Part shown: positions 1-64,000 of the stretch, in pieces
Layout of the letters: each line of letters starts with the position of its first letter
Numbering within the stretch: position 1 is the first letter of the stretch
Source: Promicromonospora umidemergens
GTDB taxonomy: Bacteria; Actinomycetota; Actinomycetes; Actinomycetales; Cellulomonadaceae
Direction: 5' to 3'
Assembly: GCF_024171995.1 (NCBI RefSeq)
Contig: NZ_JAMTCT010000023.1
Location: forward strand, 1 to 64,000
DNA: 64,000 nt
Translations under genes and position numbers: made by a program
The notes under the pieces: generated by a model
Databases searched by the model: none
What the model saw: only the letters and a program-made list of their open reading frames with translations
Told to the model about the DNA's origin: nothing

Positions 1-11
1 CGCGCTGGTTC

Positions 12-302
12 TCAGATGCCGGCAGCGAGCTGCGAGTCGGCGTCCTGCAGCGTCGTAGCGGCCTGCTCCAGGAACGAGGCCATACCCTCGATACCCTCGA
101 TGGCCTGCTTCGCGCCCGTCGTGAACTCCTCGTACGACTGCTGGAACTTGCCCGACGCCTGGTCCGTCTGGAAACCAGACGCCACCAGGTTGTTCACCTG
201 AGACGACAGGTTCGTCAGCGTGTCCATGACCTGCGACTGACCGTTACGCAGCTGACCGGCAGTACCCCGGAGCTCCTCGTACGTCACGTTCATGTTTGCC
301 AT
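12..302 (-). CDS. WXG100-family type VII secretion substrate
   Basis: This is a 96-residue all-helical protein of the size and helix-turn-helix hairpin pattern of ESAT-6/CFP-10-like (WXG100) proteins, which are exported as dimers by type VII secretion. The ATG at 302 is chosen because an AAGGGGA ribosome site lies just upstream; the frame stays open to 371 but that extension is Arg/Gly-rich and unlike the family. The turn where Trp-x-Gly normally sits reads Ala-Ser-Gly, so the Trp is missing, and Gln/Ser-rich helices follow. It stands alone behind its own predicted promoter and a TGGGTA-N4-TACCCA dyad at 387-402. The family call rests on length, composition and locus; the exact partner (self or the protein at 3571-3870) is unknown. 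Confidence 0.85.
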   Translation of the reverse strand: MANMNVTYEELRGTAGQLRNGQSQVMDTLTNLSSQVNNLVASGFQTDQASGKFQQSYEEFTTGAKQAIEGIEGMASFLEQAATTLQDADSQLAAGI

Positions 303-357
303 GAAGTTTCCCCTTCTCAGATCCCGGCCGGCCCCCACGGCCGATCCGACTACCCAG

Positions 358-402
358 ACCCTAACGGCCACCGACCCACCGGTCGATGGGTACAGCTACC
401 CA
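358..402 (-). promoter_or_regulatory. Predicted promoter and dyad operator of the WXG100 gene
   Basis: TGGGTA-CAGC-TACCCA at 387-402 is a perfect dyad, and its arms extend to 12 bp each (381-408). On the minus strand a TAGGGT -10-like hexamer lies at 358-363. The dyad centre is 31.5 bp upstream of the first base of that hexamer, about -43 from a presumed start site, which is a class II activator position. A further TGGGTA half-site lies at 351-356. The same dyad recurs at 3943, 26601 and 34270. Confidence 0.6.
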
Positions 403-521
403 TCGACCTTCGCGAACGGAAACACCGTCGAGGCGGCTGCACGAGGCCCCGCCGACCGCTAGGTTCGTCGGGCGCGGGGCACCAGCCGGAGCACGCGAGC
501 CGCACGACAGGAGCAGACGAC

Positions 522-779
522 ATGAACAAGAAGCAGGACGCAGCGAACGCCGCAGTCAACCGTTCCGCACGACCGGCGATGTACGCCTTTGTCGCCGCCA
601 TAGTGCTCTGCGTGGTCGGGGTGGTACTGGTCGGTACGGCACCTGACCTCTTCGCCGCGCTCGGAGGCTGGGTCACCGTCATCGTGATCCTGTTCCTCAT
701 CGCCGTCCTGGCCGGCCTCGCCATCGTGCGGAGCACGAACCGGAACGCCGACCGCACGGGCGACGGGCCCGACGCCTGA
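522..779 (+). CDS. Small two-helix membrane protein
   Basis: This 85-residue protein has a short charged N-terminus and two strongly hydrophobic segments (about residues 20-42 and 48-69), followed by a charged Arg/Asp-rich tail, so both ends are probably cytoplasmic. An AGGAGC ribosome site precedes the ATG. It is the only plus-strand gene in the first 34 kb and is divergent from the WXG100 gene, so the dyad at 387-402 lies in their shared upstream region and could control both. Small membrane proteins are common next to type VII loci, but I do not recognise a family here and assign no function. Confidence 0.65.
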   Translation: MNKKQDAANAAVNRSARPAMYAFVAAIVLCVVGVVLVGTAPDLFAALGGWVTVIVILFLIAVLAGLAIVRSTNRNADRTGDGPDA

Positions 780-797
780 CCGGTAGCCGCACAGGCC

Positions 798-1463
798 TCA
801 GACGGAGCTGGTCGCCTCCACCGGAAGGCTCGGTACGTCGCCCGACGCCTCGTCGTCGTCCAGGTACTGGATCGAGTCGACGATCTCGTCGAAGAGCACG
901 GCGAACGGTTCGGCCGACGGGATGTCCGAGACGTTCACGCGGACGAAGAGCATCTTCGCGGGATCGAGCGGATGCGGCATGTGGTACTCGAGGCGCATCG
1001 TGAGCACCTCGACCGCTTCCTCGCCCTCGCCGGCCTGCCCCTGTGTCATCTCGACGGCGCGAGCCGCCGGCCGGCCGTTGCGCTGCACCGCGACCTCGGC
1101 CTCCGGGAAGGCCAGCCGCAGCGCCCCGGCGTGGTCGCCGTCGGCCACCAGCGGGAGGGTCGCCTCCGGCCAGTCCTCGTCGACCATCAGCAGCGCTGCG
1201 GGGAACGGAACTCCCGGCGCGATCTCGAGCGACATGAGATAGGTGTGCACACCGATCGACGCGGCGTCCCGCGCGGTGCCGAACACCTCCTCCACGGCCT
1301 GCCGCCGCATGCGGGCGAGCCGGTCCGCCGGACCCACCTGGTCCCGGACCATGCGCTTGATGAAGGCCGCAGCCCGCTCCGGATCGTCCAGGGGGATGCT
1401 GACCCACGTCCCGGGCACGATCACACGCACCACGCCACCCAGCACCTTCACGTCCTGCGTCAT
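798..1463 (-). CDS. Unknown cytoplasmic protein, partner candidate of the 2092-3555 effector
   Basis: This 221-residue soluble protein has no signal peptide, membrane segment or recognised catalytic motif. It starts with ATG in a 4-base ATGA overlap with the stop of the preceding gene, so it is the last gene of a translationally coupled trio (2092-3555, 1460-2095, 798-1463). Its N-terminus (a short beta-rich stretch, then Pro-Gly-Thr-Trp and a helix) resembles that of its neighbour (Pro-Glu-Ser-Trp), suggesting the two are distant paralogs. In type VII loci, small soluble proteins coupled to a secreted protein gene are often chaperones or immunity proteins; that role is inferred from position only. 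Confidence 0.7.
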   Translation of the reverse strand: MTQDVKVLGGVVRVIVPGTWVSIPLDDPERAAAFIKRMVRDQVGPADRLARMRRQAVEEVFGTARDAASIGVHTYLMSLEIAPGVPFPAALLMVDEDWPEATLPLVADGDHAGALRLAFPEAEVAVQRNGRPAARAVEMTQGQAGEGEEAVEVLTMRLEYHMPHPLDPAKMLFVRVNVSDIPSAEPFAVLFDEIVDSIQYLDDDEASGDVPSLPVEATSSV

Positions 1464-2095
1464 GCTGCCTCCAGCTCCACGGCCAGTCCCGCGAGCAGGC
1501 CCAGCATCTCCTGCGGCATGTCATCGAACGTGCCGACACTGCGGGCGATCGCGGTCAGCTCGACCATGTCCGCACATCCGGCGGGGAAGACGCCGAGCAC
1601 CACGCGCTCTTCCAGGACCGCGGTGCCCTCGATGCCCAGATCACCGAAGTGGCTGATCATCGAGTGCATCCCGGTCACCTCACCCGCATCGGACGTGCCG
1701 TCGACCCGGCCGGCGAACGCGAAGTCGTGCTCCTCGGAGTTCTCGACGATCGACGCCAGCTGCGCAGCGAAGGCGTCGTGAGCGAGGTCCTGCTGGGCCG
1801 CCACCGTGACCATGGCGTCGACGGTGCCGAGCTCGGGGTGGCGCACGAGGACGGCGGTCTGCAGGCCACCGATCCGCGTGTCGACGACCGCCTTGCCGAC
1901 GTCGGCGAGCTGTTCGGCCAGGACGCCCGTCGCGTCGGCCGTCATCACGTCCGAACGCTCTGGCGTCGCCGCTTCCGCGACCAAGGACTCGGCCGTCGCG
2001 CGCGCCCAGCCGTCGATCTCGCCGGGCACCTCCGTCGGCACGACGTGCCAGGACTCGGGCAGGCGCAGCTCGAAGCCCGCGATCCGGTGGCTCAC
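1460..2095 (-). CDS. Unknown cytoplasmic protein, partner candidate of the 2092-3555 effector
   Basis: The predicted protein has 211 residues and begins at GTG 2095 in a GTGA overlap with the stop codon of the effector candidate; a second GTG at 2098 is equally possible, and the open frame further upstream is a shadow of the effector gene. It is acidic, rich in Ala/Val/Glu, and lacks signal peptide or membrane helices. Its opening beta-strand and Pro-Glu-Ser-Trp resemble the start of the downstream protein at 798-1463. It may be a chaperone or immunity factor for the hydrophobic upstream protein, but no known family is recognised. Confidence 0.7.
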   Translation of the reverse strand: MSHRIAGFELRLPESWHVVPTEVPGEIDGWARATAESLVAEAATPERSDVMTADATGVLAEQLADVGKAVVDTRIGGLQTAVLVRHPELGTVDAMVTVAAQQDLAHDAFAAQLASIVENSEEHDFAFAGRVDGTSDAGEVTGMHSMISHFGDLGIEGTAVLEERVVLGVFPAGCADMVELTAIARSVGTFDDMPQEMLGLLAGLAVELEAA

Positions 2096-3555
2096 CACTT
2101 GCCCGCCACGTAACCGTTGTTGCCCGTGACATCGCTGACGCCGGTGACCGCGTTGTTGATGTTGCCGGGCAGGCCGATGATCTTGCCCCACTCGCCGCCC
2201 GCCGGACCTGTGGCCATGGAGGCGCCGTCGCCGTAGATGCCCCAGCCGTCACCGCCGGAGATGCTGTTGCCGAGCTTGACCGCACCGTTGGTCAGGTTGG
2301 CGCCCTGGACGAAGACGGCGCCGACCGTCGCGATGCTCTGAGCGTTGCTCGTGGCCCGGTCGATCCGGAGCCCGGTCTGGCTGAAGTGCGTCATCATGTC
2401 CACGACGTCGTCGTTGCCCACGGCGAACCGCGCGGCGCCGTCCTTGTACGGCATGGGGAACTTGGCACCCTGCCAGGACTTGAACGCGTTCTTGTACAGG
2501 CCGTTCTTGACCATTCCGGCCACGGCCTTGTCGCCGGCGCCCCGGACGAACGGGGACTTGAGCACCTCGGTGACCCGCTGTCCCTTGGTCATGGCCATCG
2601 TCTTGCGCGAGGTCTTGAGCAGTGCCTTGCCGAACCGGGCCTTGGCAGCGGTGTTGCTCATCCGGCCGGCGGTCGACACGACCGAGCGCGCCTTGGCGTA
2701 CTTCGCGAACGAGCCGATCGCCTTGCCACCGAAGAGGCCGAGGACGCCGAGCCCCACGCCGGCCAGCATCGCACCGAAGCCGATCTCGCCCCGCGAGAAC
2801 TTCACGATGTTCTCGACGATCGCGATGATCGAGCCGATGGCGGCGAGCACCAGCAGGACCTGGCCGAGGATCGGCACCCAGGACAGGAAGATCGCCAGGA
2901 TGCCCGCGATGTCGCAGACGATCTTGAAGACCTTGTAGATGCCCTTGACGACGTTCTTGAACTTGTCCCAGCCGCTGTCCTTGAGGCCGTTGACCTTGTC
3001 TCCCGTCACGACCTCCTCGATCTTCGAGACGGCGCTGCGAGCGGCGGTGTCCTTGTCGCCGTGGCCGCCGTTCCACTCCGTCTCGGCCTGGGTGATCTGG
3101 CCCTGCAGGGTGCTCACCGCGTTGTTCGCGTTGGTCTGCGCCCGGTTCGCATCGGTCTTGTCGTCGTCGCTCGCGTCCTTCGGCAGGTCGTCGACGCCGT
3201 TCTCCGCGCTCTGCGCGGTGGCCTGCGCCGTCTCGAGGTCTGCCCGGAGGGTCTTGAGCCGTGCGGCGGCGGGGTCTGCCTCGTCCTTCGCGGACCGCAG
3301 CGCGGCACCGTACGTCGTCAGCGCCTCGCCGGTGTAGGAGTAGCGGTCCTTCGCCTTCTCGATGTCCTCGCGGACCTCGCCGGCGAGCTTACGAGTCTTC
3401 TCCATCGACTTGGCCGTCGTGTTGGTGTCGTCGACGATCTGCTGGAGCGTCGTCACCGACCGGGTGATGGCCTCCGCGAGCTCGGTGTACGACCGCCCCT
3501 TCGCCTGGACGGTGCCGGGCTCACCGTCGAGCTCCTCCCACTGCGTGTCGCTCAT
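2092..3555 (-). CDS. Putative type VII secreted effector with WXG/LXG-like N-terminus
   Basis: The product has 487 residues. Roughly residues 1-190 are polar, Lys/Glu/Ala/Gln-rich and helical with heptad character, like the N-terminal targeting domain of LXG or WXG-fusion effectors. Residues about 205-295 are hydrophobic and Gly-rich, with two or three possible membrane segments, and the C-terminal part is Gly/Asn-rich and ends in Trp. The gene lies 15 bp downstream of the WXG100-size gene at 3571-3870 and overlaps two small soluble-protein genes, the usual effector-partner arrangement. No nuclease, NAD-glycohydrolase or other toxin signature could be recognised. It could instead be a structural or pore-like component. 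Confidence 0.7.
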   Translation of the reverse strand: MSDTQWEELDGEPGTVQAKGRSYTELAEAITRSVTTLQQIVDDTNTTAKSMEKTRKLAGEVREDIEKAKDRYSYTGEALTTYGAALRSAKDEADPAAARLKTLRADLETAQATAQSAENGVDDLPKDASDDDKTDANRAQTNANNAVSTLQGQITQAETEWNGGHGDKDTAARSAVSKIEEVVTGDKVNGLKDSGWDKFKNVVKGIYKVFKIVCDIAGILAIFLSWVPILGQVLLVLAAIGSIIAIVENIVKFSRGEIGFGAMLAGVGLGVLGLFGGKAIGSFAKYAKARSVVSTAGRMSNTAAKARFGKALLKTSRKTMAMTKGQRVTEVLKSPFVRGAGDKAVAGMVKNGLYKNAFKSWQGAKFPMPYKDGAARFAVGNDDVVDMMTHFSQTGLRIDRATSNAQSIATVGAVFVQGANLTNGAVKLGNSISGGDGWGIYGDGASMATGPAGGEWGKIIGLPGNINNAVTGVSDVTGNNGYVAGKW

Positions 3556-3570
3556 CGTTGTTGCTCTCCC

Positions 3571-3870
3571 CTACTTCGCTGCCGCGTCTTCGAGCGCCTT
3601 GCCGAGCTCGTTGTCGATCTGTTTGAACGTGTCCGCGATCTGACCGATGATGTCGGACAGCTTCTTGACGTTCTCGAGCATCTCGCCGCGCTTGATCTCC
3701 CACTTGTCCGCGAACTCGTTCACGCGGTCACGCAGCTCGTCATGGCCGGTCGCGTCGGCAGCCGCCTGCGCGTTGCCGTCGGCGTTCTCCAGCTCGCTGG
3801 TGATGGTCTTGAGATCTTCCTTGAGCGTGGTGAGCTGATCCATGTCGATCGAGAGATCGTAGCCAGCCAT
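3571..3870 (-). CDS. WXG100-like protein, probable type VII substrate
   Basis: This 99-residue helical hairpin is rich in Asp, Glu and Lys. Helix 1 spans about residues 10-40, the turn contains Ala-Thr-Gly in place of Trp-x-Gly, and helix 2 contains an aromatic-charged stretch (FADKWEIKRGEM). This matches the small helical proteins encoded beside EssC/EccC ATPases. The gene is followed after 15 bp by the effector candidate, which it may escort as a heterodimer. It is preceded by a 135-bp gap holding the second copy of the TGGGTA-N4-TACCCA dyad and a TACGGT -10-like element. The exact family is unproven; length and context carry the call. Confidence 0.8.
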   Translation of the reverse strand: MAGYDLSIDMDQLTTLKEDLKTITSELENADGNAQAAADATGHDELRDRVNEFADKWEIKRGEMLENVKKLSDIIGQIADTFKQIDNELGKALEDAAAK

Positions 3871-3912
3871 CGTTCATCCTGCTTTCTCGCGTCAGGTCTC
3901 ACGTCTGGCAGA

Positions 3913-3958
3913 ACCGTACCCGCGCGGCCGACGAAGCGGCCATGGGTAGCACTCCCCA
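3913..3958 (-). promoter_or_regulatory. Predicted promoter and dyad operator of the second WXG100-like gene
   Basis: TGGGTA-GCAC-TCCCCA at 3943-3958 is the same 16-bp dyad with one changed arm base. Taken with a different spacing it forms perfect 12-bp arms (3935-3946 and 3955-3966). A TACGGT -10-like hexamer lies at 3913-3918, its first base 32.5 bp from the dyad centre. The hairpin also sits just downstream of the ATPase gene that ends at 4006, so it could act as a terminator too. Confidence 0.55.
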
Positions 3959-4005
3959 TGGCCGCTCCGCCGACCGCGCGCCGGTCAGCCGTCAGAGGTC
4001 GCCGG

Positions 4006-7000
4006 TCAGCCGTCCGTCCCGAGCACGAGCGGCACCTGCACCCGCAGGCTCTTCCCCCGCGCGATCCAGGCACCGCGCCCGGGCGGGAACTCGCCCTTCG
4101 CGGCACGCGGGAGCGTGGTCTTGAGGATCGTGTCGCCGTCCATGTTCTCCGGCTGCAGCAGCAGACCGCGGCGCCCGCTCTTGACCTCCGAGAGCAGCGG
4201 CCAGGTAGCGCCCCACGACCCCGTCTCGGCCTCGGCCACCAGCAGGTGGTCCGACTTCTTGATGGCCTTGGTGAGGTCCTGGATCGGCTTGTCGGCCGGG
4301 GTCTGCAGGTACTCGTTGATGCCCTCGATCATGACGACGACGCCGGGTGCGGTGTCCTCGTCCTGCACGGCGGCGAGCAGGTCCTTCGCCATCTCGGCGA
4401 CCTTGTCCACGCCGGTCGCGACGTCGGCCCAGGCGATCTCGCCCGCGATCGCCGACCGCGACTGCCCGAACAGGTAGAGCCGCGCGCCCGGGTTGGCCCG
4501 CTGGACCGCCCGTGCGATGTGCACCAGCGCGTTCGAGCGGCCGGCCCCCGGGGGACCCGCCACGACGAGGGTGCCCGTCGGGTCGAAGGGCAGCGGCTCC
4601 AGCGCGATGTTGTCGAGGCCGATCACCGGCTGACCGTTCACCGACGGCGGCAGCTCCCGTGCCGAGTACTCGGCAGGCAGCACCTTGACCGCCGGTGCCG
4701 GGCGGACGCCCGCCCGTCGCATCGACTCGGCGAGCCGGTCGGTGGCGAGCGCCTGCTCCTGCACCGACTTGGTGCCACCGACCACGGCCACCTGGACCTC
4801 GAGGGAGTCGACGACGGCGCGCCCGCTGGGCGACGTCGGCGTGACGATGTCCCGCGGTGCGTTGAAGGCTAGATACCCGTCGTCGGTCATGCGCAGCAGG
4901 ATGTTGCGCTGCACAAGGGACCGCACGTACGTGGGCACGGCACCCGACCGGTCGGCCGTGAAGATGACGTGGATGCCCAGCCCGCGCCCGTCGTTCAGGA
5001 TGTCGCGGAACGCCTCGAACCACTCGGAACGTCCAGCGCCCACCTCGTAGTCGTCGCGGAAGTTGGCGAACCCGTCCACGAGCAGCAGGATGCGCGGCAC
5101 GTCCTGACGGCCGGTCGCCTGGCGGTACTCCGTGACGCTCGCCGCGTTCACCGCTGCGAACGCCTCGCCACGGCGCAGCAGCTCGTCGCGCAGCATCCGC
5201 ATCAGGCCCACCACCCGCTCGGTGTCGTCACCCTTCGCGATGGTGCCGACGTGCGGCAGGGACTCCAGCATGCGCAGCGCGCCGGCGGCGAAGTCCAGGC
5301 CGTACACGTGCACGGGGCCGCCACGCGGCGTGATGCCCGCGACCGCGGCGAGCGTGCGCAGCGTGGTCGACTTGCCGGAACCACCGGTGCCGTAGACGCC
5401 GAGGTGGCCGTCCTGGTCCGGGTGGAAGTACTGCGGTGCCTGCGCCTGACGCTCCGGGATGTCGGCCACGCCGATGAGGAGCTCCGTGTCCGTGCGCTGG
5501 TACAGACGGGTGAGGTCGTAGACGTCGGCGAGCGAGTCCAGCCACGGGCGGCGCGGGATCGGGAGGCGGCCGCGCTCGAACGCCTCCTGGACCCGAGCGA
5601 CCAGACGCTGCTGGTCGTTGGGTCCGAGGTCCTTCTCCTCGACCGAGGCGTCGGACTCGACGACCGGCTCCTCCCACTTCTCCTCGCGACCGAAGTGCAG
5701 GCGCGCGACCTCCACCTTGGCGTGCTCGGGCGCCCGCGTGCTCCACGCACCGGCGTAGCCGGACTGGAAGGCCTGCACGCGACCCGGTCCGGTCTTGACG
5801 AGCCCGCGGCCAGGGATCGACGGGTCGACGAACGCGGCGTCCTTCACGTCGACGACGTCGGAGGAGTCCGACTCGTCGGCCATGCGGAGCGCCACGCGCA
5901 TGTTCGTGTTGGCGCGCAGGTTGTCCTTGATGACGCCGGCCGGGCGCTGGGTGGCCATGATCAGGTGGATACCGAGCGAACGGCCACGCTGGGCGACGTC
6001 GACGACGCCGTCCACGAACTCGGGGACGTCGCCAACGAGGGCCGCGAACTCGTCGATCACGATGACCAGCGCGGGCGGGGTCTCCGGGTCGCCGCGCTTC
6101 TCGAGCTCGAGGAGGTCCTTCGCCTTCTTGCGGTTGAAGAGGTGCTCCCGGTAGTGCAGCTCGGCCCGCAGGCTCGTGATGGCGCGCAGCACGAGGTGCG
6201 GCGACAGGTCGGTCACGAGGCCCACGCAGTGCGGCAGCTGGACGCAGTCGGCGAAGGCCGAACCGCCCTTGTAGTCCACGAACAGGAACGTCACGCGGTC
6301 GGGGCTGTACTCAGCGGCCATCGCGAGCACCCAGGCCTGGAGGAACTCCGACTTGCCGGCACCGGTGGTACCACCGACCAGGGCGTGCGGTCCCTGGCTG
6401 CGCAGGTCGAGGTGCTGGGCGTCCACACCGGCCGAGCCGACGATCGCCCGCAGGGAACCGGGACGCTTGCGCTGCACACCGTGGCCCGTGCGGTCGTAGA
6501 CCGACAGGTTCTGGCGCCAGCGCTCCATCACGGCGTCAGGGTTCTCGAACAGGTCGTGGCCCAACAGCGCAGGCATCGTGATCGAGCGCGGCAGGTCGGA
6601 GGCGTCCTCGACGATCGCGCCGGCGTCGAACACGGGGGCCAGGCGGCGGCCGTACTCCAGCGCCGTCTTGCCCTCCACCTCCTCCAGCACGATGTCGTCG
6701 ACCCAGCGGCCCAGACGCACCATGCCGACGCGCGGGCCCTCCTGGCCCACCTCCACGAACGTGCGGCACGCGGCGGGCAGGCCCGACGTGTCCGCGGAGA
6801 TCCACAGCGGGTAGACGCCCGCGTCGGCGCCCATCTCGGCGAGCTGGATGAGGCGTGCGCGATCCACGTCGATGTCGTCCGAGATGACCACGATCACCGC
6901 GGGAACAGGGGACTTGGTGCCGGTGTCGGCCTTGCTCTTGTCACCGATCTCGCCGCCGCGCTCCAGGGCGGCGGCGTCCTCGGCGATGGCGCCACGGCGC

Positions 7001-8484
7001 TGCCCCCCGCGGGCCGCCTTCAGGCGCGTGGAGATGAGCTCCTCGAGCTGCGCCAGCAGTCGCTGCGCACCCGAGGCGGAGTCCGCCAGGTGGTGGCCCT
7101 CGACCGGGCTGTGGGCCGACGACGTGTGCGGGATCCAGGTGAGCCACTGCAGGTGCTGGGTCCACACGGGGCTGACGATGCTCGTCACGACCAGCTCTGC
7201 GGGCGAGTGCAGGCCGGTGAGCTGCAGGAGCACGGCGTTGAGCGAGCCGACGACGCGGGCCGGCGGGCCGGCGAAGCCGAGCGCACCGGCGTCGTACAGG
7301 TTCTCGACGACGGGAACGCCGTCGACGTCCTTGTACTGGTCCACCAGCTTGTCGAGTACGTCCTGGTACTCCTTCATCAGCTGGCCCTTGCCGCCGGACT
7401 TCACGCTGTTGCGCGACGGCATGGTGCCGAGACCGAAGCGGACGTTGAGGAAGCCCCAGTGCTCCGGACGGCGGGTCCACAGCAGGGGGCCGTGCCGCAT
7501 CGCCTCGACGTAGACGTGCTGGGTGGCCGGCGCCTCCCGGAGGCGGACCGAGCGCTCGGTCTCCTTCTCCTCCTTGAGGACCTCCCGCAGCGAGGACAGC
7601 CGCTCCTCGAACCGCGCGACGTCCCGCTCCAGGCGCTTGCGCTTCTGCCGCTTCTGCGTGACGTGGTTGCCGATCATCATCAGCGGCGCCATCAGCACGA
7701 ACAGGAGCGACATGGGCCGCTGCGTCGCGACGAACATGGCGCCACCCATGAGGACCGGGGCCAGCAGCGCGAGGAACGGGAACTCCGACGGCTCGGTCTC
7801 CTTCGGCGCCTCCGGGGACTCGAACTCCTCGCCCTTGTAGCGCGCCTCGACCCGCGGCGACCGCGTGAACGCGACCGGGCCGGCCTTTGGCGTGACACCC
7901 GTGATGGTGCTCGGCCGACGGCTCTCGATCGTGACGGTGGTGTCGCCGAGCACCACGCGCTGCGAGCCCTCGATGCGCAGGCGCTGCACGTGCGCGCCGT
8001 CCACCAGGATGCCGTTCGCGGAACCCAGGTCGACGACCTCGACGTCGTCCGACACGTCGAGCCGGAGGTGCTGCTTCGACACCATCGAGTCGTCGACCAC
8101 GACGTCGCACTCCTGCGAGCGGCCCAGCACCCACGAACCCTCCGTGAGCTCGACGGTACCGCCGCCCTCGATGCGGACGGCCGCGCGGACGGCGTCCGAC
8201 CCCGGGTAGTCGAAGCCCGGCATGGCCTGCTCCACCGAGGCCACGAAGGCCCCTGACCCGATCCACGCCTCACCGAGCGCCGCGTCCGCGGGCAGCCGGA
8301 CCGGCCGGTCCTGGCCCGGGAGCTGCGCCTCCAGCGTGCGGGACCGCCCCTGGGCGCCGGGCGCCGTCGGGTCCACCCTGGCGATCGTGTCGGCGATCTC
8401 GCCGATCCGAGCACCAGCGTCCGCAGTGACCACTACATCGTCGTGGCTACCGTCCGAACGTACGAGCGTCACCTTGACGCGCAT
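4006..8484 (-). CDS. Type VII secretion FtsK/SpoIIIE-like ATPase with N-terminal FHA domain (EssC/EccC class)
   Basis: The 1492-residue protein has a short beta-grasp-like start (residues 1-60), a forkhead-associated domain (about 110-170, with LGRS, SKQHLRL and SANG motifs), two adjacent membrane helices (about 238-276), then three FtsK/SpoIIIE ATPase modules. P-loops are GTTGAGKS (Lys about 711), GTGGSGKST (Lys about 1038) and GPPGAGRS, where Arg about 1316 replaces Lys. Only the first module has an intact Walker B (VIVIDEF near 809); the others read VDGF and MIEG. It should be the membrane motor that exports the WXG100-like proteins. FHA plus membrane pair plus ATPases is the firmicute EssC layout, not mycobacterial EccC. 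GGAGGA precedes the ATG. EccB, EccD, EccE and MycP homologs are absent from the window. Confidence 0.93.
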   Translation of the reverse strand: MRVKVTLVRSDGSHDDVVVTADAGARIGEIADTIARVDPTAPGAQGRSRTLEAQLPGQDRPVRLPADAALGEAWIGSGAFVASVEQAMPGFDYPGSDAVRAAVRIEGGGTVELTEGSWVLGRSQECDVVVDDSMVSKQHLRLDVSDDVEVVDLGSANGILVDGAHVQRLRIEGSQRVVLGDTTVTIESRRPSTITGVTPKAGPVAFTRSPRVEARYKGEEFESPEAPKETEPSEFPFLALLAPVLMGGAMFVATQRPMSLLFVLMAPLMMIGNHVTQKRQKRKRLERDVARFEERLSSLREVLKEEKETERSVRLREAPATQHVYVEAMRHGPLLWTRRPEHWGFLNVRFGLGTMPSRNSVKSGGKGQLMKEYQDVLDKLVDQYKDVDGVPVVENLYDAGALGFAGPPARVVGSLNAVLLQLTGLHSPAELVVTSIVSPVWTQHLQWLTWIPHTSSAHSPVEGHHLADSASGAQRLLAQLEELISTRLKAARGGQRRGAIAEDAAALERGGEIGDKSKADTGTKSPVPAVIVVISDDIDVDRARLIQLAEMGADAGVYPLWISADTSGLPAACRTFVEVGQEGPRVGMVRLGRWVDDIVLEEVEGKTALEYGRRLAPVFDAGAIVEDASDLPRSITMPALLGHDLFENPDAVMERWRQNLSVYDRTGHGVQRKRPGSLRAIVGSAGVDAQHLDLRSQGPHALVGGTTGAGKSEFLQAWVLAMAAEYSPDRVTFLFVDYKGGSAFADCVQLPHCVGLVTDLSPHLVLRAITSLRAELHYREHLFNRKKAKDLLELEKRGDPETPPALVIVIDEFAALVGDVPEFVDGVVDVAQRGRSLGIHLIMATQRPAGVIKDNLRANTNMRVALRMADESDSSDVVDVKDAAFVDPSIPGRGLVKTGPGRVQAFQSGYAGAWSTRAPEHAKVEVARLHFGREEKWEEPVVESDASVEEKDLGPNDQQRLVARVQEAFERGRLPIPRRPWLDSLADVYDLTRLYQRTDTELLIGVADIPERQAQAPQYFHPDQDGHLGVYGTGGSGKSTTLRTLAAVAGITPRGGPVHVYGLDFAAGALRMLESLPHVGTIAKGDDTERVVGLMRMLRDELLRRGEAFAAVNAASVTEYRQATGRQDVPRILLLVDGFANFRDDYEVGAGRSEWFEAFRDILNDGRGLGIHVIFTADRSGAVPTYVRSLVQRNILLRMTDDGYLAFNAPRDIVTPTSPSGRAVVDSLEVQVAVVGGTKSVQEQALATDRLAESMRRAGVRPAPAVKVLPAEYSARELPPSVNGQPVIGLDNIALEPLPFDPTGTLVVAGPPGAGRSNALVHIARAVQRANPGARLYLFGQSRSAIAGEIAWADVATGVDKVAEMAKDLLAAVQDEDTAPGVVVMIEGINEYLQTPADKPIQDLTKAIKKSDHLLVAEAETGSWGATWPLLSEVKSGRRGLLLQPENMDGDTILKTTLPRAAKGEFPPGRGAWIARGKSLRVQVPLVLGTDG

Positions 8485-8496
8485 GAATCCTCCCCA

Positions 8497-8751
8497 TCAC
8501 TTCTTCTTGTTCTGGGGGCCGCCGACGACGGCGCCCACCATCCCACCGACCACGGCACCACCGGCCGCGATCAGCCACGTGGACCCCGTCATGAGGACGC
8601 GCCAGAGAGCGCGCCAGGGGTCCAGGAAGTCACCTGTACCGGTGCCGGTGAACAGCACCGTGCCAAAAACTACGAGCACCCAGACGATCAGCCCGCCGCC
8701 GATGGCTCCCGCCACCACGAGCTCGGGCCGGCTGCGCGCGGGTCTGCTCAT
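8497..8751 (-). CDS. Small two-helix membrane protein of the T7SS locus
   Basis: This 84-residue protein has two hydrophobic segments (about residues 11-34 and 56-78), a basic N-terminus and a basic Lys-rich C-terminus, so both termini are probably cytoplasmic. It starts in an ATGA overlap with the FHA-like gene upstream and ends 12 bp before the ATPase gene, so the three are translationally linked. A structural or assembly role beside the secretion ATPase is plausible, but no family is recognised. Confidence 0.75.
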   Translation of the reverse strand: MSRPARSRPELVVAGAIGGGLIVWVLVVFGTVLFTGTGTGDFLDPWRALWRVLMTGSTWLIAAGGAVVGGMVGAVVGGPQNKKK

Positions 8752-9464
8752 GCCGTCGCCACTTTGCCGGTCTCTGTCTCGTCAAGGAGCGGCAGGTCCG
8801 ACTGGGTCACCAGGCGCGAAGCCACCGCGTACTCGACGAGCCGCGCGCGCCGGTTGGTCGCCAGCGCGCCGGGACCGCCACGCAGTCCCTTCACGCCGAT
8901 CCGGTCGAGCTTCTCGCACACGTTGTCGAGCTTGCGGTTGAACCGCGTGCCCGCCCAGCCGAGCCGGCGCGCGGCCGACGCCGACGAGGGGATCTCGCTC
9001 AGCCCCGTGCCCTCGCGGCGCAGCATGGGCTCGGCGAGCGCCACGATGAGCTGCTTCTGGCTCTTCGTGAAGCTGATCGCCCCGATCGTCGTGGCGCCGG
9101 AGCCGTCATCGTCCTCGGACCGGATCTCGTGGTACGGCGCGTTGTCGAGCTGGGCGGTGATCTCGTACGTCGTGGGTCCGGCCGTGAACACTATCGACGT
9201 CGTGGGGAACACCATGGGCAGGCGGTTTCCCGGCGGGAGCCAGGACTGCACGCCGCCTCCGGCGTCGCACACGGTCGCGGAGATGAGCGACCCGACGTTG
9301 CACAGCCACCAGATGCCGTCCTCGTGCACGATGCGCAGGAAGCGGCGGTGCAGGTAGGGGTTGTCGTCGATCGCGAGGTCGCCCTCGCGGCCGATGTCGA
9401 AGGTCGCGTCCTCCTCGGACGGCCGAAACCACTCGCCGGCGAACTCGATCGCAAGGCCGTTCAT
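8748..9464 (-). CDS. FHA-like domain protein with C-terminal helical/winged-helix region
   Basis: The first 100 of 238 residues read like an FHA fold: DIGREGDLAI, then HRRFLRI, then a beta-rich stretch. The usual Ser-x-x-His contact is changed to His-Arg-Arg-Phe, so phosphothreonine binding is uncertain. Residues about 130-215 are helical and basic and resemble a winged-helix or helical adaptor. It is coupled by ATGA to the small membrane protein and lies 57 bp after the kinase gene. It may link kinase signalling to the secretion ATPase or act as a DNA-binding regulator; neither can be settled from the sequence. Confidence 0.75.
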   Translation of the reverse strand: MNGLAIEFAGEWFRPSEEDATFDIGREGDLAIDDNPYLHRRFLRIVHEDGIWWLCNVGSLISATVCDAGGGVQSWLPPGNRLPMVFPTTSIVFTAGPTTYEITAQLDNAPYHEIRSEDDDGSGATTIGAISFTKSQKQLIVALAEPMLRREGTGLSEIPSSASAARRLGWAGTRFNRKLDNVCEKLDRIGVKGLRGGPGALATNRRARLVEYAVASRLVTQSDLPLLDETETGKVATA

Positions 9465-9521
9465 CCACTCACCTCCCCGTGCCAGGTCCGAGCGGATGCG
9501 CTCGGAGCTACCGTTGTCTGC

Positions 9522-11165
9522 TCAGCCCTTCGCGGTGACGCAGCCGGCCTGCGCGCTCGACGCCTTGCTGGAGCGCACCACCACGATCTCCACGCAGGTC
9601 TCGCCCTTGAGCGGAACCGCAACGGTCGTACCGTTCGGCACCGGCTGGAACACGGGCTCGCCCGTCAGCTCCAGCACCCGGTAGGCATAGGTGTCACCCT
9701 CCTCCAGGGACTTGGGTGGCGTCCATGTAAACACCGCTTCCTCACCCTGCGCCTTGCCCTTGACCTCGCTCACGGGCGGTACGTAGCCGCCGGCCGGCGC
9801 GGGGGGCACGACGGCGGAGGTCGAGGCGGTCTGCTCGCCCTCCGGGTCGTCGCCGCCGCCCTGCGCGAGCGCCCAGGCGGACACTCCGACCACCGCCACG
9901 ACCACCACGCCGACGACCAGCGCCCAGATACCGCGGCGCGGCTCCTCCTCGGCCTCTGCGGCCGGGGCCGGCGTGGCTGTCTCCGGTGCGAGCTGCCCGA
10001 CGGCGCCCGGGGTCGCCTGGGTGCCCTGCGTCGCCTGGTCCGCCGAGCCGCGGTACACGGTGTCGTCAGAGGGCGCTGGCCTCAGGGCCGGCGCCTGCGT
10101 CGGCGCAGCGGGCGCAAAGGCGCCGGTCGCCGCGGCCTGCAGGGCGCCGCCCGAGCCGCCGGCCCCTGCCCTGCTCCCGCCCGGCCCGAACGCGCTCGGG
10201 CCGGCGGCACCGCTCGCGCCGGCCGGGTCGATGGTGACGACCTGGCGCAGCCGGGTGCCGTCGGCCTCTGCCTCGTCCTCCTGCATGGCGCCGGACTCGT
10301 CCAGCAGGTCGATGGGGGTGACGTCGCGGGACAGCTCGACCTGGACCTTCTGCAGCTCGCGCGCGAAGGCCAGCACGGTCGGGTACCGCGAGGAGGACAG
10401 CTTCGACATCGCGATGCGCAGCACGCGCTCCAGCGACGGCGTGACGTCGCTACGGCTCACCGGCGGCAGCTCGTCCTGCTCGATGCGGCGCACGAGGTCG
10501 GCGGACGTGTTCGAGCCGCCCGGCGTCTCGAACGGGGTGCGTCCGGCCAGCAGCGTGTAGCAGGTCGCGGCCAGGGCCCACACGTCGGTCGCGATGCCGG
10601 ACATCGGCGGGTCGCCGAACGACTCCGGCGGGGACCACGGGATCGACATGCCTTCGGCCGCCGCCGCCTCGTCGACCGTCGACGAGATGCCGAAGTCGGT
10701 CAGCGCCGGGTGCCCGAACTGCGTCACCAGGATGTTCGAGGGCTTCAGGTCACGGTGCAGGATGCCCAGCCGGTGGGCCGTCTCGACGGCGCCCGCGATC
10801 TGGATGGTGATGCGCAGAGCCTCGGCCACCGAGAACCGCTCCGACCGGTAGCGCGCACCCAGGTTCGGGCGCGAGCAGTACTCCATGGCCAGGTACGGAC
10901 GACCGTCGTTCGCGACGCCCGCCTCGTACATCGTGACGATCGACGGGTGGTTGCCCAGCGTCGCCATCAGGTCCGCCTCGGCGTCGAACGCCGCGCGCTG
11001 CGTCGCGCTCGACCACTCCTTGAGCAGCACCTTCACCGCGATCTGCCGACGCGGCCGCTGCTGCTCGTACAGGAACACGTCCGAGAAACCGCCCGACCCG
11101 ATGAGCTTGCGGTACTCGAAGCCCTCGATCTCGGGTGGCGGGGACGGCTTCCTCTTGCTGCTCAC
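9522..11165 (-). CDS. Membrane Ser/Thr protein kinase (PknB/Pkb2-like)
   Basis: The 547-residue protein has an N-terminal kinase domain (about residues 15-280) with a Gly-rich loop (GSGGFSDVF), the ATP-anchoring Lys in AVKVLL (about 42), HRDLKPSN (about 137) and DFG (about 158), so it should be active. A Pro/Ala-rich linker leads to one membrane helix (about 410-434), and an extracellular region of about 100 residues looks like a single FN3-type beta domain rather than PASTA repeats. The GTG start has AGGAG upstream. It sits between two FHA-protein genes and near a PP2C phosphatase and the FHA-bearing ATPase, all likely substrates or partners. In the bifidobacterial PFNA cluster the corresponding gene is pkb2. 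Confidence 0.93.
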   Translation of the reverse strand: MSSKRKPSPPPEIEGFEYRKLIGSGGFSDVFLYEQQRPRRQIAVKVLLKEWSSATQRAAFDAEADLMATLGNHPSIVTMYEAGVANDGRPYLAMEYCSRPNLGARYRSERFSVAEALRITIQIAGAVETAHRLGILHRDLKPSNILVTQFGHPALTDFGISSTVDEAAAAEGMSIPWSPPESFGDPPMSGIATDVWALAATCYTLLAGRTPFETPGGSNTSADLVRRIEQDELPPVSRSDVTPSLERVLRIAMSKLSSSRYPTVLAFARELQKVQVELSRDVTPIDLLDESGAMQEDEAEADGTRLRQVVTIDPAGASGAAGPSAFGPGGSRAGAGGSGGALQAAATGAFAPAAPTQAPALRPAPSDDTVYRGSADQATQGTQATPGAVGQLAPETATPAPAAEAEEEPRRGIWALVVGVVVVAVVGVSAWALAQGGGDDPEGEQTASTSAVVPPAPAGGYVPPVSEVKGKAQGEEAVFTWTPPKSLEEGDTYAYRVLELTGEPVFQPVPNGTTVAVPLKGETCVEIVVVRSSKASSAQAGCVTAKG

Positions 11166-11229
11166 ACTGCTCCTTCGTCGGTGGTCCAGCCTGCGGTCGA
11201 GCCTGCGGTGATCGAGCCGGTCGAGGCCC

Positions 11230-13053
11230 TCACCAGATGCCCTCGAACGTGAGGGTCACGCCGTCACCCAGGTCGACGACGTCGCCGTCGGACACGTGCT
11301 CCTTCTCGTTCGGGTGCAGGCGTCGCGCGGGCTGGCCCGGCCGCAGCAGCGTCGTCCCGTTCGTGGTGGCCAGGTCGGTCACGAGCACGTGCCAGTCCTC
11401 GAGGGAGATCGCGGTGTGGGACCGCGAGATGTCCTGCTGGGGGCTGGAGACCGTGACGAGGCGCGGCATCTGGTCCGCCGAGGTGTTGTTGGTGCGGGGC
11501 CGCCGGCCCACGATCACCGCCCGGTCCAGCTCGACCACCTGGCCGCCACGCACCCCCGCCGCGCCGGCCGTCGCGGCCCCTGACGTCACGACCATGCGGC
11601 CCAGCGAGGGGCGCGCGGCCAGCTCGGCCTCCGCCGACAGCGCGCTGCCGCACTCCCGGCAGTTCTCGCGGGCGGTCGGGTTGGCGTGGCCGTTCTCGCA
11701 CGTCACCGCAAGGATCCGGGGCGCGTTCGGGTTGGCGGGCGCGGAGAACTTCGGCGCCGACGGCGCGGACGCGGCCGCCTTGAGGTCCGCGATCGCGGAC
11801 GACATCACCGTGTGACCGTCGTGGTCGTCGTCGGCAGCTTCGGCCTCCCCGCCGACGGCCGCCGCGCGGTGCGCGGCGGCCGGCGTGGCGCCGGGCCAGC
11901 CGGGCACGCCGGAGATCGGGGCACCGGAGATCATGCCGTCCGGCCCGGGATCAGCGGTGTCCGGCAGTGCGGTGTCCGGCAGCGCGGGAGCCGGGACGGG
12001 CGGGGCCGGCGGGGGCGGCGGTACCGCGGGTGCCGCGCCCGACGCCGGGGCGGGCTCGTCCTCCCCCTCCTCCTCGCTCTCCGGCCGCACTGCGGCTGCC
12101 TCGACACCGTGGGCGACGGTGGCACCCCACAGGTGCATGTAGTCGTCCTCGTCCGGGGCCTCCTCCTGGGCGACCTCCGCCTCGGGCGCGGGCGACGGCG
12201 CCTCGCCGCCGATCTCCCCGTCGGGCGCGAAGGTCTCCTCGGACGCCGGGACCATGGTGACCGTGCCCATCGCGGCGACGGTGGCGGAACCGGGCTCGAC
12301 CGGCACCTCGGCGGCTGAGCCTCCGGTCTCGACCGGTGTCCCGGAGGCCGAGCCTGTCGACACCAGGGGCTCGACAGCTGTCCGGGAGGCTGAACCTGTC
12401 GGCACCAGGGGCTCGACCAGCGGCGAGACGGACCCTGCCGACGGCGCGGACTCGATCAGCGACGAGACGGGTCCTGCCGGCGGTGCCGACTCGATCAGCG
12501 ACGAGGCAGGCTCGCCCGACCACTCGACCACCGGCCCGGCCGGCTCGACCACCTGGTGGCGCACCACGCCCGCCAGGACCACGCCCGACTCGACGGGCAG
12601 GCCCTCCGCGAAGCTGCCGAAGCCCGACACTCCCGTCGCCACCTCGACCGCGGTGACGCCGTCGACCACGCGCTCGGTCCACGAGATCACACCTGCGCCC
12701 GACACGGTCTGGGACTCGTCCCCGGTCTCGATGGTCACGGTCAGCCCGTCGCCGCGGGCCACCACGTGCGCACTGGCGGGCTTACCCGTGCCGGCTCCCG
12801 TGAGCACCACGACCGCGAACGGCGGAACTCCCTTGAGCCCGCCCACCGCGGACGTCGTCAGCGTGCCGAGGACCTCCGCGACCCCCGCGCCCGGTGTCGC
12901 GAGGTCTGCCCAGAGGCCCGCGGCCGGGTCCGCCTCGTCCGCTCCGGTCCCTTCGCCGGGCAGCACGACGACGGCGTCGCCGCGCACGATGACGCGCGCC
13001 TTCCCCGTCGTGTACCGGATCCCGGTTCGCTGTCCAGCGTCCGAGGTGCTCAT
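11230..13053 (-). CDS. FHA-domain protein with zinc-ribbon-like element
   Basis: The 607-residue product has a beta-rich N-terminal domain (about 1-190), a long Pro/Ala/Glu low-complexity region with degenerate tandem repeats of a Glu-Ser-Ala-Pro or Val-Glu-Pro-Leu type (about 190-400), a Cys4 motif (C-x-N-G-H then C-x-x-C, about 450-475), and a C-terminal FHA domain (about 500-607) with VGRRP, DISRSHTAI and TNGT. The FHA recognition residues are intact, so it should bind phosphothreonine made by the adjacent kinase. AGGAGG precedes the ATG. There is no membrane segment. The repeats in DNA (12300-12430) belong to the GTCGAG-type dispersed repeat family seen elsewhere in this window. Confidence 0.85.
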   Translation of the reverse strand: MSTSDAGQRTGIRYTTGKARVIVRGDAVVVLPGEGTGADEADPAAGLWADLATPGAGVAEVLGTLTTSAVGGLKGVPPFAVVVLTGAGTGKPASAHVVARGDGLTVTIETGDESQTVSGAGVISWTERVVDGVTAVEVATGVSGFGSFAEGLPVESGVVLAGVVRHQVVEPAGPVVEWSGEPASSLIESAPPAGPVSSLIESAPSAGSVSPLVEPLVPTGSASRTAVEPLVSTGSASGTPVETGGSAAEVPVEPGSATVAAMGTVTMVPASEETFAPDGEIGGEAPSPAPEAEVAQEEAPDEDDYMHLWGATVAHGVEAAAVRPESEEEGEDEPAPASGAAPAVPPPPPAPPVPAPALPDTALPDTADPGPDGMISGAPISGVPGWPGATPAAAHRAAAVGGEAEAADDDHDGHTVMSSAIADLKAAASAPSAPKFSAPANPNAPRILAVTCENGHANPTARENCRECGSALSAEAELAARPSLGRMVVTSGAATAGAAGVRGGQVVELDRAVIVGRRPRTNNTSADQMPRLVTVSSPQQDISRSHTAISLEDWHVLVTDLATTNGTTLLRPGQPARRLHPNEKEHVSDGDVVDLGDGVTLTFEGIW

Positions 13054-13144
13054 GGTCGCCTCCTAAGTGTGTTGCTCTGCTCGTGTCCCGCCCCTGCCCA
13101 CAGCCCTGCGTCAGCCTCTGTCGCCCGTCGCGACCCTGCCCGGC

Positions 13145-13951
13145 TCAGTCACGCGGCAGGGTGTCCTCGTCCGCGAACCCACCCCGCGGCGAGGTGCTCG
13201 TGCCCGCCGTCTCGTGCGCCACGCCCGTCGCGTCCACCACGATGACCGTGATGTTGTCCCGGCCACCCGCGGTGATCGCTGCCTCGACCAGCCGCCCAGC
13301 GGCCACCTGCGGATCGGGGTGGCCCAGCATGATCTCGGTGATCCGCGCGTCGTCGAGCTCACCCGTCAGCCCGTCCGAGCAGACCAGGATCCGGTCGTGC
13401 GCGCCGATCGGGATGTACCGGAAGTCGGCTCGCGCCTCGTCCCGCCCGCCCAGCGCACGTGTGATCACGTGTCGGCGCGGATGGTCCCGCGCCTCCTCGG
13501 CGGTCAGCGTACCCGCGTCGACCATCTCCTGGACCTCGGAGTGGTCGACGCTCACCTGGTCCAGCACACCGCTGGAGAGCAGGTAGGTGCGGGAGTCGCC
13601 CACGTTCACGAACAGCCAGTACGGCGCGTCGTCGAGGTATGCGACCACGGCGCCGGTGAGCGTCGTGCCGGCGCCGCGGCCCAGACCGGAGGTGTCGATG
13701 GCCCGGACCCGCTCCTGCGCCGTCTCGAGCAGCGCCTCCACGTGGTGCGGCTCCACGCGCTCGATGTCAGACAGCGGGCGCAGCGCGTCCAGCGCCGTCG
13801 CGCTCGCGACCTCGCCTGCCGCGTGCCCGCCCATGCCGTCGGCCACGAAGAAGGCGCCGCCGCCGGCGAAGTAGCCGTCCTCGTTGAGCTGCCGGCGCAG
13901 CCCCCGGTCGGAGGCAGCGCCCCAGGCGAGCGTCAGCGCCTCCTCGTTCAT
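13145..13951 (-). CDS. PP2C-family Ser/Thr protein phosphatase
   Basis: The 268-residue cytoplasmic phosphatase carries the metal-binding PP2C motifs SDRGLRRQLNED, VADGMGGH, CSDGLTG and GGRDNITVIVVD in the usual order, so it should be active. It lacks the C-terminal membrane helix of mycobacterial PstP and consists of the catalytic domain plus a short tail. It should reverse the phosphorylation made by the kinase at 9522-11165. Its ATG overlaps the stop of the RDD-FHA gene (ATGA), tying it to the transglutaminase-DUF58-MoxR block. It corresponds to prpC of the bifidobacterial PFNA cluster. Confidence 0.93.
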   Translation of the reverse strand: MNEEALTLAWGAASDRGLRRQLNEDGYFAGGGAFFVADGMGGHAAGEVASATALDALRPLSDIERVEPHHVEALLETAQERVRAIDTSGLGRGAGTTLTGAVVAYLDDAPYWLFVNVGDSRTYLLSSGVLDQVSVDHSEVQEMVDAGTLTAEEARDHPRRHVITRALGGRDEARADFRYIPIGAHDRILVCSDGLTGELDDARITEIMLGHPDPQVAAGRLVEAAITAGGRDNITVIVVDATGVAHETAGTSTSPRGGFADEDTLPRD

Positions 13952-15561
13952 GCGGAGGCCTGCGGGTGCACGACGACGCGCCGGTCACCCACGTGGATCG
14001 TCGACCCCACCGGCACCCGGACCCGGGCGCCCGGCTCGGCCACGCGCGGCGGCAGACCGGGCGCCGAGACCACCGTGCCGTTCGTGGAACCGCGGTCGGT
14101 CAGCCACAGGCCTGCGGTGTCCACGCCCAGCTCGGCGTGCGTCTTGGACACCGACCGGGTCGGGTCCTCCACCTTGATCAGGATCCAGCCCGACGGGTCG
14201 GGGGCCTGCGGATTGCGGCCGACGAGCGCCTTGGTGTCGACGACGTAGCGCTCGCCGCTCTCCACCTCCAGCACCACCGTCGTCACGGGCGCGGGGGTGA
14301 GCGGACGGCTCATGTGGGTGCGCGTCATGTCGACCGGCGCCGAGTCACGCTGCTCCGGCTCCGGCCGCTGCACATGCTGGACCGGCTGCACGTGCTGGAC
14401 CGGCTGCACCGGCTGGGCCGGCATCGGAGCACGCTGCGTCAGGTCCGGCTGCGCGGGCTGCCGCACCTGCGCGGAAGGTGCGACGGGCGGCGTCTGCTGG
14501 ACCGGCTGCTGCCGCACGGGCGGCTGCGCCGGCTGGCCCGGATGCGGCGTGCCGCCGGAGCCCGGGTGCGGTCGGCGGACCGTCGCGGGCTCCTCCTGCG
14601 GGGGCAGTGCCTGCGTCGGGGCACCGGGCGCCTGGCCGGGGATCCCGGTGATCACACCCGCGCCGCCGCGGTTCGCCGAGGAGCTCGGGAACGCCCACGG
14701 GTCCTGGGCCGGCGCGGCAGGCTGGGCCTGCTGGGCCTGCTGGGCCTGCTGGGCCTGCTGGGCCTGCTGGGCCGGGACTCCGTTGGCAGCGCCGGTCCAC
14801 ATCTGCGAGGTGCCCGCTGGTGCCTGCGTGGCAGGCCCCGCGGCCGGCCTCGCGGCATTACCCGTCGTCGACCTGGTGGCCGTCGCCGCAGCGGCGCCCG
14901 CAGGAGCGCCGGCAGGGGCGCCGGCGACGTCGGACGCCATGAGCACTACCGCGCGGCCGAGCTTGTCGTGCCAGCCCTGCCGCTTGCCCCGACCGTCGAA
15001 CGCCGGGGACACGAGCACCAGGATCTGGCCGACCAGGCACGCCAGGGCGCCGAGCCCCACGATGAGCCAGCGCAGGAACGCCCGGCCGAACCCGATCGGG
15101 TCGTGCGCGACGGCGTCGACCGTGCGGATCTTGCAGACGAGGTTGCCGATCGTCTTGCCGGTCTTGCCCTCCCATGCGGAGACGCCGAGCCAGTAGCCCA
15201 GCGCGAGCAGGCCGCTGATCAGCTGCGGCACCGTCATCGCCGAGGCGATGGCCTCTGGCGACATGAGCAGTGCACCGGTGCCGCCCGCGCTGGCGAGCCC
15301 GATCATGAGGATGACCCAGGCCACGACCCCGATCACCGCGGCGTCCAGGAGCGCGGCGAGGAACCGGCGGCCGGTGCCCGCGTACGCGACCGGTTCCGGC
15401 TGCACCGCGGAGACGCCTATCCGCGTGTGCGAGAGCGACTCCGGCACCGTGGTCCCGACATCACTTGTCTGGGCGCGCGGGAACGGGCGCCCGCACACGC
15501 TGCAGTACGGGATGCCCCCGTCCTGTGCAGACCCGCATCCAGCACAGACCACGTCCGTCAT
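13948..15561 (-). CDS. RDD-family membrane protein with zinc ribbon and FHA domain
   Basis: The start is the ATG at 15561, in ATGA overlap with the preceding gene; the frame open further upstream is a shadow. The 537-residue protein begins with a Cys4 zinc ribbon (C-x-x-C ... C-x-x-C, residues 5-23), followed by an RDD membrane domain of three or four helices (about 50-190), a Gln/Pro/Ala-rich linker (about 200-425) and a C-terminal FHA domain with GRNP, SVSKTHAEL and STNGT. The linker contains repeated Gln-Gln-Ala units from a 9-bp tandem repeat. It probably recruits phosphorylated partners to the membrane under control of the adjacent phosphatase and kinase. Confidence 0.88.
   Translation of the reverse strand: MTDVVCAGCGSAQDGGIPYCSVCGRPFPRAQTSDVGTTVPESLSHTRIGVSAVQPEPVAYAGTGRRFLAALLDAAVIGVVAWVILMIGLASAGGTGALLMSPEAIASAMTVPQLISGLLALGYWLGVSAWEGKTGKTIGNLVCKIRTVDAVAHDPIGFGRAFLRWLIVGLGALACLVGQILVLVSPAFDGRGKRQGWHDKLGRAVVLMASDVAGAPAGAPAGAAAATATRSTTGNAARPAAGPATQAPAGTSQMWTGAANGVPAQQAQQAQQAQQAQQAQPAAPAQDPWAFPSSSANRGGAGVITGIPGQAPGAPTQALPPQEEPATVRRPHPGSGGTPHPGQPAQPPVRQQPVQQTPPVAPSAQVRQPAQPDLTQRAPMPAQPVQPVQHVQPVQHVQRPEPEQRDSAPVDMTRTHMSRPLTPAPVTTVVLEVESGERYVVDTKALVGRNPQAPDPSGWILIKVEDPTRSVSKTHAELGVDTAGLWLTDRGSTNGTVVSAPGLPPRVAEPGARVRVPVGSTIHVGDRRVVVHPQASA
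14719..14774. repeat. 9-bp tandem repeat inside the RDD-FHA gene
   Basis: About six copies of ctgggcctg lie head to tail and encode alternating Gln-Gln-Ala units on the minus strand. The unit is a multiple of three, so copy number can change without breaking the frame. It lies in the flexible linker between the membrane and FHA domains. Confidence 0.8.
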
Positions 15562-18032
15562 CGACTCTCCTTCGTCCGACGGGACCCGAGCGCCCCGAGC
15601 GCCGCGAAGATCCCGCGGCGACCACCGATTCGTGCCCAGACGGAGCGGAGCGACAACGCTGCCCGCACCCTCTGTCGCGTGCTCACGGTGGAGCGTAGCC
15701 CGCCCACCAGCTCGTCCACCTCTTTCCAGAACGCCTCGACGTCGGCAGCCGTCGGCTGCTCCCGTCCGAAGACCGTCGCGTCGGCGCGGTGCGCGAGCAT
15801 GAGCGTCGACGGGACCTCGTGCGCCCCGGCGATCACACCGGCGCTCTCGCGCCTGGTCGCCCCGCGGGGAACGTTGGTCCCGAGGTCGGTCACGACGTCG
15901 ACCACCTCGTGCCACCCGCCGCTTACCCGGTCTGCGAGCTGCTCCGCGCTCCGGCGCCGCGCCCGGCGTCGCGCCTTGTAGGCGAGGATCGCCACGATCG
16001 GACCGGCGATCAGCAGCAGCGGGATACCGACAGCGAGCAGGATCACGCCGAGCAGACCCCAGTCGAAGAGGTCGTTCTCGGCCTCGTCCTTCTCGTCGTC
16101 CTCGACGCTGCCCGCCTTCGCCTTGTCCGGCTCCTCCGGCGGCTCCGGGTCCTGCAGCACCGGCGGCTTCGGCACCTCCTGGCTCTTCGGCTCGGGCTGG
16201 ATCTGCGGCTTCTCCTCGGGAACCGCGTCGACCGGCACCCAGCCGTAGCCCTCGAAGGGCACCTCGATCCAGGCGTGCACGTCGCTGCCGAGCACCGTCC
16301 AGGGCTCGCCCTCCTCGTACTCGCTGTCCTTGTCCGGGTAGAAGCCCATGACGACGCGGGCCGGGATGCCCGACTGGCGGGCCATGAGGGCGAGCGCGAC
16401 GGCGAACTGCTCGTCGTCGCCGACCATCTTCTCTTCCTCGACGAGGGTGTCGATGCGCTCGGCCGAGTGGCCAGGGCGGGACGGCACCTCTCCGTCCAGG
16501 CCGCTGGACAGCACGCCTGACGCCTGCAGGGCGTCACGGATCAGGAACAGCTTGGTGGCCGGGTCGGTCTGCTCGCCCGTGAACTGCGTCGACTTGGCGG
16601 GCAGGCCCGGCGGCATCGCGCTCGCCTCGGTCTCCGGCAGGTCGGCCCCGAGGATCGTGCCCTTCTTGAGGGTTTCCTCGTCGGGGTTCTCCGTCACCAG
16701 CGTGCTCAGCCGGTACGTGTCGCCCCGTTTGATACCCGCCGTGGTGATGGCGGTGCGGGTCGTCGAGTTGTAGTAGGTCCCGTCCGTCTGCGCCTCAGCG
16801 TTCGCTCCGGTCCACTCCACACCGGTGAGACTCCCGATCTCCGGGACCCAGACACCGCTGTAACCCGTCACGGTGACGTCGATCGGCGTCGGGGTGCCCT
16901 CCTGCGAGGTCGCGATCTGCTCGCCGACGCGCGTGTAGACGCCGGTGTCGCCGCCCTCGCCGGACGCGTCGAACACCACGCCGTCGTACCGGTCGAGCGT
17001 CGCGAGCCGGATGCGGCCGTCCTCGGGCAGGTCACTGACCGTGAACTGCTCGTCCTCGCGGGCGTCCTTCGCGTAGTGCCGGAAGGCCACGAGCGGGCTG
17101 GTGAACTGGTGGACGTTCAGCGGCGGCACGATCGTCTCGCGCAGGACCGTGCGGGGCTGGTCCGGCATGAGGATCGGCGCGGTGAAGCCGGCGGCCAGCG
17201 CCGCGACGCCCAGGATCATGGCGCCGCTGCGGACCCGGTACCAGCGGAGGCGGCGGGTGGCCTCACGGCTGGCCTCGGTGCTGATCGAGTGCGTGCCGAC
17301 ACGCGCCTCCATGACGCGCACCGCGCCCCAGAGGAGGGCGGCGATGGCGACCACGAGGCCCTGCACCACCGGCAGCGCGGCGTCGAGCGTGCCGAGGAGG
17401 ATCACGCCGGCCAGGCCCGCGATGACCGGCACCACTGCCCACACCGCGTGCTTCGCACGCCAGGAGATGGTGCCGGCCGTCAGCGCGACGAGCAGCATGA
17501 GCAGGAACGGGACCACCGCGAGGTCGGGGAAGGACCGCATGGGCGGCACGGTGGTGACGAACTGCTTCCAGCCTTCGACGGAGCCGAGCAGGAGCTCGCG
17601 CAGCGTGTCGAGGGTCGGCACCACCCCTGCGACCGTCGTGTGCGGCAGCGCGAGCGCGCCACCGAACAGGAGGTACCCAAGGACGGCGAGCGCGGTCACC
17701 ATCACGGCGGGGAAGCGGCGCCAGGCGCCCACCCAGGCCACCAGCAGGCCGACGACGGCACCGCCGGCCGTCGGCAGCACGTAGCCCAGCGAGCCCCAGA
17801 CGGGCCCGAAGCCGACGGCGACGGCGCCGAGCATCACGCTCAGCGCCGCGACGTCGACCAGGGCGAACCAGGTCAGCGCCCGTGGACGTTCGGCCTCCTT
17901 GCGGCGCGTGGTGCCCCGGCCGGTGCCCGTGCCGTAGCCGGTCCGGGTGCCCCTGGTGCGGGACGACGGCCGGCCAGAGCCTGATCCACCCGCCCCGACC
18001 GGGACGTTCCCACGGGTGTTCTCGTCGCTCAT
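15558..18032 (-). CDS. TgpA-type transglutaminase-like membrane protein with altered catalytic Cys
   Basis: The ATG at 18032 overlaps the DUF58 stop, giving 824 residues; the open frame upstream of it is a shadow. A basic Gly/Arg-rich N-terminus leads to five or six membrane helices (about 60-240), an extracytoplasmic region with a transglutaminase core (about 480-610), one more helix (about 654-680) and a cytoplasmic tail. In the core the expected Gly-x-Cys-x-x-Phe-Ala reads GDDEQFA, so the nucleophilic Cys is Asp (codon 16413-16415, residue about 540). The His (DVHAW, about 586) and Asp (PVDAV, about 602) remain. It is therefore probably not a conventional transglutaminase or Cys protease. 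The DUF58-MoxR neighbours are the normal context, and the gene corresponds to tgm of PFNA clusters. Confidence 0.88.
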   Translation of the reverse strand: MSDENTRGNVPVGAGGSGSGRPSSRTRGTRTGYGTGTGRGTTRRKEAERPRALTWFALVDVAALSVMLGAVAVGFGPVWGSLGYVLPTAGGAVVGLLVAWVGAWRRFPAVMVTALAVLGYLLFGGALALPHTTVAGVVPTLDTLRELLLGSVEGWKQFVTTVPPMRSFPDLAVVPFLLMLLVALTAGTISWRAKHAVWAVVPVIAGLAGVILLGTLDAALPVVQGLVVAIAALLWGAVRVMEARVGTHSISTEASREATRRLRWYRVRSGAMILGVAALAAGFTAPILMPDQPRTVLRETIVPPLNVHQFTSPLVAFRHYAKDAREDEQFTVSDLPEDGRIRLATLDRYDGVVFDASGEGGDTGVYTRVGEQIATSQEGTPTPIDVTVTGYSGVWVPEIGSLTGVEWTGANAEAQTDGTYYNSTTRTAITTAGIKRGDTYRLSTLVTENPDEETLKKGTILGADLPETEASAMPPGLPAKSTQFTGEQTDPATKLFLIRDALQASGVLSSGLDGEVPSRPGHSAERIDTLVEEEKMVGDDEQFAVALALMARQSGIPARVVMGFYPDKDSEYEEGEPWTVLGSDVHAWIEVPFEGYGWVPVDAVPEEKPQIQPEPKSQEVPKPPVLQDPEPPEEPDKAKAGSVEDDEKDEAENDLFDWGLLGVILLAVGIPLLLIAGPIVAILAYKARRRARRRSAEQLADRVSGGWHEVVDVVTDLGTNVPRGATRRESAGVIAGAHEVPSTLMLAHRADATVFGREQPTAADVEAFWKEVDELVGGLRSTVSTRQRVRAALSLRSVWARIGGRRGIFAALGALGSRRTKESR

Positions 18033-19372
18033 CCGTCGCTCATCTTCTTCAGGGCAAGGGGCAGGTCTGCGAGCCGGCCCAGGGTGAGCACACCGAGCTC
18101 GGCGATGGCGTGCCGGCCGAGGGACGCGCCCGGGACGCACTGGATCGCCATGACCTGCACCCCTGCGGGGACACGGGCCGACGCCGAGCGGAGCTCGGTG
18201 GGCGTCACCCTGCTGCCGATCACGAACGCGATCACCGAGAAGTCCGCCGCGGCCATGGCGGCCGAACGGGCCAGGTCGACCAGCTTGGACTTGCGGGACT
18301 CGAGCTCGATCCGCGACAGGTCGTCCATGAGGCGCGTGCGGTGGTCACCGCGCAGCGAGGCCTCGTTGACCAGCACCGTGACGCCGCGGTCCTCCTTGAT
18401 GGCCTGCAGGCCCAGGGAGCCGCACACGCTCACCGCGAGCTCGAACTCCTCGTCGTTCGCGTAGTCCTCGGCGCGCGTGGACAGCAGCACCGCGAGGTGC
18501 GAGCGGCGGGTCTCCTCGAACTGGCGCACCATGAGCTGGCCCGTGCGCGCCGTCGTCTTCCAGTGGATGTGCCGCCGGTCGTCGCCGGGCACGTAGTCAC
18601 GCAGGGCGTGGAAGTTCACGTCCGAGTTCGTGATGTCGTTGGTGACCCGCCCCTCGAGGTCCTTCAGGAAGCCGGTCGACGAGCCCGTGAGGTTCTTGAC
18701 GCGCGGGTGCACGAAGACCTCCTGCTCGTTCGTCCAGGTCATCTCGCGGCGGAGCAGGCCGAGCGGGTCAGCGCGAACGGACTTGACCGGACCGACGGTG
18801 ATCACGCTGCGGCGCCGGGTCGGGATGGTGAAGATCTCCTCGTGCGACCCACCGCGGGGCAGGCGCGGCACGGGGAACGCTGCGGTGCCGGTACCGACGG
18901 GAAGCTCCATCACCGAGGGAAGCAGCGCGCGGCTCGACCCGTTGCGCACGTCGAGCCGCCCGACGGCGCGGTCACCGACCGTCACGCGCGCCTGCGCCAG
19001 GTCCAGCACGACGTCGTACTTGAACCGGCCCAGCACGAACACGATGGCGCAGACGAGCGTCACGGTGAGCACGATCGCCGCGACGAGCACCTCGAGCCAG
19101 CCGAGCATCAGCCCGGCCACCCACGCACCGGCGGCCGTGAGCGTCACCGCGATGCCGAACGTGCTGAACGTGCGGCGGACAGGCGTGAGCACGCGCCCGA
19201 CCGCCGCCGCCCGCGAACGGACGGCGGCGGTGAGGGTCACCCAGCCGCGCTGACCACGCAGCACCTGCGCGCGGCCGCCGGCCACTACCCCGCCGAGGCC
19301 GCGCGGCTTCTCCTGCCGCTTCCCGTACGCGGTGCCCGACGCCCCGCCGGACGAGATGCCCGTGGCCGTCAT
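18029..19372 (-). CDS. DUF58 domain membrane protein
   Basis: The 447-residue protein has a basic N-terminal tail, two adjacent membrane helices (about residues 72-115), a beta-rich region, and the DUF58 signature (DYVPGDDRRHIHWK, around 255-275) followed by a von Willebrand A-like fold. DUF58 proteins are encoded next to MoxR ATPases and transglutaminase-like membrane proteins and are thought to act with the ATPase in assembling or chaperoning exported proteins. Its ATG overlaps the MoxR stop and its stop overlaps the transglutaminase-like start, so all three are coupled. It matches duf58 of the PFNA cluster. Confidence 0.92.
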   Translation of the reverse strand: MTATGISSGGASGTAYGKRQEKPRGLGGVVAGGRAQVLRGQRGWVTLTAAVRSRAAAVGRVLTPVRRTFSTFGIAVTLTAAGAWVAGLMLGWLEVLVAAIVLTVTLVCAIVFVLGRFKYDVVLDLAQARVTVGDRAVGRLDVRNGSSRALLPSVMELPVGTGTAAFPVPRLPRGGSHEEIFTIPTRRRSVITVGPVKSVRADPLGLLRREMTWTNEQEVFVHPRVKNLTGSSTGFLKDLEGRVTNDITNSDVNFHALRDYVPGDDRRHIHWKTTARTGQLMVRQFEETRRSHLAVLLSTRAEDYANDEEFELAVSVCGSLGLQAIKEDRGVTVLVNEASLRGDHRTRLMDDLSRIELESRKSKLVDLARSAAMAAADFSVIAFVIGSRVTPTELRSASARVPAGVQVMAIQCVPGASLGRHAIAELGVLTLGRLADLPLALKKMSDG

Positions 19373-20343
19373 GCCGAAGCCCGCTCCTGCGGAGCCGCGA
19401 CGTCGCTCATGATCCGGGCCAGGATGACGTCGGGGCGGGAGCCCGCGAACTCGGCCTCCGGGTCCAGCACGAAGCGGTGGCCCCAGACGGGCTGGGCCAG
19501 CTCCTTGATGTCGTCGGGCAGCACGTAGTTACGGCCGTGCGCGGCTGCCCACACCTTGGAGCAGCGCACCAGGGCCAGCGCACCACGGACCGACACGCCG
19601 ACCCGCACCTCGGCCGCGTTGCGCGTCTCCTCGCTGAGCCGGCTGACGTACTCGAGCACCGCTGTGTCGGTGTGCACGGTCATGGCCAGGTCGGCCATCT
19701 CCGTGACGGCCTTGGTCGTGATGAGCGGCTGCAGCGCCAGGCTGCGGTCCTTCACCGAGGCGCCCGACAGGATCTCCACCGTCGACGCGTGGTCCGGGTA
19801 CCCGACGGACGTCTTCATGAGGAAGCGGTCGAGCTGTGCCTCGGGCAGGCGGTAGGTACCGGCCTGCTCGATCGGGTTCTGGGTGGCGAGCACCATGAAC
19901 GGGCGGCCGGTCTCGTGCGCGATCCCGTCGACGGTGACGCGGCCCTCCTCCATGACCTCCAGCAGCGCCGACTGCGTCTTCGGCGAGGCACGGTTGATCT
20001 CGTCCGCCAGGACGATGGAGTTGAAGATCGGGCCGGGGTGGAAGTCGAACTTGCCCGAGTTCTGGTCGTAGATCGTCACACCGGTGACATCGGACGGCAG
20101 CAGGTCCGGCGTGAACTGGATGCGGTTGTGCGTCCCCTGGACCGACGCCGCGATGGAGCGGGCGAGCATGGTCTTGCCCGTGCCGGGAGCGTCCTCCAGC
20201 AGCAGGTGGCCCTCGGCGAGCATGCAGGTGAGCGCCAGGCGGATCACCGGTGCCTTGCCAAGGACCGCCTGGCCGACGTTACCGACGAGCCGGTCGAAGG
20301 TCTGGGCGAACCAGGCCGCCTGCTCGGGGGTCATCGTGGTCAT
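19369..20343 (-). CDS. MoxR-family AAA+ ATPase
   Basis: This 324-residue cytoplasmic AAA+ protein has Walker A in EDAPGTGKTML (about 50-60), Walker B in IVLADEINRASP (about 108-120), a sensor-1 Asn in VLATQNPIEQ and the C-terminal lid helices typical of MoxR. MoxR ATPases remodel or activate partner proteins, commonly those carrying VWA or DUF58 domains, here the coupled downstream gene. It is the first gene of the long minus-strand run reaching to the secretion ATPase. The upstream gap to the giant FN3 gene is 105 bp and holds a strong hairpin, so a separate promoter is possible though I cannot locate one securely. Confidence 0.94.
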   Translation of the reverse strand: MTTMTPEQAAWFAQTFDRLVGNVGQAVLGKAPVIRLALTCMLAEGHLLLEDAPGTGKTMLARSIAASVQGTHNRIQFTPDLLPSDVTGVTIYDQNSGKFDFHPGPIFNSIVLADEINRASPKTQSALLEVMEEGRVTVDGIAHETGRPFMVLATQNPIEQAGTYRLPEAQLDRFLMKTSVGYPDHASTVEILSGASVKDRSLALQPLITTKAVTEMADLAMTVHTDTAVLEYVSRLSEETRNAAEVRVGVSVRGALALVRCSKVWAAAHGRNYVLPDDIKELAQPVWGHRFVLDPEAEFAGSRPDVILARIMSDVAAPQERASA

Positions 20344-20403
20344 CTCGTGTTTCCCTACTGCTCGTTGCTGCTCGTCCGTCGGATGAAGTTGTGTCGCTGG
20401 TGG

Positions 20404-20439
20404 CGTGCCCGGCCGCCGGCGGCGCGGCGGCCGGGCACG
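20404..20439 (-). terminator. GC-rich hairpin after the first giant surface-protein gene
   Basis: Perfect 15-bp arms (20404-20418 and 20425-20439) enclose a 6-nt loop, 10 bp beyond the stop of the giant gene in its direction of transcription. No T-tract follows, which is common for actinobacterial terminators. It separates the giant gene from moxR. Confidence 0.6.
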
Positions 20440-20448
20440 CGGGCCGTC

Positions 20449-23400
20449 CTACCATCTCCGCGCCTCGTACCGGACGCCGTCGATCCGCACGGCGACGTCC
20501 GTATTCGGGTAGCCGTAGAAGCAGTTCAGCTGGAAGGTGCCGCTGTCACCCACGGCGCCGAAGTTCACGCTCTGGCTGGAGTCGGGCGTCAGGATGTTGT
20601 GCCAGCCCGACTCGTCGGGGTTCGTGCCCGACCAGCACTCGACGGAGTGGTTGCCGGGCTCGAAGTCCGACCAGTTGACCCTGAAGAAGGCGCACGAGGA
20701 GTGTTCGCACTGATTGTTGTTCACACTCGAGCCGTGGGAGACATAAGCGCTCGGATTCGGCTTGGCGGCCGAGGTCCCGCTCGCACAGTCGGAGGCCTTC
20801 TGCCCCTCGGTGTCCGTGACCTCGACGCACGCCTCTTTCGTGTCGCTGTAGCCGGCCGAGGCAGTCTCGCTGCCGCTCGTGGCGCTGCTGGTGATCGCGC
20901 CCGTGACCCGGACCGATCGGATGGCACGGCCGTTGGTCTCGGTGCCGTCCCAGGAGAAGCTGACCTGCTGGTTCCCACCGTCCGCCGAGATGGTCGGCGT
21001 CGGCACCGGGCCGTACGGGACCACCGCGTTGGAGGAAGCGGTCCAGGGGGAGCACTCGCCGCTGTTGCAGGCACGGACCCGGAACGTGTAGGACGTCCCG
21101 TTGTTCAGGCCGCTAAAGGTGGTCGACGTATCGTTCCCGGTGTTCTTGAGCGTCCCGTCGCTGGCCTGAACCTCGTGGTAGCCGCCGGTACCGCGGTAGT
21201 CCGAGGTCCCACTCCACTCGACGTCGGCCTGCCCGCTGGTGTTGGTACCGAGAGACGCCTCGGGCGTCCCCGGGATGACGGGCTCCCCGTACGGCTCCAC
21301 CGCGTTCGAGAAGGGGCTCGCCGGTCCGTCGCCTGCCTTGTTCGTCGCCCGGACCCGGAACGTGTACGTCGACTTGTTCGAGAGCTCCTGGACCGGCTGC
21401 GTGGTCTCGGCGGTGTTGATGGACTTGACGAGCTCGCCACCCGTGTAGACGCCCAGCCAGTACTCGTCGATGGCGTCGCCGTTGTTCGCCGGGGCGTTCC
21501 AGTTCACGATGATCTGGCCGCCGGCGGCGGTCTCCACCCGCTTGGCGGTCGGCGCTGCCGGCGCCGCGGGAGGCGCGGCCGGCGTCTCCGGTACGGACGG
21601 GTCGCTCCAGTCGGACGGGTCGGGAGCGTCGTTCTTCGCCTGCACGCTGACCGTGTAGGCGGTGCCGTTCTGGAGCCCGTCCCAGACCGTCTGGCCACCC
21701 TCGAGGCAGGTCTTCTGGGTCGGGCCATCATTCGGGGGCGGGCTGATCTCGAGGTTGACGCACTCGATCGGCGACCGGTCGGTGTAGGCCCGGTTCTTCC
21801 ACGTGACCGTGAGCTCGCTGTCGCCGAACTCCAGCGACGGCGGCGCGGGCTTGTCGGGCTTCTCGTCCGGCCGGGCCTCGCGGGACGCCGGGGACGGGTC
21901 CGACTCGCCCACGTCGTTGGTGGCAGTCACCGTGAAGGTGTACTTCACGTTGTTCTGCAGCCCGTCGAACGTGCACGTGGTCGTGGAGCACTCGTGCTCC
22001 TGGCCGGTGTTCGTCTTGAGCGTGTACGCCGTGATGTCCGAGCCGTTGTTGTTCGGCTGGTCCCAGGTCAGGACCACGGTCTCCGACCGCACCTCCTCGA
22101 CCCGCGGCGCGCGCGGCGCTTCTGGCTTGCCGAGCACGGTGAGCTTCGCGATGCCGTCGACCTCGCGGTCCGGGTCCTTCGTGGCGTCCTGCACGCGGTA
22201 GCGCACGAGCATCGCACCGGTGAAGTCCTCGGCGGGCGTCACCACGAGCTGGTTGCCGCTGTACGACGCCGTGCCGGCGCCGGTGTCGACCGTCGGGGTG
22301 CCCGACAGCGTGAGCTCGTCCTCGGGGAACGGGTTGGTGTCGTTGGCGAGCACCGGCACGGTCGTCGCCTCGCCCTGGTGCGCGTCTCGCACCACGTCCT
22401 CGGTCGTCTGCACCAGCGGCCGGGTGGACGCCATGACCTCGACGGTCAGCTTGGTCCGGACGGGCCGGTTCAGCCCGTCGGACACCGTCACGGGCAGCTC
22501 CCGGAAGGTGCCCTTCGAGACCGACTTCTCGGCCTGGCCGGTCACCGTCGCGCCCGAGACCGACGTGGAGATACCGTCGCCGGCCGTGACGTCGAATTCC
22601 AGCGGGTCCTTGTCCGGGTCCGTGACGTACCGCGAGAGGTCGACGGTCGCCTCCTCGCCGGCCGCGACCTGCAGCACGGGCGTGCCGGTGACCTTCGGCG
22701 GCAGGTTCTTCGCCGGGGTCACGTCGATCGGCAGCGTCAGCACGGCGGTGAGCCCCTCGGCGTCGTCCGGCCCGTCACCGTCGGTGACCTCGAAGCTGAC
22801 GGAGGCCGCCCCCGCGTAGTCCTTGACCGACGTGTACACCACGGTGTCGTGGTCGGTGGCGGAGACCGTGCCCTCGACCGCCTTGACCGTGTTCTCCTCG
22901 GTGATCCGCGGCTCGCGGTCCTCCCGGACCACCACGTACTTGGCGAGGTCGATGGTGAGCGGCTCGCCGCTCGTCGCCTTGAGCGGGCCCTGGCCCGGCT
23001 TCACGTGCGGCCGGGACTGGTCGCCCGGCACGCGCACGAACGCCTTGGCCTCCAGCCCGTCCATGTCGGTCACGGTGTAGGTGATGACCCGCGCGCGCTC
23101 GGTGAGCTGCACCTCGACCGAGCCCGACTCGGTGACCGTCACGCCCTCGAGCGACTCGTCGACGGCGACGCCGAGGTCGGCCGCCACGCCGTCCGGGTCC
23201 ACGTCGTTGTCGAGCACCTTGACCGTCACGCTCGAGGCGCCCTCCACGTCGTCGGCCGTCACCACGTCGTCGTGCGCGACCGGGCGCAGCAGCGGCGCGT
23301 CCTGGTCGACGTTCACGGTGATGGCGCCGCTCGCGCGTGCCTTGAAGGTGTCCTGGACGCCGTAGTAGAAGGAGTAGGCCCCCTCGTCGCCCGGGGCCTC

Positions 23401-26400
23401 GACGACCACGTCGTCGTCGACGGCCCTTGGGTCGATGGAGTCGTTGCCCTCGAAGCCCTTGGCCACCAGACCGATCTGGTCGCCGTCGGGGTCCGAGTCG
23501 TTGTCGAGGGCGGCGACGGCCACCGTCCGGCCTGGGCGGACCGTCGTCTCGTCGTCGATCGCCTGCGGCTCCTGGTTGCTTGCGGGCGGCCTGGCGACAC
23601 CCACCCGGACCGTGCCCTCCGCCGGGGCGCCGCGCGTGTCCATCACCTGGTAGGTGAACGTGTCGAGGCCGCTCGCGTCCTCCGCCGCCTGGTAGTCGAT
23701 GAACCCGTCCACGATCGTGGCCCTGCCCTGGCTCGGCGCACCCGAGACGGAGCTCAGCGTCACGTAGTCGCCGTCCGGGTCGGTCCCGTCCAGCGGCAGC
23801 GGGATGCGGACGATGCCGCCGCTGAGCACGCGCGCCTCGACGTCGGGCAGCTGCGGGGCGCCGTTCTCCGGGGCGTCCACCACGTGGACGGTGATCTGCG
23901 CGGAGTCCTTCTGCCCGTTGCTGTCCTCCACCTCGTAGACCGCGTGATACGTCCCGGCCTCCTTGGCGGCACGGAATCGCACGCTGTCCTCGGAGACGAA
24001 CGCCTCGCCCGCCTCCGCAGGAGGCGACTCCTGCAGCTCGTCGGTGATCGTCATCTCCAGGCCGTCCGGGTGCGTGTCGTTCTTCAGCACCGGGATGGTC
24101 ACGACGTCACCCGCGTGGACGGTGGCCTCGTCCGGCCCCGCCTCCGGGGGCCGCAGCTGAGCCGGCGCCGGGATGGGCACCACGCGCAGCTGCCCCGCGA
24201 CCGTGCCCGAGCCGTTGGCCACCTTGTAGCTCAGGACGACCGGCTCGTCGAGGCGCTTGATCTCGGAGACCTTCAGGATCTGGTGGTTCAGCACGGAAAC
24301 GCTCACCGGGGCGTCCGACGGCACGTCGATGCCCTTGACCACGAGCACGCCGCCCGTCGGGTCGGTGTCGTTCGCCAGGACGTCCACCAGCGCGGTGCCG
24401 CCGGTCGGGAGCAGCACCTGGTCCGACACCGCCACCGGGGAGCGCGCCTCGTCGGCCGGGTCGGTGACGTCCACCCGCACCAGGCCCATCACCGGGGCGT
24501 TGGGCCCGTCGGTGATCTGGTAGATGACGTCGTGCGAGCCCACCTTGTCGCTCGTGAAATTGAACGAGCCGGCGGTCTGGTTCTGCTCGACCGTCGCGGA
24601 GGGCACCTCGGCGACGCTCGTCATGCGGATCTTGTCGCCGTTCGGGTCGAAGTCGTTCTGCAGCGGGTTCACGGTGACCGGCTCGCCGGCGAGCACGGTG
24701 ACGTGGTCCTGCACAGGGACGGGCTTCACGTTGGTCGCCACGACGTCGACGATCAGCGTGCCCTCGACGAGCGTGTCCATCGCGTCCGACACCGTGACGT
24801 CCACGATCTTGTGGCCCGTCGCGGCGCCGCCGTCCCGGAACTCGATGGTGCCGTCCGGACGGAAGCGCACCTCGTCGCGCTTGTCGGCGGTGCTCGCGTT
24901 CGACAGGAACAGGTCGTCGCCGTCCGGGTCCTTGAAGTACGGCAGCACCTTGATGGTACCGAGCCCGTCCTGACCGACCTGCAGCACCGGCTTACCCGTC
25001 TGGGCGGGCGGGTTGTTCTCCTCGAGCGGCACCACCTTGACGTCCACCGAGGAGGTCGCCGTGCCGTTCTCGCGACCGTCGTCGACCTCGTAGTCGAAGC
25101 TGGTGGTACCTGTCGCGTCCGGCGGCACGTTCGCCTGCAGTGCCGCGCCGTTGAGCACCCGGTCGACGGTGATGTCGCCCTTCGCCTCGCCCTTGACGGA
25201 CGCCGTCATGACGTCGCCGTCCCGGTCGAAGTCGTTGCCCAGCACGTTGAGGACGGTGGTGCGGCCGGGCCGCACCCCGAACCTGTCGGGCTTGGGCTCG
25301 GGCGGGCGGTTCGCCTGGTCGCGCTCGGCCACGAACTGGTCGACGTGCTCGGGCGTGGTGTCCTCCGACTCGGTCTTCTCGCCCTCCTCGTCCTCCGGCA
25401 TCTTCAGGTCCCAGTCATCGACCTTCTCGAACTCGTCGGCGGCCATCCACAGGGAGCCGTCCGCGACGTCGTTCAGCACGATGACGTTCCGGTTCACGCG
25501 GTAGACGAGGGTCGCGGCGGCGTCGACGCCCTCGAGCACCTGGTCGACGTCGTTGTCCGGGCCGGGGCAGTCACGGACCACCTGGCCCGAGCCGGACCAC
25601 GCCCCGTAGGTGCACCCGCTGAGCTGTACGGGCGCTGACGGGTTGCCGGACGACGTACGCGTGGTCGCCTCACCACCGTCCAGCGGCTGGGTGACCAGGC
25701 CCTTGGTCGTGGCGAGCGCCACGTTGGACGCGTCGTCGGAGGGCTGCTGGAGCATGCCCTGCGCGCCGTCCTCGATCTCCACCGTGTCGCCGCCGGGAAG
25801 CACCAGCGTCCCGGTCGACTCGTCCAGCACCACCGGCTCGTCGCCCACGGCGGAGGCCTGCACCTCGGCATCGGGCTTGACCGGGAGCTCCGACTCCTCG
25901 GGCTCCTCGGCGACCCCCTGGGTGCCGGTCGGGATCGTGTAGAGCTTGCCGTCGGACGGGACGGCGAGGAAGACGGTGCCCTCGTTGCTCACCGTGATCT
26001 CGCCGCCCAGGCCGGCCTTGAGGACCGGCTTCATCTCCTTCTCGTCGAACGCCACGGCGCCGTCGAACGGGATGACCCAGGTCCGGCCGGTCTCGTCGTC
26101 GTACACGGCGGTCGTGGCGCCGCCGGCCGCGACCTTCGCGCCCGCGGGAAACTTCATGGTGCCCTCGAGTGCCAGCAACGCCGGGTCGACCGGGCTGGCG
26201 GAGGAGTCGCCGCCGCTCTTCAGCAGCACGCGCTGCGCGCCCTGCTCCACGTCAAAGCTTGTCGAGTTGGCGAGCAGCGTGCCGTCGAGGGCCTTCGCCT
26301 CGTAGTTGAACCGTCCGAGCTTGCCCGACGCCGTCTGGGTCACCCAGACGCCGGAGTCGTTGAGCTCGACGTCCGCCGTCGCCTCACCTTCGTAGAGGAG

Positions 26401-26493
26401 CGCGAAGCCGAGGAGCCCCGCACCGAAGAGGGTCACCGCACCGATCGATGCAGCTGACCGGCGATTCTCGTACACGCGTGAGACAAAGCTCAT
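20449..26493 (-). CDS. Giant Ig-like/FN3 surface protein A
   Basis: The 2014-residue protein has a short basic N-terminus and a single membrane helix (about 12-34) without a clear cleavage site, so it is probably an anchored surface protein. Residues about 40-390 are beta-rich and propeller-like. Ten Ig/cadherin-like modules (about 394-1450) each carry an Asn-Asp-x-Asp-Pro-x-Gly-Asp type Ca-binding loop. Five FN3 modules (about 1454-1870) and a Cys-containing C-terminal domain ending in Trp follow. AGGAGG lies just before the ATG. The dyad at 26601 suggests coregulation with the WXG100-like genes. It matches fn3 of PFNA clusters, whose product is exposed and binding in bifidobacteria. Mature folding may depend on the MoxR-DUF58 pair. 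Confidence 0.9.
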   Translation of the reverse strand: MSFVSRVYENRRSAASIGAVTLFGAGLLGFALLYEGEATADVELNDSGVWVTQTASGKLGRFNYEAKALDGTLLANSTSFDVEQGAQRVLLKSGGDSSASPVDPALLALEGTMKFPAGAKVAAGGATTAVYDDETGRTWVIPFDGAVAFDEKEMKPVLKAGLGGEITVSNEGTVFLAVPSDGKLYTIPTGTQGVAEEPEESELPVKPDAEVQASAVGDEPVVLDESTGTLVLPGGDTVEIEDGAQGMLQQPSDDASNVALATTKGLVTQPLDGGEATTRTSSGNPSAPVQLSGCTYGAWSGSGQVVRDCPGPDNDVDQVLEGVDAAATLVYRVNRNVIVLNDVADGSLWMAADEFEKVDDWDLKMPEDEEGEKTESEDTTPEHVDQFVAERDQANRPPEPKPDRFGVRPGRTTVLNVLGNDFDRDGDVMTASVKGEAKGDITVDRVLNGAALQANVPPDATGTTSFDYEVDDGRENGTATSSVDVKVVPLEENNPPAQTGKPVLQVGQDGLGTIKVLPYFKDPDGDDLFLSNASTADKRDEVRFRPDGTIEFRDGGAATGHKIVDVTVSDAMDTLVEGTLIVDVVATNVKPVPVQDHVTVLAGEPVTVNPLQNDFDPNGDKIRMTSVAEVPSATVEQNQTAGSFNFTSDKVGSHDVIYQITDGPNAPVMGLVRVDVTDPADEARSPVAVSDQVLLPTGGTALVDVLANDTDPTGGVLVVKGIDVPSDAPVSVSVLNHQILKVSEIKRLDEPVVLSYKVANGSGTVAGQLRVVPIPAPAQLRPPEAGPDEATVHAGDVVTIPVLKNDTHPDGLEMTITDELQESPPAEAGEAFVSEDSVRFRAAKEAGTYHAVYEVEDSNGQKDSAQITVHVVDAPENGAPQLPDVEARVLSGGIVRIPLPLDGTDPDGDYVTLSSVSGAPSQGRATIVDGFIDYQAAEDASGLDTFTYQVMDTRGAPAEGTVRVGVARPPASNQEPQAIDDETTVRPGRTVAVAALDNDSDPDGDQIGLVAKGFEGNDSIDPRAVDDDVVVEAPGDEGAYSFYYGVQDTFKARASGAITVNVDQDAPLLRPVAHDDVVTADDVEGASSVTVKVLDNDVDPDGVAADLGVAVDESLEGVTVTESGSVEVQLTERARVITYTVTDMDGLEAKAFVRVPGDQSRPHVKPGQGPLKATSGEPLTIDLAKYVVVREDREPRITEENTVKAVEGTVSATDHDTVVYTSVKDYAGAASVSFEVTDGDGPDDAEGLTAVLTLPIDVTPAKNLPPKVTGTPVLQVAAGEEATVDLSRYVTDPDKDPLEFDVTAGDGISTSVSGATVTGQAEKSVSKGTFRELPVTVSDGLNRPVRTKLTVEVMASTRPLVQTTEDVVRDAHQGEATTVPVLANDTNPFPEDELTLSGTPTVDTGAGTASYSGNQLVVTPAEDFTGAMLVRYRVQDATKDPDREVDGIAKLTVLGKPEAPRAPRVEEVRSETVVLTWDQPNNNGSDITAYTLKTNTGQEHECSTTTCTFDGLQNNVKYTFTVTATNDVGESDPSPASREARPDEKPDKPAPPSLEFGDSELTVTWKNRAYTDRSPIECVNLEISPPPNDGPTQKTCLEGGQTVWDGLQNGTAYTVSVQAKNDAPDPSDWSDPSVPETPAAPPAAPAAPTAKRVETAAGGQIIVNWNAPANNGDAIDEYWLGVYTGGELVKSINTAETTQPVQELSNKSTYTFRVRATNKAGDGPASPFSNAVEPYGEPVIPGTPEASLGTNTSGQADVEWSGTSDYRGTGGYHEVQASDGTLKNTGNDTSTTFSGLNNGTSYTFRVRACNSGECSPWTASSNAVVPYGPVPTPTISADGGNQQVSFSWDGTETNGRAIRSVRVTGAITSSATSGSETASAGYSDTKEACVEVTDTEGQKASDCASGTSAAKPNPSAYVSHGSSVNNNQCEHSSCAFFRVNWSDFEPGNHSVECWSGTNPDESGWHNILTPDSSQSVNFGAVGDSGTFQLNCFYGYPNTDVAVRIDGVRYEARRW

Positions 26494-26561
26494 GCGTCCT
26501 CCTCTTCATCACTCCACCGAAGTCTGTTCACCCGGACCGCACACACAGGCGCAACGGGAGC

Positions 26562-26616
26562 ACCTTACCGGGACGAAGGGTGAATCGTCCTGGAGTTTTG
26601 TGGGCAGGACTACCCA
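26562..26616 (-). promoter_or_regulatory. Predicted promoter and dyad operator of giant surface protein A
   Basis: TGGGCA-GGAC-TACCCA lies at 26601-26616, one base from perfect. A TAAGGT -10-like hexamer is at 26562-26567, its first base 41.5 bp from the dyad centre. That is about one helical turn farther than in the other three copies, so the activator would bind the same DNA face. The remainder of the 26494-26664 gap shows no other clear element. Confidence 0.45.
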
Positions 26617-26664
26617 TGGTGCTCGACCGGATTGTAGGAGTCTGTCCGCCGCCTTGGCCGGTCG

Positions 26665-28065
26665 TCAGGAGATCCGCCAGACGGCCCTGGGGTCCTTCGG
26701 CGACTGACCCTCCCAGACGACGACTCCCAGCTCCTGCAGCTTCTGCAGGTGGCGGATCGCCGTCGGACGGGCTATCCGCGCGGCTTCCTCGACCTGCCCC
26801 GTGCCCAGCGGGCGGCCCGAGGAGCGCAACACGTCGAGCACCTGCCGCGCCCCGGGTGAGAGCTGATCGGCGATCTCCTCTGGCAGCATGTCGAGCGACG
26901 ACAGGACCAGGCGCACGCCGCTCTGCGTCTGGGTGTACACCGGGTCGGTCAGCCCTCTGCTCCGCATCTCGTCGAACATCCGTCGAATACCTTCGCCGAG
27001 CTCCTGCGCGATGCCGAGGTCCGAGCACACACGTGCGATGCGGGGGTTACGGGCGTACCGGCTGATGTCGAGCGGGCGGTCCGGGTTGACGATCCCGGGA
27101 AAGCGGCCAGGACTCGATATCTCGACCCGGTCGGGGAAGATCTCAACCCGCACATGGTCACCGACCATGCTGTAGGAGCGGTGCAGCACCGCGTTGACGA
27201 GGCCTTCGAGCCAGGCGTCGCGTGGCACGATCCCCGACGCCTCGAAGCGTCCGGAGGCCGAGAGCGCCCTTCGACGGTAAAGCAGTCTCTCGATCTCATG
27301 GGCCGCGCGGTCGATCTGCTGCGGGATGGATCCTTCACAGCGGATGTCTGCGTCGTCGTCGAGCGAGAGCCGCGCCCCGGTACCGCGATCCACGTCCGTG
27401 TATCGCAGCACGCGCACGTGCGCGTTCGGGAAGAGCATCTGGGGTGACCTGGCGAACAGGAGATAGGCGGCAACCGTCGGTTCCCTGTCCCGGGTCAGCA
27501 GGCCACGAGCGCGCAACATCGCGTCGGGAGACGAGGATCCGATGGCCTGCTGGTAGGCCCCGACCTCGATGGGATCGAGCTCGTCGACGCCGACTCTGGC
27601 TCGCGTGCCGTCGAACGGCGCGGAGCCCCGGTCGTACTCGAGCTCCTGCCGTTGCGCGAAGCCGAGCCGCCTCGACTCGTCACCGATCCGCAGGTAGACG
27701 TCACCCTTGGCCGTCTCATGGACAGCCTCTCCCGGATCCACCCGGAGCAGGAGAACGCACCTGTCGTCCGACAGCCGGATCTCCTCGACGCGAGCGCGGA
27801 CGACAGGTCGGGTGAAGTCCTGCGCGGCCTGGCGAAGGGCATTGACGCGCGCTGGCGGCACACCATCGACCGTGCCGTCGTAGAGACCGACCACGACACA
27901 GCCGCCTTCGGCATTCGCGAGCGCGACAAGTGGGATCGCCAGGTCCTTCGGGTCGACCCGGCCCGACTTGCGCTCGAACCATTGCCCCTCTGGCAATCGG
28001 GCAAGCACGTCCAGGGCCTCGTCCGGCGGGAGCGCCAACGCCTGATCCACCTCTGCCGCATGCAT
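26665..28065 (-). CDS. AlbA_2-domain predicted transcriptional regulator (COG2865-like)
   Basis: The 466-residue soluble protein has an N-terminal Schlafen/AlbA_2-type domain (about 25-140; WFERKSGRVDPKDLAIPLVA and ANAEGGCVVVG), a central region, an ATPase-like segment (about 280-370; EGLVNAVLHRSY, RVEISSPGRFPG, NPRIARV) and a C-terminal winged helix (about 400-466; ARPTAIRHLQKLQELG). Such proteins are predicted DNA-binding regulators often found with mobile or defence genes. A 37-bp perfect palindrome covers the start codon, and a TAGAGT -10-like hexamer sits 7 bp from the ATG, so the mRNA is probably leaderless and autoregulated. It interrupts two giant paralogs and differs in type from everything around it, suggesting insertion. 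Confidence 0.88.
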   Translation of the reverse strand: MHAAEVDQALALPPDEALDVLARLPEGQWFERKSGRVDPKDLAIPLVALANAEGGCVVVGLYDGTVDGVPPARVNALRQAAQDFTRPVVRARVEEIRLSDDRCVLLLRVDPGEAVHETAKGDVYLRIGDESRRLGFAQRQELEYDRGSAPFDGTRARVGVDELDPIEVGAYQQAIGSSSPDAMLRARGLLTRDREPTVAAYLLFARSPQMLFPNAHVRVLRYTDVDRGTGARLSLDDDADIRCEGSIPQQIDRAAHEIERLLYRRRALSASGRFEASGIVPRDAWLEGLVNAVLHRSYSMVGDHVRVEIFPDRVEISSPGRFPGIVNPDRPLDISRYARNPRIARVCSDLGIAQELGEGIRRMFDEMRSRGLTDPVYTQTQSGVRLVLSSLDMLPEEIADQLSPGARQVLDVLRSSGRPLGTGQVEEAARIARPTAIRHLQKLQELGVVVWEGQSPKDPRAVWRIS

Positions 28066-28099
28066 GCACCTACTCTAACATTGTTAGAGTAGGTGCATG
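28063..28099. promoter_or_regulatory. 37-bp perfect palindrome over the regulator start codon
   Basis: Perfect 18-bp arms (28063-28080 and 28082-28099) flank a single central base. The left end contains the ATG of the regulator gene (read on the minus strand). TAGAGT, a -10-like hexamer, is present in both orientations because of the symmetry, about 7 bp from an ATG each way. The core is CTCTAACA-T-TGTTAGAG. An autoregulatory operator is the likeliest role. Confidence 0.75.
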
Positions 28100-28152
28100 T
28101 GGGTCGGCGGGCGACGGGACATCAGGCAAGGGTGAAGCTGGTGCACGGCGAC

Positions 28153-31100
28153 TCACCAGGCGGCGCGAGTCGAGTCGCCCCAGACGTCAGTATTGACCCA
28201 GACCTGCGATCCGGACCGACCCCAGGAGCAGGCGAGCTCGGCGTCGATATTTCCGTTCGCGTCCAGCACGAGGGGGTTGCCGAAGCGGTCGTTGCGCTCG
28301 CGGTTCCTGACCTCGTCGGTAAATGTCGTGGGGTAGAACTCCTCGCCGTCGGCGACGCAGCGCACCCTGAACCCCGCACCGGGCGTGCCTGCGCGCACCA
28401 CGATTTCGACGTAGTTCTCGCCGCCTCCGGCGCCACCACCCTTCGCCGCGCGCACAGTACGGTTCGAGGCGTCGCTGCCGGTCGTCCCTGTCTTCTCGGC
28501 CCAGGCGCCACATCCCGCCGCGTTGCAGCTCCGGGCCCTGAGCGTGTAGCTCTTGTTCGGCCCGGTCGGAACGTTGATACGCGAAGTGGGAGACCTGTTG
28601 CCGGAGTCGTCGTGGTCACCGCTCATGACGAACTCCGTCCCCGTGACCTCGCTGCCCCCGGTGCTGGTCGCCGCGAAGACGGAGAAGTAGCCGTCGTCGC
28701 TGCGGTCCCGCGTCCACCCGAGCTCGGGCCGGCCCGGCACCGTGTACGGCTTCACCGAGTTCGAGCGCGTCGTCCACTGGGAACAGGTGTGCTTGTTGCA
28801 GGCCCGGACGTCGAACGTGTGGTCCCGGCCGTTGGAGAGGCCGGTGAAGTCGAACGGGGAGCCCGTGGCCCTCTCCTCCCTCGAACCGTCCGCCCGCACC
28901 TCGTAGTACGGGCCGTTGCCGCGGAACTCGCTGATCTCGCCCCACGACACGCGGGCCTTGCCGTTGGTGTCCTCGGTCAGCGCCGCACTCGGGTTACCGG
29001 GCACCAACGGTGTGCCGTGCGGCTCCAACGCCGTGGATCTCGGGCTCTCCGGTGACCTGCCCGCCTTGTTCTCCGCGACGACCGTGAACTGGTACGCGGA
29101 CCGCTGATCCAGGTTGTTCAGCGTCTTCGACGCGCCGGTCACCGGCATCGTCCGCTCCTCGTTCCCGTCCCGGAACACGCTCAGGTGATACGTCTTGATC
29201 GTGGCACCGTTGGTCGCCGGCGCCGTCCACTGCACCGTGATCTTCCCACCCGCCGCGGTAGGCGCGCGCGACGCGGTCGGAGCAGCGGGACGGGCGGGCG
29301 GCGCAGCGGGCGTCTCCGGCGCCGACGGGTCCGACCACTCCGACGGGTCGGGCGCCGCGTTCCGCGCCTGCACCCGCACCGTGTAGGCGGTGCCGTTCCG
29401 CAGCCCCTCCCACACCGTCCGCGTGCCGTCGAGGCAGGTCTTCTGCAGCTGGCCCGACGGCGGCGCCGGGCTGATCTCCAGGTTGACGCACTCGATCGGC
29501 GAACGGTCCGTGTACGAGCGGTTCTGCCAGGTCACCGTCAGGAGCTGATCACCGAACACGAGCTCGGGCGCCGCCGGCGGGTCCGGCTTCTCGTCGGGCC
29601 GCGCCTCCTCGGACGCCCCCGACTCCCCAGAGGTACCCACCTCGTTCTCCGCCGTCACCGTGAACGTGTACGTCTGGTTGTTCGTCAGGCCGGTGATCGT
29701 GCAGGTGGTGGTGGGGCAGGTGGTGGCGCTGCCCCGGCTGGGCCGTACGCGGTACTCGGTGATCTCCGCCCCGTTGTCGGACGGCGGGTCCCAGCTCAGC
29801 ACCACCGTCTCGGACCGCACCTCCTCGACGACCGGCGGGCGCGGCGTCTCCGGGGCGCCGAGCACCGTCACACGAGCGGTTCCCTCGACCTCACGAGTGG
29901 GGTCGTCGGTCACGTCAGCCACCCGGTAGCGCACCACCGTCACCCCGTGGAAGTCGGCGGGTGGGGTGACCGTCACGCTGTCCCCTGCGGTCTCGACGGT
30001 GCCCCGGCCGGACTCGAGCCGGGCCGAGACGAGCCGCAGCGGGTCCTCCGGGAAGGGGTTGATGTCGTTCTCCAGCACGTCCACGGTGACCGGCTCGCCC
30101 TGGTGCGCGTCCGGCACCTCGTCGGTGTTGGCCCGCACGAGCGGGCGCGTCGAGGCCACGACGGTGACGGTGAGCTGGCCGGCGACCGGCGGGTGCCCGC
30201 CGTCGGACACCGTGAAGCCGACGGTGGCCGTGTTGCCCTTCGGCACGTCCGGCGCCGCTGTGGCCAGCACCGTCGCGCCCTCGGTCGCGAGGCTCAGCCC
30301 GCCTGTGTCGCCGGCGACCGTCACGGTGAGCGGGTCGCCGTCGGGGTCCACGACGAAGCGGGACAGGTCGAGCGCGGTCTCCTCGCCCGCCGCGGCCTCC
30401 AGCGCGGGCGTGCCGGTGATCTCGGGCGGCTCGTTCTCGCCCGGCAGCACGTCGATCGGCAGCGTGAGCAGGGCGGTGCGACCGTCGGGGTCGTCGATGC
30501 CCGAGCCGTCGGTCACCTCGAACGTCAGGGCGGCCGGGCCGGAGTAGTCCTTGTAGGCGGTGTAGGTGACCGCTGCGGGTCCCGTGACCTCGTGGTCGCC
30601 TTCCGTGGCCGCGACCTTCGACTCGTCGGTGATCCTCGGCGTACGCCCCTCGGCAACGACCACGTACTCGGTGAGGTCCAGCGGGGTGGGTTCACCGGCG
30701 GCCACCTCCACCGCCGCCAGGTCCTCGCGGAGCCGCGGCAGCGTGCCGTCCCGCGGCACGCGCAGGAACGCCTTGCCGGTCAGCCCGTCCATGTCGGTGA
30801 CCTCGTAGGTGATGACCTGCGGGTGAGCCGTGAGCGGCACGGCGATCTCCCCGTCGTCGGTCACGGTGGCGCCGTCCGGCCCCTGGCCCGGCACAGTGAC
30901 CTCCAGGTCCGCGGCGAGCCCGTCCGGGTCGAGATCGTTGCCCGTGACGTCGACGGTCACGGCGGGTGACGCGACGTCCTCCGGGGCGACGGCGTCGTCC
31001 CGCGCGACCGGACGGAGCAGGGGCGCGTCCCTGGCCACCTCCACGGTGATCGCGCCGGTGGCGCGCGCCGCGAACGAGTCCTCGACCCCGTAGTAGAACG

Positions 31101-34100
31101 TGTGCGTGCCCTCGCCGTCGGGCGCGGTGACGACCACGAGGTCGTCCGCGACCTCCGGCTCCAGCTCGGCCGCACCGTCGAACGACTTCGGCACCAGGCC
31201 CACCTGGTCGCCGTTCGGGTCCGAGTCGTTCGCCAGCGCGTCGATGCCGATCGTCCGGCCCGGCCGCACCGACACCTCGTCGTCCACGGCGAGCGGCGCC
31301 TGGTTCACCTGCGGCGGCGTCGCCACCCCGACGCGGACCGTTCCGGTGGCGGTGGCGCCACGCGTGTCCGTGACGGAGTAGGTGAGCTGGTCCTCCCCTG
31401 CGGCGTTCGCGGAGGCCGCGTACTCCAGGTACCCGTCGACGATGTCGACGGTGCCCATCTCCGGCGCCGACGTGATCGCCTCGAGCTGCACGTGGTCGCC
31501 GTCCGGGTCGCTGCCCTCCAGCGGGAGGGCTACCCGGGTGCTCGCTCCGGCCAGCACCCGCGCCGTGACGTCGGGCGGCTGCGGTGCGACGTTCTCGTCG
31601 TCGTCCACCACCGTCACGGTCACCTGGGCGGAGTCCTTCTGGCCGTTGGGGTCGGTGACCTCGTAGACCAGGTGGACGGTGCCGGACCGGTCCGGACCCG
31701 CCTTGAACCGGACGCTGTCCTCGGACACGAACGCCTCGCCCGCCTCCGGCTGCTCCACCAGGTCCTCGGCGAGCGTGAGCTCGAGCCCGTCCGGGTGGGC
31801 GTCGTTGGTCAGCACCGGGATCGTCACGACGTCGCCGGCGTGCACCGTCGCCTCGTCGGCGTCGGCCTCCGGCGGGCGGAGCTTCGTCGCGGCAGGCACC
31901 GGCACCACCCGCACCTGCCCGACGGCGGTCTCCGTGCCGTTCGCCGCCGTGTACTCGATGGTGACCGGGCCCTCCGGCCGTTTGACCTCGCTGAGGCGCA
32001 GCACGTGGTGGTCCAGCACCGCCGCGGTCACCGGGGCGCCGTCGGGCACGGTCACCGACTGCACGACGAGCACGCCGCCGGCCGGGTCGGTGTCGTTCGC
32101 CAGCACGTCCACCAGGGCGGAACCACCGGCCGGCAGGAGCACCGTGTCGGTCACCGTCACCGGGACACCGTCCTGCTCCGGCGGCGGCAGCACATCCACG
32201 CGCACCAGCCCCAGCGTCGCTTCCGGGCCATCGCTCACCTGATAGGTCAGGTCGTACGATCCCGGCTCCTGGCTCAGGAACCGGAACGAGCCCGCCGCGA
32301 AGTTCGGCGTGATCGTGGCCGGAGCCTGCTCGCCCACGTCGACCAGCCGGAGGCGGTCGCCGTTCGGATCGGTGTCGTTCGTCAGCGGGTACACCGTCAC
32401 CGGCTGTCCGGCCGGAACCGCCACGTGGTCCCCGACGGCGACCGGTGGCGCCTCCGCTGCGACGACGTCGACCAGGAGCCTGCCCTCGCCCACCATGCCG
32501 CCGCTGTCGCTGACCGTGAGGTCGACGATCTTGCGGCCCGTCGCGCCACCACCGTCGCGGAACTCGACGGCGCCGTCCGGGCGGAACCGGATCTCGTCGG
32601 CGACGTCACCGGTTGCGGCGCTGGACAGCACGAGGTCGTCACCGTCCGGGTCGCGCCAGAAGGGCAGCACCTTGATCGTCGCCTCGCCGCCCTGCGCCAC
32701 GCGGAGCACCGGTTCGCCGTCGGCGGCGGGAGCCTCGTTCGAGCCGGGCGGCACCACGCGGACCCGGACCTTCGCGTCGGCCGTACCGCCACGACCGTCG
32801 TCGACCGTGTACCTGAGAGTGGCCGAGCCCGACGCTTCCGCCGGCACGTCCACCTGGAGCGCCAGACCGTCCAGCACCCGGTGCACGGTGATGCCCTTGG
32901 CGTCCTCTGGCGGCTGCGCCACCGACACGGTCATCACGTCCCCGTCCGGGTCGGTGTCGTTGCCCAGCACGTTCAGCACGGTGGTGCGCCCGGGGCGCAC
33001 ACCGAGATCGTCGTCCTCCGGCGTTGGCGCCCGGTTCGGCTTGTCACGTTCGGCGACGAGCTGGTCCACCAGCTCGGGCGTCGTCGTCTCCGTCTCGGTC
33101 TTCTCCCCCTCGGCCTCCTCCGGCATCGTGAGGTCCCAGTCGTCGACCTTCTCGAAGTCGTCGGCGGCCATCCACAGGGTGCCTTCTGCGACGTCGTTCA
33201 GCACGACGACGTCGCGGTTGACCCGGTAGGCGAGCTCGCCGTCCGCCCCCTCGAGGCTCTGGTCCACGTCACGGTCCGTGCCCGGGCAGTCCCGCACCAC
33301 CTGACCGGTACCCGACCAGGCACCGAACGTGCAGGCGCCCACCTGGACGGGAGCCGCCGGGACGCCGTCGGCCACGCGCGTCGTCGACTCGCCGCCGCCC
33401 AGCGGCTGCGCGACCAGCCCGGTCGGTGTGCCGACCGCCACCGACCGCTTCTCGTCCGACGGCTGCTGCAGCCGCCCCTCTGCGCCGCCTGGCAGGTCCA
33501 CGACCTCGCCACCGGGCAGGACCAGCGCGGACGCCGTCCGGTCCAGCACCACCGGCTCGTCGCCGACCGCGGTGAGCTCCACCTCGGCGTCCTTCGCCAC
33601 GGGGAGCTCGCTCTCGATGACCTCGCCCGGTGCGCCACGCTGACCGGTGTCGACCCGGTACAGCATCCCGTCCGACGGGACCGCGACGAACACCGTCCCG
33701 TCGGTCGCGACGGCGAGCCGCCCGCCCGCGCCGAGCTCCGCCGTCGGCTCGAGCTCCTCCTCGTCGAAAGCTGTCACGCCGTCGAAGGGCAGCACCCACA
33801 GCCGGCCGTTCTCGGGGTCGAGGATCGCGGTGGCCGGGCCGCCGGACGCGACCTGGGCGCCTCTCGGCGCCTGGACCGGGCCCGCGAGCACCAGCTGGGC
33901 GGGGTCGACGGGGCTCGCCGCCGATGTACCTTCGTCCGTCAGCAGCACCCGGCCCTCGTCCTGCTGGACGTCGAAGTTCGACGATCCGGCGAGGAGGGTG
34001 CTGTCCAGGGCTCCTGCCTCGTCGTTGAAACGACCCAGCTTGCCCGAGGCGGTCTGCGTGACCCAGACGCCGGAGTCGTTGAGCTCGAGCTCCGCCGTGG

Positions 34101-34218
34101 CCTCGCCGTCCTGCAGGAAGGCAAGAGCCAGCAGCGCACCACTGAACAGTGCCACCAGAGCCCAGGACACGACGAACCCTGTCGTAAACCTGAACCTGCC
34201 CTCGACCGCGTCCGCCAC
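28153..34218 (-). CDS. Giant Ig-like/FN3 surface protein B
   Basis: GTG 34218 is chosen because GAGGGGG lies six or seven bases upstream; an in-frame start at 34290 would cross the predicted promoter. The 2021-residue protein repeats the plan of protein A in order: one membrane helix (about 12-36), a beta-rich region opening with the same stretch (LNDSGVWVTQTASGKLGRFN), ten Ig-like modules with Asp/Asn Ca-binding loops, five FN3 modules, and a C-terminal domain that is Cys-bearing but diverged from that of A. The two are clearly tandem duplicates, differing most at the C-terminus, which suggests different partners. The dyad at 34270 places it in the same proposed regulon. The product is anchored and exposed, with no enzymatic motif seen. 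Confidence 0.9.
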   Translation of the reverse strand: MADAVEGRFRFTTGFVVSWALVALFSGALLALAFLQDGEATAELELNDSGVWVTQTASGKLGRFNDEAGALDSTLLAGSSNFDVQQDEGRVLLTDEGTSAASPVDPAQLVLAGPVQAPRGAQVASGGPATAILDPENGRLWVLPFDGVTAFDEEELEPTAELGAGGRLAVATDGTVFVAVPSDGMLYRVDTGQRGAPGEVIESELPVAKDAEVELTAVGDEPVVLDRTASALVLPGGEVVDLPGGAEGRLQQPSDEKRSVAVGTPTGLVAQPLGGGESTTRVADGVPAAPVQVGACTFGAWSGTGQVVRDCPGTDRDVDQSLEGADGELAYRVNRDVVVLNDVAEGTLWMAADDFEKVDDWDLTMPEEAEGEKTETETTTPELVDQLVAERDKPNRAPTPEDDDLGVRPGRTTVLNVLGNDTDPDGDVMTVSVAQPPEDAKGITVHRVLDGLALQVDVPAEASGSATLRYTVDDGRGGTADAKVRVRVVPPGSNEAPAADGEPVLRVAQGGEATIKVLPFWRDPDGDDLVLSSAATGDVADEIRFRPDGAVEFRDGGGATGRKIVDLTVSDSGGMVGEGRLLVDVVAAEAPPVAVGDHVAVPAGQPVTVYPLTNDTDPNGDRLRLVDVGEQAPATITPNFAAGSFRFLSQEPGSYDLTYQVSDGPEATLGLVRVDVLPPPEQDGVPVTVTDTVLLPAGGSALVDVLANDTDPAGGVLVVQSVTVPDGAPVTAAVLDHHVLRLSEVKRPEGPVTIEYTAANGTETAVGQVRVVPVPAATKLRPPEADADEATVHAGDVVTIPVLTNDAHPDGLELTLAEDLVEQPEAGEAFVSEDSVRFKAGPDRSGTVHLVYEVTDPNGQKDSAQVTVTVVDDDENVAPQPPDVTARVLAGASTRVALPLEGSDPDGDHVQLEAITSAPEMGTVDIVDGYLEYAASANAAGEDQLTYSVTDTRGATATGTVRVGVATPPQVNQAPLAVDDEVSVRPGRTIGIDALANDSDPNGDQVGLVPKSFDGAAELEPEVADDLVVVTAPDGEGTHTFYYGVEDSFAARATGAITVEVARDAPLLRPVARDDAVAPEDVASPAVTVDVTGNDLDPDGLAADLEVTVPGQGPDGATVTDDGEIAVPLTAHPQVITYEVTDMDGLTGKAFLRVPRDGTLPRLREDLAAVEVAAGEPTPLDLTEYVVVAEGRTPRITDESKVAATEGDHEVTGPAAVTYTAYKDYSGPAALTFEVTDGSGIDDPDGRTALLTLPIDVLPGENEPPEITGTPALEAAAGEETALDLSRFVVDPDGDPLTVTVAGDTGGLSLATEGATVLATAAPDVPKGNTATVGFTVSDGGHPPVAGQLTVTVVASTRPLVRANTDEVPDAHQGEPVTVDVLENDINPFPEDPLRLVSARLESGRGTVETAGDSVTVTPPADFHGVTVVRYRVADVTDDPTREVEGTARVTVLGAPETPRPPVVEEVRSETVVLSWDPPSDNGAEITEYRVRPSRGSATTCPTTTCTITGLTNNQTYTFTVTAENEVGTSGESGASEEARPDEKPDPPAAPELVFGDQLLTVTWQNRSYTDRSPIECVNLEISPAPPSGQLQKTCLDGTRTVWEGLRNGTAYTVRVQARNAAPDPSEWSDPSAPETPAAPPARPAAPTASRAPTAAGGKITVQWTAPATNGATIKTYHLSVFRDGNEERTMPVTGASKTLNNLDQRSAYQFTVVAENKAGRSPESPRSTALEPHGTPLVPGNPSAALTEDTNGKARVSWGEISEFRGNGPYYEVRADGSREERATGSPFDFTGLSNGRDHTFDVRACNKHTCSQWTTRSNSVKPYTVPGRPELGWTRDRSDDGYFSVFAATSTGGSEVTGTEFVMSGDHDDSGNRSPTSRINVPTGPNKSYTLRARSCNAAGCGAWAEKTGTTGSDASNRTVRAAKGGGAGGGENYVEIVVRAGTPGAGFRVRCVADGEEFYPTTFTDEVRNRERNDRFGNPLVLDANGNIDAELACSWGRSGSQVWVNTDVWGDSTRAAW

Positions 34219-34241
34219 GAACCGCCCCCTCAACAGGCTGC

Positions 34242-34285
34242 ATCCTAGCCAGAAGTTCGGATGCGCAGGTGGGGAGAAATACCCA
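34242..34285 (-). promoter_or_regulatory. Predicted promoter and dyad operator of giant surface protein B
   Basis: TGGGGA-GAAA-TACCCA lies at 34270-34285 with one altered arm base. A TAGGAT -10-like hexamer is at 34242-34247, its first base 30.5 bp from the dyad centre. The predicted mRNA leader is then only about 17 nt, ending in the GAGGGGG ribosome site of the GTG start. Confidence 0.55.
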
Positions 34286-34338
34286 TGCACAGGGGTTGCG
34301 GTACCGGTGCCCCTGACATCGGGCCGAACTCATCGACT

Positions 34339-34396
34339 TCGGTCGGATGGGATGAGATCGGTCAGTCGTCGGACCGATCTCATCCCATCCGACCGA
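34339..34396. repeat. Long perfect inverted repeat upstream of the toxin-antitoxin pair
   Basis: Arms of 25 bp (34339-34363 and 34372-34396) are perfectly complementary around an 8-nt loop. The block GACCGATCTC occurs twice at its right side, so further slippage is possible. It lies between the divergent giant gene B and the antitoxin gene, and could insulate the two promoters, terminate leftward antisense transcripts or be a dispersed palindrome. No T-tract flanks it. Confidence 0.8.
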
Positions 34397-34430
34397 TCTC
34401 GTCGAGGCCGGATGACATCCTCTCGCTAGG

Positions 34431-34450
34431 CGATAACAAGCCTGTTATCG
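34431..34450 (+). promoter_or_regulatory. Operator-like palindrome of the HTH-MNT antitoxin
   Basis: CGATAACA-AGCC-TGTTATCG is a perfect 8-bp inverted repeat ending 7 bp before the ATG at 34458. Its right arm contains TGTTAT, which could serve as a -10 element and would give an almost leaderless mRNA. Placement this close to the gene fits autorepression by the HTH domain of the encoded protein. Confidence 0.6.
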
Positions 34451-34457
34451 TCGGCCC

Positions 34458-34916
34458 ATGAGCCTCGAGTTCGGCACATGGGTACACATCCGGCGGACGG
34501 CGCTCGGACTCTCCCAGGCGCGCCTCGCGGCCATCGCAGGTGTCCATCAGCCGACCATCGCCGCCGTCGAGAAGGGTCACCGCAGTGCGACCGACCCGGT
34601 CCGCCGCAAGCTCACCGCTGCGCTCCAGGCGCGGCCGGGTGACCTTCTTGCCGGCCTCCGCGACGAGGTGATCGCTCTCGTCGAACGGCACGGCGCCAGC
34701 AACCCTCGGGTCTTCGGGTCGATCGCGCGCGGGACCGACACAGTCTGGTCCGACGTCGACCTGCTGGTCACCTTTCCCGATACGGCGGCGCGACTTGCCT
34801 ACTTCGACCTCGTCCAGGACCTGGCAGATCTCCTGACCGTCGAGGTCGACGTCGTCGACGACGCGTCGACCGGGCGCGCGTCGGAACAGGCGCAGCGCGA
34901 GGCGCTCGCACTGTGA
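34458..34916 (+). CDS. HTH-nucleotidyltransferase antitoxin (MntA-like)
   Basis: The 152-residue protein fuses an XRE-type HTH (about residues 8-60; LSQARLAAIAGVHQPTIAAV) to a minimal nucleotidyltransferase domain. The catalytic GS-x10-DxD motif is intact (G87 S88, D99, D101; FGSIARG ... SDVDLLV). In MntA-HepT pairs the MNT protein neutralises the HEPN toxin by adding AMP units to the toxin Tyr (a type VII toxin-antitoxin system). The HTH fusion implies the antitoxin also represses its own operon through the palindrome at 34431-34450. Its stop overlaps the GTG of the HEPN gene. This pair runs against the strand of its neighbours. Confidence 0.9.
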   Translation: MSLEFGTWVHIRRTALGLSQARLAAIAGVHQPTIAAVEKGHRSATDPVRRKLTAALQARPGDLLAGLRDEVIALVERHGASNPRVFGSIARGTDTVWSDVDLLVTFPDTAARLAYFDLVQDLADLLTVEVDVVDDASTGRASEQAQREALAL

Positions 34917-35398
34917 CCGGCACGAGCGATGACGGCCCGCCACGGTTCGAACGGGTGGTGCGGCCACCGTCCGGGGCCGGGTCCAAGGCGGGCGGAGCTG
35001 ACCACACCCGGCGCCCGTACGACCCCGAGCAGACCCGACGCAGGCTCGGCGACCTCGCGAGATTCGCCGCCCAGTCGGCGGAGATCGTGGCCGCCGGCCA
35101 CGCAGCCTTTCACTCTGAGCGCGCCTGGATGACGCGCGCGGCTGCGACGTACTTGATCATCGAGGTCGCGACCGTCTGCGAAAAGCTGCACGGACGCGTG
35201 CGGGACCACTTCTCCGAGGTGCCCTGGCGCAGGATCGCCGGGATGCGGAACATAGCGGCCCACGCATACGACGAGGTGAACGACGAGGTCGTCTGGGACG
35301 TGCTCGCGGTCTTTGTCCCGCAGCTGGCACGCGACCTCAGCCTGCCGGCGCGGCCCGGCGACCAGGTAGTGCTGCCGCCAGGCCTCGACACCGCCTGA
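34913..35398 (+). CDS. HEPN-domain toxin (HepT-like, DUF86-type)
   Basis: The GTG at 34913 overlaps the antitoxin stop (GTGA). The 161-residue protein has a polar N-terminal extension of about 45 residues, then a HEPN four-helix domain containing the R-x4-H-x-Y motif (R112, H117, Y119; RNIAAHAY), the proposed RNase active site and the Tyr modified by the partner. The domain fits HepT in length. The N-terminal extension, rich in Pro, Gly and Arg, is unusual, and an internal start could be used instead. The fused pair should be a self-contained stress or anti-phage module. Confidence 0.88.
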   Translation: MTGTSDDGPPRFERVVRPPSGAGSKAGGADHTRRPYDPEQTRRRLGDLARFAAQSAEIVAAGHAAFHSERAWMTRAAATYLIIEVATVCEKLHGRVRDHFSEVPWRRIAGMRNIAAHAYDEVNDEVVWDVLAVFVPQLARDLSLPARPGDQVVLPPGLDTA

Positions 35399-35410
35399 AC
35401 GACCGTCGGC

Positions 35411-35527
35411 GAGTGCAGACTTCGTCGCGCCCGCGATCGGCGAGTGCAGAGCTAGATGCGGATAGCGACCCTGTATCCGCAACCAACTCTGCACTCGGCG
35501 GATCCGGGTGCGACCAAGTCTGCACTC
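35411..35527. repeat. Nested palindromic element between convergent genes
   Basis: An outer inverted repeat (GAGTGCAGACTT at 35411-35422 with its complement at 35516-35527) extends inward imperfectly. It encloses a second repeat of the same family (CGAGTGCAGAG at 35441-35451 with its complement at 35487-35497), which itself encloses TGCGGATA (35457-35464) and its complement (35474-35481). The whole could fold as a cruciform or double hairpin. It lies between the 3' ends of the HEPN gene and the prenyl synthase gene, so bidirectional termination is plausible. The architecture resembles a REP or small non-autonomous element. Confidence 0.75.
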
Positions 35528-35568
35528 GGGCGGCGGGACCGGCGGCGGGGACCGGCGGCCGGGCCTCC

Positions 35569-36657
35569 TCAGACCGCTCGGTCCGCCAGGACCTGGGCGA
35601 ACTGCTCCAGCGACTCCTTGACCGGGCCCTCCGGCAGAGGCGCCAGCTCCGCCGAGGCGGCGCGTGCCCACTGGACGGCCAGCTCCCGCGTCTCGGCCAG
35701 CACCGCGTGCGCGCGCAGCCGCCCCACGGCGGCGTTCAGGGCCTCGTCGGAGGTCAGGTCGCCGTCGAGCGTCGCGAGCAGGTCCCGGTCGTCGGAGGTG
35801 GCGGCGTCCGTAGCGACGTGCTGCCGCAGCAGCAGCACCGGCATCGTCGGCACGTGCTCGCGCAGGTCGGTTCCCGGCGTCTTGCCCGACGTCTCGCCGG
35901 ACGAGGCGATATCGAGCACGTCGTCGGCGAGCTGGAACGCGACGCCCACCTTCTCGCCGTACGCGCCCACCGCCTCGATGTGCGCCTCCGGCGCCCCGGC
36001 GAGCATCGCCCCCAGGCGGGCCGACGCCGACAGCAGGGCTGCCGTCTTGTCGGACAGCACCTGCAGGTAGTGCGCCACCGGGTCCTCGCCGTCGTCCGGG
36101 CCCATCGTCTCGTGCAGCTGCCCGAGGCACATCCGCTCGAACGTCTTGGACTGCAGGATCACCGCCTCGGGCCCCAGCTCGGCCACGAGCGCGGACGCCC
36201 GGGCGAACAGCAGGTCGCCCACGAGGATCGCCACCGAGTTGCCCCACACCATGTGGGCCGCCGGCGCCCCGCGCCGCATCGGCGCGGAGTCCATGACGTC
36301 GTCGTGGTACAGCGACGCGACCTGTGTCAGCTCCACCACCACCGCTGCGTCCACGACACCGGGCAGCGACCCGTCCCCCAGCTCACCCGTCAGCAGGGTG
36401 AGCAGGGGACGGAACCGCTTGCCGCCCGCGTCGATGAGGTGCCGGGAGGCACCGTCGGCCAGCTTGTCGGTGCTGGCGACGGCCTCGAGGAGCACCTCGT
36501 CGACCCCGGTCAGCCGGTCCGCGAGGCGCGAAGCCAGCTCCGGGTCGGTGATCGGCAGGCCGAGCGCGTTGGGATCGGGCAGGTCGGTCGGAGCGGCCGG
36601 AGGGGCAGACGCCGACGTACCCGTCGTCGTCTGATGCGGCAGCGGTACGGAGGTCAC
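35569..36657 (-). CDS. Trans-polyprenyl diphosphate synthase for menaquinone side chain
   Basis: The 362-residue enzyme has both Asp-rich motifs of chain-elongating prenyl transferases, DDVMD (about 118-122) and DDVLD (about 241-245), plus GGKRFRP near residue 78 and GDLLFARA. It should condense isopentenyl diphosphate onto an allylic primer to make the long C40-C50 chain attached to menaquinone. The residue upstream of the first DDxxD (LYH) leaves room for long products. Its GTG overlaps the nuoN stop, so it ends the nuo operon. An N-terminal Pro/Thr-rich tail of about 35 residues is not conserved in the family. Members are called GrcC or IspB/HepT; chain length cannot be read reliably. Confidence 0.92.
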   Translation of the reverse strand: MTSVPLPHQTTTGTSASAPPAAPTDLPDPNALGLPITDPELASRLADRLTGVDEVLLEAVASTDKLADGASRHLIDAGGKRFRPLLTLLTGELGDGSLPGVVDAAVVVELTQVASLYHDDVMDSAPMRRGAPAAHMVWGNSVAILVGDLLFARASALVAELGPEAVILQSKTFERMCLGQLHETMGPDDGEDPVAHYLQVLSDKTAALLSASARLGAMLAGAPEAHIEAVGAYGEKVGVAFQLADDVLDIASSGETSGKTPGTDLREHVPTMPVLLLRQHVATDAATSDDRDLLATLDGDLTSDEALNAAVGRLRAHAVLAETRELAVQWARAASAELAPLPEGPVKESLEQFAQVLADRAV

Positions 36658-38435
36658 GGCACGAACTTACTTGCCTGTTCCACCAGACCGAGAACCGGAG
36701 ACGGGAACACGCCGAGAATCACTGTCGCGATCGCACACACTGCGATGGCCACAGCCGCCGGCCCACGGGACCGCACCACGGTCACCACGATCCGCTGCGC
36801 GCTCGTGACCCGCACCTTGGTCAGGGTGGCGGCCGCGCCGGCCGAGACCGCACCACCGCTCGTCGGGACCGCATCCTCGCTGGTCGAGCCGGTCGAGAGC
36901 CCGGCCTCGACAGCCTCGGTCCCCGTCGACTCCGGCTCGTCCGGCGCCTTCTGGAACACCATGACGACCAGGACCCGCACGTAGAACGCGACAGCGACCA
37001 CCGACGCGAGCACGCCGAGGACCGCGAGCCACCACAGACCACCCGTCGTCGCCCCGGTGAACGCGCCGAACTTGGCGATGAACCCGGCGGTGAGCGGGAT
37101 GCCGGCCATCGACAGCAGGAACAGCGCGAACGCGGCGGTGAGCCACGGGGCCTTGCGGCCAAGCCCTGCCCACTGCGCGATCTCCGTCGCCTCGCCGAGC
37201 ACCACCCCTTCGCCCTCACCCACTGGGCCGTTGTCCTCGCCGGTGCCCGAGGTGATCCGGCGCTCGCGCACCAGCGTGACCACGGCGAACGCGCCGATCG
37301 TCGCGAGGCCGTAGGCGAGCAGGTAGAAGAGCGTCGACGACTGCACCGGAGCGTTGAAGCCCGCGATGCCGACCAGCAGGAAGCCCGCGTGCGCGATCGA
37401 CGAGTAGGCCAGCAGGCGCTTCACATCGGTCTGGACCATCCCCACCACGGTGCCGACCACCATCGTCAGGATCGCGACCACGACGATGACGATCTGCAGC
37501 TGGCGCATGATGTCCGGGCTGACGCCCCCCACCCCGATCGAGATGCGGTACAGCACCTCCACGAGCGCCGCGACGGCCGCGACCTTGGTGCACGCCGCCA
37601 TGAACCCGGTGATCGGCGTAGGTGCGCCCGTGTAGACGTCGGGCGTCCAGGCGTGGAACGGCACCGCGCCGACCTTGAACAGCAGGCCGACGACGACCAG
37701 CAGGACGCCGGACACGAGCAGCACGCTCATGCCCTCCAGCGGCAGGCCCTGCTGCACCCGCTGGGCGATCTCGAGCAGGCGGACCGTACCGGCGAACCCG
37801 TAGATCAGCGCGACACCGAAGATGAACAGCGCCGAGGCGAACGCGCCCAGCAGGAAGTACTTGGCCGCCGCCTCCTGCGACAGGAGCCGACGCCGGCGCG
37901 CCGTCGCGCACAGCACGTACAGCGGGAGCGACAGCACCTCCAGCGCGATGAACATGACGATGAGGTCGTCGGTGGAGGCGAACAGCATCATGCCGCCCAC
38001 CGCGAAGAGCAGGAGGGGGTAGATCTCGGTCTGCTCAAGGCCGGAGCGCCGGGCCAGGTCCTCGTACGGGGTGCCGGGCACTGCCGACGCAGCGGGCGCG
38101 AACGCATCCTGCCCGGTCGTCGTGCGGTCGGCCACGACGAGCACGCCGAGGAAGGCAAGCACGGCGATGATGCCCTGCGCGCCGAGCGCGAACGGCGTGA
38201 GGGTCAGGCTGCCGCCCACCACCTGCACGGGCTGCACCACGATCTGCGGCCACAGGACCGCGATGAACGCGAACGCTCCGGCCAGGGCCGCCAGGGCCAG
38301 CACGATCTGGGTCGTGCGGCGGACCTTCTCCGGTACGAAGGCCTCGATGAGCACACCGACCACGCCCGCGCCCAGCACCACGATCAGCGGTGCGAGGGCG
38401 AGCCAGTCGATCTCGGGTGCCACGAACTCGGTCAC
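36654..38435 (-). CDS. nuoN: NADH-quinone oxidoreductase subunit N
   Basis: This 593-residue antiporter-like membrane subunit has about 14 hydrophobic helices and the conserved Mrp-type proton channel core. It starts with GTG in a GTGA overlap with nuoM. It is longer than the roughly 485-residue Escherichia coli NuoN because of loops, chiefly an Ala/Ser/Glu/Thr insert at about residues 495-535 before the last helix. That insert is encoded by DNA with the dispersed GGTCGAGC-type repeat (36870-36930). It would form the distal proton-pumping part of complex I beside NuoK. Confidence 0.95.
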   Translation of the reverse strand: MTEFVAPEIDWLALAPLIVVLGAGVVGVLIEAFVPEKVRRTTQIVLALAALAGAFAFIAVLWPQIVVQPVQVVGGSLTLTPFALGAQGIIAVLAFLGVLVVADRTTTGQDAFAPAASAVPGTPYEDLARRSGLEQTEIYPLLLFAVGGMMLFASTDDLIVMFIALEVLSLPLYVLCATARRRRLLSQEAAAKYFLLGAFASALFIFGVALIYGFAGTVRLLEIAQRVQQGLPLEGMSVLLVSGVLLVVVGLLFKVGAVPFHAWTPDVYTGAPTPITGFMAACTKVAAVAALVEVLYRISIGVGGVSPDIMRQLQIVIVVVAILTMVVGTVVGMVQTDVKRLLAYSSIAHAGFLLVGIAGFNAPVQSSTLFYLLAYGLATIGAFAVVTLVRERRITSGTGEDNGPVGEGEGVVLGEATEIAQWAGLGRKAPWLTAAFALFLLSMAGIPLTAGFIAKFGAFTGATTGGLWWLAVLGVLASVVAVAFYVRVLVVMVFQKAPDEPESTGTEAVEAGLSTGSTSEDAVPTSGGAVSAGAAATLTKVRVTSAQRIVVTVVRSRGPAAVAIAVCAIATVILGVFPSPVLGLVEQASKFVP

Positions 38436-40015
38436 TTGTCGCTCCCCATCTCCGTGGCGGCGTCCGCCGGTTCGTCGACCGTCGTGAGGGCCACCGACTG
38501 CTCGGCCGGCGCGTTCACGTAGGTCAGGGCCAGGCCCGGCACAAGGCCGAGCACCAGGAGTCCGGCCACGAGCGGCGCCGCGACGACGCGCTCACGGACG
38601 TGCAGGTCGGGCAGGCCTTCGAGGCCTGCGGCCGGTGCTCCGGTGAAGATCTTCTGGTAGGTCAGCAGCACGTAGATCGCGGCAAGGACCACGCCGGGTA
38701 TCGCGGCGATCGCCCACCCGGCCGATCCGGCGGGCGAGCCGCCGAACGCGCCGATCAGCACCATGATCTCGCTGACGAACGTGGCCAGGCCGGGCAGCGA
38801 CAGCGTCGCGAGGCCCGCGACGAGGAACGTCCCGGCGAGCACCGGCGTGACCGATCGCAGGCCGCTGTAGTCGGAGATCTTCTGCGACTTCTCCGGGTGC
38901 CGGGAGATCAGGAACCCGGCCACCAGGAACAGCGCACCGGTCGCCAGCCCGTGGTTGAGCATCATGAAGCTCGACCCGGCGGTCCCCAGCGGCGTGAACG
39001 TGAAGATGCCAAGGATGATGAAGCCGAAGTGGCTCACCGACGTCCAGCCGACCAGCCGCAGCAGGTCGGTCTGCATGATCGCCATGATCGCGCCGTACAG
39101 CACGGAGATCACGGCGAGCACGATCACGAGCGGCGCGGCCCAGCGGGAGGCCTCCGGGAACAGCGGCAGGCACAGCGTCAGCATGCCGAACGTGCCGACC
39201 TTGTCCAGCACACAGATCAGGAGGGTGGAGGTGCCAGGGGTGGCATTCCCCGCGACGTCGGGCAACCAGCTGTGCACGGGCACCATGGGCGCCTTGATCG
39301 CGAAGGCGATGAAGAATCCGACGAACATCAGGCGTTCGGCGGTGGTACCCAGGTCGATCGCGGCCAGCTCGTCCACGAGGAACGCCCGGCTCGGGTCGAT
39401 GCCCGCACCGATGCCGAGGAAGTACAGCGCGATCACCGCCGCGAGCATGATCAGCCCGCCGCCCAGGCTGAACATCAGGAACTTCACCGCGGCCTTGCGC
39501 CGACCTGCACCCTGCCCGAACCCACCGATGAGGAAGTAGGCCGGGATCAGCATGGCCTCGAACAGCACGTAGAACAGGAACACGTCGCGGGCGGCGAACA
39601 CCGCCACCATGAACGCCTGGAGCAGGAGCACCAGACCGACGAACTTGCGCAGCCGGACTTCGTCCCTGCCCTGCTCCTTCCACGCGGCCAGCAGCACCAG
39701 CGGCACCAGCAGCACGGAGAGCGCCACCAGCAGCAGGCCGACGCCGTCGACCCCCACCGCGTACGAGGCACCGATCTGCGGGATCCACGGGTGGACGGCT
39801 CCGAGCTGGTGCTCGGCGGCGGCGCCCGTGTCGAAGGCGACGAACGCGCCGACGAGCAGGGCCACCTCCACCAGCGAGAACAGGAGCGCCAGCGGGCGGG
39901 CGAGGCCTGTCCCCGCGCTCGCCGGGCCCGTGCGGGACCGGACGAGCGCGCTCAGCCCCACCACGGCCGCGCCGACCAGCGGCCATGCGATGAGCACGGT
40001 CAGCCAGGGAAACAT
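38432..40015 (-). CDS. nuoM: NADH-quinone oxidoreductase subunit M
   Basis: The start is the ATG at 40015, preceded by GGAGGAGAG; the frame continues upstream through the nuoL end but that part is a shadow. The 527-residue subunit has about 14 helices and a recognisable antiporter-type core including WLPDVAGNATPGTSTLLI-like residues and the conserved Glu/Lys of the proton path. The C-terminal tail is acidic and hydrophilic. It lies 11 bp after nuoL and overlaps nuoN. Confidence 0.95.
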   Translation of the reverse strand: MFPWLTVLIAWPLVGAAVVGLSALVRSRTGPASAGTGLARPLALLFSLVEVALLVGAFVAFDTGAAAEHQLGAVHPWIPQIGASYAVGVDGVGLLLVALSVLLVPLVLLAAWKEQGRDEVRLRKFVGLVLLLQAFMVAVFAARDVFLFYVLFEAMLIPAYFLIGGFGQGAGRRKAAVKFLMFSLGGGLIMLAAVIALYFLGIGAGIDPSRAFLVDELAAIDLGTTAERLMFVGFFIAFAIKAPMVPVHSWLPDVAGNATPGTSTLLICVLDKVGTFGMLTLCLPLFPEASRWAAPLVIVLAVISVLYGAIMAIMQTDLLRLVGWTSVSHFGFIILGIFTFTPLGTAGSSFMMLNHGLATGALFLVAGFLISRHPEKSQKISDYSGLRSVTPVLAGTFLVAGLATLSLPGLATFVSEIMVLIGAFGGSPAGSAGWAIAAIPGVVLAAIYVLLTYQKIFTGAPAAGLEGLPDLHVRERVVAAPLVAGLLVLGLVPGLALTYVNAPAEQSVALTTVDEPADAATEMGSDK

Positions 40016-40026
40016 CTCTCCTCCGA

Positions 40027-41961
40027 TCACTGGGCACCACCGAGGCCGACGACGAGCCAGGCGACGACGGCGATCACGAGGACGCCACCCGCCATGCCGG
40101 CCGCGTACGAGCGGACGTAACCGCTCTGCGCCTTCCGGAACACCGCGCCGAACCACGACAGCACCTGGGGCAGCAGGCTCCAGCCACGGTCGACGACGTC
40201 ACGGTCACCTACCTGGAGCAGGCGGGCCACCCCGTGCGCCGGCTTCAGCACCAGCGTCTCGTTGGCGGCGTCCTGGTACAGGTCCCTGCGGGCCGCCCGG
40301 GTCAGGAAGGAGCCGCGCGGCGCCTCCTCCGGCACGAGGCTCATCGCGTACATCCGGAACGCCAGCAGCGCCCCGAGCACCACGACCACGAGCGTGCTGG
40401 TGATGATCACGGGCACCGGGAGCACCGGCTCGTGGTGCTCGGCGTGCCCGACCACCGGCTCCAGCCAGGTGACGAACGTGCCGCCGACACCGAGCACCAG
40501 GCCCAGCGCGGCCGAGCCGACACCGAGGAACACCAGGGGCCACCACATCAGCGGCGAGCCCTCGTGCGGGTGCTGGTTCTCCGTCCAGCGCGGACGGCGT
40601 CCACCGAACGTCATGAAGAACAGGCGGGTCATGTAGAACGCGGTGATCCCGGCGCCGAGCACCGCGACGGTGCCGAACACCCAGGCCCGCCACGGCTGGC
40701 CCTCAACGGGTATGAAGGCCGCCTCGATGATCCCGTCCTTCGACCAGAAGCCGGAGAACGGCGGGATCCCGAGGATCGCGAGCCAGCCCAGGCCCATGGT
40801 GATCCACGTGATGGGCAGGAACCGCGACAGGCCGCCGAAGCGCCGCATGTCGGTCTGGTCCCCCATCGCGTGCATCACCGAGCCGGCACCGAGGAACAGT
40901 CCCGCCTTGAAGAAGCCGTGCGTGAGGAGGTGGAAGATCGCGAACGCGTACCCGGCCGGGCCGAGGCCCGCCGCGAGCATCATGTAGCCGATCTGCGACA
41001 TCGTGGAGGCGGCCAGCGCCTTCTTGATGTCGTCCTTCGCGGTACCTACCACGGCACCGAACAGCAGGGTCACGGCCCCCACGATCACCACGACCAGCTG
41101 CGCCGTCGGGGCGGCCTCGAGGATCGGGCCGGAGCGCACCATGAGGTAGACGCCGGCGGTGACCATCGTGGCGGCGTGGATGAGCGCGGACACCGGCGTC
41201 GGGCCGGCCATCGCGTCGCCCAGCCAGGCCTGCAGCGGGAACTGCGCCGACTTGCCGCACGCGGCGAGCAGCAGACACAGGCCGATGGCGGTGGCGGTGC
41301 CCTCCGACAGCGAGCCGAGGGTGTCGTCGGACAGGGTGGTCGCGAAGTCGAGGGCGCCCGTGCCCGCGAACAGCAGCGCCATCGCCGCGATGAGGCCCAT
41401 GTCGCCGATGCGGTTCATGACGAACGCCTTCTTCGCCGCCACCGCGTTCTCGCGGGCGGAGGGCCGCCCCGTGTCCCAGAACCCGATGAGCAGGTAGGAC
41501 GCGAGACCCACGCCCTCCCAGCCCACGAAGAGCAGGAGGTAGGAGTCGGCGAGGACCAGCGTCAGCATGGCCGCGACGAACAGGTTCAGGTACGCGAAGA
41601 ACCGGCGCCGGTGCGGGTCGTGGTCCATGTAGGCGACCGAGTACACGTGGATGAGCGTGCCGACGAAGGTCACGAGCATCACGAAGACCAGGGACAGCGG
41701 GTCCAGCCGGAGGCCGAGGTCCACGTCCAGGCCGCCCGCGGACAGCCAGGTCCACAGGTGGTGGTCGACGGAACGCTCCTCGGCGGGCGTGCCGATCATG
41801 CGGAACATCAGGATGAAGCCGATGACTCCGGAGGCGGCAGAGGCCGCCACCCCGAGCCAGTGGCCCCAGCGGTCGGTGGCCTTGCCACCCAGCAGCAGGA
41901 TCGCTGCGCCGATCAGCGGGATGCCGATCAGCCAGGGGGCGAGCCCGATCACGTCGTTCAC
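40027..41961 (-). CDS. nuoL: NADH-quinone oxidoreductase subunit L
   Basis: This 644-residue distal antiporter-like subunit carries the NuoL signatures YLLIGFW near the front, a WLGDAMAGPTPVSALIHAATMV core and HAFFKA-type residues (THGFFKAGLF). The C-terminus has the long lateral helix and a terminal anchoring helix typical of NuoL. It starts with GTG after GAAGG. The 99-bp gap to nuoK is the largest break inside the nuo run and could hold an internal promoter, though none is clear. Confidence 0.95.
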   Translation of the reverse strand: MNDVIGLAPWLIGIPLIGAAILLLGGKATDRWGHWLGVAASAASGVIGFILMFRMIGTPAEERSVDHHLWTWLSAGGLDVDLGLRLDPLSLVFVMLVTFVGTLIHVYSVAYMDHDPHRRRFFAYLNLFVAAMLTLVLADSYLLLFVGWEGVGLASYLLIGFWDTGRPSARENAVAAKKAFVMNRIGDMGLIAAMALLFAGTGALDFATTLSDDTLGSLSEGTATAIGLCLLLAACGKSAQFPLQAWLGDAMAGPTPVSALIHAATMVTAGVYLMVRSGPILEAAPTAQLVVVIVGAVTLLFGAVVGTAKDDIKKALAASTMSQIGYMMLAAGLGPAGYAFAIFHLLTHGFFKAGLFLGAGSVMHAMGDQTDMRRFGGLSRFLPITWITMGLGWLAILGIPPFSGFWSKDGIIEAAFIPVEGQPWRAWVFGTVAVLGAGITAFYMTRLFFMTFGGRRPRWTENQHPHEGSPLMWWPLVFLGVGSAALGLVLGVGGTFVTWLEPVVGHAEHHEPVLPVPVIITSTLVVVVLGALLAFRMYAMSLVPEEAPRGSFLTRAARRDLYQDAANETLVLKPAHGVARLLQVGDRDVVDRGWSLLPQVLSWFGAVFRKAQSGYVRSYAAGMAGGVLVIAVVAWLVVGLGGAQ

Positions 41962-42060
41962 GTCTCTACCCTTCAGAAGTCTTGTTGGTGGGTGAGTCTG
42001 CGGTTCCGCTGCGGGCGAGTGCCTCGTTCCTCGGCCCTCACCCTCCGCTTCACCTCCGCC

Positions 42061-42360
42061 TCACCCACGGAGCAGGTTGACGTCGTCGACCGAGGCCGAG
42101 CGGCGGGTACGGAAGATCGTCACGATGATCGCCAGGCCGACGACGACCTCGGCGGCGGCGACGACCATGACGAAGAAGGCGAGCACCTGGCCCGTCAGGT
42201 CGCCGTGCATCCTGGCGAAGGTGACGAAGGCGAGGTTCGTCGCGTTGAGCATGAGTTCCACACCCATGAACACGACTATCGCGTTGCGGCGCAGCAGCAC
42301 GGTCGTCGCCCCGATGGCGAAGAGCACGGCGGCCAGGACCACGTAGTTGGTGATGTCCAT
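42061..42360 (-). CDS. nuoK: NADH-quinone oxidoreductase subunit K
   Basis: The 99-residue three-helix membrane subunit shows the typical [17 protein letters not shown] motif with the proton-path Glu (about residue 34) in the second helix and a further Glu in the third ([10 protein letters not shown]). It sits between NuoJ/A and NuoN in the complex. Its ATG overlaps the nuoJ stop (TGATG arrangement). Confidence 0.96.
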
Positions 42361-43181
42361 CAGGCGTCCCTCTCCGACTCAGGGGTCGAGCTCGTCGCCC
42401 CGCGGGTCGAGCTCGTCGAGACCACGACCGCCGGCCCCTCCGGCGCGGGCCGCTCCTGCCCGCGGATGCGCAGCACGCGCGACACCGACTGCGGCACCTG
42501 CTCGCCGTCCGGGCCGAGCGCGGGGGTGTCCATCGCGTTGGACCGGGCGTAGACGCCGGGCGGCGGCAGCGGGGTGAGCACCACGCCGTCGGGCAGCGCC
42601 TTGATGCGCCTGTCGGCCACCGACTCCTGCGTCTGCTTCGGCGTGAGCCGGCGCCGGTGCGTCAGCACCAGCGCGCCGACCGCCGCCGTCACGAGCAGCA
42701 CCCCGACGGCCTCCATGGCCAGCACGTAGTCGCCGAACAGCACGCGCGCCAGCGCCTGCGGGTTCGCGACACCACCTGGGTCGCCCCCGCCCAGCCCAGC
42801 GGCGGGCGGGAACGTCGCGTTCGCCACCACGCCGCCGAGGATCACGGCGAGGCCGATGCCGATGAGCACGCCGATCCAGCGCTGCCCCCGGATGGTCTCG
42901 GTGAGCGAGTCGGACGCGTCGACGCCGACCAGCATCAGCACGAACAGGAACAGCATCATCACCGCACCCGTGTACACGACGACCTGGACGACGCCGAGGA
43001 ACGGCGCCTCCTGCGCGATGTACAGGATCGCCATGCTGACCATGACGAACACCAGGCACATCGCCGCGTGCACCGCCCGCTTCACGAACAGCAGGCCCAG
43101 CGCGGCGAGCACCATGAGCGGCGCGATCACCCAGAACAGGACGGTCTCGCCGCCCGAGATCTCGAGCCCAGCGGGGGTCAT
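42360..43181 (-). CDS. nuoJ: NADH-quinone oxidoreductase subunit J
   Basis: The 273-residue protein has five membrane helices in the first 165 residues, then a hydrophilic C-terminal region of about 100 residues that is longer than usual (Escherichia coli NuoJ has 184 residues). The last 25 residues are Ser/Thr-rich and encoded by a tandem pair of GTCGAGCTCGTCGA-type repeats (42384-42425). It starts with ATG overlapping the nuoI stop. Confidence 0.94.
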
Positions 43182-44107
43182 GCCCTCACCCCCGTGCCGG
43201 TGCGCGGGCCGGTCGAGGCCCCCGCGGTGAGGTCCGCCGCGGACGTCGAGCCGGGCTCGCTGGTCGCACGCGCGCCGGTCTCGACAGCGTTCACCTGAGT
43301 ACCGTCGGCCAGGACCCGCACCGACCCGACTGCTGCCGCGCCGGCCGACTTCTCGGCCGCGCCGGGACCCTCTTCCGGGCGCAGCTCGTGCTGCCGCTGC
43401 GTGGGCGCCGGCGCCTTGCCGGACGACACCGCCTCGGCCGCGTCCAGCGTCGGGTCGTCCGGCCGCTGTTCGCGGACCCAGTCGACCTGCGCCGCCGTCG
43501 GGCCGAGGACGTCACCGCTGTAGTAGTCGGTGTCCGTGGTGCCCTCCACCATGGGGTGGGGCGCCGCCAGCATGCCCTCGGAGAGCGGGGCCAGCAGGTC
43601 CTGCTTCTCGTAGATCATGCCGGCGCGCGTCTTGCCGGCCAGCTCGAAGTCGTTCGTCATCGTCAGGGCGCGCGTCGGGCAGGCCTCGATGCACAGCCCG
43701 CAGAAGATGCAGCGCAGGTAGTTGATCTGGTAGACGGCGCCGTACCGCTCGCCGGGGCTCATGTGCGCCCCCTTCGAGTCGTCCGCGTTCACCTGGAGGC
43801 CCGCGTTCTGCGGCAGTGCCGCGTTGGAGGCGCCCTCCACATAGATCGCGTCCGCCGGGCACGCCCAGGCGCACAGCTCGCAACCGATGCACTTCTCCAG
43901 CCCGTCGGCGTACCGGTTGAGCTGGTGACGGCCGTGGAACCGACGCTGGGTCGGCACCTTCTTGCGCGGGTACTGCTCCGTGACCGTGGGCTTGAACATC
44001 GACGACAGCGTCACGCCGAAGCCCGCGACGGGGGCGAACATCTCCCCGATGGCCCCGGGCTGGGGACGCAGGGGCTGGTACTCGCCTTCCTGGTGCTCAC
44101 TCACCAT
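43178..44107 (-). CDS. nuoI: NADH-quinone oxidoreductase subunit I (2 x 4Fe-4S)
   Basis: The 309-residue protein carries two ferredoxin-type clusters, [12 protein letters not shown] and [12 protein letters not shown], which pass electrons along the hydrophilic arm. An unusual C-terminal tail of more than 100 residues, rich in Ala, Glu, Thr and Gly, has no counterpart in standard NuoI and contains DNA repeats of the GTCGAG type (43200-43290). AGGAGG lies 3 bp from ATG 44107 and 6 bp from GTG 44104, so the GTG may be the true start. It overlaps nuoH by 11 bp. Confidence 0.95.
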
Positions 44108-45407
44108 GGACCTCCTTTCCGAACCGCTTGGACGGGGGCAGCTTCTCGCCGGGCAGCGGCGGCACCGGGAACCCGCCGGCGAAGGCGTCGACGGGCTCCT
44201 TGTCCTTCTCTGCGGACACGTCCGTGCCCGGTGGCGCTTCCTTCTTCTCCGGCCAGAACCACATGATCGCGATGAAGACGACGGCGGCCCCGACGATCCA
44301 TGGGATGAAGTCCAGGAAGGTCACGCCCTGCACGCGCTGCAGCCACTGCACGACGGCCAGCACGACGACCCAGCCCAGCGCGACCGGGATGAGGACCTTC
44401 CAGCCGAACACCATGAACTGGTCGTAGCGCAGGCGCAGCAGCGTGCCGCGCACCCACACGAAGACGAACATGACTGCCCAGAGCTTCACCAGGAACCAGA
44501 TGATGGGCAGCCAGCCCTCGTTGAGGGCACCGCCGAGGAACGCGTCGGGCACCGGTGCCCGCCAGCCGCCCAGGAAGAGCGTCACGCAGACGGCGGAGAC
44601 GTTGAGCATGTTGATGTACTCCGCCAGGAAGAACCAGGCGAACTTCATCGACGAGTACTCGGTCATGTAGCCGGAGACGAGCTCGCCCTCGGCCTCGGGC
44701 AGGTCGAACGGCAGGCGGTTCGTCTCGCCGATCATCGAGATCACGTAGATCACGAACGCGGGAGCCAGCGGGATGAACCACCAGATCTGCGTCTGGCTGT
44801 CCACGATCTGCGACGTCGACATCGACCCCGCCATGATGAACACGCTCACCAGCGACAGGCCCATCGCGAGCTCGTAGCTGATGACCTGCGCCGTCGAACG
44901 CACGGCACCGAGCAGCGGGTACGTGGAGCCGGAGGCCCAGCCGCCCAGGACGATGCCGTAGACACCGAGCGACGCGGCGGCCAGCACGTACAGCACCGCC
45001 ACCGGGAAGTCGGTGAGCTGCGCCGGCGTGGTCCAGTCGGTCCAGAAGAACGACAGGCTCGGCCCGAACGGGATCACTGCGAACACGAGCAGCGAGCAGA
45101 ACACCGAGATCATCGGCGCCAGGAGGTACACGAACCGGTCGGCGCGCGTAACCGTGAGGTCCTCCTTGAGCAGGAGCTTCATGGCGTCGCCCAGCGACTG
45201 CAGCAGGCCGAACGGCCCGTGCCAGTTGGGCCCAGGGCGCACCTGCATGCGCGCTACCACCTTGCGCTCGAACCAGATGGCGAAGAGCACGCTGGTCAGC
45301 AGGAACACCACGATCAGCACAGCCTTCACGATGGAGGCCCAGATGGTCTCCTGCGAGAAGTCGGCGGTCACCCCAGGCGCCGCGGCAGCCAGAGTCAGGG
45401 GATTCAC
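44097..45407 (-). CDS. nuoH: NADH-quinone oxidoreductase subunit H
   Basis: The 436-residue quinone-site subunit has about eight helices and the conserved loops [15 protein letters not shown] near residue 50 and [14 protein letters not shown] around 240, which line the quinone chamber. A cytoplasmic C-terminal extension rich in Lys, Pro and Glu makes it longer than the 325-residue Escherichia coli protein. GTG start in GTGA overlap with nuoG. Confidence 0.95.
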
Positions 45408-48006
45408 AGGGCTTTCCCTTCCGAGTTGTCAGACGTGCGGGTCACCGGGGTGACCTGGGTGTCCGACACGTGGGGGGCGACGGTGACGAGGTCGCCGGCC
45501 GCCGCACCGAGCGTCTCGTGCACGCGGCAGCCCGCGCTGTTGAGCGGCAGCCACACGACGCCGTCGACCATTCCGTCGGTCACCACCGCCGGCACGCCGA
45601 TGGCGCCGCGCTGCGTGCTGACGGTGACCTCGTCGCCGTCGGCCACGCCGAAGGCGGCCGCCGTGGCGGCGGACAGGCGAGCGACGGGCAGCTTGGCCGT
45701 GCCGGCGAGGAACTGCTCGCCGTCCTGGCCGCGCCCCACGTCCAGCTGGAGACGCCAGGTGGCGAGCACCGCCTGCCCGGGCCGGATCGACGGCGGCCCT
45801 GTCGGCACGCCGCGCTGGACCCGCAGCCGGTCCCCGTCCCAGGCGCCGCGCTGCGTCATGGCGATGGAGAGGTGGGCCTCGGTCGGCGACGCCGCCTGCA
45901 GGTCCACGCCGAGGTGCTGGGCCAGCACGTGCAGCACGCGGTGGTCGGGCAGGGCGCTCGACTCGAGCGCCGCACCGAAGGACCGCACGCGGCCCTCCCA
46001 GTTCCAGTACGAGCCGGCACGCTCGACGGGCGGCGCGACGGGCAGCACGACGTCGGCCCGCTCGGTCACCTCCGAGGCCCGCACCTCCAGGCTCACCACG
46101 AACCCGGCGGCATCGAGCGCCGCGCGCGCGGCGGCCGGGTCGGGCAGGTCGGCGAGCTCGACGCCGCCGATGATCGCCCCGCCCAGCGCACCGTCGACCA
46201 GCGCCGCGAGGATGCCGGTGGTGTCGCGACCCGGGGTGCCCGGGACCTCACCGCCCCAGGCCTCGGCGATCTGGGCGCGTGCGGCGGCGTCCGCGACCGG
46301 GCGACCGCCCGGCAGCAGCTCGGGCAGCAGGCCCGCCTCGACGCCGCCACGCTCACCCGCACGGCGCGGGATCCACGCGAGCCGTGCGCCGGTCGCCTCG
46401 GCGAGGCCGAGGGCCGCCGCGTAGGCGCCCGGCGAGCCCGCGAGGCGCTCGCCCACGAGGATCACGGCGCCCGGCTGGGCCAGGGCGCCGGTGTCGATGC
46501 CCGAGCCCTCGGGGGCGAGGCTCGTGGTCAGGCTGGTCAGCCACTCCGCCTCGGTACCGGGCGCGGCCGGCAGCAGCGTGCCGTCCAGGCGGGTCAGGCC
46601 GCGCGTGGCGTAGGGGGCGATCGAGAAGACCTTCGTCTTCGCCGGCCCCTGCGTCCCCTTGCGCAGCCGCAGGAACGTGATGCCTGCCTCCTCCTCGGCC
46701 TCCAGGCCGACGAGGAGCACCGCGGGCGCCTGCTCCAGGTCGCCGAACGTCACGCCGACGCCCGACCCCGCCACGACGTGGGCCAGGAACGCCGCCTCCT
46801 CGGCGGAGTGCACGCGAGCGCGCTGGTCGACGTCGTTGGTCCCGAGCGCCGTGCGCGCGAAGCGTGACCAGGCGAAGGCGTCCTCGACGGTGAGCCGGCC
46901 ACCCGGCAGCACGCCGACGCCGCCGGCCTGCCTGGCCTTGGCCAGCCCGGCCGCAGCGATCTCGAGGGCCTCGACCCAGGAAGCGGGGCGTAGCGTCCCG
47001 CCCTCCCGGACCAGCGGCGTCGTAATGCGGTCCGTCGCGGTCTGCCAGGTGAACGCGAAGCGGTCCTTGTCGGTGATCCACTCCTCGTTGACGACCGGGT
47101 CCTCGCCCGACAGGCGGCGCAGCACCTGGCCACGGCGGTGGTCGATACGGATCGCCGAGCCGCAGGAGTCGTGCTCGGCGATGCTCTCCGTGCTGACCAG
47201 GTCGAACGGCCGCGAGCGGAACCGGTAGCCCGCGCCCGTGAGCGCGCCCACCGGGCAGATCTGCACGGTGTTGCCGGAGTAGTAGGAGGAGAACGGCCGA
47301 CCGGAGGTGTCGGTGGTGGCCTCCCCGACCGGGCGGTCGACGGGCCCGGTGCTGGACTCGGCCCCGGCGAACCCGAGCACGTCCTCGTCGAACCGGCCGA
47401 TCTGCTGGTGCGCGCCGCGGTCCTGGAGCGCGATGAACGCGTCGCCGGCGATCTCCTCGCTGAACCGGGTGCAGCGCTGGCACAGCACGCAGCGCTCACG
47501 GTCCAGCAGGATCTGCGTGGACAGGGCGATCGGCTTGGGGAACGTGCGCTTGACGTCGACGAACCGCGTGTCCGTGCGGCCGTTCGACATCGCCTGGTTC
47601 TGCAGGGGGCACTCGCCGCCCTTGTCGCACACCGGGCAGTCCAGCGGGTGGTTCATGAGCAGCAGCTCCATGACCCCCTGCTGGGCCTTGTCCGCGACGG
47701 CGGACGTGTGCTGCGTCTTGACGATCATCCCGGGCGCGACCGTCATGGTGCAGGACGCCTGCGGCTTCGGCATGGGCCGGACGTTGCCCTCGCGGTCCGG
47801 CATGGAGACCTCGACGAGGCACTGCCGGCAGGCGCCAGCGGGCGCCAGGAGCGGGTGGTCGCAGAACCGCGGGATCTGGATCCCTGCCTGCTCCGCGGCC
47901 CGGATGATCAGCGTGCCCTTCGGGACGCTGACCTCCGTGCCGTCGATGGTGAAGGTGACCAGATCGGCCGGTACGGCCTCGGTCTTCGGGTTGTTCGTGG
48001 TGACGG

Positions 48007-48010
<4 letters not shown>
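45404..48010 (-). CDS. nuoG: NADH-quinone oxidoreductase subunit G
   Basis: The ATG at 48010 overlaps the nuoF stop, giving 868 residues; the open frame farther upstream is a shadow of nuoF. The N-terminus is a 2Fe-2S domain (CDHPLL ... [10 protein letters not shown], about 38-55), followed by a His-Cys and two 4Fe-4S motifs ([20 protein letters not shown]) and the molybdopterin-like fold of the hydrophilic arm. The C-terminal half is Ala/Gly-rich, as in actinobacterial NuoG. Confidence 0.95.
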
Positions 48011-49349
<1,339 letters not shown>

Positions 49350-49353
<4 letters not shown>

Positions 49354-50165
49354 TTCGCGTCCTCTCCGGGCTTCTTGTCCTTGCCGACCTGGGTGTCGGC
49401 CGGCGTCGTCGGCTTGCGAGCGGCGCTCGACCCGGGCTCGCCCGTGATGGTCTCGCCCGGCTTGTCGGGCGTCGACGACGACGGGCCTTCGGGCGCCGTC
49501 CAGCCGCGCTCGCGGGCGATCCGCAGGCCGGCGAGCGTCGGCTCGCCCGTGCCCGCGTCCTCGTCGGCGCGTCCGTCGGAGAACCCGGCCAGGACCCGGC
49601 TCATCTGCTTGAACGAGCACACCGACGCGGCGCCCCTGGTCGGGGCGACGTCCTCGCCGAGGCGCAGCCTGTCCGCGAGCGCCGTCGCCGTCCCAGGGGT
49701 CTGGTTGTCGAAGAACTCCCAGTTGACCATCACGACGGGCGCGTAGTCGCAGGCCGCGTTGCACTCGACGCGTTCGAGGGTGATCGCCCCGTCGTCGGTG
49801 GTCTCGTCGTGCCCGACGCCGAGGTGCTCGCTCAGCTCGTCGAAGATGGCGTCGCCGCCCATCACCGCGCACAGCGTGTTGGTGCAGACGCCGACGGTGT
49901 AGGTGCCGTTCGGGTGCCGCTTGTACTGGGTGTAGAAGGTGGCGACCGCCGAGACCTCCGCCGCGGTGATGCCGAGCATCTCGGCGCAGAAGAGGATGCC
50001 GTCCCTGCTCACGTAACCGTCGATCGACTGCACGAGGTGCAGCATCGGCAGCAGGCCGGAGCGCGGGTTCGGGTAGCGCTCCATGATCGCCGTGGCGTCG
50101 GCGGTGAGCGTCGCCAGGGTCTCGCCGTCGTAACGGGTCCTGGTCTGCACGGGTTCTGCCGTCAT
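49350..50165 (-). CDS. nuoE: NADH-quinone oxidoreductase subunit E (2Fe-2S)
   Basis: The ATG at 50165 overlaps the nuoD stop. The first 170 of 271 residues form the thioredoxin-like 2Fe-2S domain with the C-x4-C (CTNTLC) and C-x3-C (CNAAC) ligands. A hydrophilic C-terminal extension of about 90 residues rich in Pro, Ser, Thr and Asp is absent from standard NuoE, parallel to the tails on NuoH, NuoI and NuoJ. Confidence 0.95.
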
Positions 50166-51517
50166 CGGTCCACACCTCCCAGCACGGGGTCCAGCGACGC
50201 GACGGCGACGACGACGTCGGCCACCTGGCCGCCCTCGCACATCACGGACACGCCCTGGAGGTTGTTGAACGAGGGGTCGCGGAAGTGCGCGCGGTAGGGG
50301 CGGGTGCCGCCGTCGGACACGACGTGCACGCCCAGCTCGCCCCGCGGGTGCTCCACGGTCTGCCATGCCTGGCCGACGGGGACGCGGAAGCCCTCGGTGA
50401 CCAGCTTGAAGTGGTGGATCAGGGCCTCCATGGAGGTGCCCATGATCTTCTTGATGTGCTCCAGCGAGTTGCCCTGGCCGTCGCCGCCGACGGCGAGCTG
50501 GGCGGGCCAGGCGATCTTCTTGTCGGCCACCATGACCGGCTCGCCCTCTGTGCGGTCGAGCCGCTCCATGGCCTGCTCGACGATCTTCAGGGACTGGTAG
50601 CACTCCTCGATGCGGAGGACCACGCGGTCGTAGCAGTCGGCGCCCTTCGCGGTGGGGACGTCGAAGTCGTACGTCTCGTAGCCGCAGTACGGGTTGTCCT
50701 TGCGGACGTCGTACGGCAGGCCGGTGGAGCGCAGCACAGGTCCGGTGATGGCGAGCGCCATGCAGCCGGAGAGGTTCAGGACGCCGACGTCGGTGAGGCG
50801 CGCCTTGAAGATCGGGTTGGCGAGCATGAGGTCGGACAGCTGCTTGAGGTAGCCGCGCACGTTCTTCAACGCCGCGCGCGCCTGGGTGGTGAACCCTTCG
50901 GGCGTGTCCACCGCGACTCCGCCGGGGCGGATGTACGCGTGGTTCATGCGCAGGCCGGTGACGGCCTCGAACAGGCGCAGGATCTCCTCGCGGGCGGTGA
51001 ACCCGACGGTCATCACGGTGGTGGCGCCCATCTCGTTGCCGCCGGTGCCGAGACAGACCAGGTGGGAGGCGATCCGGTTGAGCTCCATCATCAGGACCCG
51101 GATCACGGAGGCGCGCTCAGGCACGTCGTCGGTGATGCCGAGGAGCTTCTCGACCGCCAGGCAGTACGCGGCCTCCTGGAACAGGGGCGCCACGTAGTCC
51201 ATGCGGGTACAGAACGTGGTGCCCTGCGTCCACGTCCGGAACTCCATGTTCTTCTCGATGCCGGTGTGGAGGTAGCCGATGCCCGCGCGGGCCTCGGTGA
51301 CGGTCTCGCCGTCGATCTCCAGCATCAGGCGCAGCACCCCGTGCGTGGACGGATGCTGCGGCCCCATGTTGACGACGATCCGCTCCTCGCCGATCGCCTC
51401 GCGCGCGATGTCGTCCCAGTCGCCGTCGCCGTAGGCCTCGAAGGCACGGACCGTCGACGACATGTCCTCGTTGCCCGCTGGCCTGGTGGCGTGCGGGGCA
51501 GCGGCGGGAGCGCTCAT
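50162..51517 (-). CDS. nuoD: NADH-quinone oxidoreductase subunit D
   Basis: The 451-residue subunit resembles the 49-kDa protein that forms the quinone site with Nuo[14 protein letters not shown] (about 50-62) carries the conserved His, and [14 protein letters not shown] is present. ATGA overlap with nuoC. The N-terminal 30 residues are lineage-specific Ala/Pro-rich sequence. Confidence 0.96.
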
Positions 51518-52269
51518 GAGTAGCTCCTCCTCGTGTCCGGCGGGGGCACCGTGGCCCCCTTGTACTCGACGGGGATGCCGCCGAGCGGGTAGTCCTTGCG
51601 CTGCGGGTGACCCACCCAGTCGTCCGGCATCTCGATGCGGGTCAGGGCGGGGTGACCGTCGAAGACGATCCCGAAGAAGTCGTACGCCTCGCGCTCGTGC
51701 CAGTCGTTGGACGGGTACACGGACGTGGTCGACGGGATGTGCGGGTCGTCATCCGACGCCGTGACCTCCAGCCGCAGCCGGCGCGAGTGCGTGATCGAGG
51801 CCAGGTGGTAGACCGCGTGCAGCTCACGTCCGGCGTCGTGCGGGTAGTGCACGCCGCTGACACCGAGCGACAGCTCGAACCGCAGGTCCTGGTCGTCACG
51901 CAGCGCCCGGCAGACGGCGACGACGTGCTCGCGGGCGACGTCGATCGTCAGCTCAGCGCGCTGCGCGTCCGCGCTGTCGGCGCCGTGCAGGTCCACGACC
52001 ACCTTCTCGATCGCCTCCTGAGGCGGCACGCCCGCCTCGTCCAGCACCTCGGTCAGGACGTCGATCACCTGGTCGAACCAGCTCCCGTACGGCCGCGACG
52101 ACGCAGCGGGCATCGCCACCGGGGTGACCAGGCCGCCGTAGCCGGACGTGTCGCCAGAACCGTCAGCGCCGAACATCCCGCGCTTCACCTCGACGAGCTC
52201 GAGCGTGGTGGCGTCCGCGGGGGCCTGGAGGGCCGAACCCTGGTCACCGCCCGGCGTGACGTCGCTCAT
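51514..52269 (-). CDS. nuoC: NADH-quinone oxidoreductase subunit C
   Basis: The 251-residue 30-kDa-type subunit has the C-terminal signature [20 protein letters not shown] and [11 protein letters not shown]-like end residues, and binds NuoD. The N-terminal 80 residues are more variable. It overlaps nuoB (ATGA) upstream and nuoD downstream. Confidence 0.95.
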
Positions 52270-52817
52270 CGCAGCAGCCCCTTCATCTCGAAGGTGGGCG
52301 TTGCCTCCATCGCGGCGGCCTCGGCCGCGCGCGCCGCCTCGATCCGGTTCACGCCGAGCGGCGCGCTCTGGATCTGGTCGTGCAGCCCGAGGATCGCGTT
52401 GATCAGCATCTCAGGACGCGGCGGACAACCGGGCAGGTAGATGTCGACCGGGATCACGTGGTCGACACCCTGCACGATCGCGTAGTTGTTGAACATCCCG
52501 CCCGACGACGCGCACACACCCATCGAGAGCACCCACTTGGGCTCGCTCATCTGGTCGTACACCTGGCGCACGACCGGGGCCATCTTCTGGCTCACCCGGC
52601 CCGCCACGATCATCAGGTCGGCCTGCCGCGGCGACGCACGGAACACCTCCATGCCGAACCGCGAGAGGTCGAACCGCGACGCACCCGCCGCCATCATCTC
52701 GATGGCGCAGCAGGCCAGGCCGAACGTGACCGGCCACACCGAAGCCTTGCGCAGGTACCCGGCGAGATCCTCGATCGTCGTCAGCAGGAAACCTGACGGT
52801 GCTTCCTCGACACCCAT
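52266..52817 (-). CDS. nuoB: NADH-quinone oxidoreductase subunit B (terminal 4Fe-4S N2)
   Basis: The ATG at 52817 with GGAGGGG just upstream gives 183 residues; the longer open frame is a shadow. The N2 cluster ligands are visible: the CC pair ([10 protein letters not shown]), the Cys in [10 protein letters not shown] and the Cys in LPGCPPRPE. It donates electrons to menaquinone at the NuoD/H interface. Confidence 0.97.
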
Positions 52818-52891
52818 GTCCCCTCCTTGCTGCCGGGACCAGCCCGGCGTCGCTGCACGGCACCTGGCGGCGCCGCGCATGAAGTTGTTGG

Positions 52892-53251
52892 TCAGACCCA
52901 GTCGAATCCGCCGCGGCGCCACTCGTAGACGAACGGCACGGTGATCAACGCCAGGAACGCCAGCATCGCCACCAGGCCGAACGTCGCGAGCGTCGTGAAG
53001 TCCACGGCCCACGGGTAGAGAAAGACGACCTCGATGTCGAAGACGATGAATGTCATCGCCACCAGGTAGTACTTGATCGGCAGCCGCCCACCGCCCACCG
53101 CGTGCGGCGTCGGCTCGATGCCGCACTCGTACGAGTCGAGCTTGGCCCGGTTGTAGCGCTTGGGACCGATGACGGCGCTCGCGGCGACACCACCGAGCGC
53201 CAGGACTGCCCCGATCGCCATGAGGATCAGGATGGGTACGTAGGGGTTCAT
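52892..53251 (-). CDS. nuoA: NADH-quinone oxidoreductase subunit A
   Basis: This 119-residue three-helix membrane subunit has the loop [10 protein letters not shown], with the Cys-Gly-Ile/Glu characteristic of NuoA, and [14 protein letters not shown] in helix 2. AAGGGCA precedes the ATG. It follows the menJ stop after 76 bp and begins the nuo run. Confidence 0.96.
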
Positions 53252-53298
53252 GCTGTGCCCTTCATGGACGACGTGCCCTTCGGATACGTGCTGCGCAG

Positions 53299-53329
53299 CG
53301 TGGGAATACTGCTCGTGGGGATACTGCTC
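53299..53329. repeat. 15-bp tandem duplication at the menJ-nuoA junction
   Basis: Two units of GTGGGxATACTGCTC sit head to tail and end at the menJ stop codon. The unit is too small to judge as regulatory. Together with the rest of the 76-bp gap it shows no clear promoter, so menJ and nuoA are probably cotranscribed. Confidence 0.5.
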
Positions 53330-54638
53330 ATGAGCTCGGGACCACCCTGGTCAGGCCGGCGATGACGCGGTCGACCCAGTCGCCGCCCTGTGGCTCGTAG
53401 CAGTCGGACAGGAGCTTGAGCGTGAACTGCATGACGACCTTGCGCGGCAGCCCGTACCTGACGCACAGGCGCATGATCTCGGGGTGCTCGATGAGCCGCA
53501 CGAACCAGCGGCCCAGCGTGTAGTAGCCGCCGAGGTCCTCGCGCATGCGGTCGGCGTAGGTACCGAGCGTGGCCTCGCGGGCCGCGTCGGTGCTCTTGTG
53601 GCGGGCCTGGCTGATCGCCTCTGCGGCGACGCGGCCGGCCTGCAGCCCGTAGGCGATGCCCTCGCCGTTGAACGGGCTCACCATGCCGGCGGAGTCACCG
53701 GCCAGGAGCACTCCGTCCGCGTACAGCGGGCCACGGTTGTAGCCCATGGGCAGGGCCGCGCCGCGGATCGGGCCGCGCTCCGGCTCGTGCACCAGGTCCC
53801 AGCCCTCGGGGGCGCTCTTGGCCAGCCAGGTCTCCATGAGACGCCGGTAGTCGATACCCGCCTTGGACTGGCGGGCGGGCGTGGAGTGCACGCTGCCGAG
53901 GCCGACGTTCACCGTGCCGTCGCCGAGCGGGAAGATCCAGCCGTAGCCGGGCAGGAGGGCGCTCTTGCCCGGCTCGCCGTCCCACAGCTCGAGGTGGGAC
54001 TCCATGAACGGGTCCTCGTGGCGCGGGGTGCGGTAGTAGGCCCGGACGGCGGTGCCCATGGGCCGGTCGTCGCGACGCTCCCGCCCGACGGCGAGACCGA
54101 AGCGCGAGCTGACACCGTCGGCCGCGACCACGACCGGGGCGCGCAGCTCCTTCACCGGGCCCTCGGCCCGGCCGCGGGCGTCGAGCGACTGGGCGGTGAC
54201 GCCGACCACGCGGCCGTCGTCGTCGCGAACCGGTCCGGTGACCTTCGTGCGCTGCAGCAGCTTCGCGCCGCTCGCCTGCGCGTGCTGGGCCAGGGTGTGG
54301 TCCAGCGTCATCCGGGTACGCGCCATGCCGTAGCCCGGGTAGGTGGTGAGGCTCGGCCAGTCCAGCTCGTAGGAGCGGCCACCGCCGTGGACGCGCAGGC
54401 CGCGGTTGCGGATCCAGCCGTCCTCCTCGCGGGTGGGGACCCCCATGCGGACCAGCTCGGCGACGGCGCGCGGCGTCAGGCCGTCGCCGCAGATCTTGTC
54501 CCGCGGGAACTCGCCCTTCTCCAGGAGCAGCACGTCAAGACCCGCGGCCGCGCACCAGTGCGCGGTGGACGATCCGGCCGGACCGGCGCCCACCACGATG
54601 ACATCCGCGTCGTCGCGTCTTGCTGTACGCACGTTCAC
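53328..54638 (-). CDS. menJ: Geranylgeranyl reductase-family flavoprotein, probable menaquinone reductase MenJ
   Basis: The 436-residue FAD protein has an N-terminal Rossmann motif (VIVVGAGPAGSS), CGDGLTPRA, and the second FAD-contact GDSAGMVSPFNGEGIAYG near residue 300, as in geranylgeranyl reductases. In mycobacteria MenJ saturates one isoprene unit of menaquinone. Here it sits directly before nuoA and close to menG, with a chain-length synthase at the far end of the operon, which favours that role over chlorophyll or archaeal lipid reduction. GTG 54638 or GTG 54632 may be the start; the latter is better spaced from GGGGGT. A CRP-type site lies 74-91 bp upstream. Confidence 0.85.
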   Translation of the reverse strand: MNVRTARRDDADVIVVGAGPAGSSTAHWCAAAGLDVLLLEKGEFPRDKICGDGLTPRAVAELVRMGVPTREEDGWIRNRGLRVHGGGRSYELDWPSLTTYPGYGMARTRMTLDHTLAQHAQASGAKLLQRTKVTGPVRDDDGRVVGVTAQSLDARGRAEGPVKELRAPVVVAADGVSSRFGLAVGRERRDDRPMGTAVRAYYRTPRHEDPFMESHLELWDGEPGKSALLPGYGWIFPLGDGTVNVGLGSVHSTPARQSKAGIDYRRLMETWLAKSAPEGWDLVHEPERGPIRGAALPMGYNRGPLYADGVLLAGDSAGMVSPFNGEGIAYGLQAGRVAAEAISQARHKSTDAAREATLGTYADRMREDLGGYYTLGRWFVRLIEHPEIMRLCVRYGLPRKVVMQFTLKLLSDCYEPQGGDWVDRVIAGLTRVVPSS

Positions 54639-54711
54639 CCCCGTTGGGAACCCGCTGCTGGTCGGTGCTGACCATGCCGTGCGGGGTTGGTTCGGGCTTC
54701 CTGACAAGCCC

Positions 54712-54742
54712 TTGTGAACCCTGTCACAACACCGACACCCTA
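54712..54742 (-). promoter_or_regulatory. CRP/GlxR-type site and predicted menJ-nuo promoter
   Basis: TTGTGA-ACCCTG-TCACAA at 54712-54729 matches the CRP/GlxR consensus TGTGA-N6-TCACA in every half-site base. TAGGGT at 54737-54742 on the minus strand is a -10-like hexamer, which would put the start site at about 54730. The dyad would then cover the first 18 transcribed bases and act by repression. If a different promoter is used, the role could be activation. Confidence 0.5.
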
Positions 54743-54778
54743 GCCACACTTAGGGGGGATTGTGTAGGAAGGTTCCCC

Positions 54779-55000
54779 TTACTTTGGGGGCGGTGCCGAG
54801 GGCCGTGCACCGGCGATTCCCGCCGTGTGCGCCGCGATGGCGAGCTGCGTGCGGTTCTCCAGGCCGAGCTTGGCGAGCGCACTCGAGATGTGCGCCTTGA
54901 CCGAACCGTGCGACAGGTACAGGCTGCGAGCGATCTCCGCATTGCCAAGACCTTTCGCCACCGCGGCCGCGACCTGCCGCTCACGGTCGGTGAGCGGTAC
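54779..55000 (-). pseudogene. 5'-truncated LuxR-family regulator fragment
   Basis: A clean LuxR/GerE DNA-binding domain is read from LTDRERQVAAAVAKG to the end, with the recognition helix in GSVKAHISSALAKLG, then a short tail and TAA at 54779. Codons are strongly GC3-rich. Upstream of about 55000 the reading frame loses this bias and runs without ATG or GTG into menG. A receiver or sensor domain normally precedes such an HTH and is missing. This is most likely the 3' remnant of a response-regulator gene. Confidence 0.7.
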
Positions 55001-55111
55001 GAGGGCTCCCTCGACTGGCTCGAGTCGACGACGCTCAAGGGCGAGCAGGAGGCCAAGACACGACAGCAGAAGGAGCGCGCGGACCGGGTCGCCAAGAGCT
55101 CGGCCCGGTAG
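54991..55111 (+). pseudogene. 3' remnant of an unknown plus-strand gene
   Basis: From about 54991 to the TAG at 55111 a plus-strand frame shows near-perfect GC3 and a Lys/Glu/Arg-rich end (SLDWLESTTLKGEQEAK and beyond), like a helical C-terminal tail. No start precedes it, because just upstream lies the LuxR remnant on the other strand. It looks like the surviving end of a gene once divergent from the LuxR gene. The identity is unknown. Confidence 0.45.
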
Positions 55112-55152
55112 GACTTGTAGGACTTGGCCGGCCGGACTTGGCCCGGCCGGGC

Positions 55153-55848
55153 TCAGGCCGGCCGGACCGCCCGGTGCAGCGCCACGATTCCCCCGGACAC
55201 GTTGCGGTAGGCGGCGTGCTCCCAGCCCGCCTCGAGCAGCAGATGGGCGAGCTCGACCTGGGTGTGCCAGGTACGGATGGACTCGGCCAGGTAGTCGTAG
55301 GAGCCCTTCTCGCGGGTCACGGCGTTCGCCACCAGCGGCAGCGCGCGCACCAGGTACTCCTGGTAGACCTTCCGGAACGGCGCCCACGTGGGTGTGGAGA
55401 ACTCGCAGATCACCACACGCCCGCCGGGCCGGACGACGCGCAGCATCTCGCGCAGCGCGACGCTGGTGTCCGCGACGTTCCGCAGGCCGAAGCTGATGGT
55501 CACCGCGTCGAAGGACGCGTCGGCGAACGGCAGGCGCATGGCGTCGCCGGCGACGAACGGCAGGTCCGGCCGGCGCTCCTTGCCGACCTGCAGCATGCCG
55601 ATCGAGAAGTCGGACGGGACCACGAACGCGCCGTCGGCGGCGAAGGGCTCGCTGCTGGTACCGGTGCCCGCGGCGAGGTCGAGCACGCGCTCGCCCGGCA
55701 TCGCCGCGACCGCCTCGACCGTGAGCCGGCGCCAGCGCCGGTCCTGGCCCATGGAGATCAGGTCGTTCGTCAGGTCGTAGCGGGCGGCGATCCCGTCGAA
55801 CATCGACGCGACCTCGGCCGGCTTCTTTTCCAGGCTTGCGCGGGACAT
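55153..55848 (-). CDS. menG: Demethylmenaquinone methyltransferase
   Basis: The 231-residue SAM-dependent UbiE/MenG-type enzyme has [10 protein letters not shown] (motif I), the conserved [14 protein letters not shown] start, [14 protein letters not shown] and FGLRNVAD. It adds the C-2 methyl group to demethylmenaquinone, the last ring step. It lies between the menJ-nuo operon and the divergent menF, so three menaquinone genes are within 5 kb. Confidence 0.95.
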
Positions 55849-55900
55849 ACGGCCATAGTTTCACGCCCCGGCCGCGCACCCCGCGGCATACGAGACCAGG

Positions 55901-55964
55901 TGGTCGGCAATCCGTCAGGTAGTCGGCAGCCCGAGCTACCGACCATCTGACGTATTGCCGACCA
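55901..55964. repeat. Long imperfect palindrome between menG and menF
   Basis: Arms of about 31 bp begin and end with TGGTCGGCAAT and its complement, with a few mismatches. It lies in the divergent upstream region of menG and menF. It could be a dispersed palindromic repeat or a shared operator; its length and imperfection favour a repeat. The remaining gap (55849-56056) holds the menF -10-like TTATCCT at 56046-56052. Confidence 0.65.
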
Positions 55965-56056
55965 CAGCGCGCCCAGGCGCCGAGCCGGGGCGGCCGCGCC
56001 ACTGTGACCTCCGCTACGGGTCGCATCCGACGGCCGCCCCCGCGCTTATCCTGAGG

Positions 56057-57598
56057 ATGATGATCGCTTCACCTGCCGGCGGGACGCCCGGCACGCCCGG
56101 CGTCCCCGGCACGCCCTCCGGTACCACCGTGTACGACACCTGGGTGGCCGAGGCCCCGCCTCCGTCCGACGACACGCCGCGGGGCGCGCCCGAGGGCCCG
56201 CAGCTCGTCGTCCGCACCGTCGCGATCGACGACCTGCCGGACACGCCGACCGCGCTCGTCGACCGGCTCCCCGACACTCAGGCCCTCGCCTGGGTACGGC
56301 ACGGCGACGGGCTCGTCGGCTGGGGCGAGGCGCTGCGGTTCGAGACGTTCGGCCCCGGCCGCTTCGCCGACGCCGACGACGCGTGGCGCCAGGTGCTCGA
56401 CCGCGCCGTCGTGCACGACGACGTGACGCTGCCGGGCAGCGGCCTGATCGCGTTCGGCAGCTTCGCCTTCGACGACGTCTCGCCGGGCGACGAGTCCGAG
56501 GATCCCGCGCGGGCGAGCGGCGCGCTGATCGTGCCGCGCGTCGTCGTCGGACGGCGGGGCGACCGCGCCTGGATGACGACGATCTCGCTGGTGGGCGACC
56601 GGTCCGCCCCGGTGGGCGAGGACCTGCTGTCCGCCTACCCGCACCAGCCCGTCGTCGAGCCGGGCAGGGTGGTGCTGGCCGACGGCGCCGTGGGCGTGGC
56701 GGACTGGCCGGCCGTCGTCGCGGAAGGGGTAGCCCGGATCCAGAGCGGCGAGCTGGAGAAGGTGGTGCTCGCGCGCGATGTCGTCGCCACCGCCGAGCAC
56801 CCGATCGACACCCGCCACCTGCTCGGCCGCCTCGCGTCGGCGTACGACGCCACCTGGGCGTTCAGCGTGGACGGCATGGTCGGCGCGACGCCTGAGCTCC
56901 TGGTCCGCAGCGAGAAGGGGCTGGTCGCCTCGCGCGTGCTGGCGGGCACGATCCGCCGGGAGCACGGTCGGGGCGTCGAGGCCGACCCAGCTCCCCCGCC
57001 CACCGCCATGGAGCCGCAGCGCAGTGCGGGCGCGGTGCGGGACGGGGACGACGCCGACCTGCTGCACGCCGCCCAGCTCGCGCGCTCCTCGAAGGACCTC
57101 GAGGAGCACGAGTTCGCGGTGCGCTCCGTCGCCGCCGCGCTGGAGCCGTTCTGCTCGTCGATGAACGTGCCCGAGGCACCGTTCGTGCTGCACCTGCCGA
57201 ACGTGATGCACCTGGCGACCGACGTGACGGGCGTGCTGACGGACCAGAACCCGGCGTCGGGCCCGCGACCGCCGTCGTCGCTCTCGCTGGCGGCGGCGCT
57301 GCACCCGAGCGCCGCCGTCTGCGGTACGCCGACCACGGCCGCCCGTAGCCTCATCCGCGAGATCGAGGGTCTGGACCGCGCCCGGTACGCCGGGCCGGTG
57401 GGCTGGGTCGGCGCCGACGGCGACGGCGAGTGGGGCATCGCCCTGCGCTCTGCCGAGATCTCGCCGACGGACAGCCGCCATATCCGCCTGTTCGCGGGCT
57501 GCGGCATCGTCGCGGCGTCCGACCCGCAGGCGGAGCTGGCGGAGTCGGAGGCAAAGCTGGAACCGATGCGCTACGCCCTTGGCGCCCCGCCCAAGTAG
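56057..57598 (+). CDS. menF: Isochorismate synthase
   Basis: The 513-residue chorismate-binding enzyme has motifs of the MenF/EntC group: ELEKVVLARD (about 232-241), ATPELLVRSEKG, LHPSAAVCGTPT (about 415-426) and a C-terminal YAGPVGWVGADGDGEW and AGCGIV. It turns chorismate into isochorismate, the first committed step to menaquinone. The N-terminal 120 residues are variable. ATG 56057 (or 56060) lies right after GAGG, with TTATCCT 5 bp farther upstream, so the mRNA may be leaderless. It is divergent from menG. Confidence 0.92.
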   Translation: MMIASPAGGTPGTPGVPGTPSGTTVYDTWVAEAPPPSDDTPRGAPEGPQLVVRTVAIDDLPDTPTALVDRLPDTQALAWVRHGDGLVGWGEALRFETFGPGRFADADDAWRQVLDRAVVHDDVTLPGSGLIAFGSFAFDDVSPGDESEDPARASGALIVPRVVVGRRGDRAWMTTISLVGDRSAPVGEDLLSAYPHQPVVEPGRVVLADGAVGVADWPAVVAEGVARIQSGELEKVVLARDVVATAEHPIDTRHLLGRLASAYDATWAFSVDGMVGATPELLVRSEKGLVASRVLAGTIRREHGRGVEADPAPPPTAMEPQRSAGAVRDGDDADLLHAAQLARSSKDLEEHEFAVRSVAAALEPFCSSMNVPEAPFVLHLPNVMHLATDVTGVLTDQNPASGPRPPSSLSLAAALHPSAAVCGTPTTAARSLIREIEGLDRARYAGPVGWVGADGDGEWGIALRSAEISPTDSRHIRLFAGCGIVAASDPQAELAESEAKLEPMRYALGAPPK

Positions 57599-57628
57599 CC
57601 CAGCGGCTTGTTGTGGGCGACAAGACTG

Positions 57629-59365
57629 TCAGGCGGTGCCGGCTGTCGGGCCCTTGCCGATCGGGTTGGTCGGGTCGCCCCAGACCTGCTCGCGGAAGCT
57701 GTCCCACACCTGGACGTCGGACGTCGCGCCGATGAAGCCCATCCGGGCGTCCGTGGCGGTCAGCAGGAGCTCGATGAGCGAGGCACCCTCGAGGACCTTC
57801 GTGGCCACCTCCAGGAGGTCCTGCCCGTCGGGCAGGTTCGCGTGGATCGACGACACGTACATGTGGGCGTTGCCCTCGAGCGCCACGAAGTTCGCCCGGG
57901 TGTCCGTGCCTGCCGTCGTGTCGTGGTCGTAGGCATAGGACTTGAGCCAGAAGCCGTCGACGACGACCTTGTCGGCCGAGATCTTGATGGCGTCCCTGCG
58001 GTCCCCGTTGTTCTTGACCGGCACGTTCGCCAGGCCGATGCCGTTGATCCCGGTGAGCGGGATGGTCAGGTCCCGGCTCTCCAGGTCGGCCGGGACCGAG
58101 AAGACCGAGCCGTCCTCCCTGACCCCGCACTGGCCGGGCAGGTCGATGTTGAGGTCGTACTTGCCGCCGAAGCTCACCTTGACGCAGGTGCCGAGCTCCG
58201 TGTGCAGCGCCTCCTCGATCGTCTCCTGCGGGTCGATCTCGCCGCAGGGGTCGGACGGCGCGCTGCTCCCTGCCTCGGGCGGCACCTCGCCATCCTGCGT
58301 CGGCTCCTTGCACTCGGACCGGTCGTCGCCCTTGGTCCCGCCCGCGTCGCCGTCGGCCGCGTCGCCTGCCTTGCCGTCCCCGGCATCGCCGTCCGAACCG
58401 CCGGCCGGGCCGGTCACGCCGTCGGTGATGTCGTCGACCGCGCCCCCGACCGGATCCTCGCCAGCGCCGGCACCCGGCTCGGAGCCGCCCGGGTCCGACG
58501 TGCTCGGCGTCGGTGAGGCGGACGGGTTCGTCGTGCCGCCGTCGTCGTCGCAGGCGCCGAAGACCACGCACCAGAACGAGTCGTCCTGCTGGGCCCCCGC
58601 GTCCGACGTGGAGGCGGGCAGGCTCATGCCGGCGAGCGCCATCGCGCTCGCGACCACCACGGCCGTGGACTTCTGGGACAGGGCGCGCAGCGCGGTACTG
58701 AGCGTCTCCACCTGTGGGATCGCCTCGGTGTCCGCGGCCGGCCCGCGACCTGCGCGCGGCGCGGCGCCGTCCGCCTCCGGGGGTGCCGCGGCGCCGTCCG
58801 ACGCCGGAGCGACGTCATCGTCCTCCGACGCCGGGGCGACGTCCTCGGCACGCGCTCCGGCGCCGTCGGCCGGCTGCGCGACGTCGGCGGAGTCCGTTAC
58901 CTCGCCCGCCGGACCCACGTCCTCGCTCTCCGCGACCGCGGCCGGCGGCGCCCAGGACACGACGACGACGCCGCCGATCACGCCGAGCAGAAACCCGGCG
59001 ACCCAGCCGCCGAGGTTCACCCCGGCGATGGAGTAGACGGAGATCGCGAGCGCAATCACGCCGTAGAAGACACGGTGCACGGGCTGGGCGATCGACAGGA
59101 TGCCGAGCAGGATCAGGATGGTCGGCAGGATCGTCGCCTGCGCACCCTCGACCCCGAACTTGAGCACCACGTTGACGCCGAGCTGGTCGAGCCCGATCGG
59201 GCCGCGCAGAAAGAGCATCTCCAGACCAGCGAGCGCTACCAGCACACCCCCGACGAACGGCCGCTGCTTGCGCCAGGGGCCGAAGTCCCTGCGCCGGTCA
59301 GCAAGCTTCGCGCGAAGTCCGGGGCGGCCGGCGGAGGCCTGGCCGGCACCCGGACCTAGAAGCAC
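57629..59365 (-). CDS. DUF6114 membrane protein with large extracellular C-terminal domain
   Basis: GTG 59365 is the likeliest start, overlapping the DUF6230 stop by 10 bp and giving 578 residues; the ribosome site is weak. The N-terminal 120 residues hold four membrane helices of DUF6114 type. A long Ala/Asp/Glu/Pro low-complexity region follows with repeated AlaProAlaSer units. Around residues 250-280 is a further hydrophobic stretch resembling a signal segment (SQKSTAVVVASAMALAG). The last 200 residues are a Cys-bearing beta-rich domain similar in style to DUF6230. DUF6114 and DUF6230 are known as a neighbouring pair in streptomycetes; here the C-terminal addition makes it a larger, possibly fused, version. 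Function unknown. Confidence 0.75.
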   Translation of the reverse strand: MLLGPGAGQASAGRPGLRAKLADRRRDFGPWRKQRPFVGGVLVALAGLEMLFLRGPIGLDQLGVNVVLKFGVEGAQATILPTILILLGILSIAQPVHRVFYGVIALAISVYSIAGVNLGGWVAGFLLGVIGGVVVVSWAPPAAVAESEDVGPAGEVTDSADVAQPADGAGARAEDVAPASEDDDVAPASDGAAAPPEADGAAPRAGRGPAADTEAIPQVETLSTALRALSQKSTAVVVASAMALAGMSLPASTSDAGAQQDDSFWCVVFGACDDDGGTTNPSASPTPSTSDPGGSEPGAGAGEDPVGGAVDDITDGVTGPAGGSDGDAGDGKAGDAADGDAGGTKGDDRSECKEPTQDGEVPPEAGSSAPSDPCGEIDPQETIEEALHTELGTCVKVSFGGKYDLNIDLPGQCGVREDGSVFSVPADLESRDLTIPLTGINGIGLANVPVKNNGDRRDAIKISADKVVVDGFWLKSYAYDHDTTAGTDTRANFVALEGNAHMYVSSIHANLPDGQDLLEVATKVLEGASLIELLLTATDARMGFIGATSDVQVWDSFREQVWGDPTNPIGKGPTAGTA

Positions 59366-59949
59366 TCGGTGCCGTCCGTGATCTTGAGGCTGAGGTCCGT
59401 CAGCTGGAAGACGGCGGCCTGCGTGCTCCACGACACCTGCTGGAGACCGTCGATGTCGATCGAGTCGGAGTCCATGGCGAAGTCGCCCGAGTCGCCCTGC
59501 TTGGCCGTGTTCACGGTGGAGGCGTCGACGCCGATGCGGATGTTCTTGAAGATCGCGGTACCCGAGAGGTCGCTCATGCCGATCTGCAGGTCGGTGGCCT
59601 TCGCGGGCTCCTTGCCGGTGCCTGCGGAGATGAGGATGCCCACCTTGCCGAGCGGAGTCTCCTCGACGACCGACTGGCAGAGGTTGTAGAGCTTCGCGTC
59701 CTCGATGTTCGCGATGGCGGCAGGGTGCTCCGTGCCGTCGGAGGCGGTGGCCACGCCCGCGTACTGCGAGAAGCCGACGCCCTCGAGCTTGTCGGCGCCG
59801 ATCTTGAACTCGCTGCCGGAGATGGCGAACGAGACGGGCACTGCGCCCTGCGCGACCCCGCCAAGCAGAACGCTGGCGGCGATCGTGACCGGAATGACTG
59901 CGAGAGCCACGCGACCCTTGCGTGAGCCCGTGAGCTTGCTGAGCTTCAT
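59356..59949 (-). CDS. DUF6230-family secreted protein
   Basis: The 197-residue protein starts at ATG 59949 with GGGGGA upstream. It has a basic start, a hydrophobic segment (about 13-35) ending in an Ala-x-Gly-like site (VAQGAVP), and a beta-rich domain with two Cys, so it is probably exported or membrane-attached. It is the characteristic partner of the downstream DUF6114 protein. Promoter TTGACG-N18-TAACGT lies at 60003-60032. Function is unknown; a lipid or sterol role sometimes given to this family is not supported by anything visible here. Confidence 0.8.
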   Translation of the reverse strand: MKLSKLTGSRKGRVALAVIPVTIAASVLLGGVAQGAVPVSFAISGSEFKIGADKLEGVGFSQYAGVATASDGTEHPAAIANIEDAKLYNLCQSVVEETPLGKVGILISAGTGKEPAKATDLQIGMSDLSGTAIFKNIRIGVDASTVNTAKQGDSGDFAMDSDSIDIDGLQQVSWSTQAAVFQLTDLSLKITDGTECF

Positions 59950-59970
59950 TGGTGTCCCCCTCGATGCCAA

Positions 59971-60070
59971 TGTCAGGACGACTACGCCGTCGTCCCGTCG
60001 CGACGTTAGCGCGATTACTGAGTCACCGTCAATTGGCGTTCCTGACAACGTCGCAAAGCCCGACGGATAT
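59971..60070. promoter_or_regulatory. Divergent promoters and TGTCAGGA inverted repeat between DUF6230 and tetR-type genes
   Basis: Minus-strand promoter elements are TTGACG at 60027-60032 and TAACGT at 60003-60008 (18-bp spacer). Plus-strand elements are CTGACA at 60042-60047 and GGATAT at 60065-60070 (17-bp spacer). TGTCAGGA (59971-59978) and its complement (60040-60047) form an inverted repeat whose right copy overlaps the plus-strand -35, fitting autorepression by the TetR protein. Confidence 0.5.
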
Positions 60071-60079
60071 GCTCGAACC

Positions 60080-60709
60080 ATGGCAACATCCCGTCGCACG
60101 CGACTTCGCCCGGAGGAACGCCGCAACCAGCTCGTGGCGCTGGGAGTCGCCACTCTTGCGGACCGACCGCTGGCCGAGGTGACCGTCGAGGAGATCGCCG
60201 CAGAAGCCGGTGTCTCGACGGGTCTCGTCTACTACTACTTCGGCTCCAAGAACGGCCTGCACCACGAGATCGTGCGCCGCGCGCGCGACTCGATGCTGCA
60301 CGCCTCCGAGCCCCAACCGGAGCTCCCACCGGCCGAGCGCCTGGCAGGGACGCTGACCAGGCTCGTCGCGTACGTCAAGGAGCACGGCCCCACCTTCTAC
60401 TCGCTCGTGCGCGGTGCGGCCAGCGGTGACGAGGAGGTGCGCGCCGTCATCGAGGACGCGCGGCGCCAGCAGACGGAGCGCGCCCTCGCCGTGCTCCTGG
60501 AGCTGGGCGTACCCGAGACCGAGCTGCTGCGGGTCGCGGTGCGCTCGTGGGTGGCGCTCGCCGAGCAGGCGCTGGTCGACGGCGGCATCAACTCGGACCT
60601 CACCGACGACGAGCTGGTCGGCTATCTCGAGCGCAGCCTCGGTGGCGTCGTCGCCGCCGTCGTGCCGGGCGCCTCGGAGGCGCTGTTCGGGGTTCCGTCC
60701 GCGCTCTGA
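60080..60709 (+). CDS. TetR/AcrR-family transcriptional regulator
   Basis: The 209-residue protein has an N-terminal TetR HTH (LAEVTVEEIAAEAGVSTGLVYYYFGSK cut here as AEAGVSTGLVYYYFGSK) at about 25-60 and a helical C-terminal ligand/dimer domain. ATG 60080 is chosen by the short spacing to the predicted -10. It is divergent from the DUF6230/DUF6114 pair and probably controls it and itself. The ligand is unknown; the C-terminal domain is Ala/Leu/Glu/Val-rich as in many drug- or lipid-responsive members. Confidence 0.88.
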   Translation: MATSRRTRLRPEERRNQLVALGVATLADRPLAEVTVEEIAAEAGVSTGLVYYYFGSKNGLHHEIVRRARDSMLHASEPQPELPPAERLAGTLTRLVAYVKEHGPTFYSLVRGAASGDEEVRAVIEDARRQQTERALAVLLELGVPETELLRVAVRSWVALAEQALVDGGINSDLTDDELVGYLERSLGGVVAAVVPGASEALFGVPSAL

Positions 60710-60759
60710 GCCGGGCTCCGGCACGGCCGGGCGGCCGGGCGGGCGGGCGGACCCGAAGA

Positions 60760-60775
60760 TCCCCCTACTGGGGGA
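60760..60775 (+). terminator. Short hairpin after the TetR-type gene
   Basis: TCCCCC-TACT-GGGGGA lies 50 bp past the stop of the TetR gene. A second C-run follows (TCCCCC at 60782), so alternative pairings are possible. It may terminate the gene or overlap the upstream region of the next one; no T-tract is seen. Confidence 0.4.
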
Positions 60776-60832
60776 GCCGTATCCCCCGGGTGTGCCAGGC
60801 TTTCGGGGTCCGGGTTCGCAACAGTTGCAGGC

Positions 60833-61807
60833 ATGGTCACCGAACACGTCACGTCAGTTCCCCGATCCCGTCCAGCCGTGCTGCGCAGACTGACACCGGT
60901 GATTGTCGGGTGGGCGGTCCTGTACGGATCGGTACGGAGCTACTTCGCGCTGGGCAACGCACCGACGTTCTCACCGCTGCCGCAGGACCTGATGCTCTAC
61001 TCGTACTGGGGAGCGGCGGCGCTGTGTGCCGCCGCCGGCCTGACAGCTCTCGCGTTGCGGCTGACCACAGGCAGTCGCGCGGTGCTGGCGGCCGGCTGGG
61101 CGGTCACCGCCGCGATCCTGGTCGCCTGTCCGCTGGTTCTTCTGGACATCGTGGGTGGACTGCTCGCCGGCCTGGGCATTCCGGTCGATCTGGCCTCCTT
61201 CGCGAGCCGCGCCGGGATGCTGTCCGGCGCCCTCCTGCTGGCAGCGGCGAGCCTGTCCTACCAGCGCGAGATGCGTGGCGGATGCCAGCGGTGCGGCCGG
61301 ACCCGGCCCGCCGACCGGGACGAGCGGACCCCCGTGTGGGCCTGGTGGGCGGCCTACCTGGCCGTCGCGGGGTGCTTGGTGCGTATCGCGGCCCAGCTGT
61401 CCGTCGGCTTCGGCGACATCATGTACGAGGCCGGGGCATCGCTGGTCGTCTTCGAAGCAGGCTTCATCCTGGCAGGCACCCTGCTTCCGTTGGCGCTGGT
61501 GCACCGTTTCGGCCTCATCTGGCCCAGCTGGGTGCTGCCGCTGGCCGGTCGGCGTGTGCCGCGATGGCTGGTACTGGGCCCGGGCCTCGTCTTCGGGGGC
61601 ATGGTGACGCTGTACTTCGGGTTCGGCCTGGCGCAGATGGTCGGTGAGCTGGTCTCGGGCACGGCCGAGTACGGCGACGGGATCGGCAGCGCCGCGTTCC
61701 TGTGGACGTCCGTGCTGGCATATCTGGTGTGGGGAGTCGGCCTCACGGTCGCGTCCGTCGCGCGGTTCCGGGCCACCCGGCTCAGCTGCCGCACGTGCGG
61801 TCTGTGA
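60833..61807 (+). CDS. Polytopic membrane protein with Cys pairs, unknown function
   Basis: The 324-residue protein has about eight hydrophobic segments. A loop near residues 145-160 holds a Cys-x-x-Cys motif (CQRCGRTR), and the last seven residues include a second Cys-x-x-Cys (CRTC). Two such pairs could bind a metal jointly on one side of the membrane. Basic residues place the loop and the C-terminus in the cytoplasm. No transporter, sensor or enzyme signature is recognised. It follows the TetR gene at 123 bp with the same orientation but a GC-rich hairpin between them. Confidence 0.7.
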   Translation: MVTEHVTSVPRSRPAVLRRLTPVIVGWAVLYGSVRSYFALGNAPTFSPLPQDLMLYSYWGAAALCAAAGLTALALRLTTGSRAVLAAGWAVTAAILVACPLVLLDIVGGLLAGLGIPVDLASFASRAGMLSGALLLAAASLSYQREMRGGCQRCGRTRPADRDERTPVWAWWAAYLAVAGCLVRIAAQLSVGFGDIMYEAGASLVVFEAGFILAGTLLPLALVHRFGLIWPSWVLPLAGRRVPRWLVLGPGLVFGGMVTLYFGFGLAQMVGELVSGTAEYGDGIGSAAFLWTSVLAYLVWGVGLTVASVARFRATRLSCRTCGL

Positions 61808-61809
61808 AC

Positions 61810-61822
61810 CCGGCAAAGCCGG
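61810..61822. terminator. Small hairpin between convergent genes
   Basis: CCGGC-AAA-GCCGG lies in the 33-bp gap between the membrane-protein gene and the GNAT gene, which converge. It is short but well placed for bidirectional termination. Confidence 0.35.
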
Positions 61823-61840
61823 CCGGGGCTGGCTCCGGGC

Positions 61841-62380
61841 TCAGAGCGCCTTGACCATCAAGATGCAGGGGTCGTCGGCCCAGAGGTCCGGAAACTCCTC
61901 CACCGGGTGGAAGCCGCAGGCCGCATAGAAGGCGCGGGTCTGGTCGAATCCTGGGTCGGAGGCCGACGGGCCGAGGGTCTTGACGCTGAGCAGCAGGACC
62001 CCCTGGGCGCTGAGGTCCTGCTCGACGCGCTCCATGAGGGCCCGCCCGATCCCCACGCGGTGATGCTTGCGCCGGACGGCGAGCAGGTGCACCTCCGCCG
62101 ACGTCGGATAGCGCTGGTCGAGGAGCAGCACGCCGAGCACGTCCTCGAAGGGGATCTCGCCGCCGTCGGCCCCGATGGCAGGCACCGCGCCGCCGGGTGC
62201 GGCCCACGCCGGCGTGGGCTCCGGCGCGGCGACCGCGACATAGTTGGGGAACTTGGCCGCCGCCTCGACGTACTCGTGGGTGAACCGGTCGATACCGAAC
62301 CACTCGGGCAGCTCTTCGAGGATGTCGTGTGCGGCATCCGACCGGCCGAGGGTCCTGACCACGGTAAACGTCCCAGACAC
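61841..62380 (-). CDS. GNAT-family N-acetyltransferase
   Basis: The 179-residue protein has the acetyl-CoA-binding GNAT motif A (RRKHHRVGIGRALM; Arg-x-x-Gly-Ile-Gly, about 103-116) and motif B-like FYAACGF (about 153-159). The substrate is unknown. The GTG start at 62380 is preceded by TAAGTT at 7 bp, which suits a -10 element and would give a leaderless mRNA. It is convergent with the membrane-protein gene and has the palindrome of 62435-62502 upstream. Confidence 0.88.
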   Translation of the reverse strand: MSGTFTVVRTLGRSDAAHDILEELPEWFGIDRFTHEYVEAAAKFPNYVAVAAPEPTPAWAAPGGAVPAIGADGGEIPFEDVLGVLLLDQRYPTSAEVHLLAVRRKHHRVGIGRALMERVEQDLSAQGVLLLSVKTLGPSASDPGFDQTRAFYAACGFHPVEEFPDLWADDPCILMVKAL

Positions 62381-62434
62381 GCGGCCTAACTTAGACCTGT
62401 GGGGCGAGGTTCACCCGCTGAACGCGAATACGCC

Positions 62435-62502
62435 GAGGTAGTCGTCCGGCGAGGTGGTCACCCAGCGTGCGCCGGATGACCACCTCGCCGGAGGACTACC
62501 TC
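62435..62502. terminator. Long hairpin downstream of the HtrA-like gene
   Basis: Two 26-bp arms (62435-62460 and 62477-62502) match at all but one position around a 16-nt loop. It lies 12 bp past the stop of the protease gene and could terminate its mRNA. The arms are rich in GAGGTAGTC and CCACCTCGCC, related in style to the palindromes at 55901 and 35411, so it may be a dispersed repeat too. Confidence 0.6.
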
Positions 62503-62514
62503 ATGGCGACGGGA

Positions 62515-64000
62515 TCAGCCCTGGTTGCCGAAGAGATCCTGCATCCAGTCCGGGATGTTGTTCGGCGCGCTCTGGTCCGAGCCGGAGCCTGAGTCCGAGC
62601 CCTCCTCCTGGCCCGGCAGCTGCTGGTCCGGCGTGCCCGATTCCTGCGTCGCCGACTCCTCCTTGACCGCGAGGGTGACGGTGACCTCCTGGGTGCTGCC
62701 GTCGCGGACCAGGGTCAGCACCGACTCGGCACCGGCCTCCTTCTCGCGGACGAACGCCGTGAGCGAGGCCGAGCCGTTGACCGGGTCACCGTCGATGCCG
62801 ACGACCACGTCGCCCTTCTGGATGTCGGACTCCCCGGCCGGCGAGTCCGGCACGACCTCCACGACACCCGCGCCGCGGCGGGTGACGTCGTCGGCCGTCG
62901 CGGTGGCGTCCTGGAGCGAGACGCCGAGGAACGCGTGCTCGGCCGTGCCGTCCTCCTTGAGCTGGTCACCGATCTGCGTGGCCAGGTTCGACGGGATGGC
63001 GAAGCCCAGGCCGATCGAGCCGGAGCTGCCGCCCGACATGCCGCCCGACAAGCTGGCGATCGAGGACGTGATGCCGATGACCTCGCCCGACGCGTTGAAC
63101 AGCGGCCCACCGGAGTTGCCAGGGTTCACCGCGGCGTCGATCTGGATGGCGTTGGTGACCACCTGGTCCGACCCGTCCTCTGCGCTGGCCGTGACCGGCC
63201 GGTCCAGGGCGGACACGATGCCCGTCGTGGCGGTGTTGGCCAGGCCCAGCGGGTTACCGAGCGCCATCACGGGCTCGCCCACCACGACCTCGGCCGAGTC
63301 CGCGAACGTCGCCGCCCTGAGGTCCGACGGCGGGTCGGTCAGCTGCACGACAGCGAGATCGGTCGCCGGGTCGGTGCCGACGATGTCGGCCTCGTACACC
63401 CGGCCGTCGCTCAGGGTGACCTGGACCGTCTCCGCGTCGGCGACCACGTGGTTGTTGGTCAGGATGCGACCGTCGGAGTCCAGCACGACGCCGGAACCCT
63501 CTGCGCCGCCGCCCTGGCTCGCCACCTGGATCGCCACCACGGACTCCTGCACGGCCGAGGTGACCGACGTCCAGTCCGGGTTCTCGACCGTCGAGCTCTT
63601 CACCGGCACGTTCTCGCCGGCCGACTGTCCGACCTCGGCCAGGGACGCGGCGCCGCCGGAGTCGTTCGTGAGCGAGATGGCTCCTGCGGTGCCCAGGCTG
63701 GCCAGCAGCGCGGCAGCCGCGGCCGCGCTGACCACGGGAACCCAGGCACGGTTCTTCGCCTTCGGCTCGGCCGACGTCGACGCGGTGGCCGGCGCCGCGT
63801 ACGGGTTGACGTACCCGGGCGCGGGGCTCTGGGCCGGTGCCGGGCTCTGCGTGGGTGCCGGTGTCGGGCTCTGGGGCGGTGCCGCGTTCTGCGCGGGCGC
63901 CGGGCTCTGCGTGGGTGCCGGGCTCTGCGTGGGTGCCGGGCCAGAGACCGGCAGCTGCTGGGTGGGCTGCGTCGCGGGCGGCAGCTGCTCGGTGGGCTGT
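62515..64000 (-). CDS. HtrA/DegP-like trypsin-type serine protease with PDZ domain (partial)
   Basis: The gene runs off the right edge and lacks its 5' end here; the frame is open without a start from the edge to the membrane helix. From the N-terminal side the visible part has a Pro/Gln/Ser/Thr-rich cytoplasmic tail with tandem Ala-Pro-Thr-Gln-Ser-Pro units (63800-64000), one membrane helix (near 63700), then the protease with His (NNHVVA), Asp (ATDLAVVQL) and Ser (NPGNSGGPL), all intact, and a PDZ domain (about 62700-62900). It should be an exported, membrane-anchored quality-control protease, like actinobacterial HtrA/PepD. Confidence 0.93.
   Translation of the reverse strand, partial: QPTEQLPPATQPTQQLPVSGPAPTQSPAPTQSPAPAQNAAPPQSPTPAPTQSPAPAQSPAPGYVNPYAAPATASTSAEPKAKNRAWVPVVSAAAAAALLASLGTAGAISLTNDSGGAASLAEVGQSAGENVPVKSSTVENPDWTSVTSAVQESVVAIQVASQGGGAEGSGVVLDSDGRILTNNHVVADAETVQVTLSDGRVYEADIVGTDPATDLAVVQLTDPPSDLRAATFADSAEVVVGEPVMALGNPLGLANTATTGIVSALDRPVTASAEDGSDQVVTNAIQIDAAVNPGNSGGPLFNASGEVIGITSSIASLSGGMSGGSSGSIGLGFAIPSNLATQIGDQLKEDGTAEHAFLGVSLQDATATADDVTRRGAGVVEVVPDSPAGESDIQKGDVVVGIDGDPVNGSASLTAFVREKEAGAESVLTLVRDGSTQEVTVTLAVKEESATQESGTPDQQLPGQEEGSDSGSGSDQSAPNNIPDWMQDLFGNQG

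Follow-up and report, generated by a model that had tools for sequence, protein, structure and literature searches.

The stretch of DNA analyzed here (the window) is 64,000 nucleotides of the Promicromonospora umidemergens genome. A giant Ig/FN3 gene (20449–26493) heads a run of genes, 4006–26493, that ends with a kinase gene and an FHA-FtsK ATPase gene (Table 1). Of the two genes that an earlier note on this DNA had called WXG100-like, the one at 12–302 is a WXG100 gene, while that at 3571–3870 receives no WXG100 score from Pfam or NCBIfam. The combination of a WXG100 protein, an FHA-FtsK ATPase, a membrane Ser/Thr kinase and a very large Ig-rich protein at one locus is shared with T7SSd. There the very large Ig-rich protein is TsdI, which belongs to the envelope and has an N-terminal signal and a C-terminal membrane helix; the accessible text on T7SSd describes no operator for it (PMC11217815). 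The Ig/FN3 proteins of the window have no C-terminal hydrophobic segment by hydropathy. Since the membrane helix of TsdI is not seen in them, we say only that the run resembles T7SSd and label it T7SSd-like. By eye, the first ~45 residues of the FtsK ATPase resemble a ubiquitin-like fold. A Schlafen/AlbA_2 protein with an HTH domain is encoded between the two giant genes (26665–28065), and adjoining HTH-nucleotidyltransferase and HepT-like genes (34458–35398) resemble an MNT/HEPN toxin–antitoxin pair.

Table 1. Dyads, hexamers and genes of the window, with the dyads found before mraZ in the genus. Positions are those of the window unless a locus is named.
Feature	Position	Strand	Remarks
WXG100 protein, 96 aa	12..302	-	Pfam WXG100, 61.5 bits
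-10-like hexamer TAGGGT	358..363	-	23 nt from dyad 1; spacing class 22–25 nt
Dyad 1, TGGGTACAGCTACCCA	387..402	.	Exact; 5' of WXG100 gene 12–302; 10 such sites among the genus genomes precede WXG1-type genes
99-aa protein	3571..3870	-	WXG100-like by size and position only; no Pfam family, no credible NCBIfam match
-10-like hexamer TACGGT	3913..3918	-	24 nt from dyad 2; TANNNT at 23–24 nt in only 7 of 15 sites of the EccC-WXG group
Dyad 2	3943..3958	.	One mismatch; between the FtsK/EccC-like gene and gene 3571–3870; site at the same place in 13/13 Promicromonospora genomes
FtsK/SpoIIIE ATPase, N-terminal FHA domain (EccC/TsdC-like), 1492 aa	4006..8484	-	
Ser/Thr kinase	9522..11165	-	One hydrophobic segment
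FHA protein	11230..13053	-	
PP2C phosphatase	13145..13951	-	
RDD and FHA protein	13948..15915	-	ORF coordinates; approximate start
TgpA-type transglutaminase	15558..18140	-	ORF coordinates; approximate start
DUF58 protein	18029..19372	-	
MoxR AAA ATPase	19369..20343	-	
Giant Ig/FN3 protein, 2014 aa	20449..26493	-	N-terminal hydrophobic segment
-10-like hexamer TAAGGT	26562..26567	-	33 nt from dyad 3; spacing class 33–35 nt
Dyad 3	26601..26616	.	One mismatch; 5' of Ig/FN3 gene 20449–26493; Ig/FN3-gene site in 13/13 genus genomes
Second giant Ig/FN3 protein, 2021 aa	28153..34218	-	N-terminal 300 aa 58% identical to those of the first
-10-like hexamer TAGGAT	34242..34247	-	22 nt from dyad 4
Dyad 4	34270..34285	.	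One mismatch; 5' of Ig/FN3 gene 28153–34218
mraZ dyads	L012:7633, L084, L098, L108, L111, L121, L123, L130, L138, L147, L150, L156		

Four copies of an inverted repeat, TGGGTA-N4-TACCCA, had been reported at 387, 3943, 26601 and 34270. All four are there, one exact and three with one mismatch, and the −10-like hexamers lie at the reported distances of 31.5, 32.5, 41.5 and 30.5 bp from the dyad centers. Counted on the minus strand from the end of the dyad, the gaps to the hexamer, which has the form TANNNT, are 23, 24, 33 and 22 nt for dyads 1–4. A search of the window with TGGGTANNNNTACCCA, allowing up to two mismatches, gave four matches against 0.36 expected, and four were reached in none of 100 shuffles. 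An unrelated second inverted repeat of ~23 bp per arm is visible by eye near dyad 4 (34341–34363 and 34372–34394).

The motif is not as common elsewhere in the genome as it is in the window. Among 6,600,894 bases in 65 contigs, the loose pattern TGGGNANNNNTNCCCA (TGGGNAN4TNCCCA) matches nine times, four of them inside the window, versus three matches for a control pattern read backwards; the tight pattern TGGGKANNNNTMCCCA (TGGGKAN4TMCCCA) matches seven times versus one for the control. PF06013 (WXG100) has five matches in the genome. One is the gene of the window and another is an identical sequence at the end of contig C3, where the contig end cuts off the dyad. By eye, this end (L181) equals window 1–392 and stops within dyad 1; either the two contigs are neighbors or a second copy of the WXG100 gene lies there. 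The upstream stretches inspected for the other three WXG100 genes (C1:584374, C6:27853 and C1:588827) hold no such site, the sole exception being one off-pattern match ~950 nt before C1:588827.

The dyads are conserved in relatives, both across the genus and beside named Ig/FN3 homologues beyond it. Twelve other Promicromonospora genomes have 89 loose matches versus 11 for the control. When neighboring genes were compared with the proteins beside the nine sites of the window's own genome, with orthology judged by tblastn or by eye, 86 of the 98 sites in the 13 genomes were found to precede ten recurring gene groups, and 12 fell outside every group. The groups are the Ig/FN3 gene (16 sites), the junction of EccC with the next gene (13), the WXG100 gene and its tandem copies (10), other WXG-type genes (4, by eye), mraZ (12), a 201-aa gene (10), a 99-aa gene beside hemL (6), DUF4190 (5), DUF805 (8) and TPR-LuxR (2). 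Sites occur at the Ig/FN3 and EccC genes in all 13 genomes, at mraZ in 12 and at the 201-aa gene in 10. The mraZ gene, head of the division cluster, has its TAGCGT hexamer 33 nt past the dyad and diverges from a moxR-DUF58 pair. We rejected moxR as the target of this divergent site: all 12 sites have the hexamer at 33 nt towards mraZ, and towards moxR there is none at 22–25 or 32–35 nt, only one at 44 nt in three of the 12. The target set is wider than the WXG100 and Ig/FN3 genes originally proposed, taking in mraZ, DUF4190, DUF805 and small unknown genes here and LppM and MoxR genes in other families.

The operator sequence was derived from 99 deduplicated sites. It is an 18-bp palindrome, ATGGGKASnnSTMCCCAT, with a flanking C or G before the outer A. 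The search pattern fixed the letters TGGG, A, T and CCCA and, for those genomes in which the tighter pattern was used, K and M as well; at the positions left free, the outer A is found in 71%, the outer T in 78% and the inner G/C in ~91% of the sites. The 16-bp dyad is thus the core of a palindrome extended by one base at either end (A...T), with a G/C pair in its interior. A palindrome might also act as a hairpin or terminator in the transcript, and at some EccC-WXG junctions the dyad does sit within a longer inverted repeat (L154:3815, L126:2093 and L152:2091, with arms of ~19 bp in L154 by eye). However, over 138 sites the base pairing beyond the core is about what is expected, and the transcript is predicted to start only downstream of the dyad. 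With the longer arms confined to a few EccC-WXG sites, the hairpin was rejected as a common denominator, and we give this explanation almost no credence.

The relation of the dyad to the −10 hexamer was examined in 143 target-oriented sites, 91 from the genus and 52 from G013, G014, G015, G020, G021, G034, G108 and G157, their orientation being assigned from gene position and so not blind. Left out were the genus sites with no plausible target (L001, L086, L094, L107, L109, L134 and L157), L159, L160 and L165 of G014, L168 of G021, L291 and L293 of G034, L302 of G015, L307 of G020 and four sites of G023; sites of G015 (C1:111118), G013 (C68), G018, G022 and G029 are likewise not among the 143. 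TANNNT starts 22–25 nt past the dyad in 66 hits and 33–35 nt past it in 38; the remaining 53 distances, out to 59 nt, together yield five. On the opposite side of the dyad, 0–34 nt away, there are 11 hits, three of them at 22–25 nt. The hexamer is present at either spacing in 102 of the 143 sites. The 41 lacking it include all six of the 99-aa group, all eight of DUF805, both of TPR-LuxR and eight of the 15 of EccC-WXG.

The two spacing classes differ in what follows the palindrome. Among 65 deduplicated sites of the nearer class, T directly follows the dyad in 95% and G is third in 78%, which is compatible with a weak −35 beginning at the palindrome edge. The 30 sites of the farther class do not have these bases; they have an A/T-rich stretch 4–8 nt past the dyad. 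In the 102 promoters, the best match to TTGACA in the −35 region reaches at most four of six bases, yet this is somewhat better than in one shuffle, and for that reason some basal promoter activity without an activator is possible.

A palindrome that keeps a constant phase to the −10, in either of two registers separated by one helical turn and near a weak −35, is placed as class II and related activators are known to sit. The conservation of the site and its two sharp spacings one turn apart give strong support to a shared operator at activator-like positions, and the interpretation in the earlier note is to that extent supported in part. Beyond the observed site, with its conservation, recurring target genes and two spacings, we infer that a single protein binds there and that it acts as an activator, not a repressor; it would be a regulator of NarL/LuxR (GerE) type. 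In our judgment the dyads are quite probably the operator of one dimeric transcription activator. The dimer would bind the 18-bp palindrome, the edge of which would adjoin the −35 of a promoter with a TANNNT −10 or lie one helical turn further upstream, and the bound activator would help RNA polymerase to start transcription. Its targets in Promicromonospora would be the WXG100 genes, the T7SSd-like apparatus run that starts at the Ig/FN3 gene, mraZ, and several genes for membrane or unknown proteins. The excess of sites over the control in the window's genome, in its genus relatives and in the f11/g23 genomes described below counts in favor of this reading. Against a single activator count the 41 sites without the hexamer, the 12 ungrouped genus sites, the listed Ig/FN3 homologues that have no site, the failure to find a regulator gene, and the −35 region that beats one shuffle.

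The same palindrome could be used by any dimeric repressor, which would block these promoters until a signal arrives, and a −35 region slightly better than one shuffle would suit promoters of that kind. But the dyad never overlaps the −10, the two exact phases one helical turn apart are kept, and for a repressor that sat beside the −35 or further upstream, a second register would be superfluous. We therefore consider repression unlikely. The earlier note had proposed that secretion substrates and surface proteins are switched on together. That link should be restated, as the “surface proteins” look like the Ig-rich part of a T7SSd-like machine. Since the Ig/FN3 protein heads the apparatus gene run and resembles TsdI, it is better read as apparatus, and the link is therefore one of apparatus plus substrates.

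Beyond the genus, we looked upstream of named Ig/FN3 homologues, which come from Promicromonospora, Isoptericola, Krasilnikoviella, Antribacter, Cellulosimicrobium, Oerskovia, Microbacterium, Puerhibacterium and others. Among the matches listed there are 76; an exact site lies within 400 bp in 38, a site with at most one mismatch in 56, and none in 20. In background windows of the same loci, 5 of 2857 have an exact site and 10 of 2857 one with at most one mismatch. For the 56 sites among the matches listed, the hexamer is at 32–35 nt in 43 and at 22–25 nt in 11. A tight match occurs in 146 of 297 genomes drawn from the order. The 18 genomes of f11/g23, perhaps Brachybacterium, have 175 tight matches versus five for the control, and sites are numerous in f20/g67 too; within the 297 genomes, families f7, f14 and f15 have no excess over the control.

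Three genomes illustrate the targets in other families. In G034 (f11), 10 of 12 tight sites are assignable to a target. Five of these are WXG100-type genes (by eye, two of the loci having weak Pfam hits), and the others are an LppM gene, a bacterial-PH gene, a small membrane protein gene and two more. In G108, 21 sites versus no controls are found, before a MoxR gene, an LppM gene and, by eye, genes for lipoproteins and proline-rich membrane proteins. G157 has eight sites versus no controls, one between a WXG100 gene and an eccD gene and others by WXG-like genes. The dyads are real and part of a promoter set that several families of soil and gut bacteria have in common. A larger reading is that a single activator controls an old regulon for secretion and envelope genes in several actinobacterial families. 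Acting through one operator in two helical phases, it would serve different type VII variants (FHA-FtsK in Promicromonospora and G034, EccD-bearing in G157) as well as mraZ, MoxR, LppM lipoproteins and small membrane proteins. We put the chances for and against that reading at about equal.

A NarL/LuxR-type regulator is a plausible candidate. The window's genome encodes 48 GerE proteins, and none of the 30 whose loci were inspected could be tied to a dyad; in these 30 and in all 13 GerE loci of G034, no dyad is present at the gene's own promoter, off-pattern L030 excepted. The only GerE (LuxR-type) protein that scans found in the window (54779–56026, 415 aa) is encoded beside an FAD-binding protein. 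In G004 and G008, TPR-LuxR genes do have TGGGTA-type dyads at their starts (L110:2118 and L133:2100), without the usual −10 spacing. This, together with the DUF805 and 99-aa groups that do not show the spacing, raises the alternative that several related regulators use look-alike dyads and that there is no single regulon. The core groups, though, have a common consensus and a common spacing, which recur in other families, so that we find several regulators improbable and retain the single activator. TPR-LuxR was rejected as the general regulator: among the matches listed for 29 genomes it is near full length only in G004, G008 and G015, the other matches covering the C-terminal part only.

Other candidates fared no better. 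MadR (NCBIfam NF047785), which belongs to an enterococcal system, is over the cut-off in none of 39 genomes. A kinase-like domain fused to GerE (L028 and L314) is 59% identical between the window's genome and G034, but it is encoded beside a SIS-domain gene and has no dyad. The DosR-like helix EKTVKN is found in L025 of the window's genome and L322 of G034; their neighbors differ, and they were not taken as orthologues. With a profile built from 13 seeds, a GerE ORF was found in 17 of 281 fetched loci. In nine Cellulosimicrobium-type loci, a NarL-type ORF lies ~7–9 kb upstream of the Ig/FN3 gene. Its best match in the window's genome, at 52–58% identity, varies (L034 in five, L022 in two, then L023 and L020), and therefore no clear orthologue emerges. 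L034 (G000:C15:137290) is also the nearest relative in the window's genome of response regulators beside a dyad in G001 and G010 (L080 and L143). The relatives of L034 may be considered a weak lead to the regulator.

Probably a single protein turns on the secretion machine and its secreted partners along with some genes of the cell envelope. Machine and substrates would be under a common switch, along with mraZ and other envelope genes; provided that mraZ is a true member of the set, this would link secretion to division and to growth of the cell wall. With the operator and its strict promoter rule, one could predict type VII machine parts and secreted partners in many actinobacterial genomes. 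The operator would also give a first lead on unknown envelope genes and make the regulator findable by one pull-down. In the literature searched, in which subscription journals are thinly covered, we found no description of such an operator or regulon.

Several known systems bear comparison. NarL recognizes a 7-2-7 pair of heptamers, TACYYMT-NN-AKRRGTA; DegU is of the NarL type, and the box bound by MacR, a response regulator of Streptomyces, resembles the dyad in its 16-bp outline. The half-site of the dyad, TACCCAT, fits TACYYMT, but as had been pointed out, the order and spacing of the half-sites differ from those of NarL: they face the reverse way, are separated by N4 in place of 2 bp and do not form a 7-2-7 site. 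An orthologue of MacR is a natural thought for the regulator, in that MacRS of Streptomyces coelicolor has a NarL-type regulator whose direct targets, in the accessible text, are membrane proteins and lipoproteins (PMC9739842, PMC10345050). However, the family of its partner kinase, MacS (NF047322), is over the cut-off in 27 of the 297 genomes of the order and is under it in both the window's genome (best 3.0e-25) and G034 (4.7e-9), which has 12 sites, and we think it highly improbable that MacR is the regulator. The DosR (DevR) box of Mycobacterium tuberculosis, TTSGGGACTWWAGTCCCSAA, is bound by a LuxR-family response regulator; as given in the accessible text, it is a palindrome with the same GGG-N8-CCC geometry as the dyad, differing in its inner and outer bases and in its target genes (PMC2275270). 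DegU of Bacillus subtilis belongs to another phylum and acts on another apparatus, and the accessible text shows no operator of the present kind for it, but it is a response regulator that raises ESX-type (type VII) secretion and so provides a precedent for the switching on of type VII secretion by a response regulator (PMC3701619).
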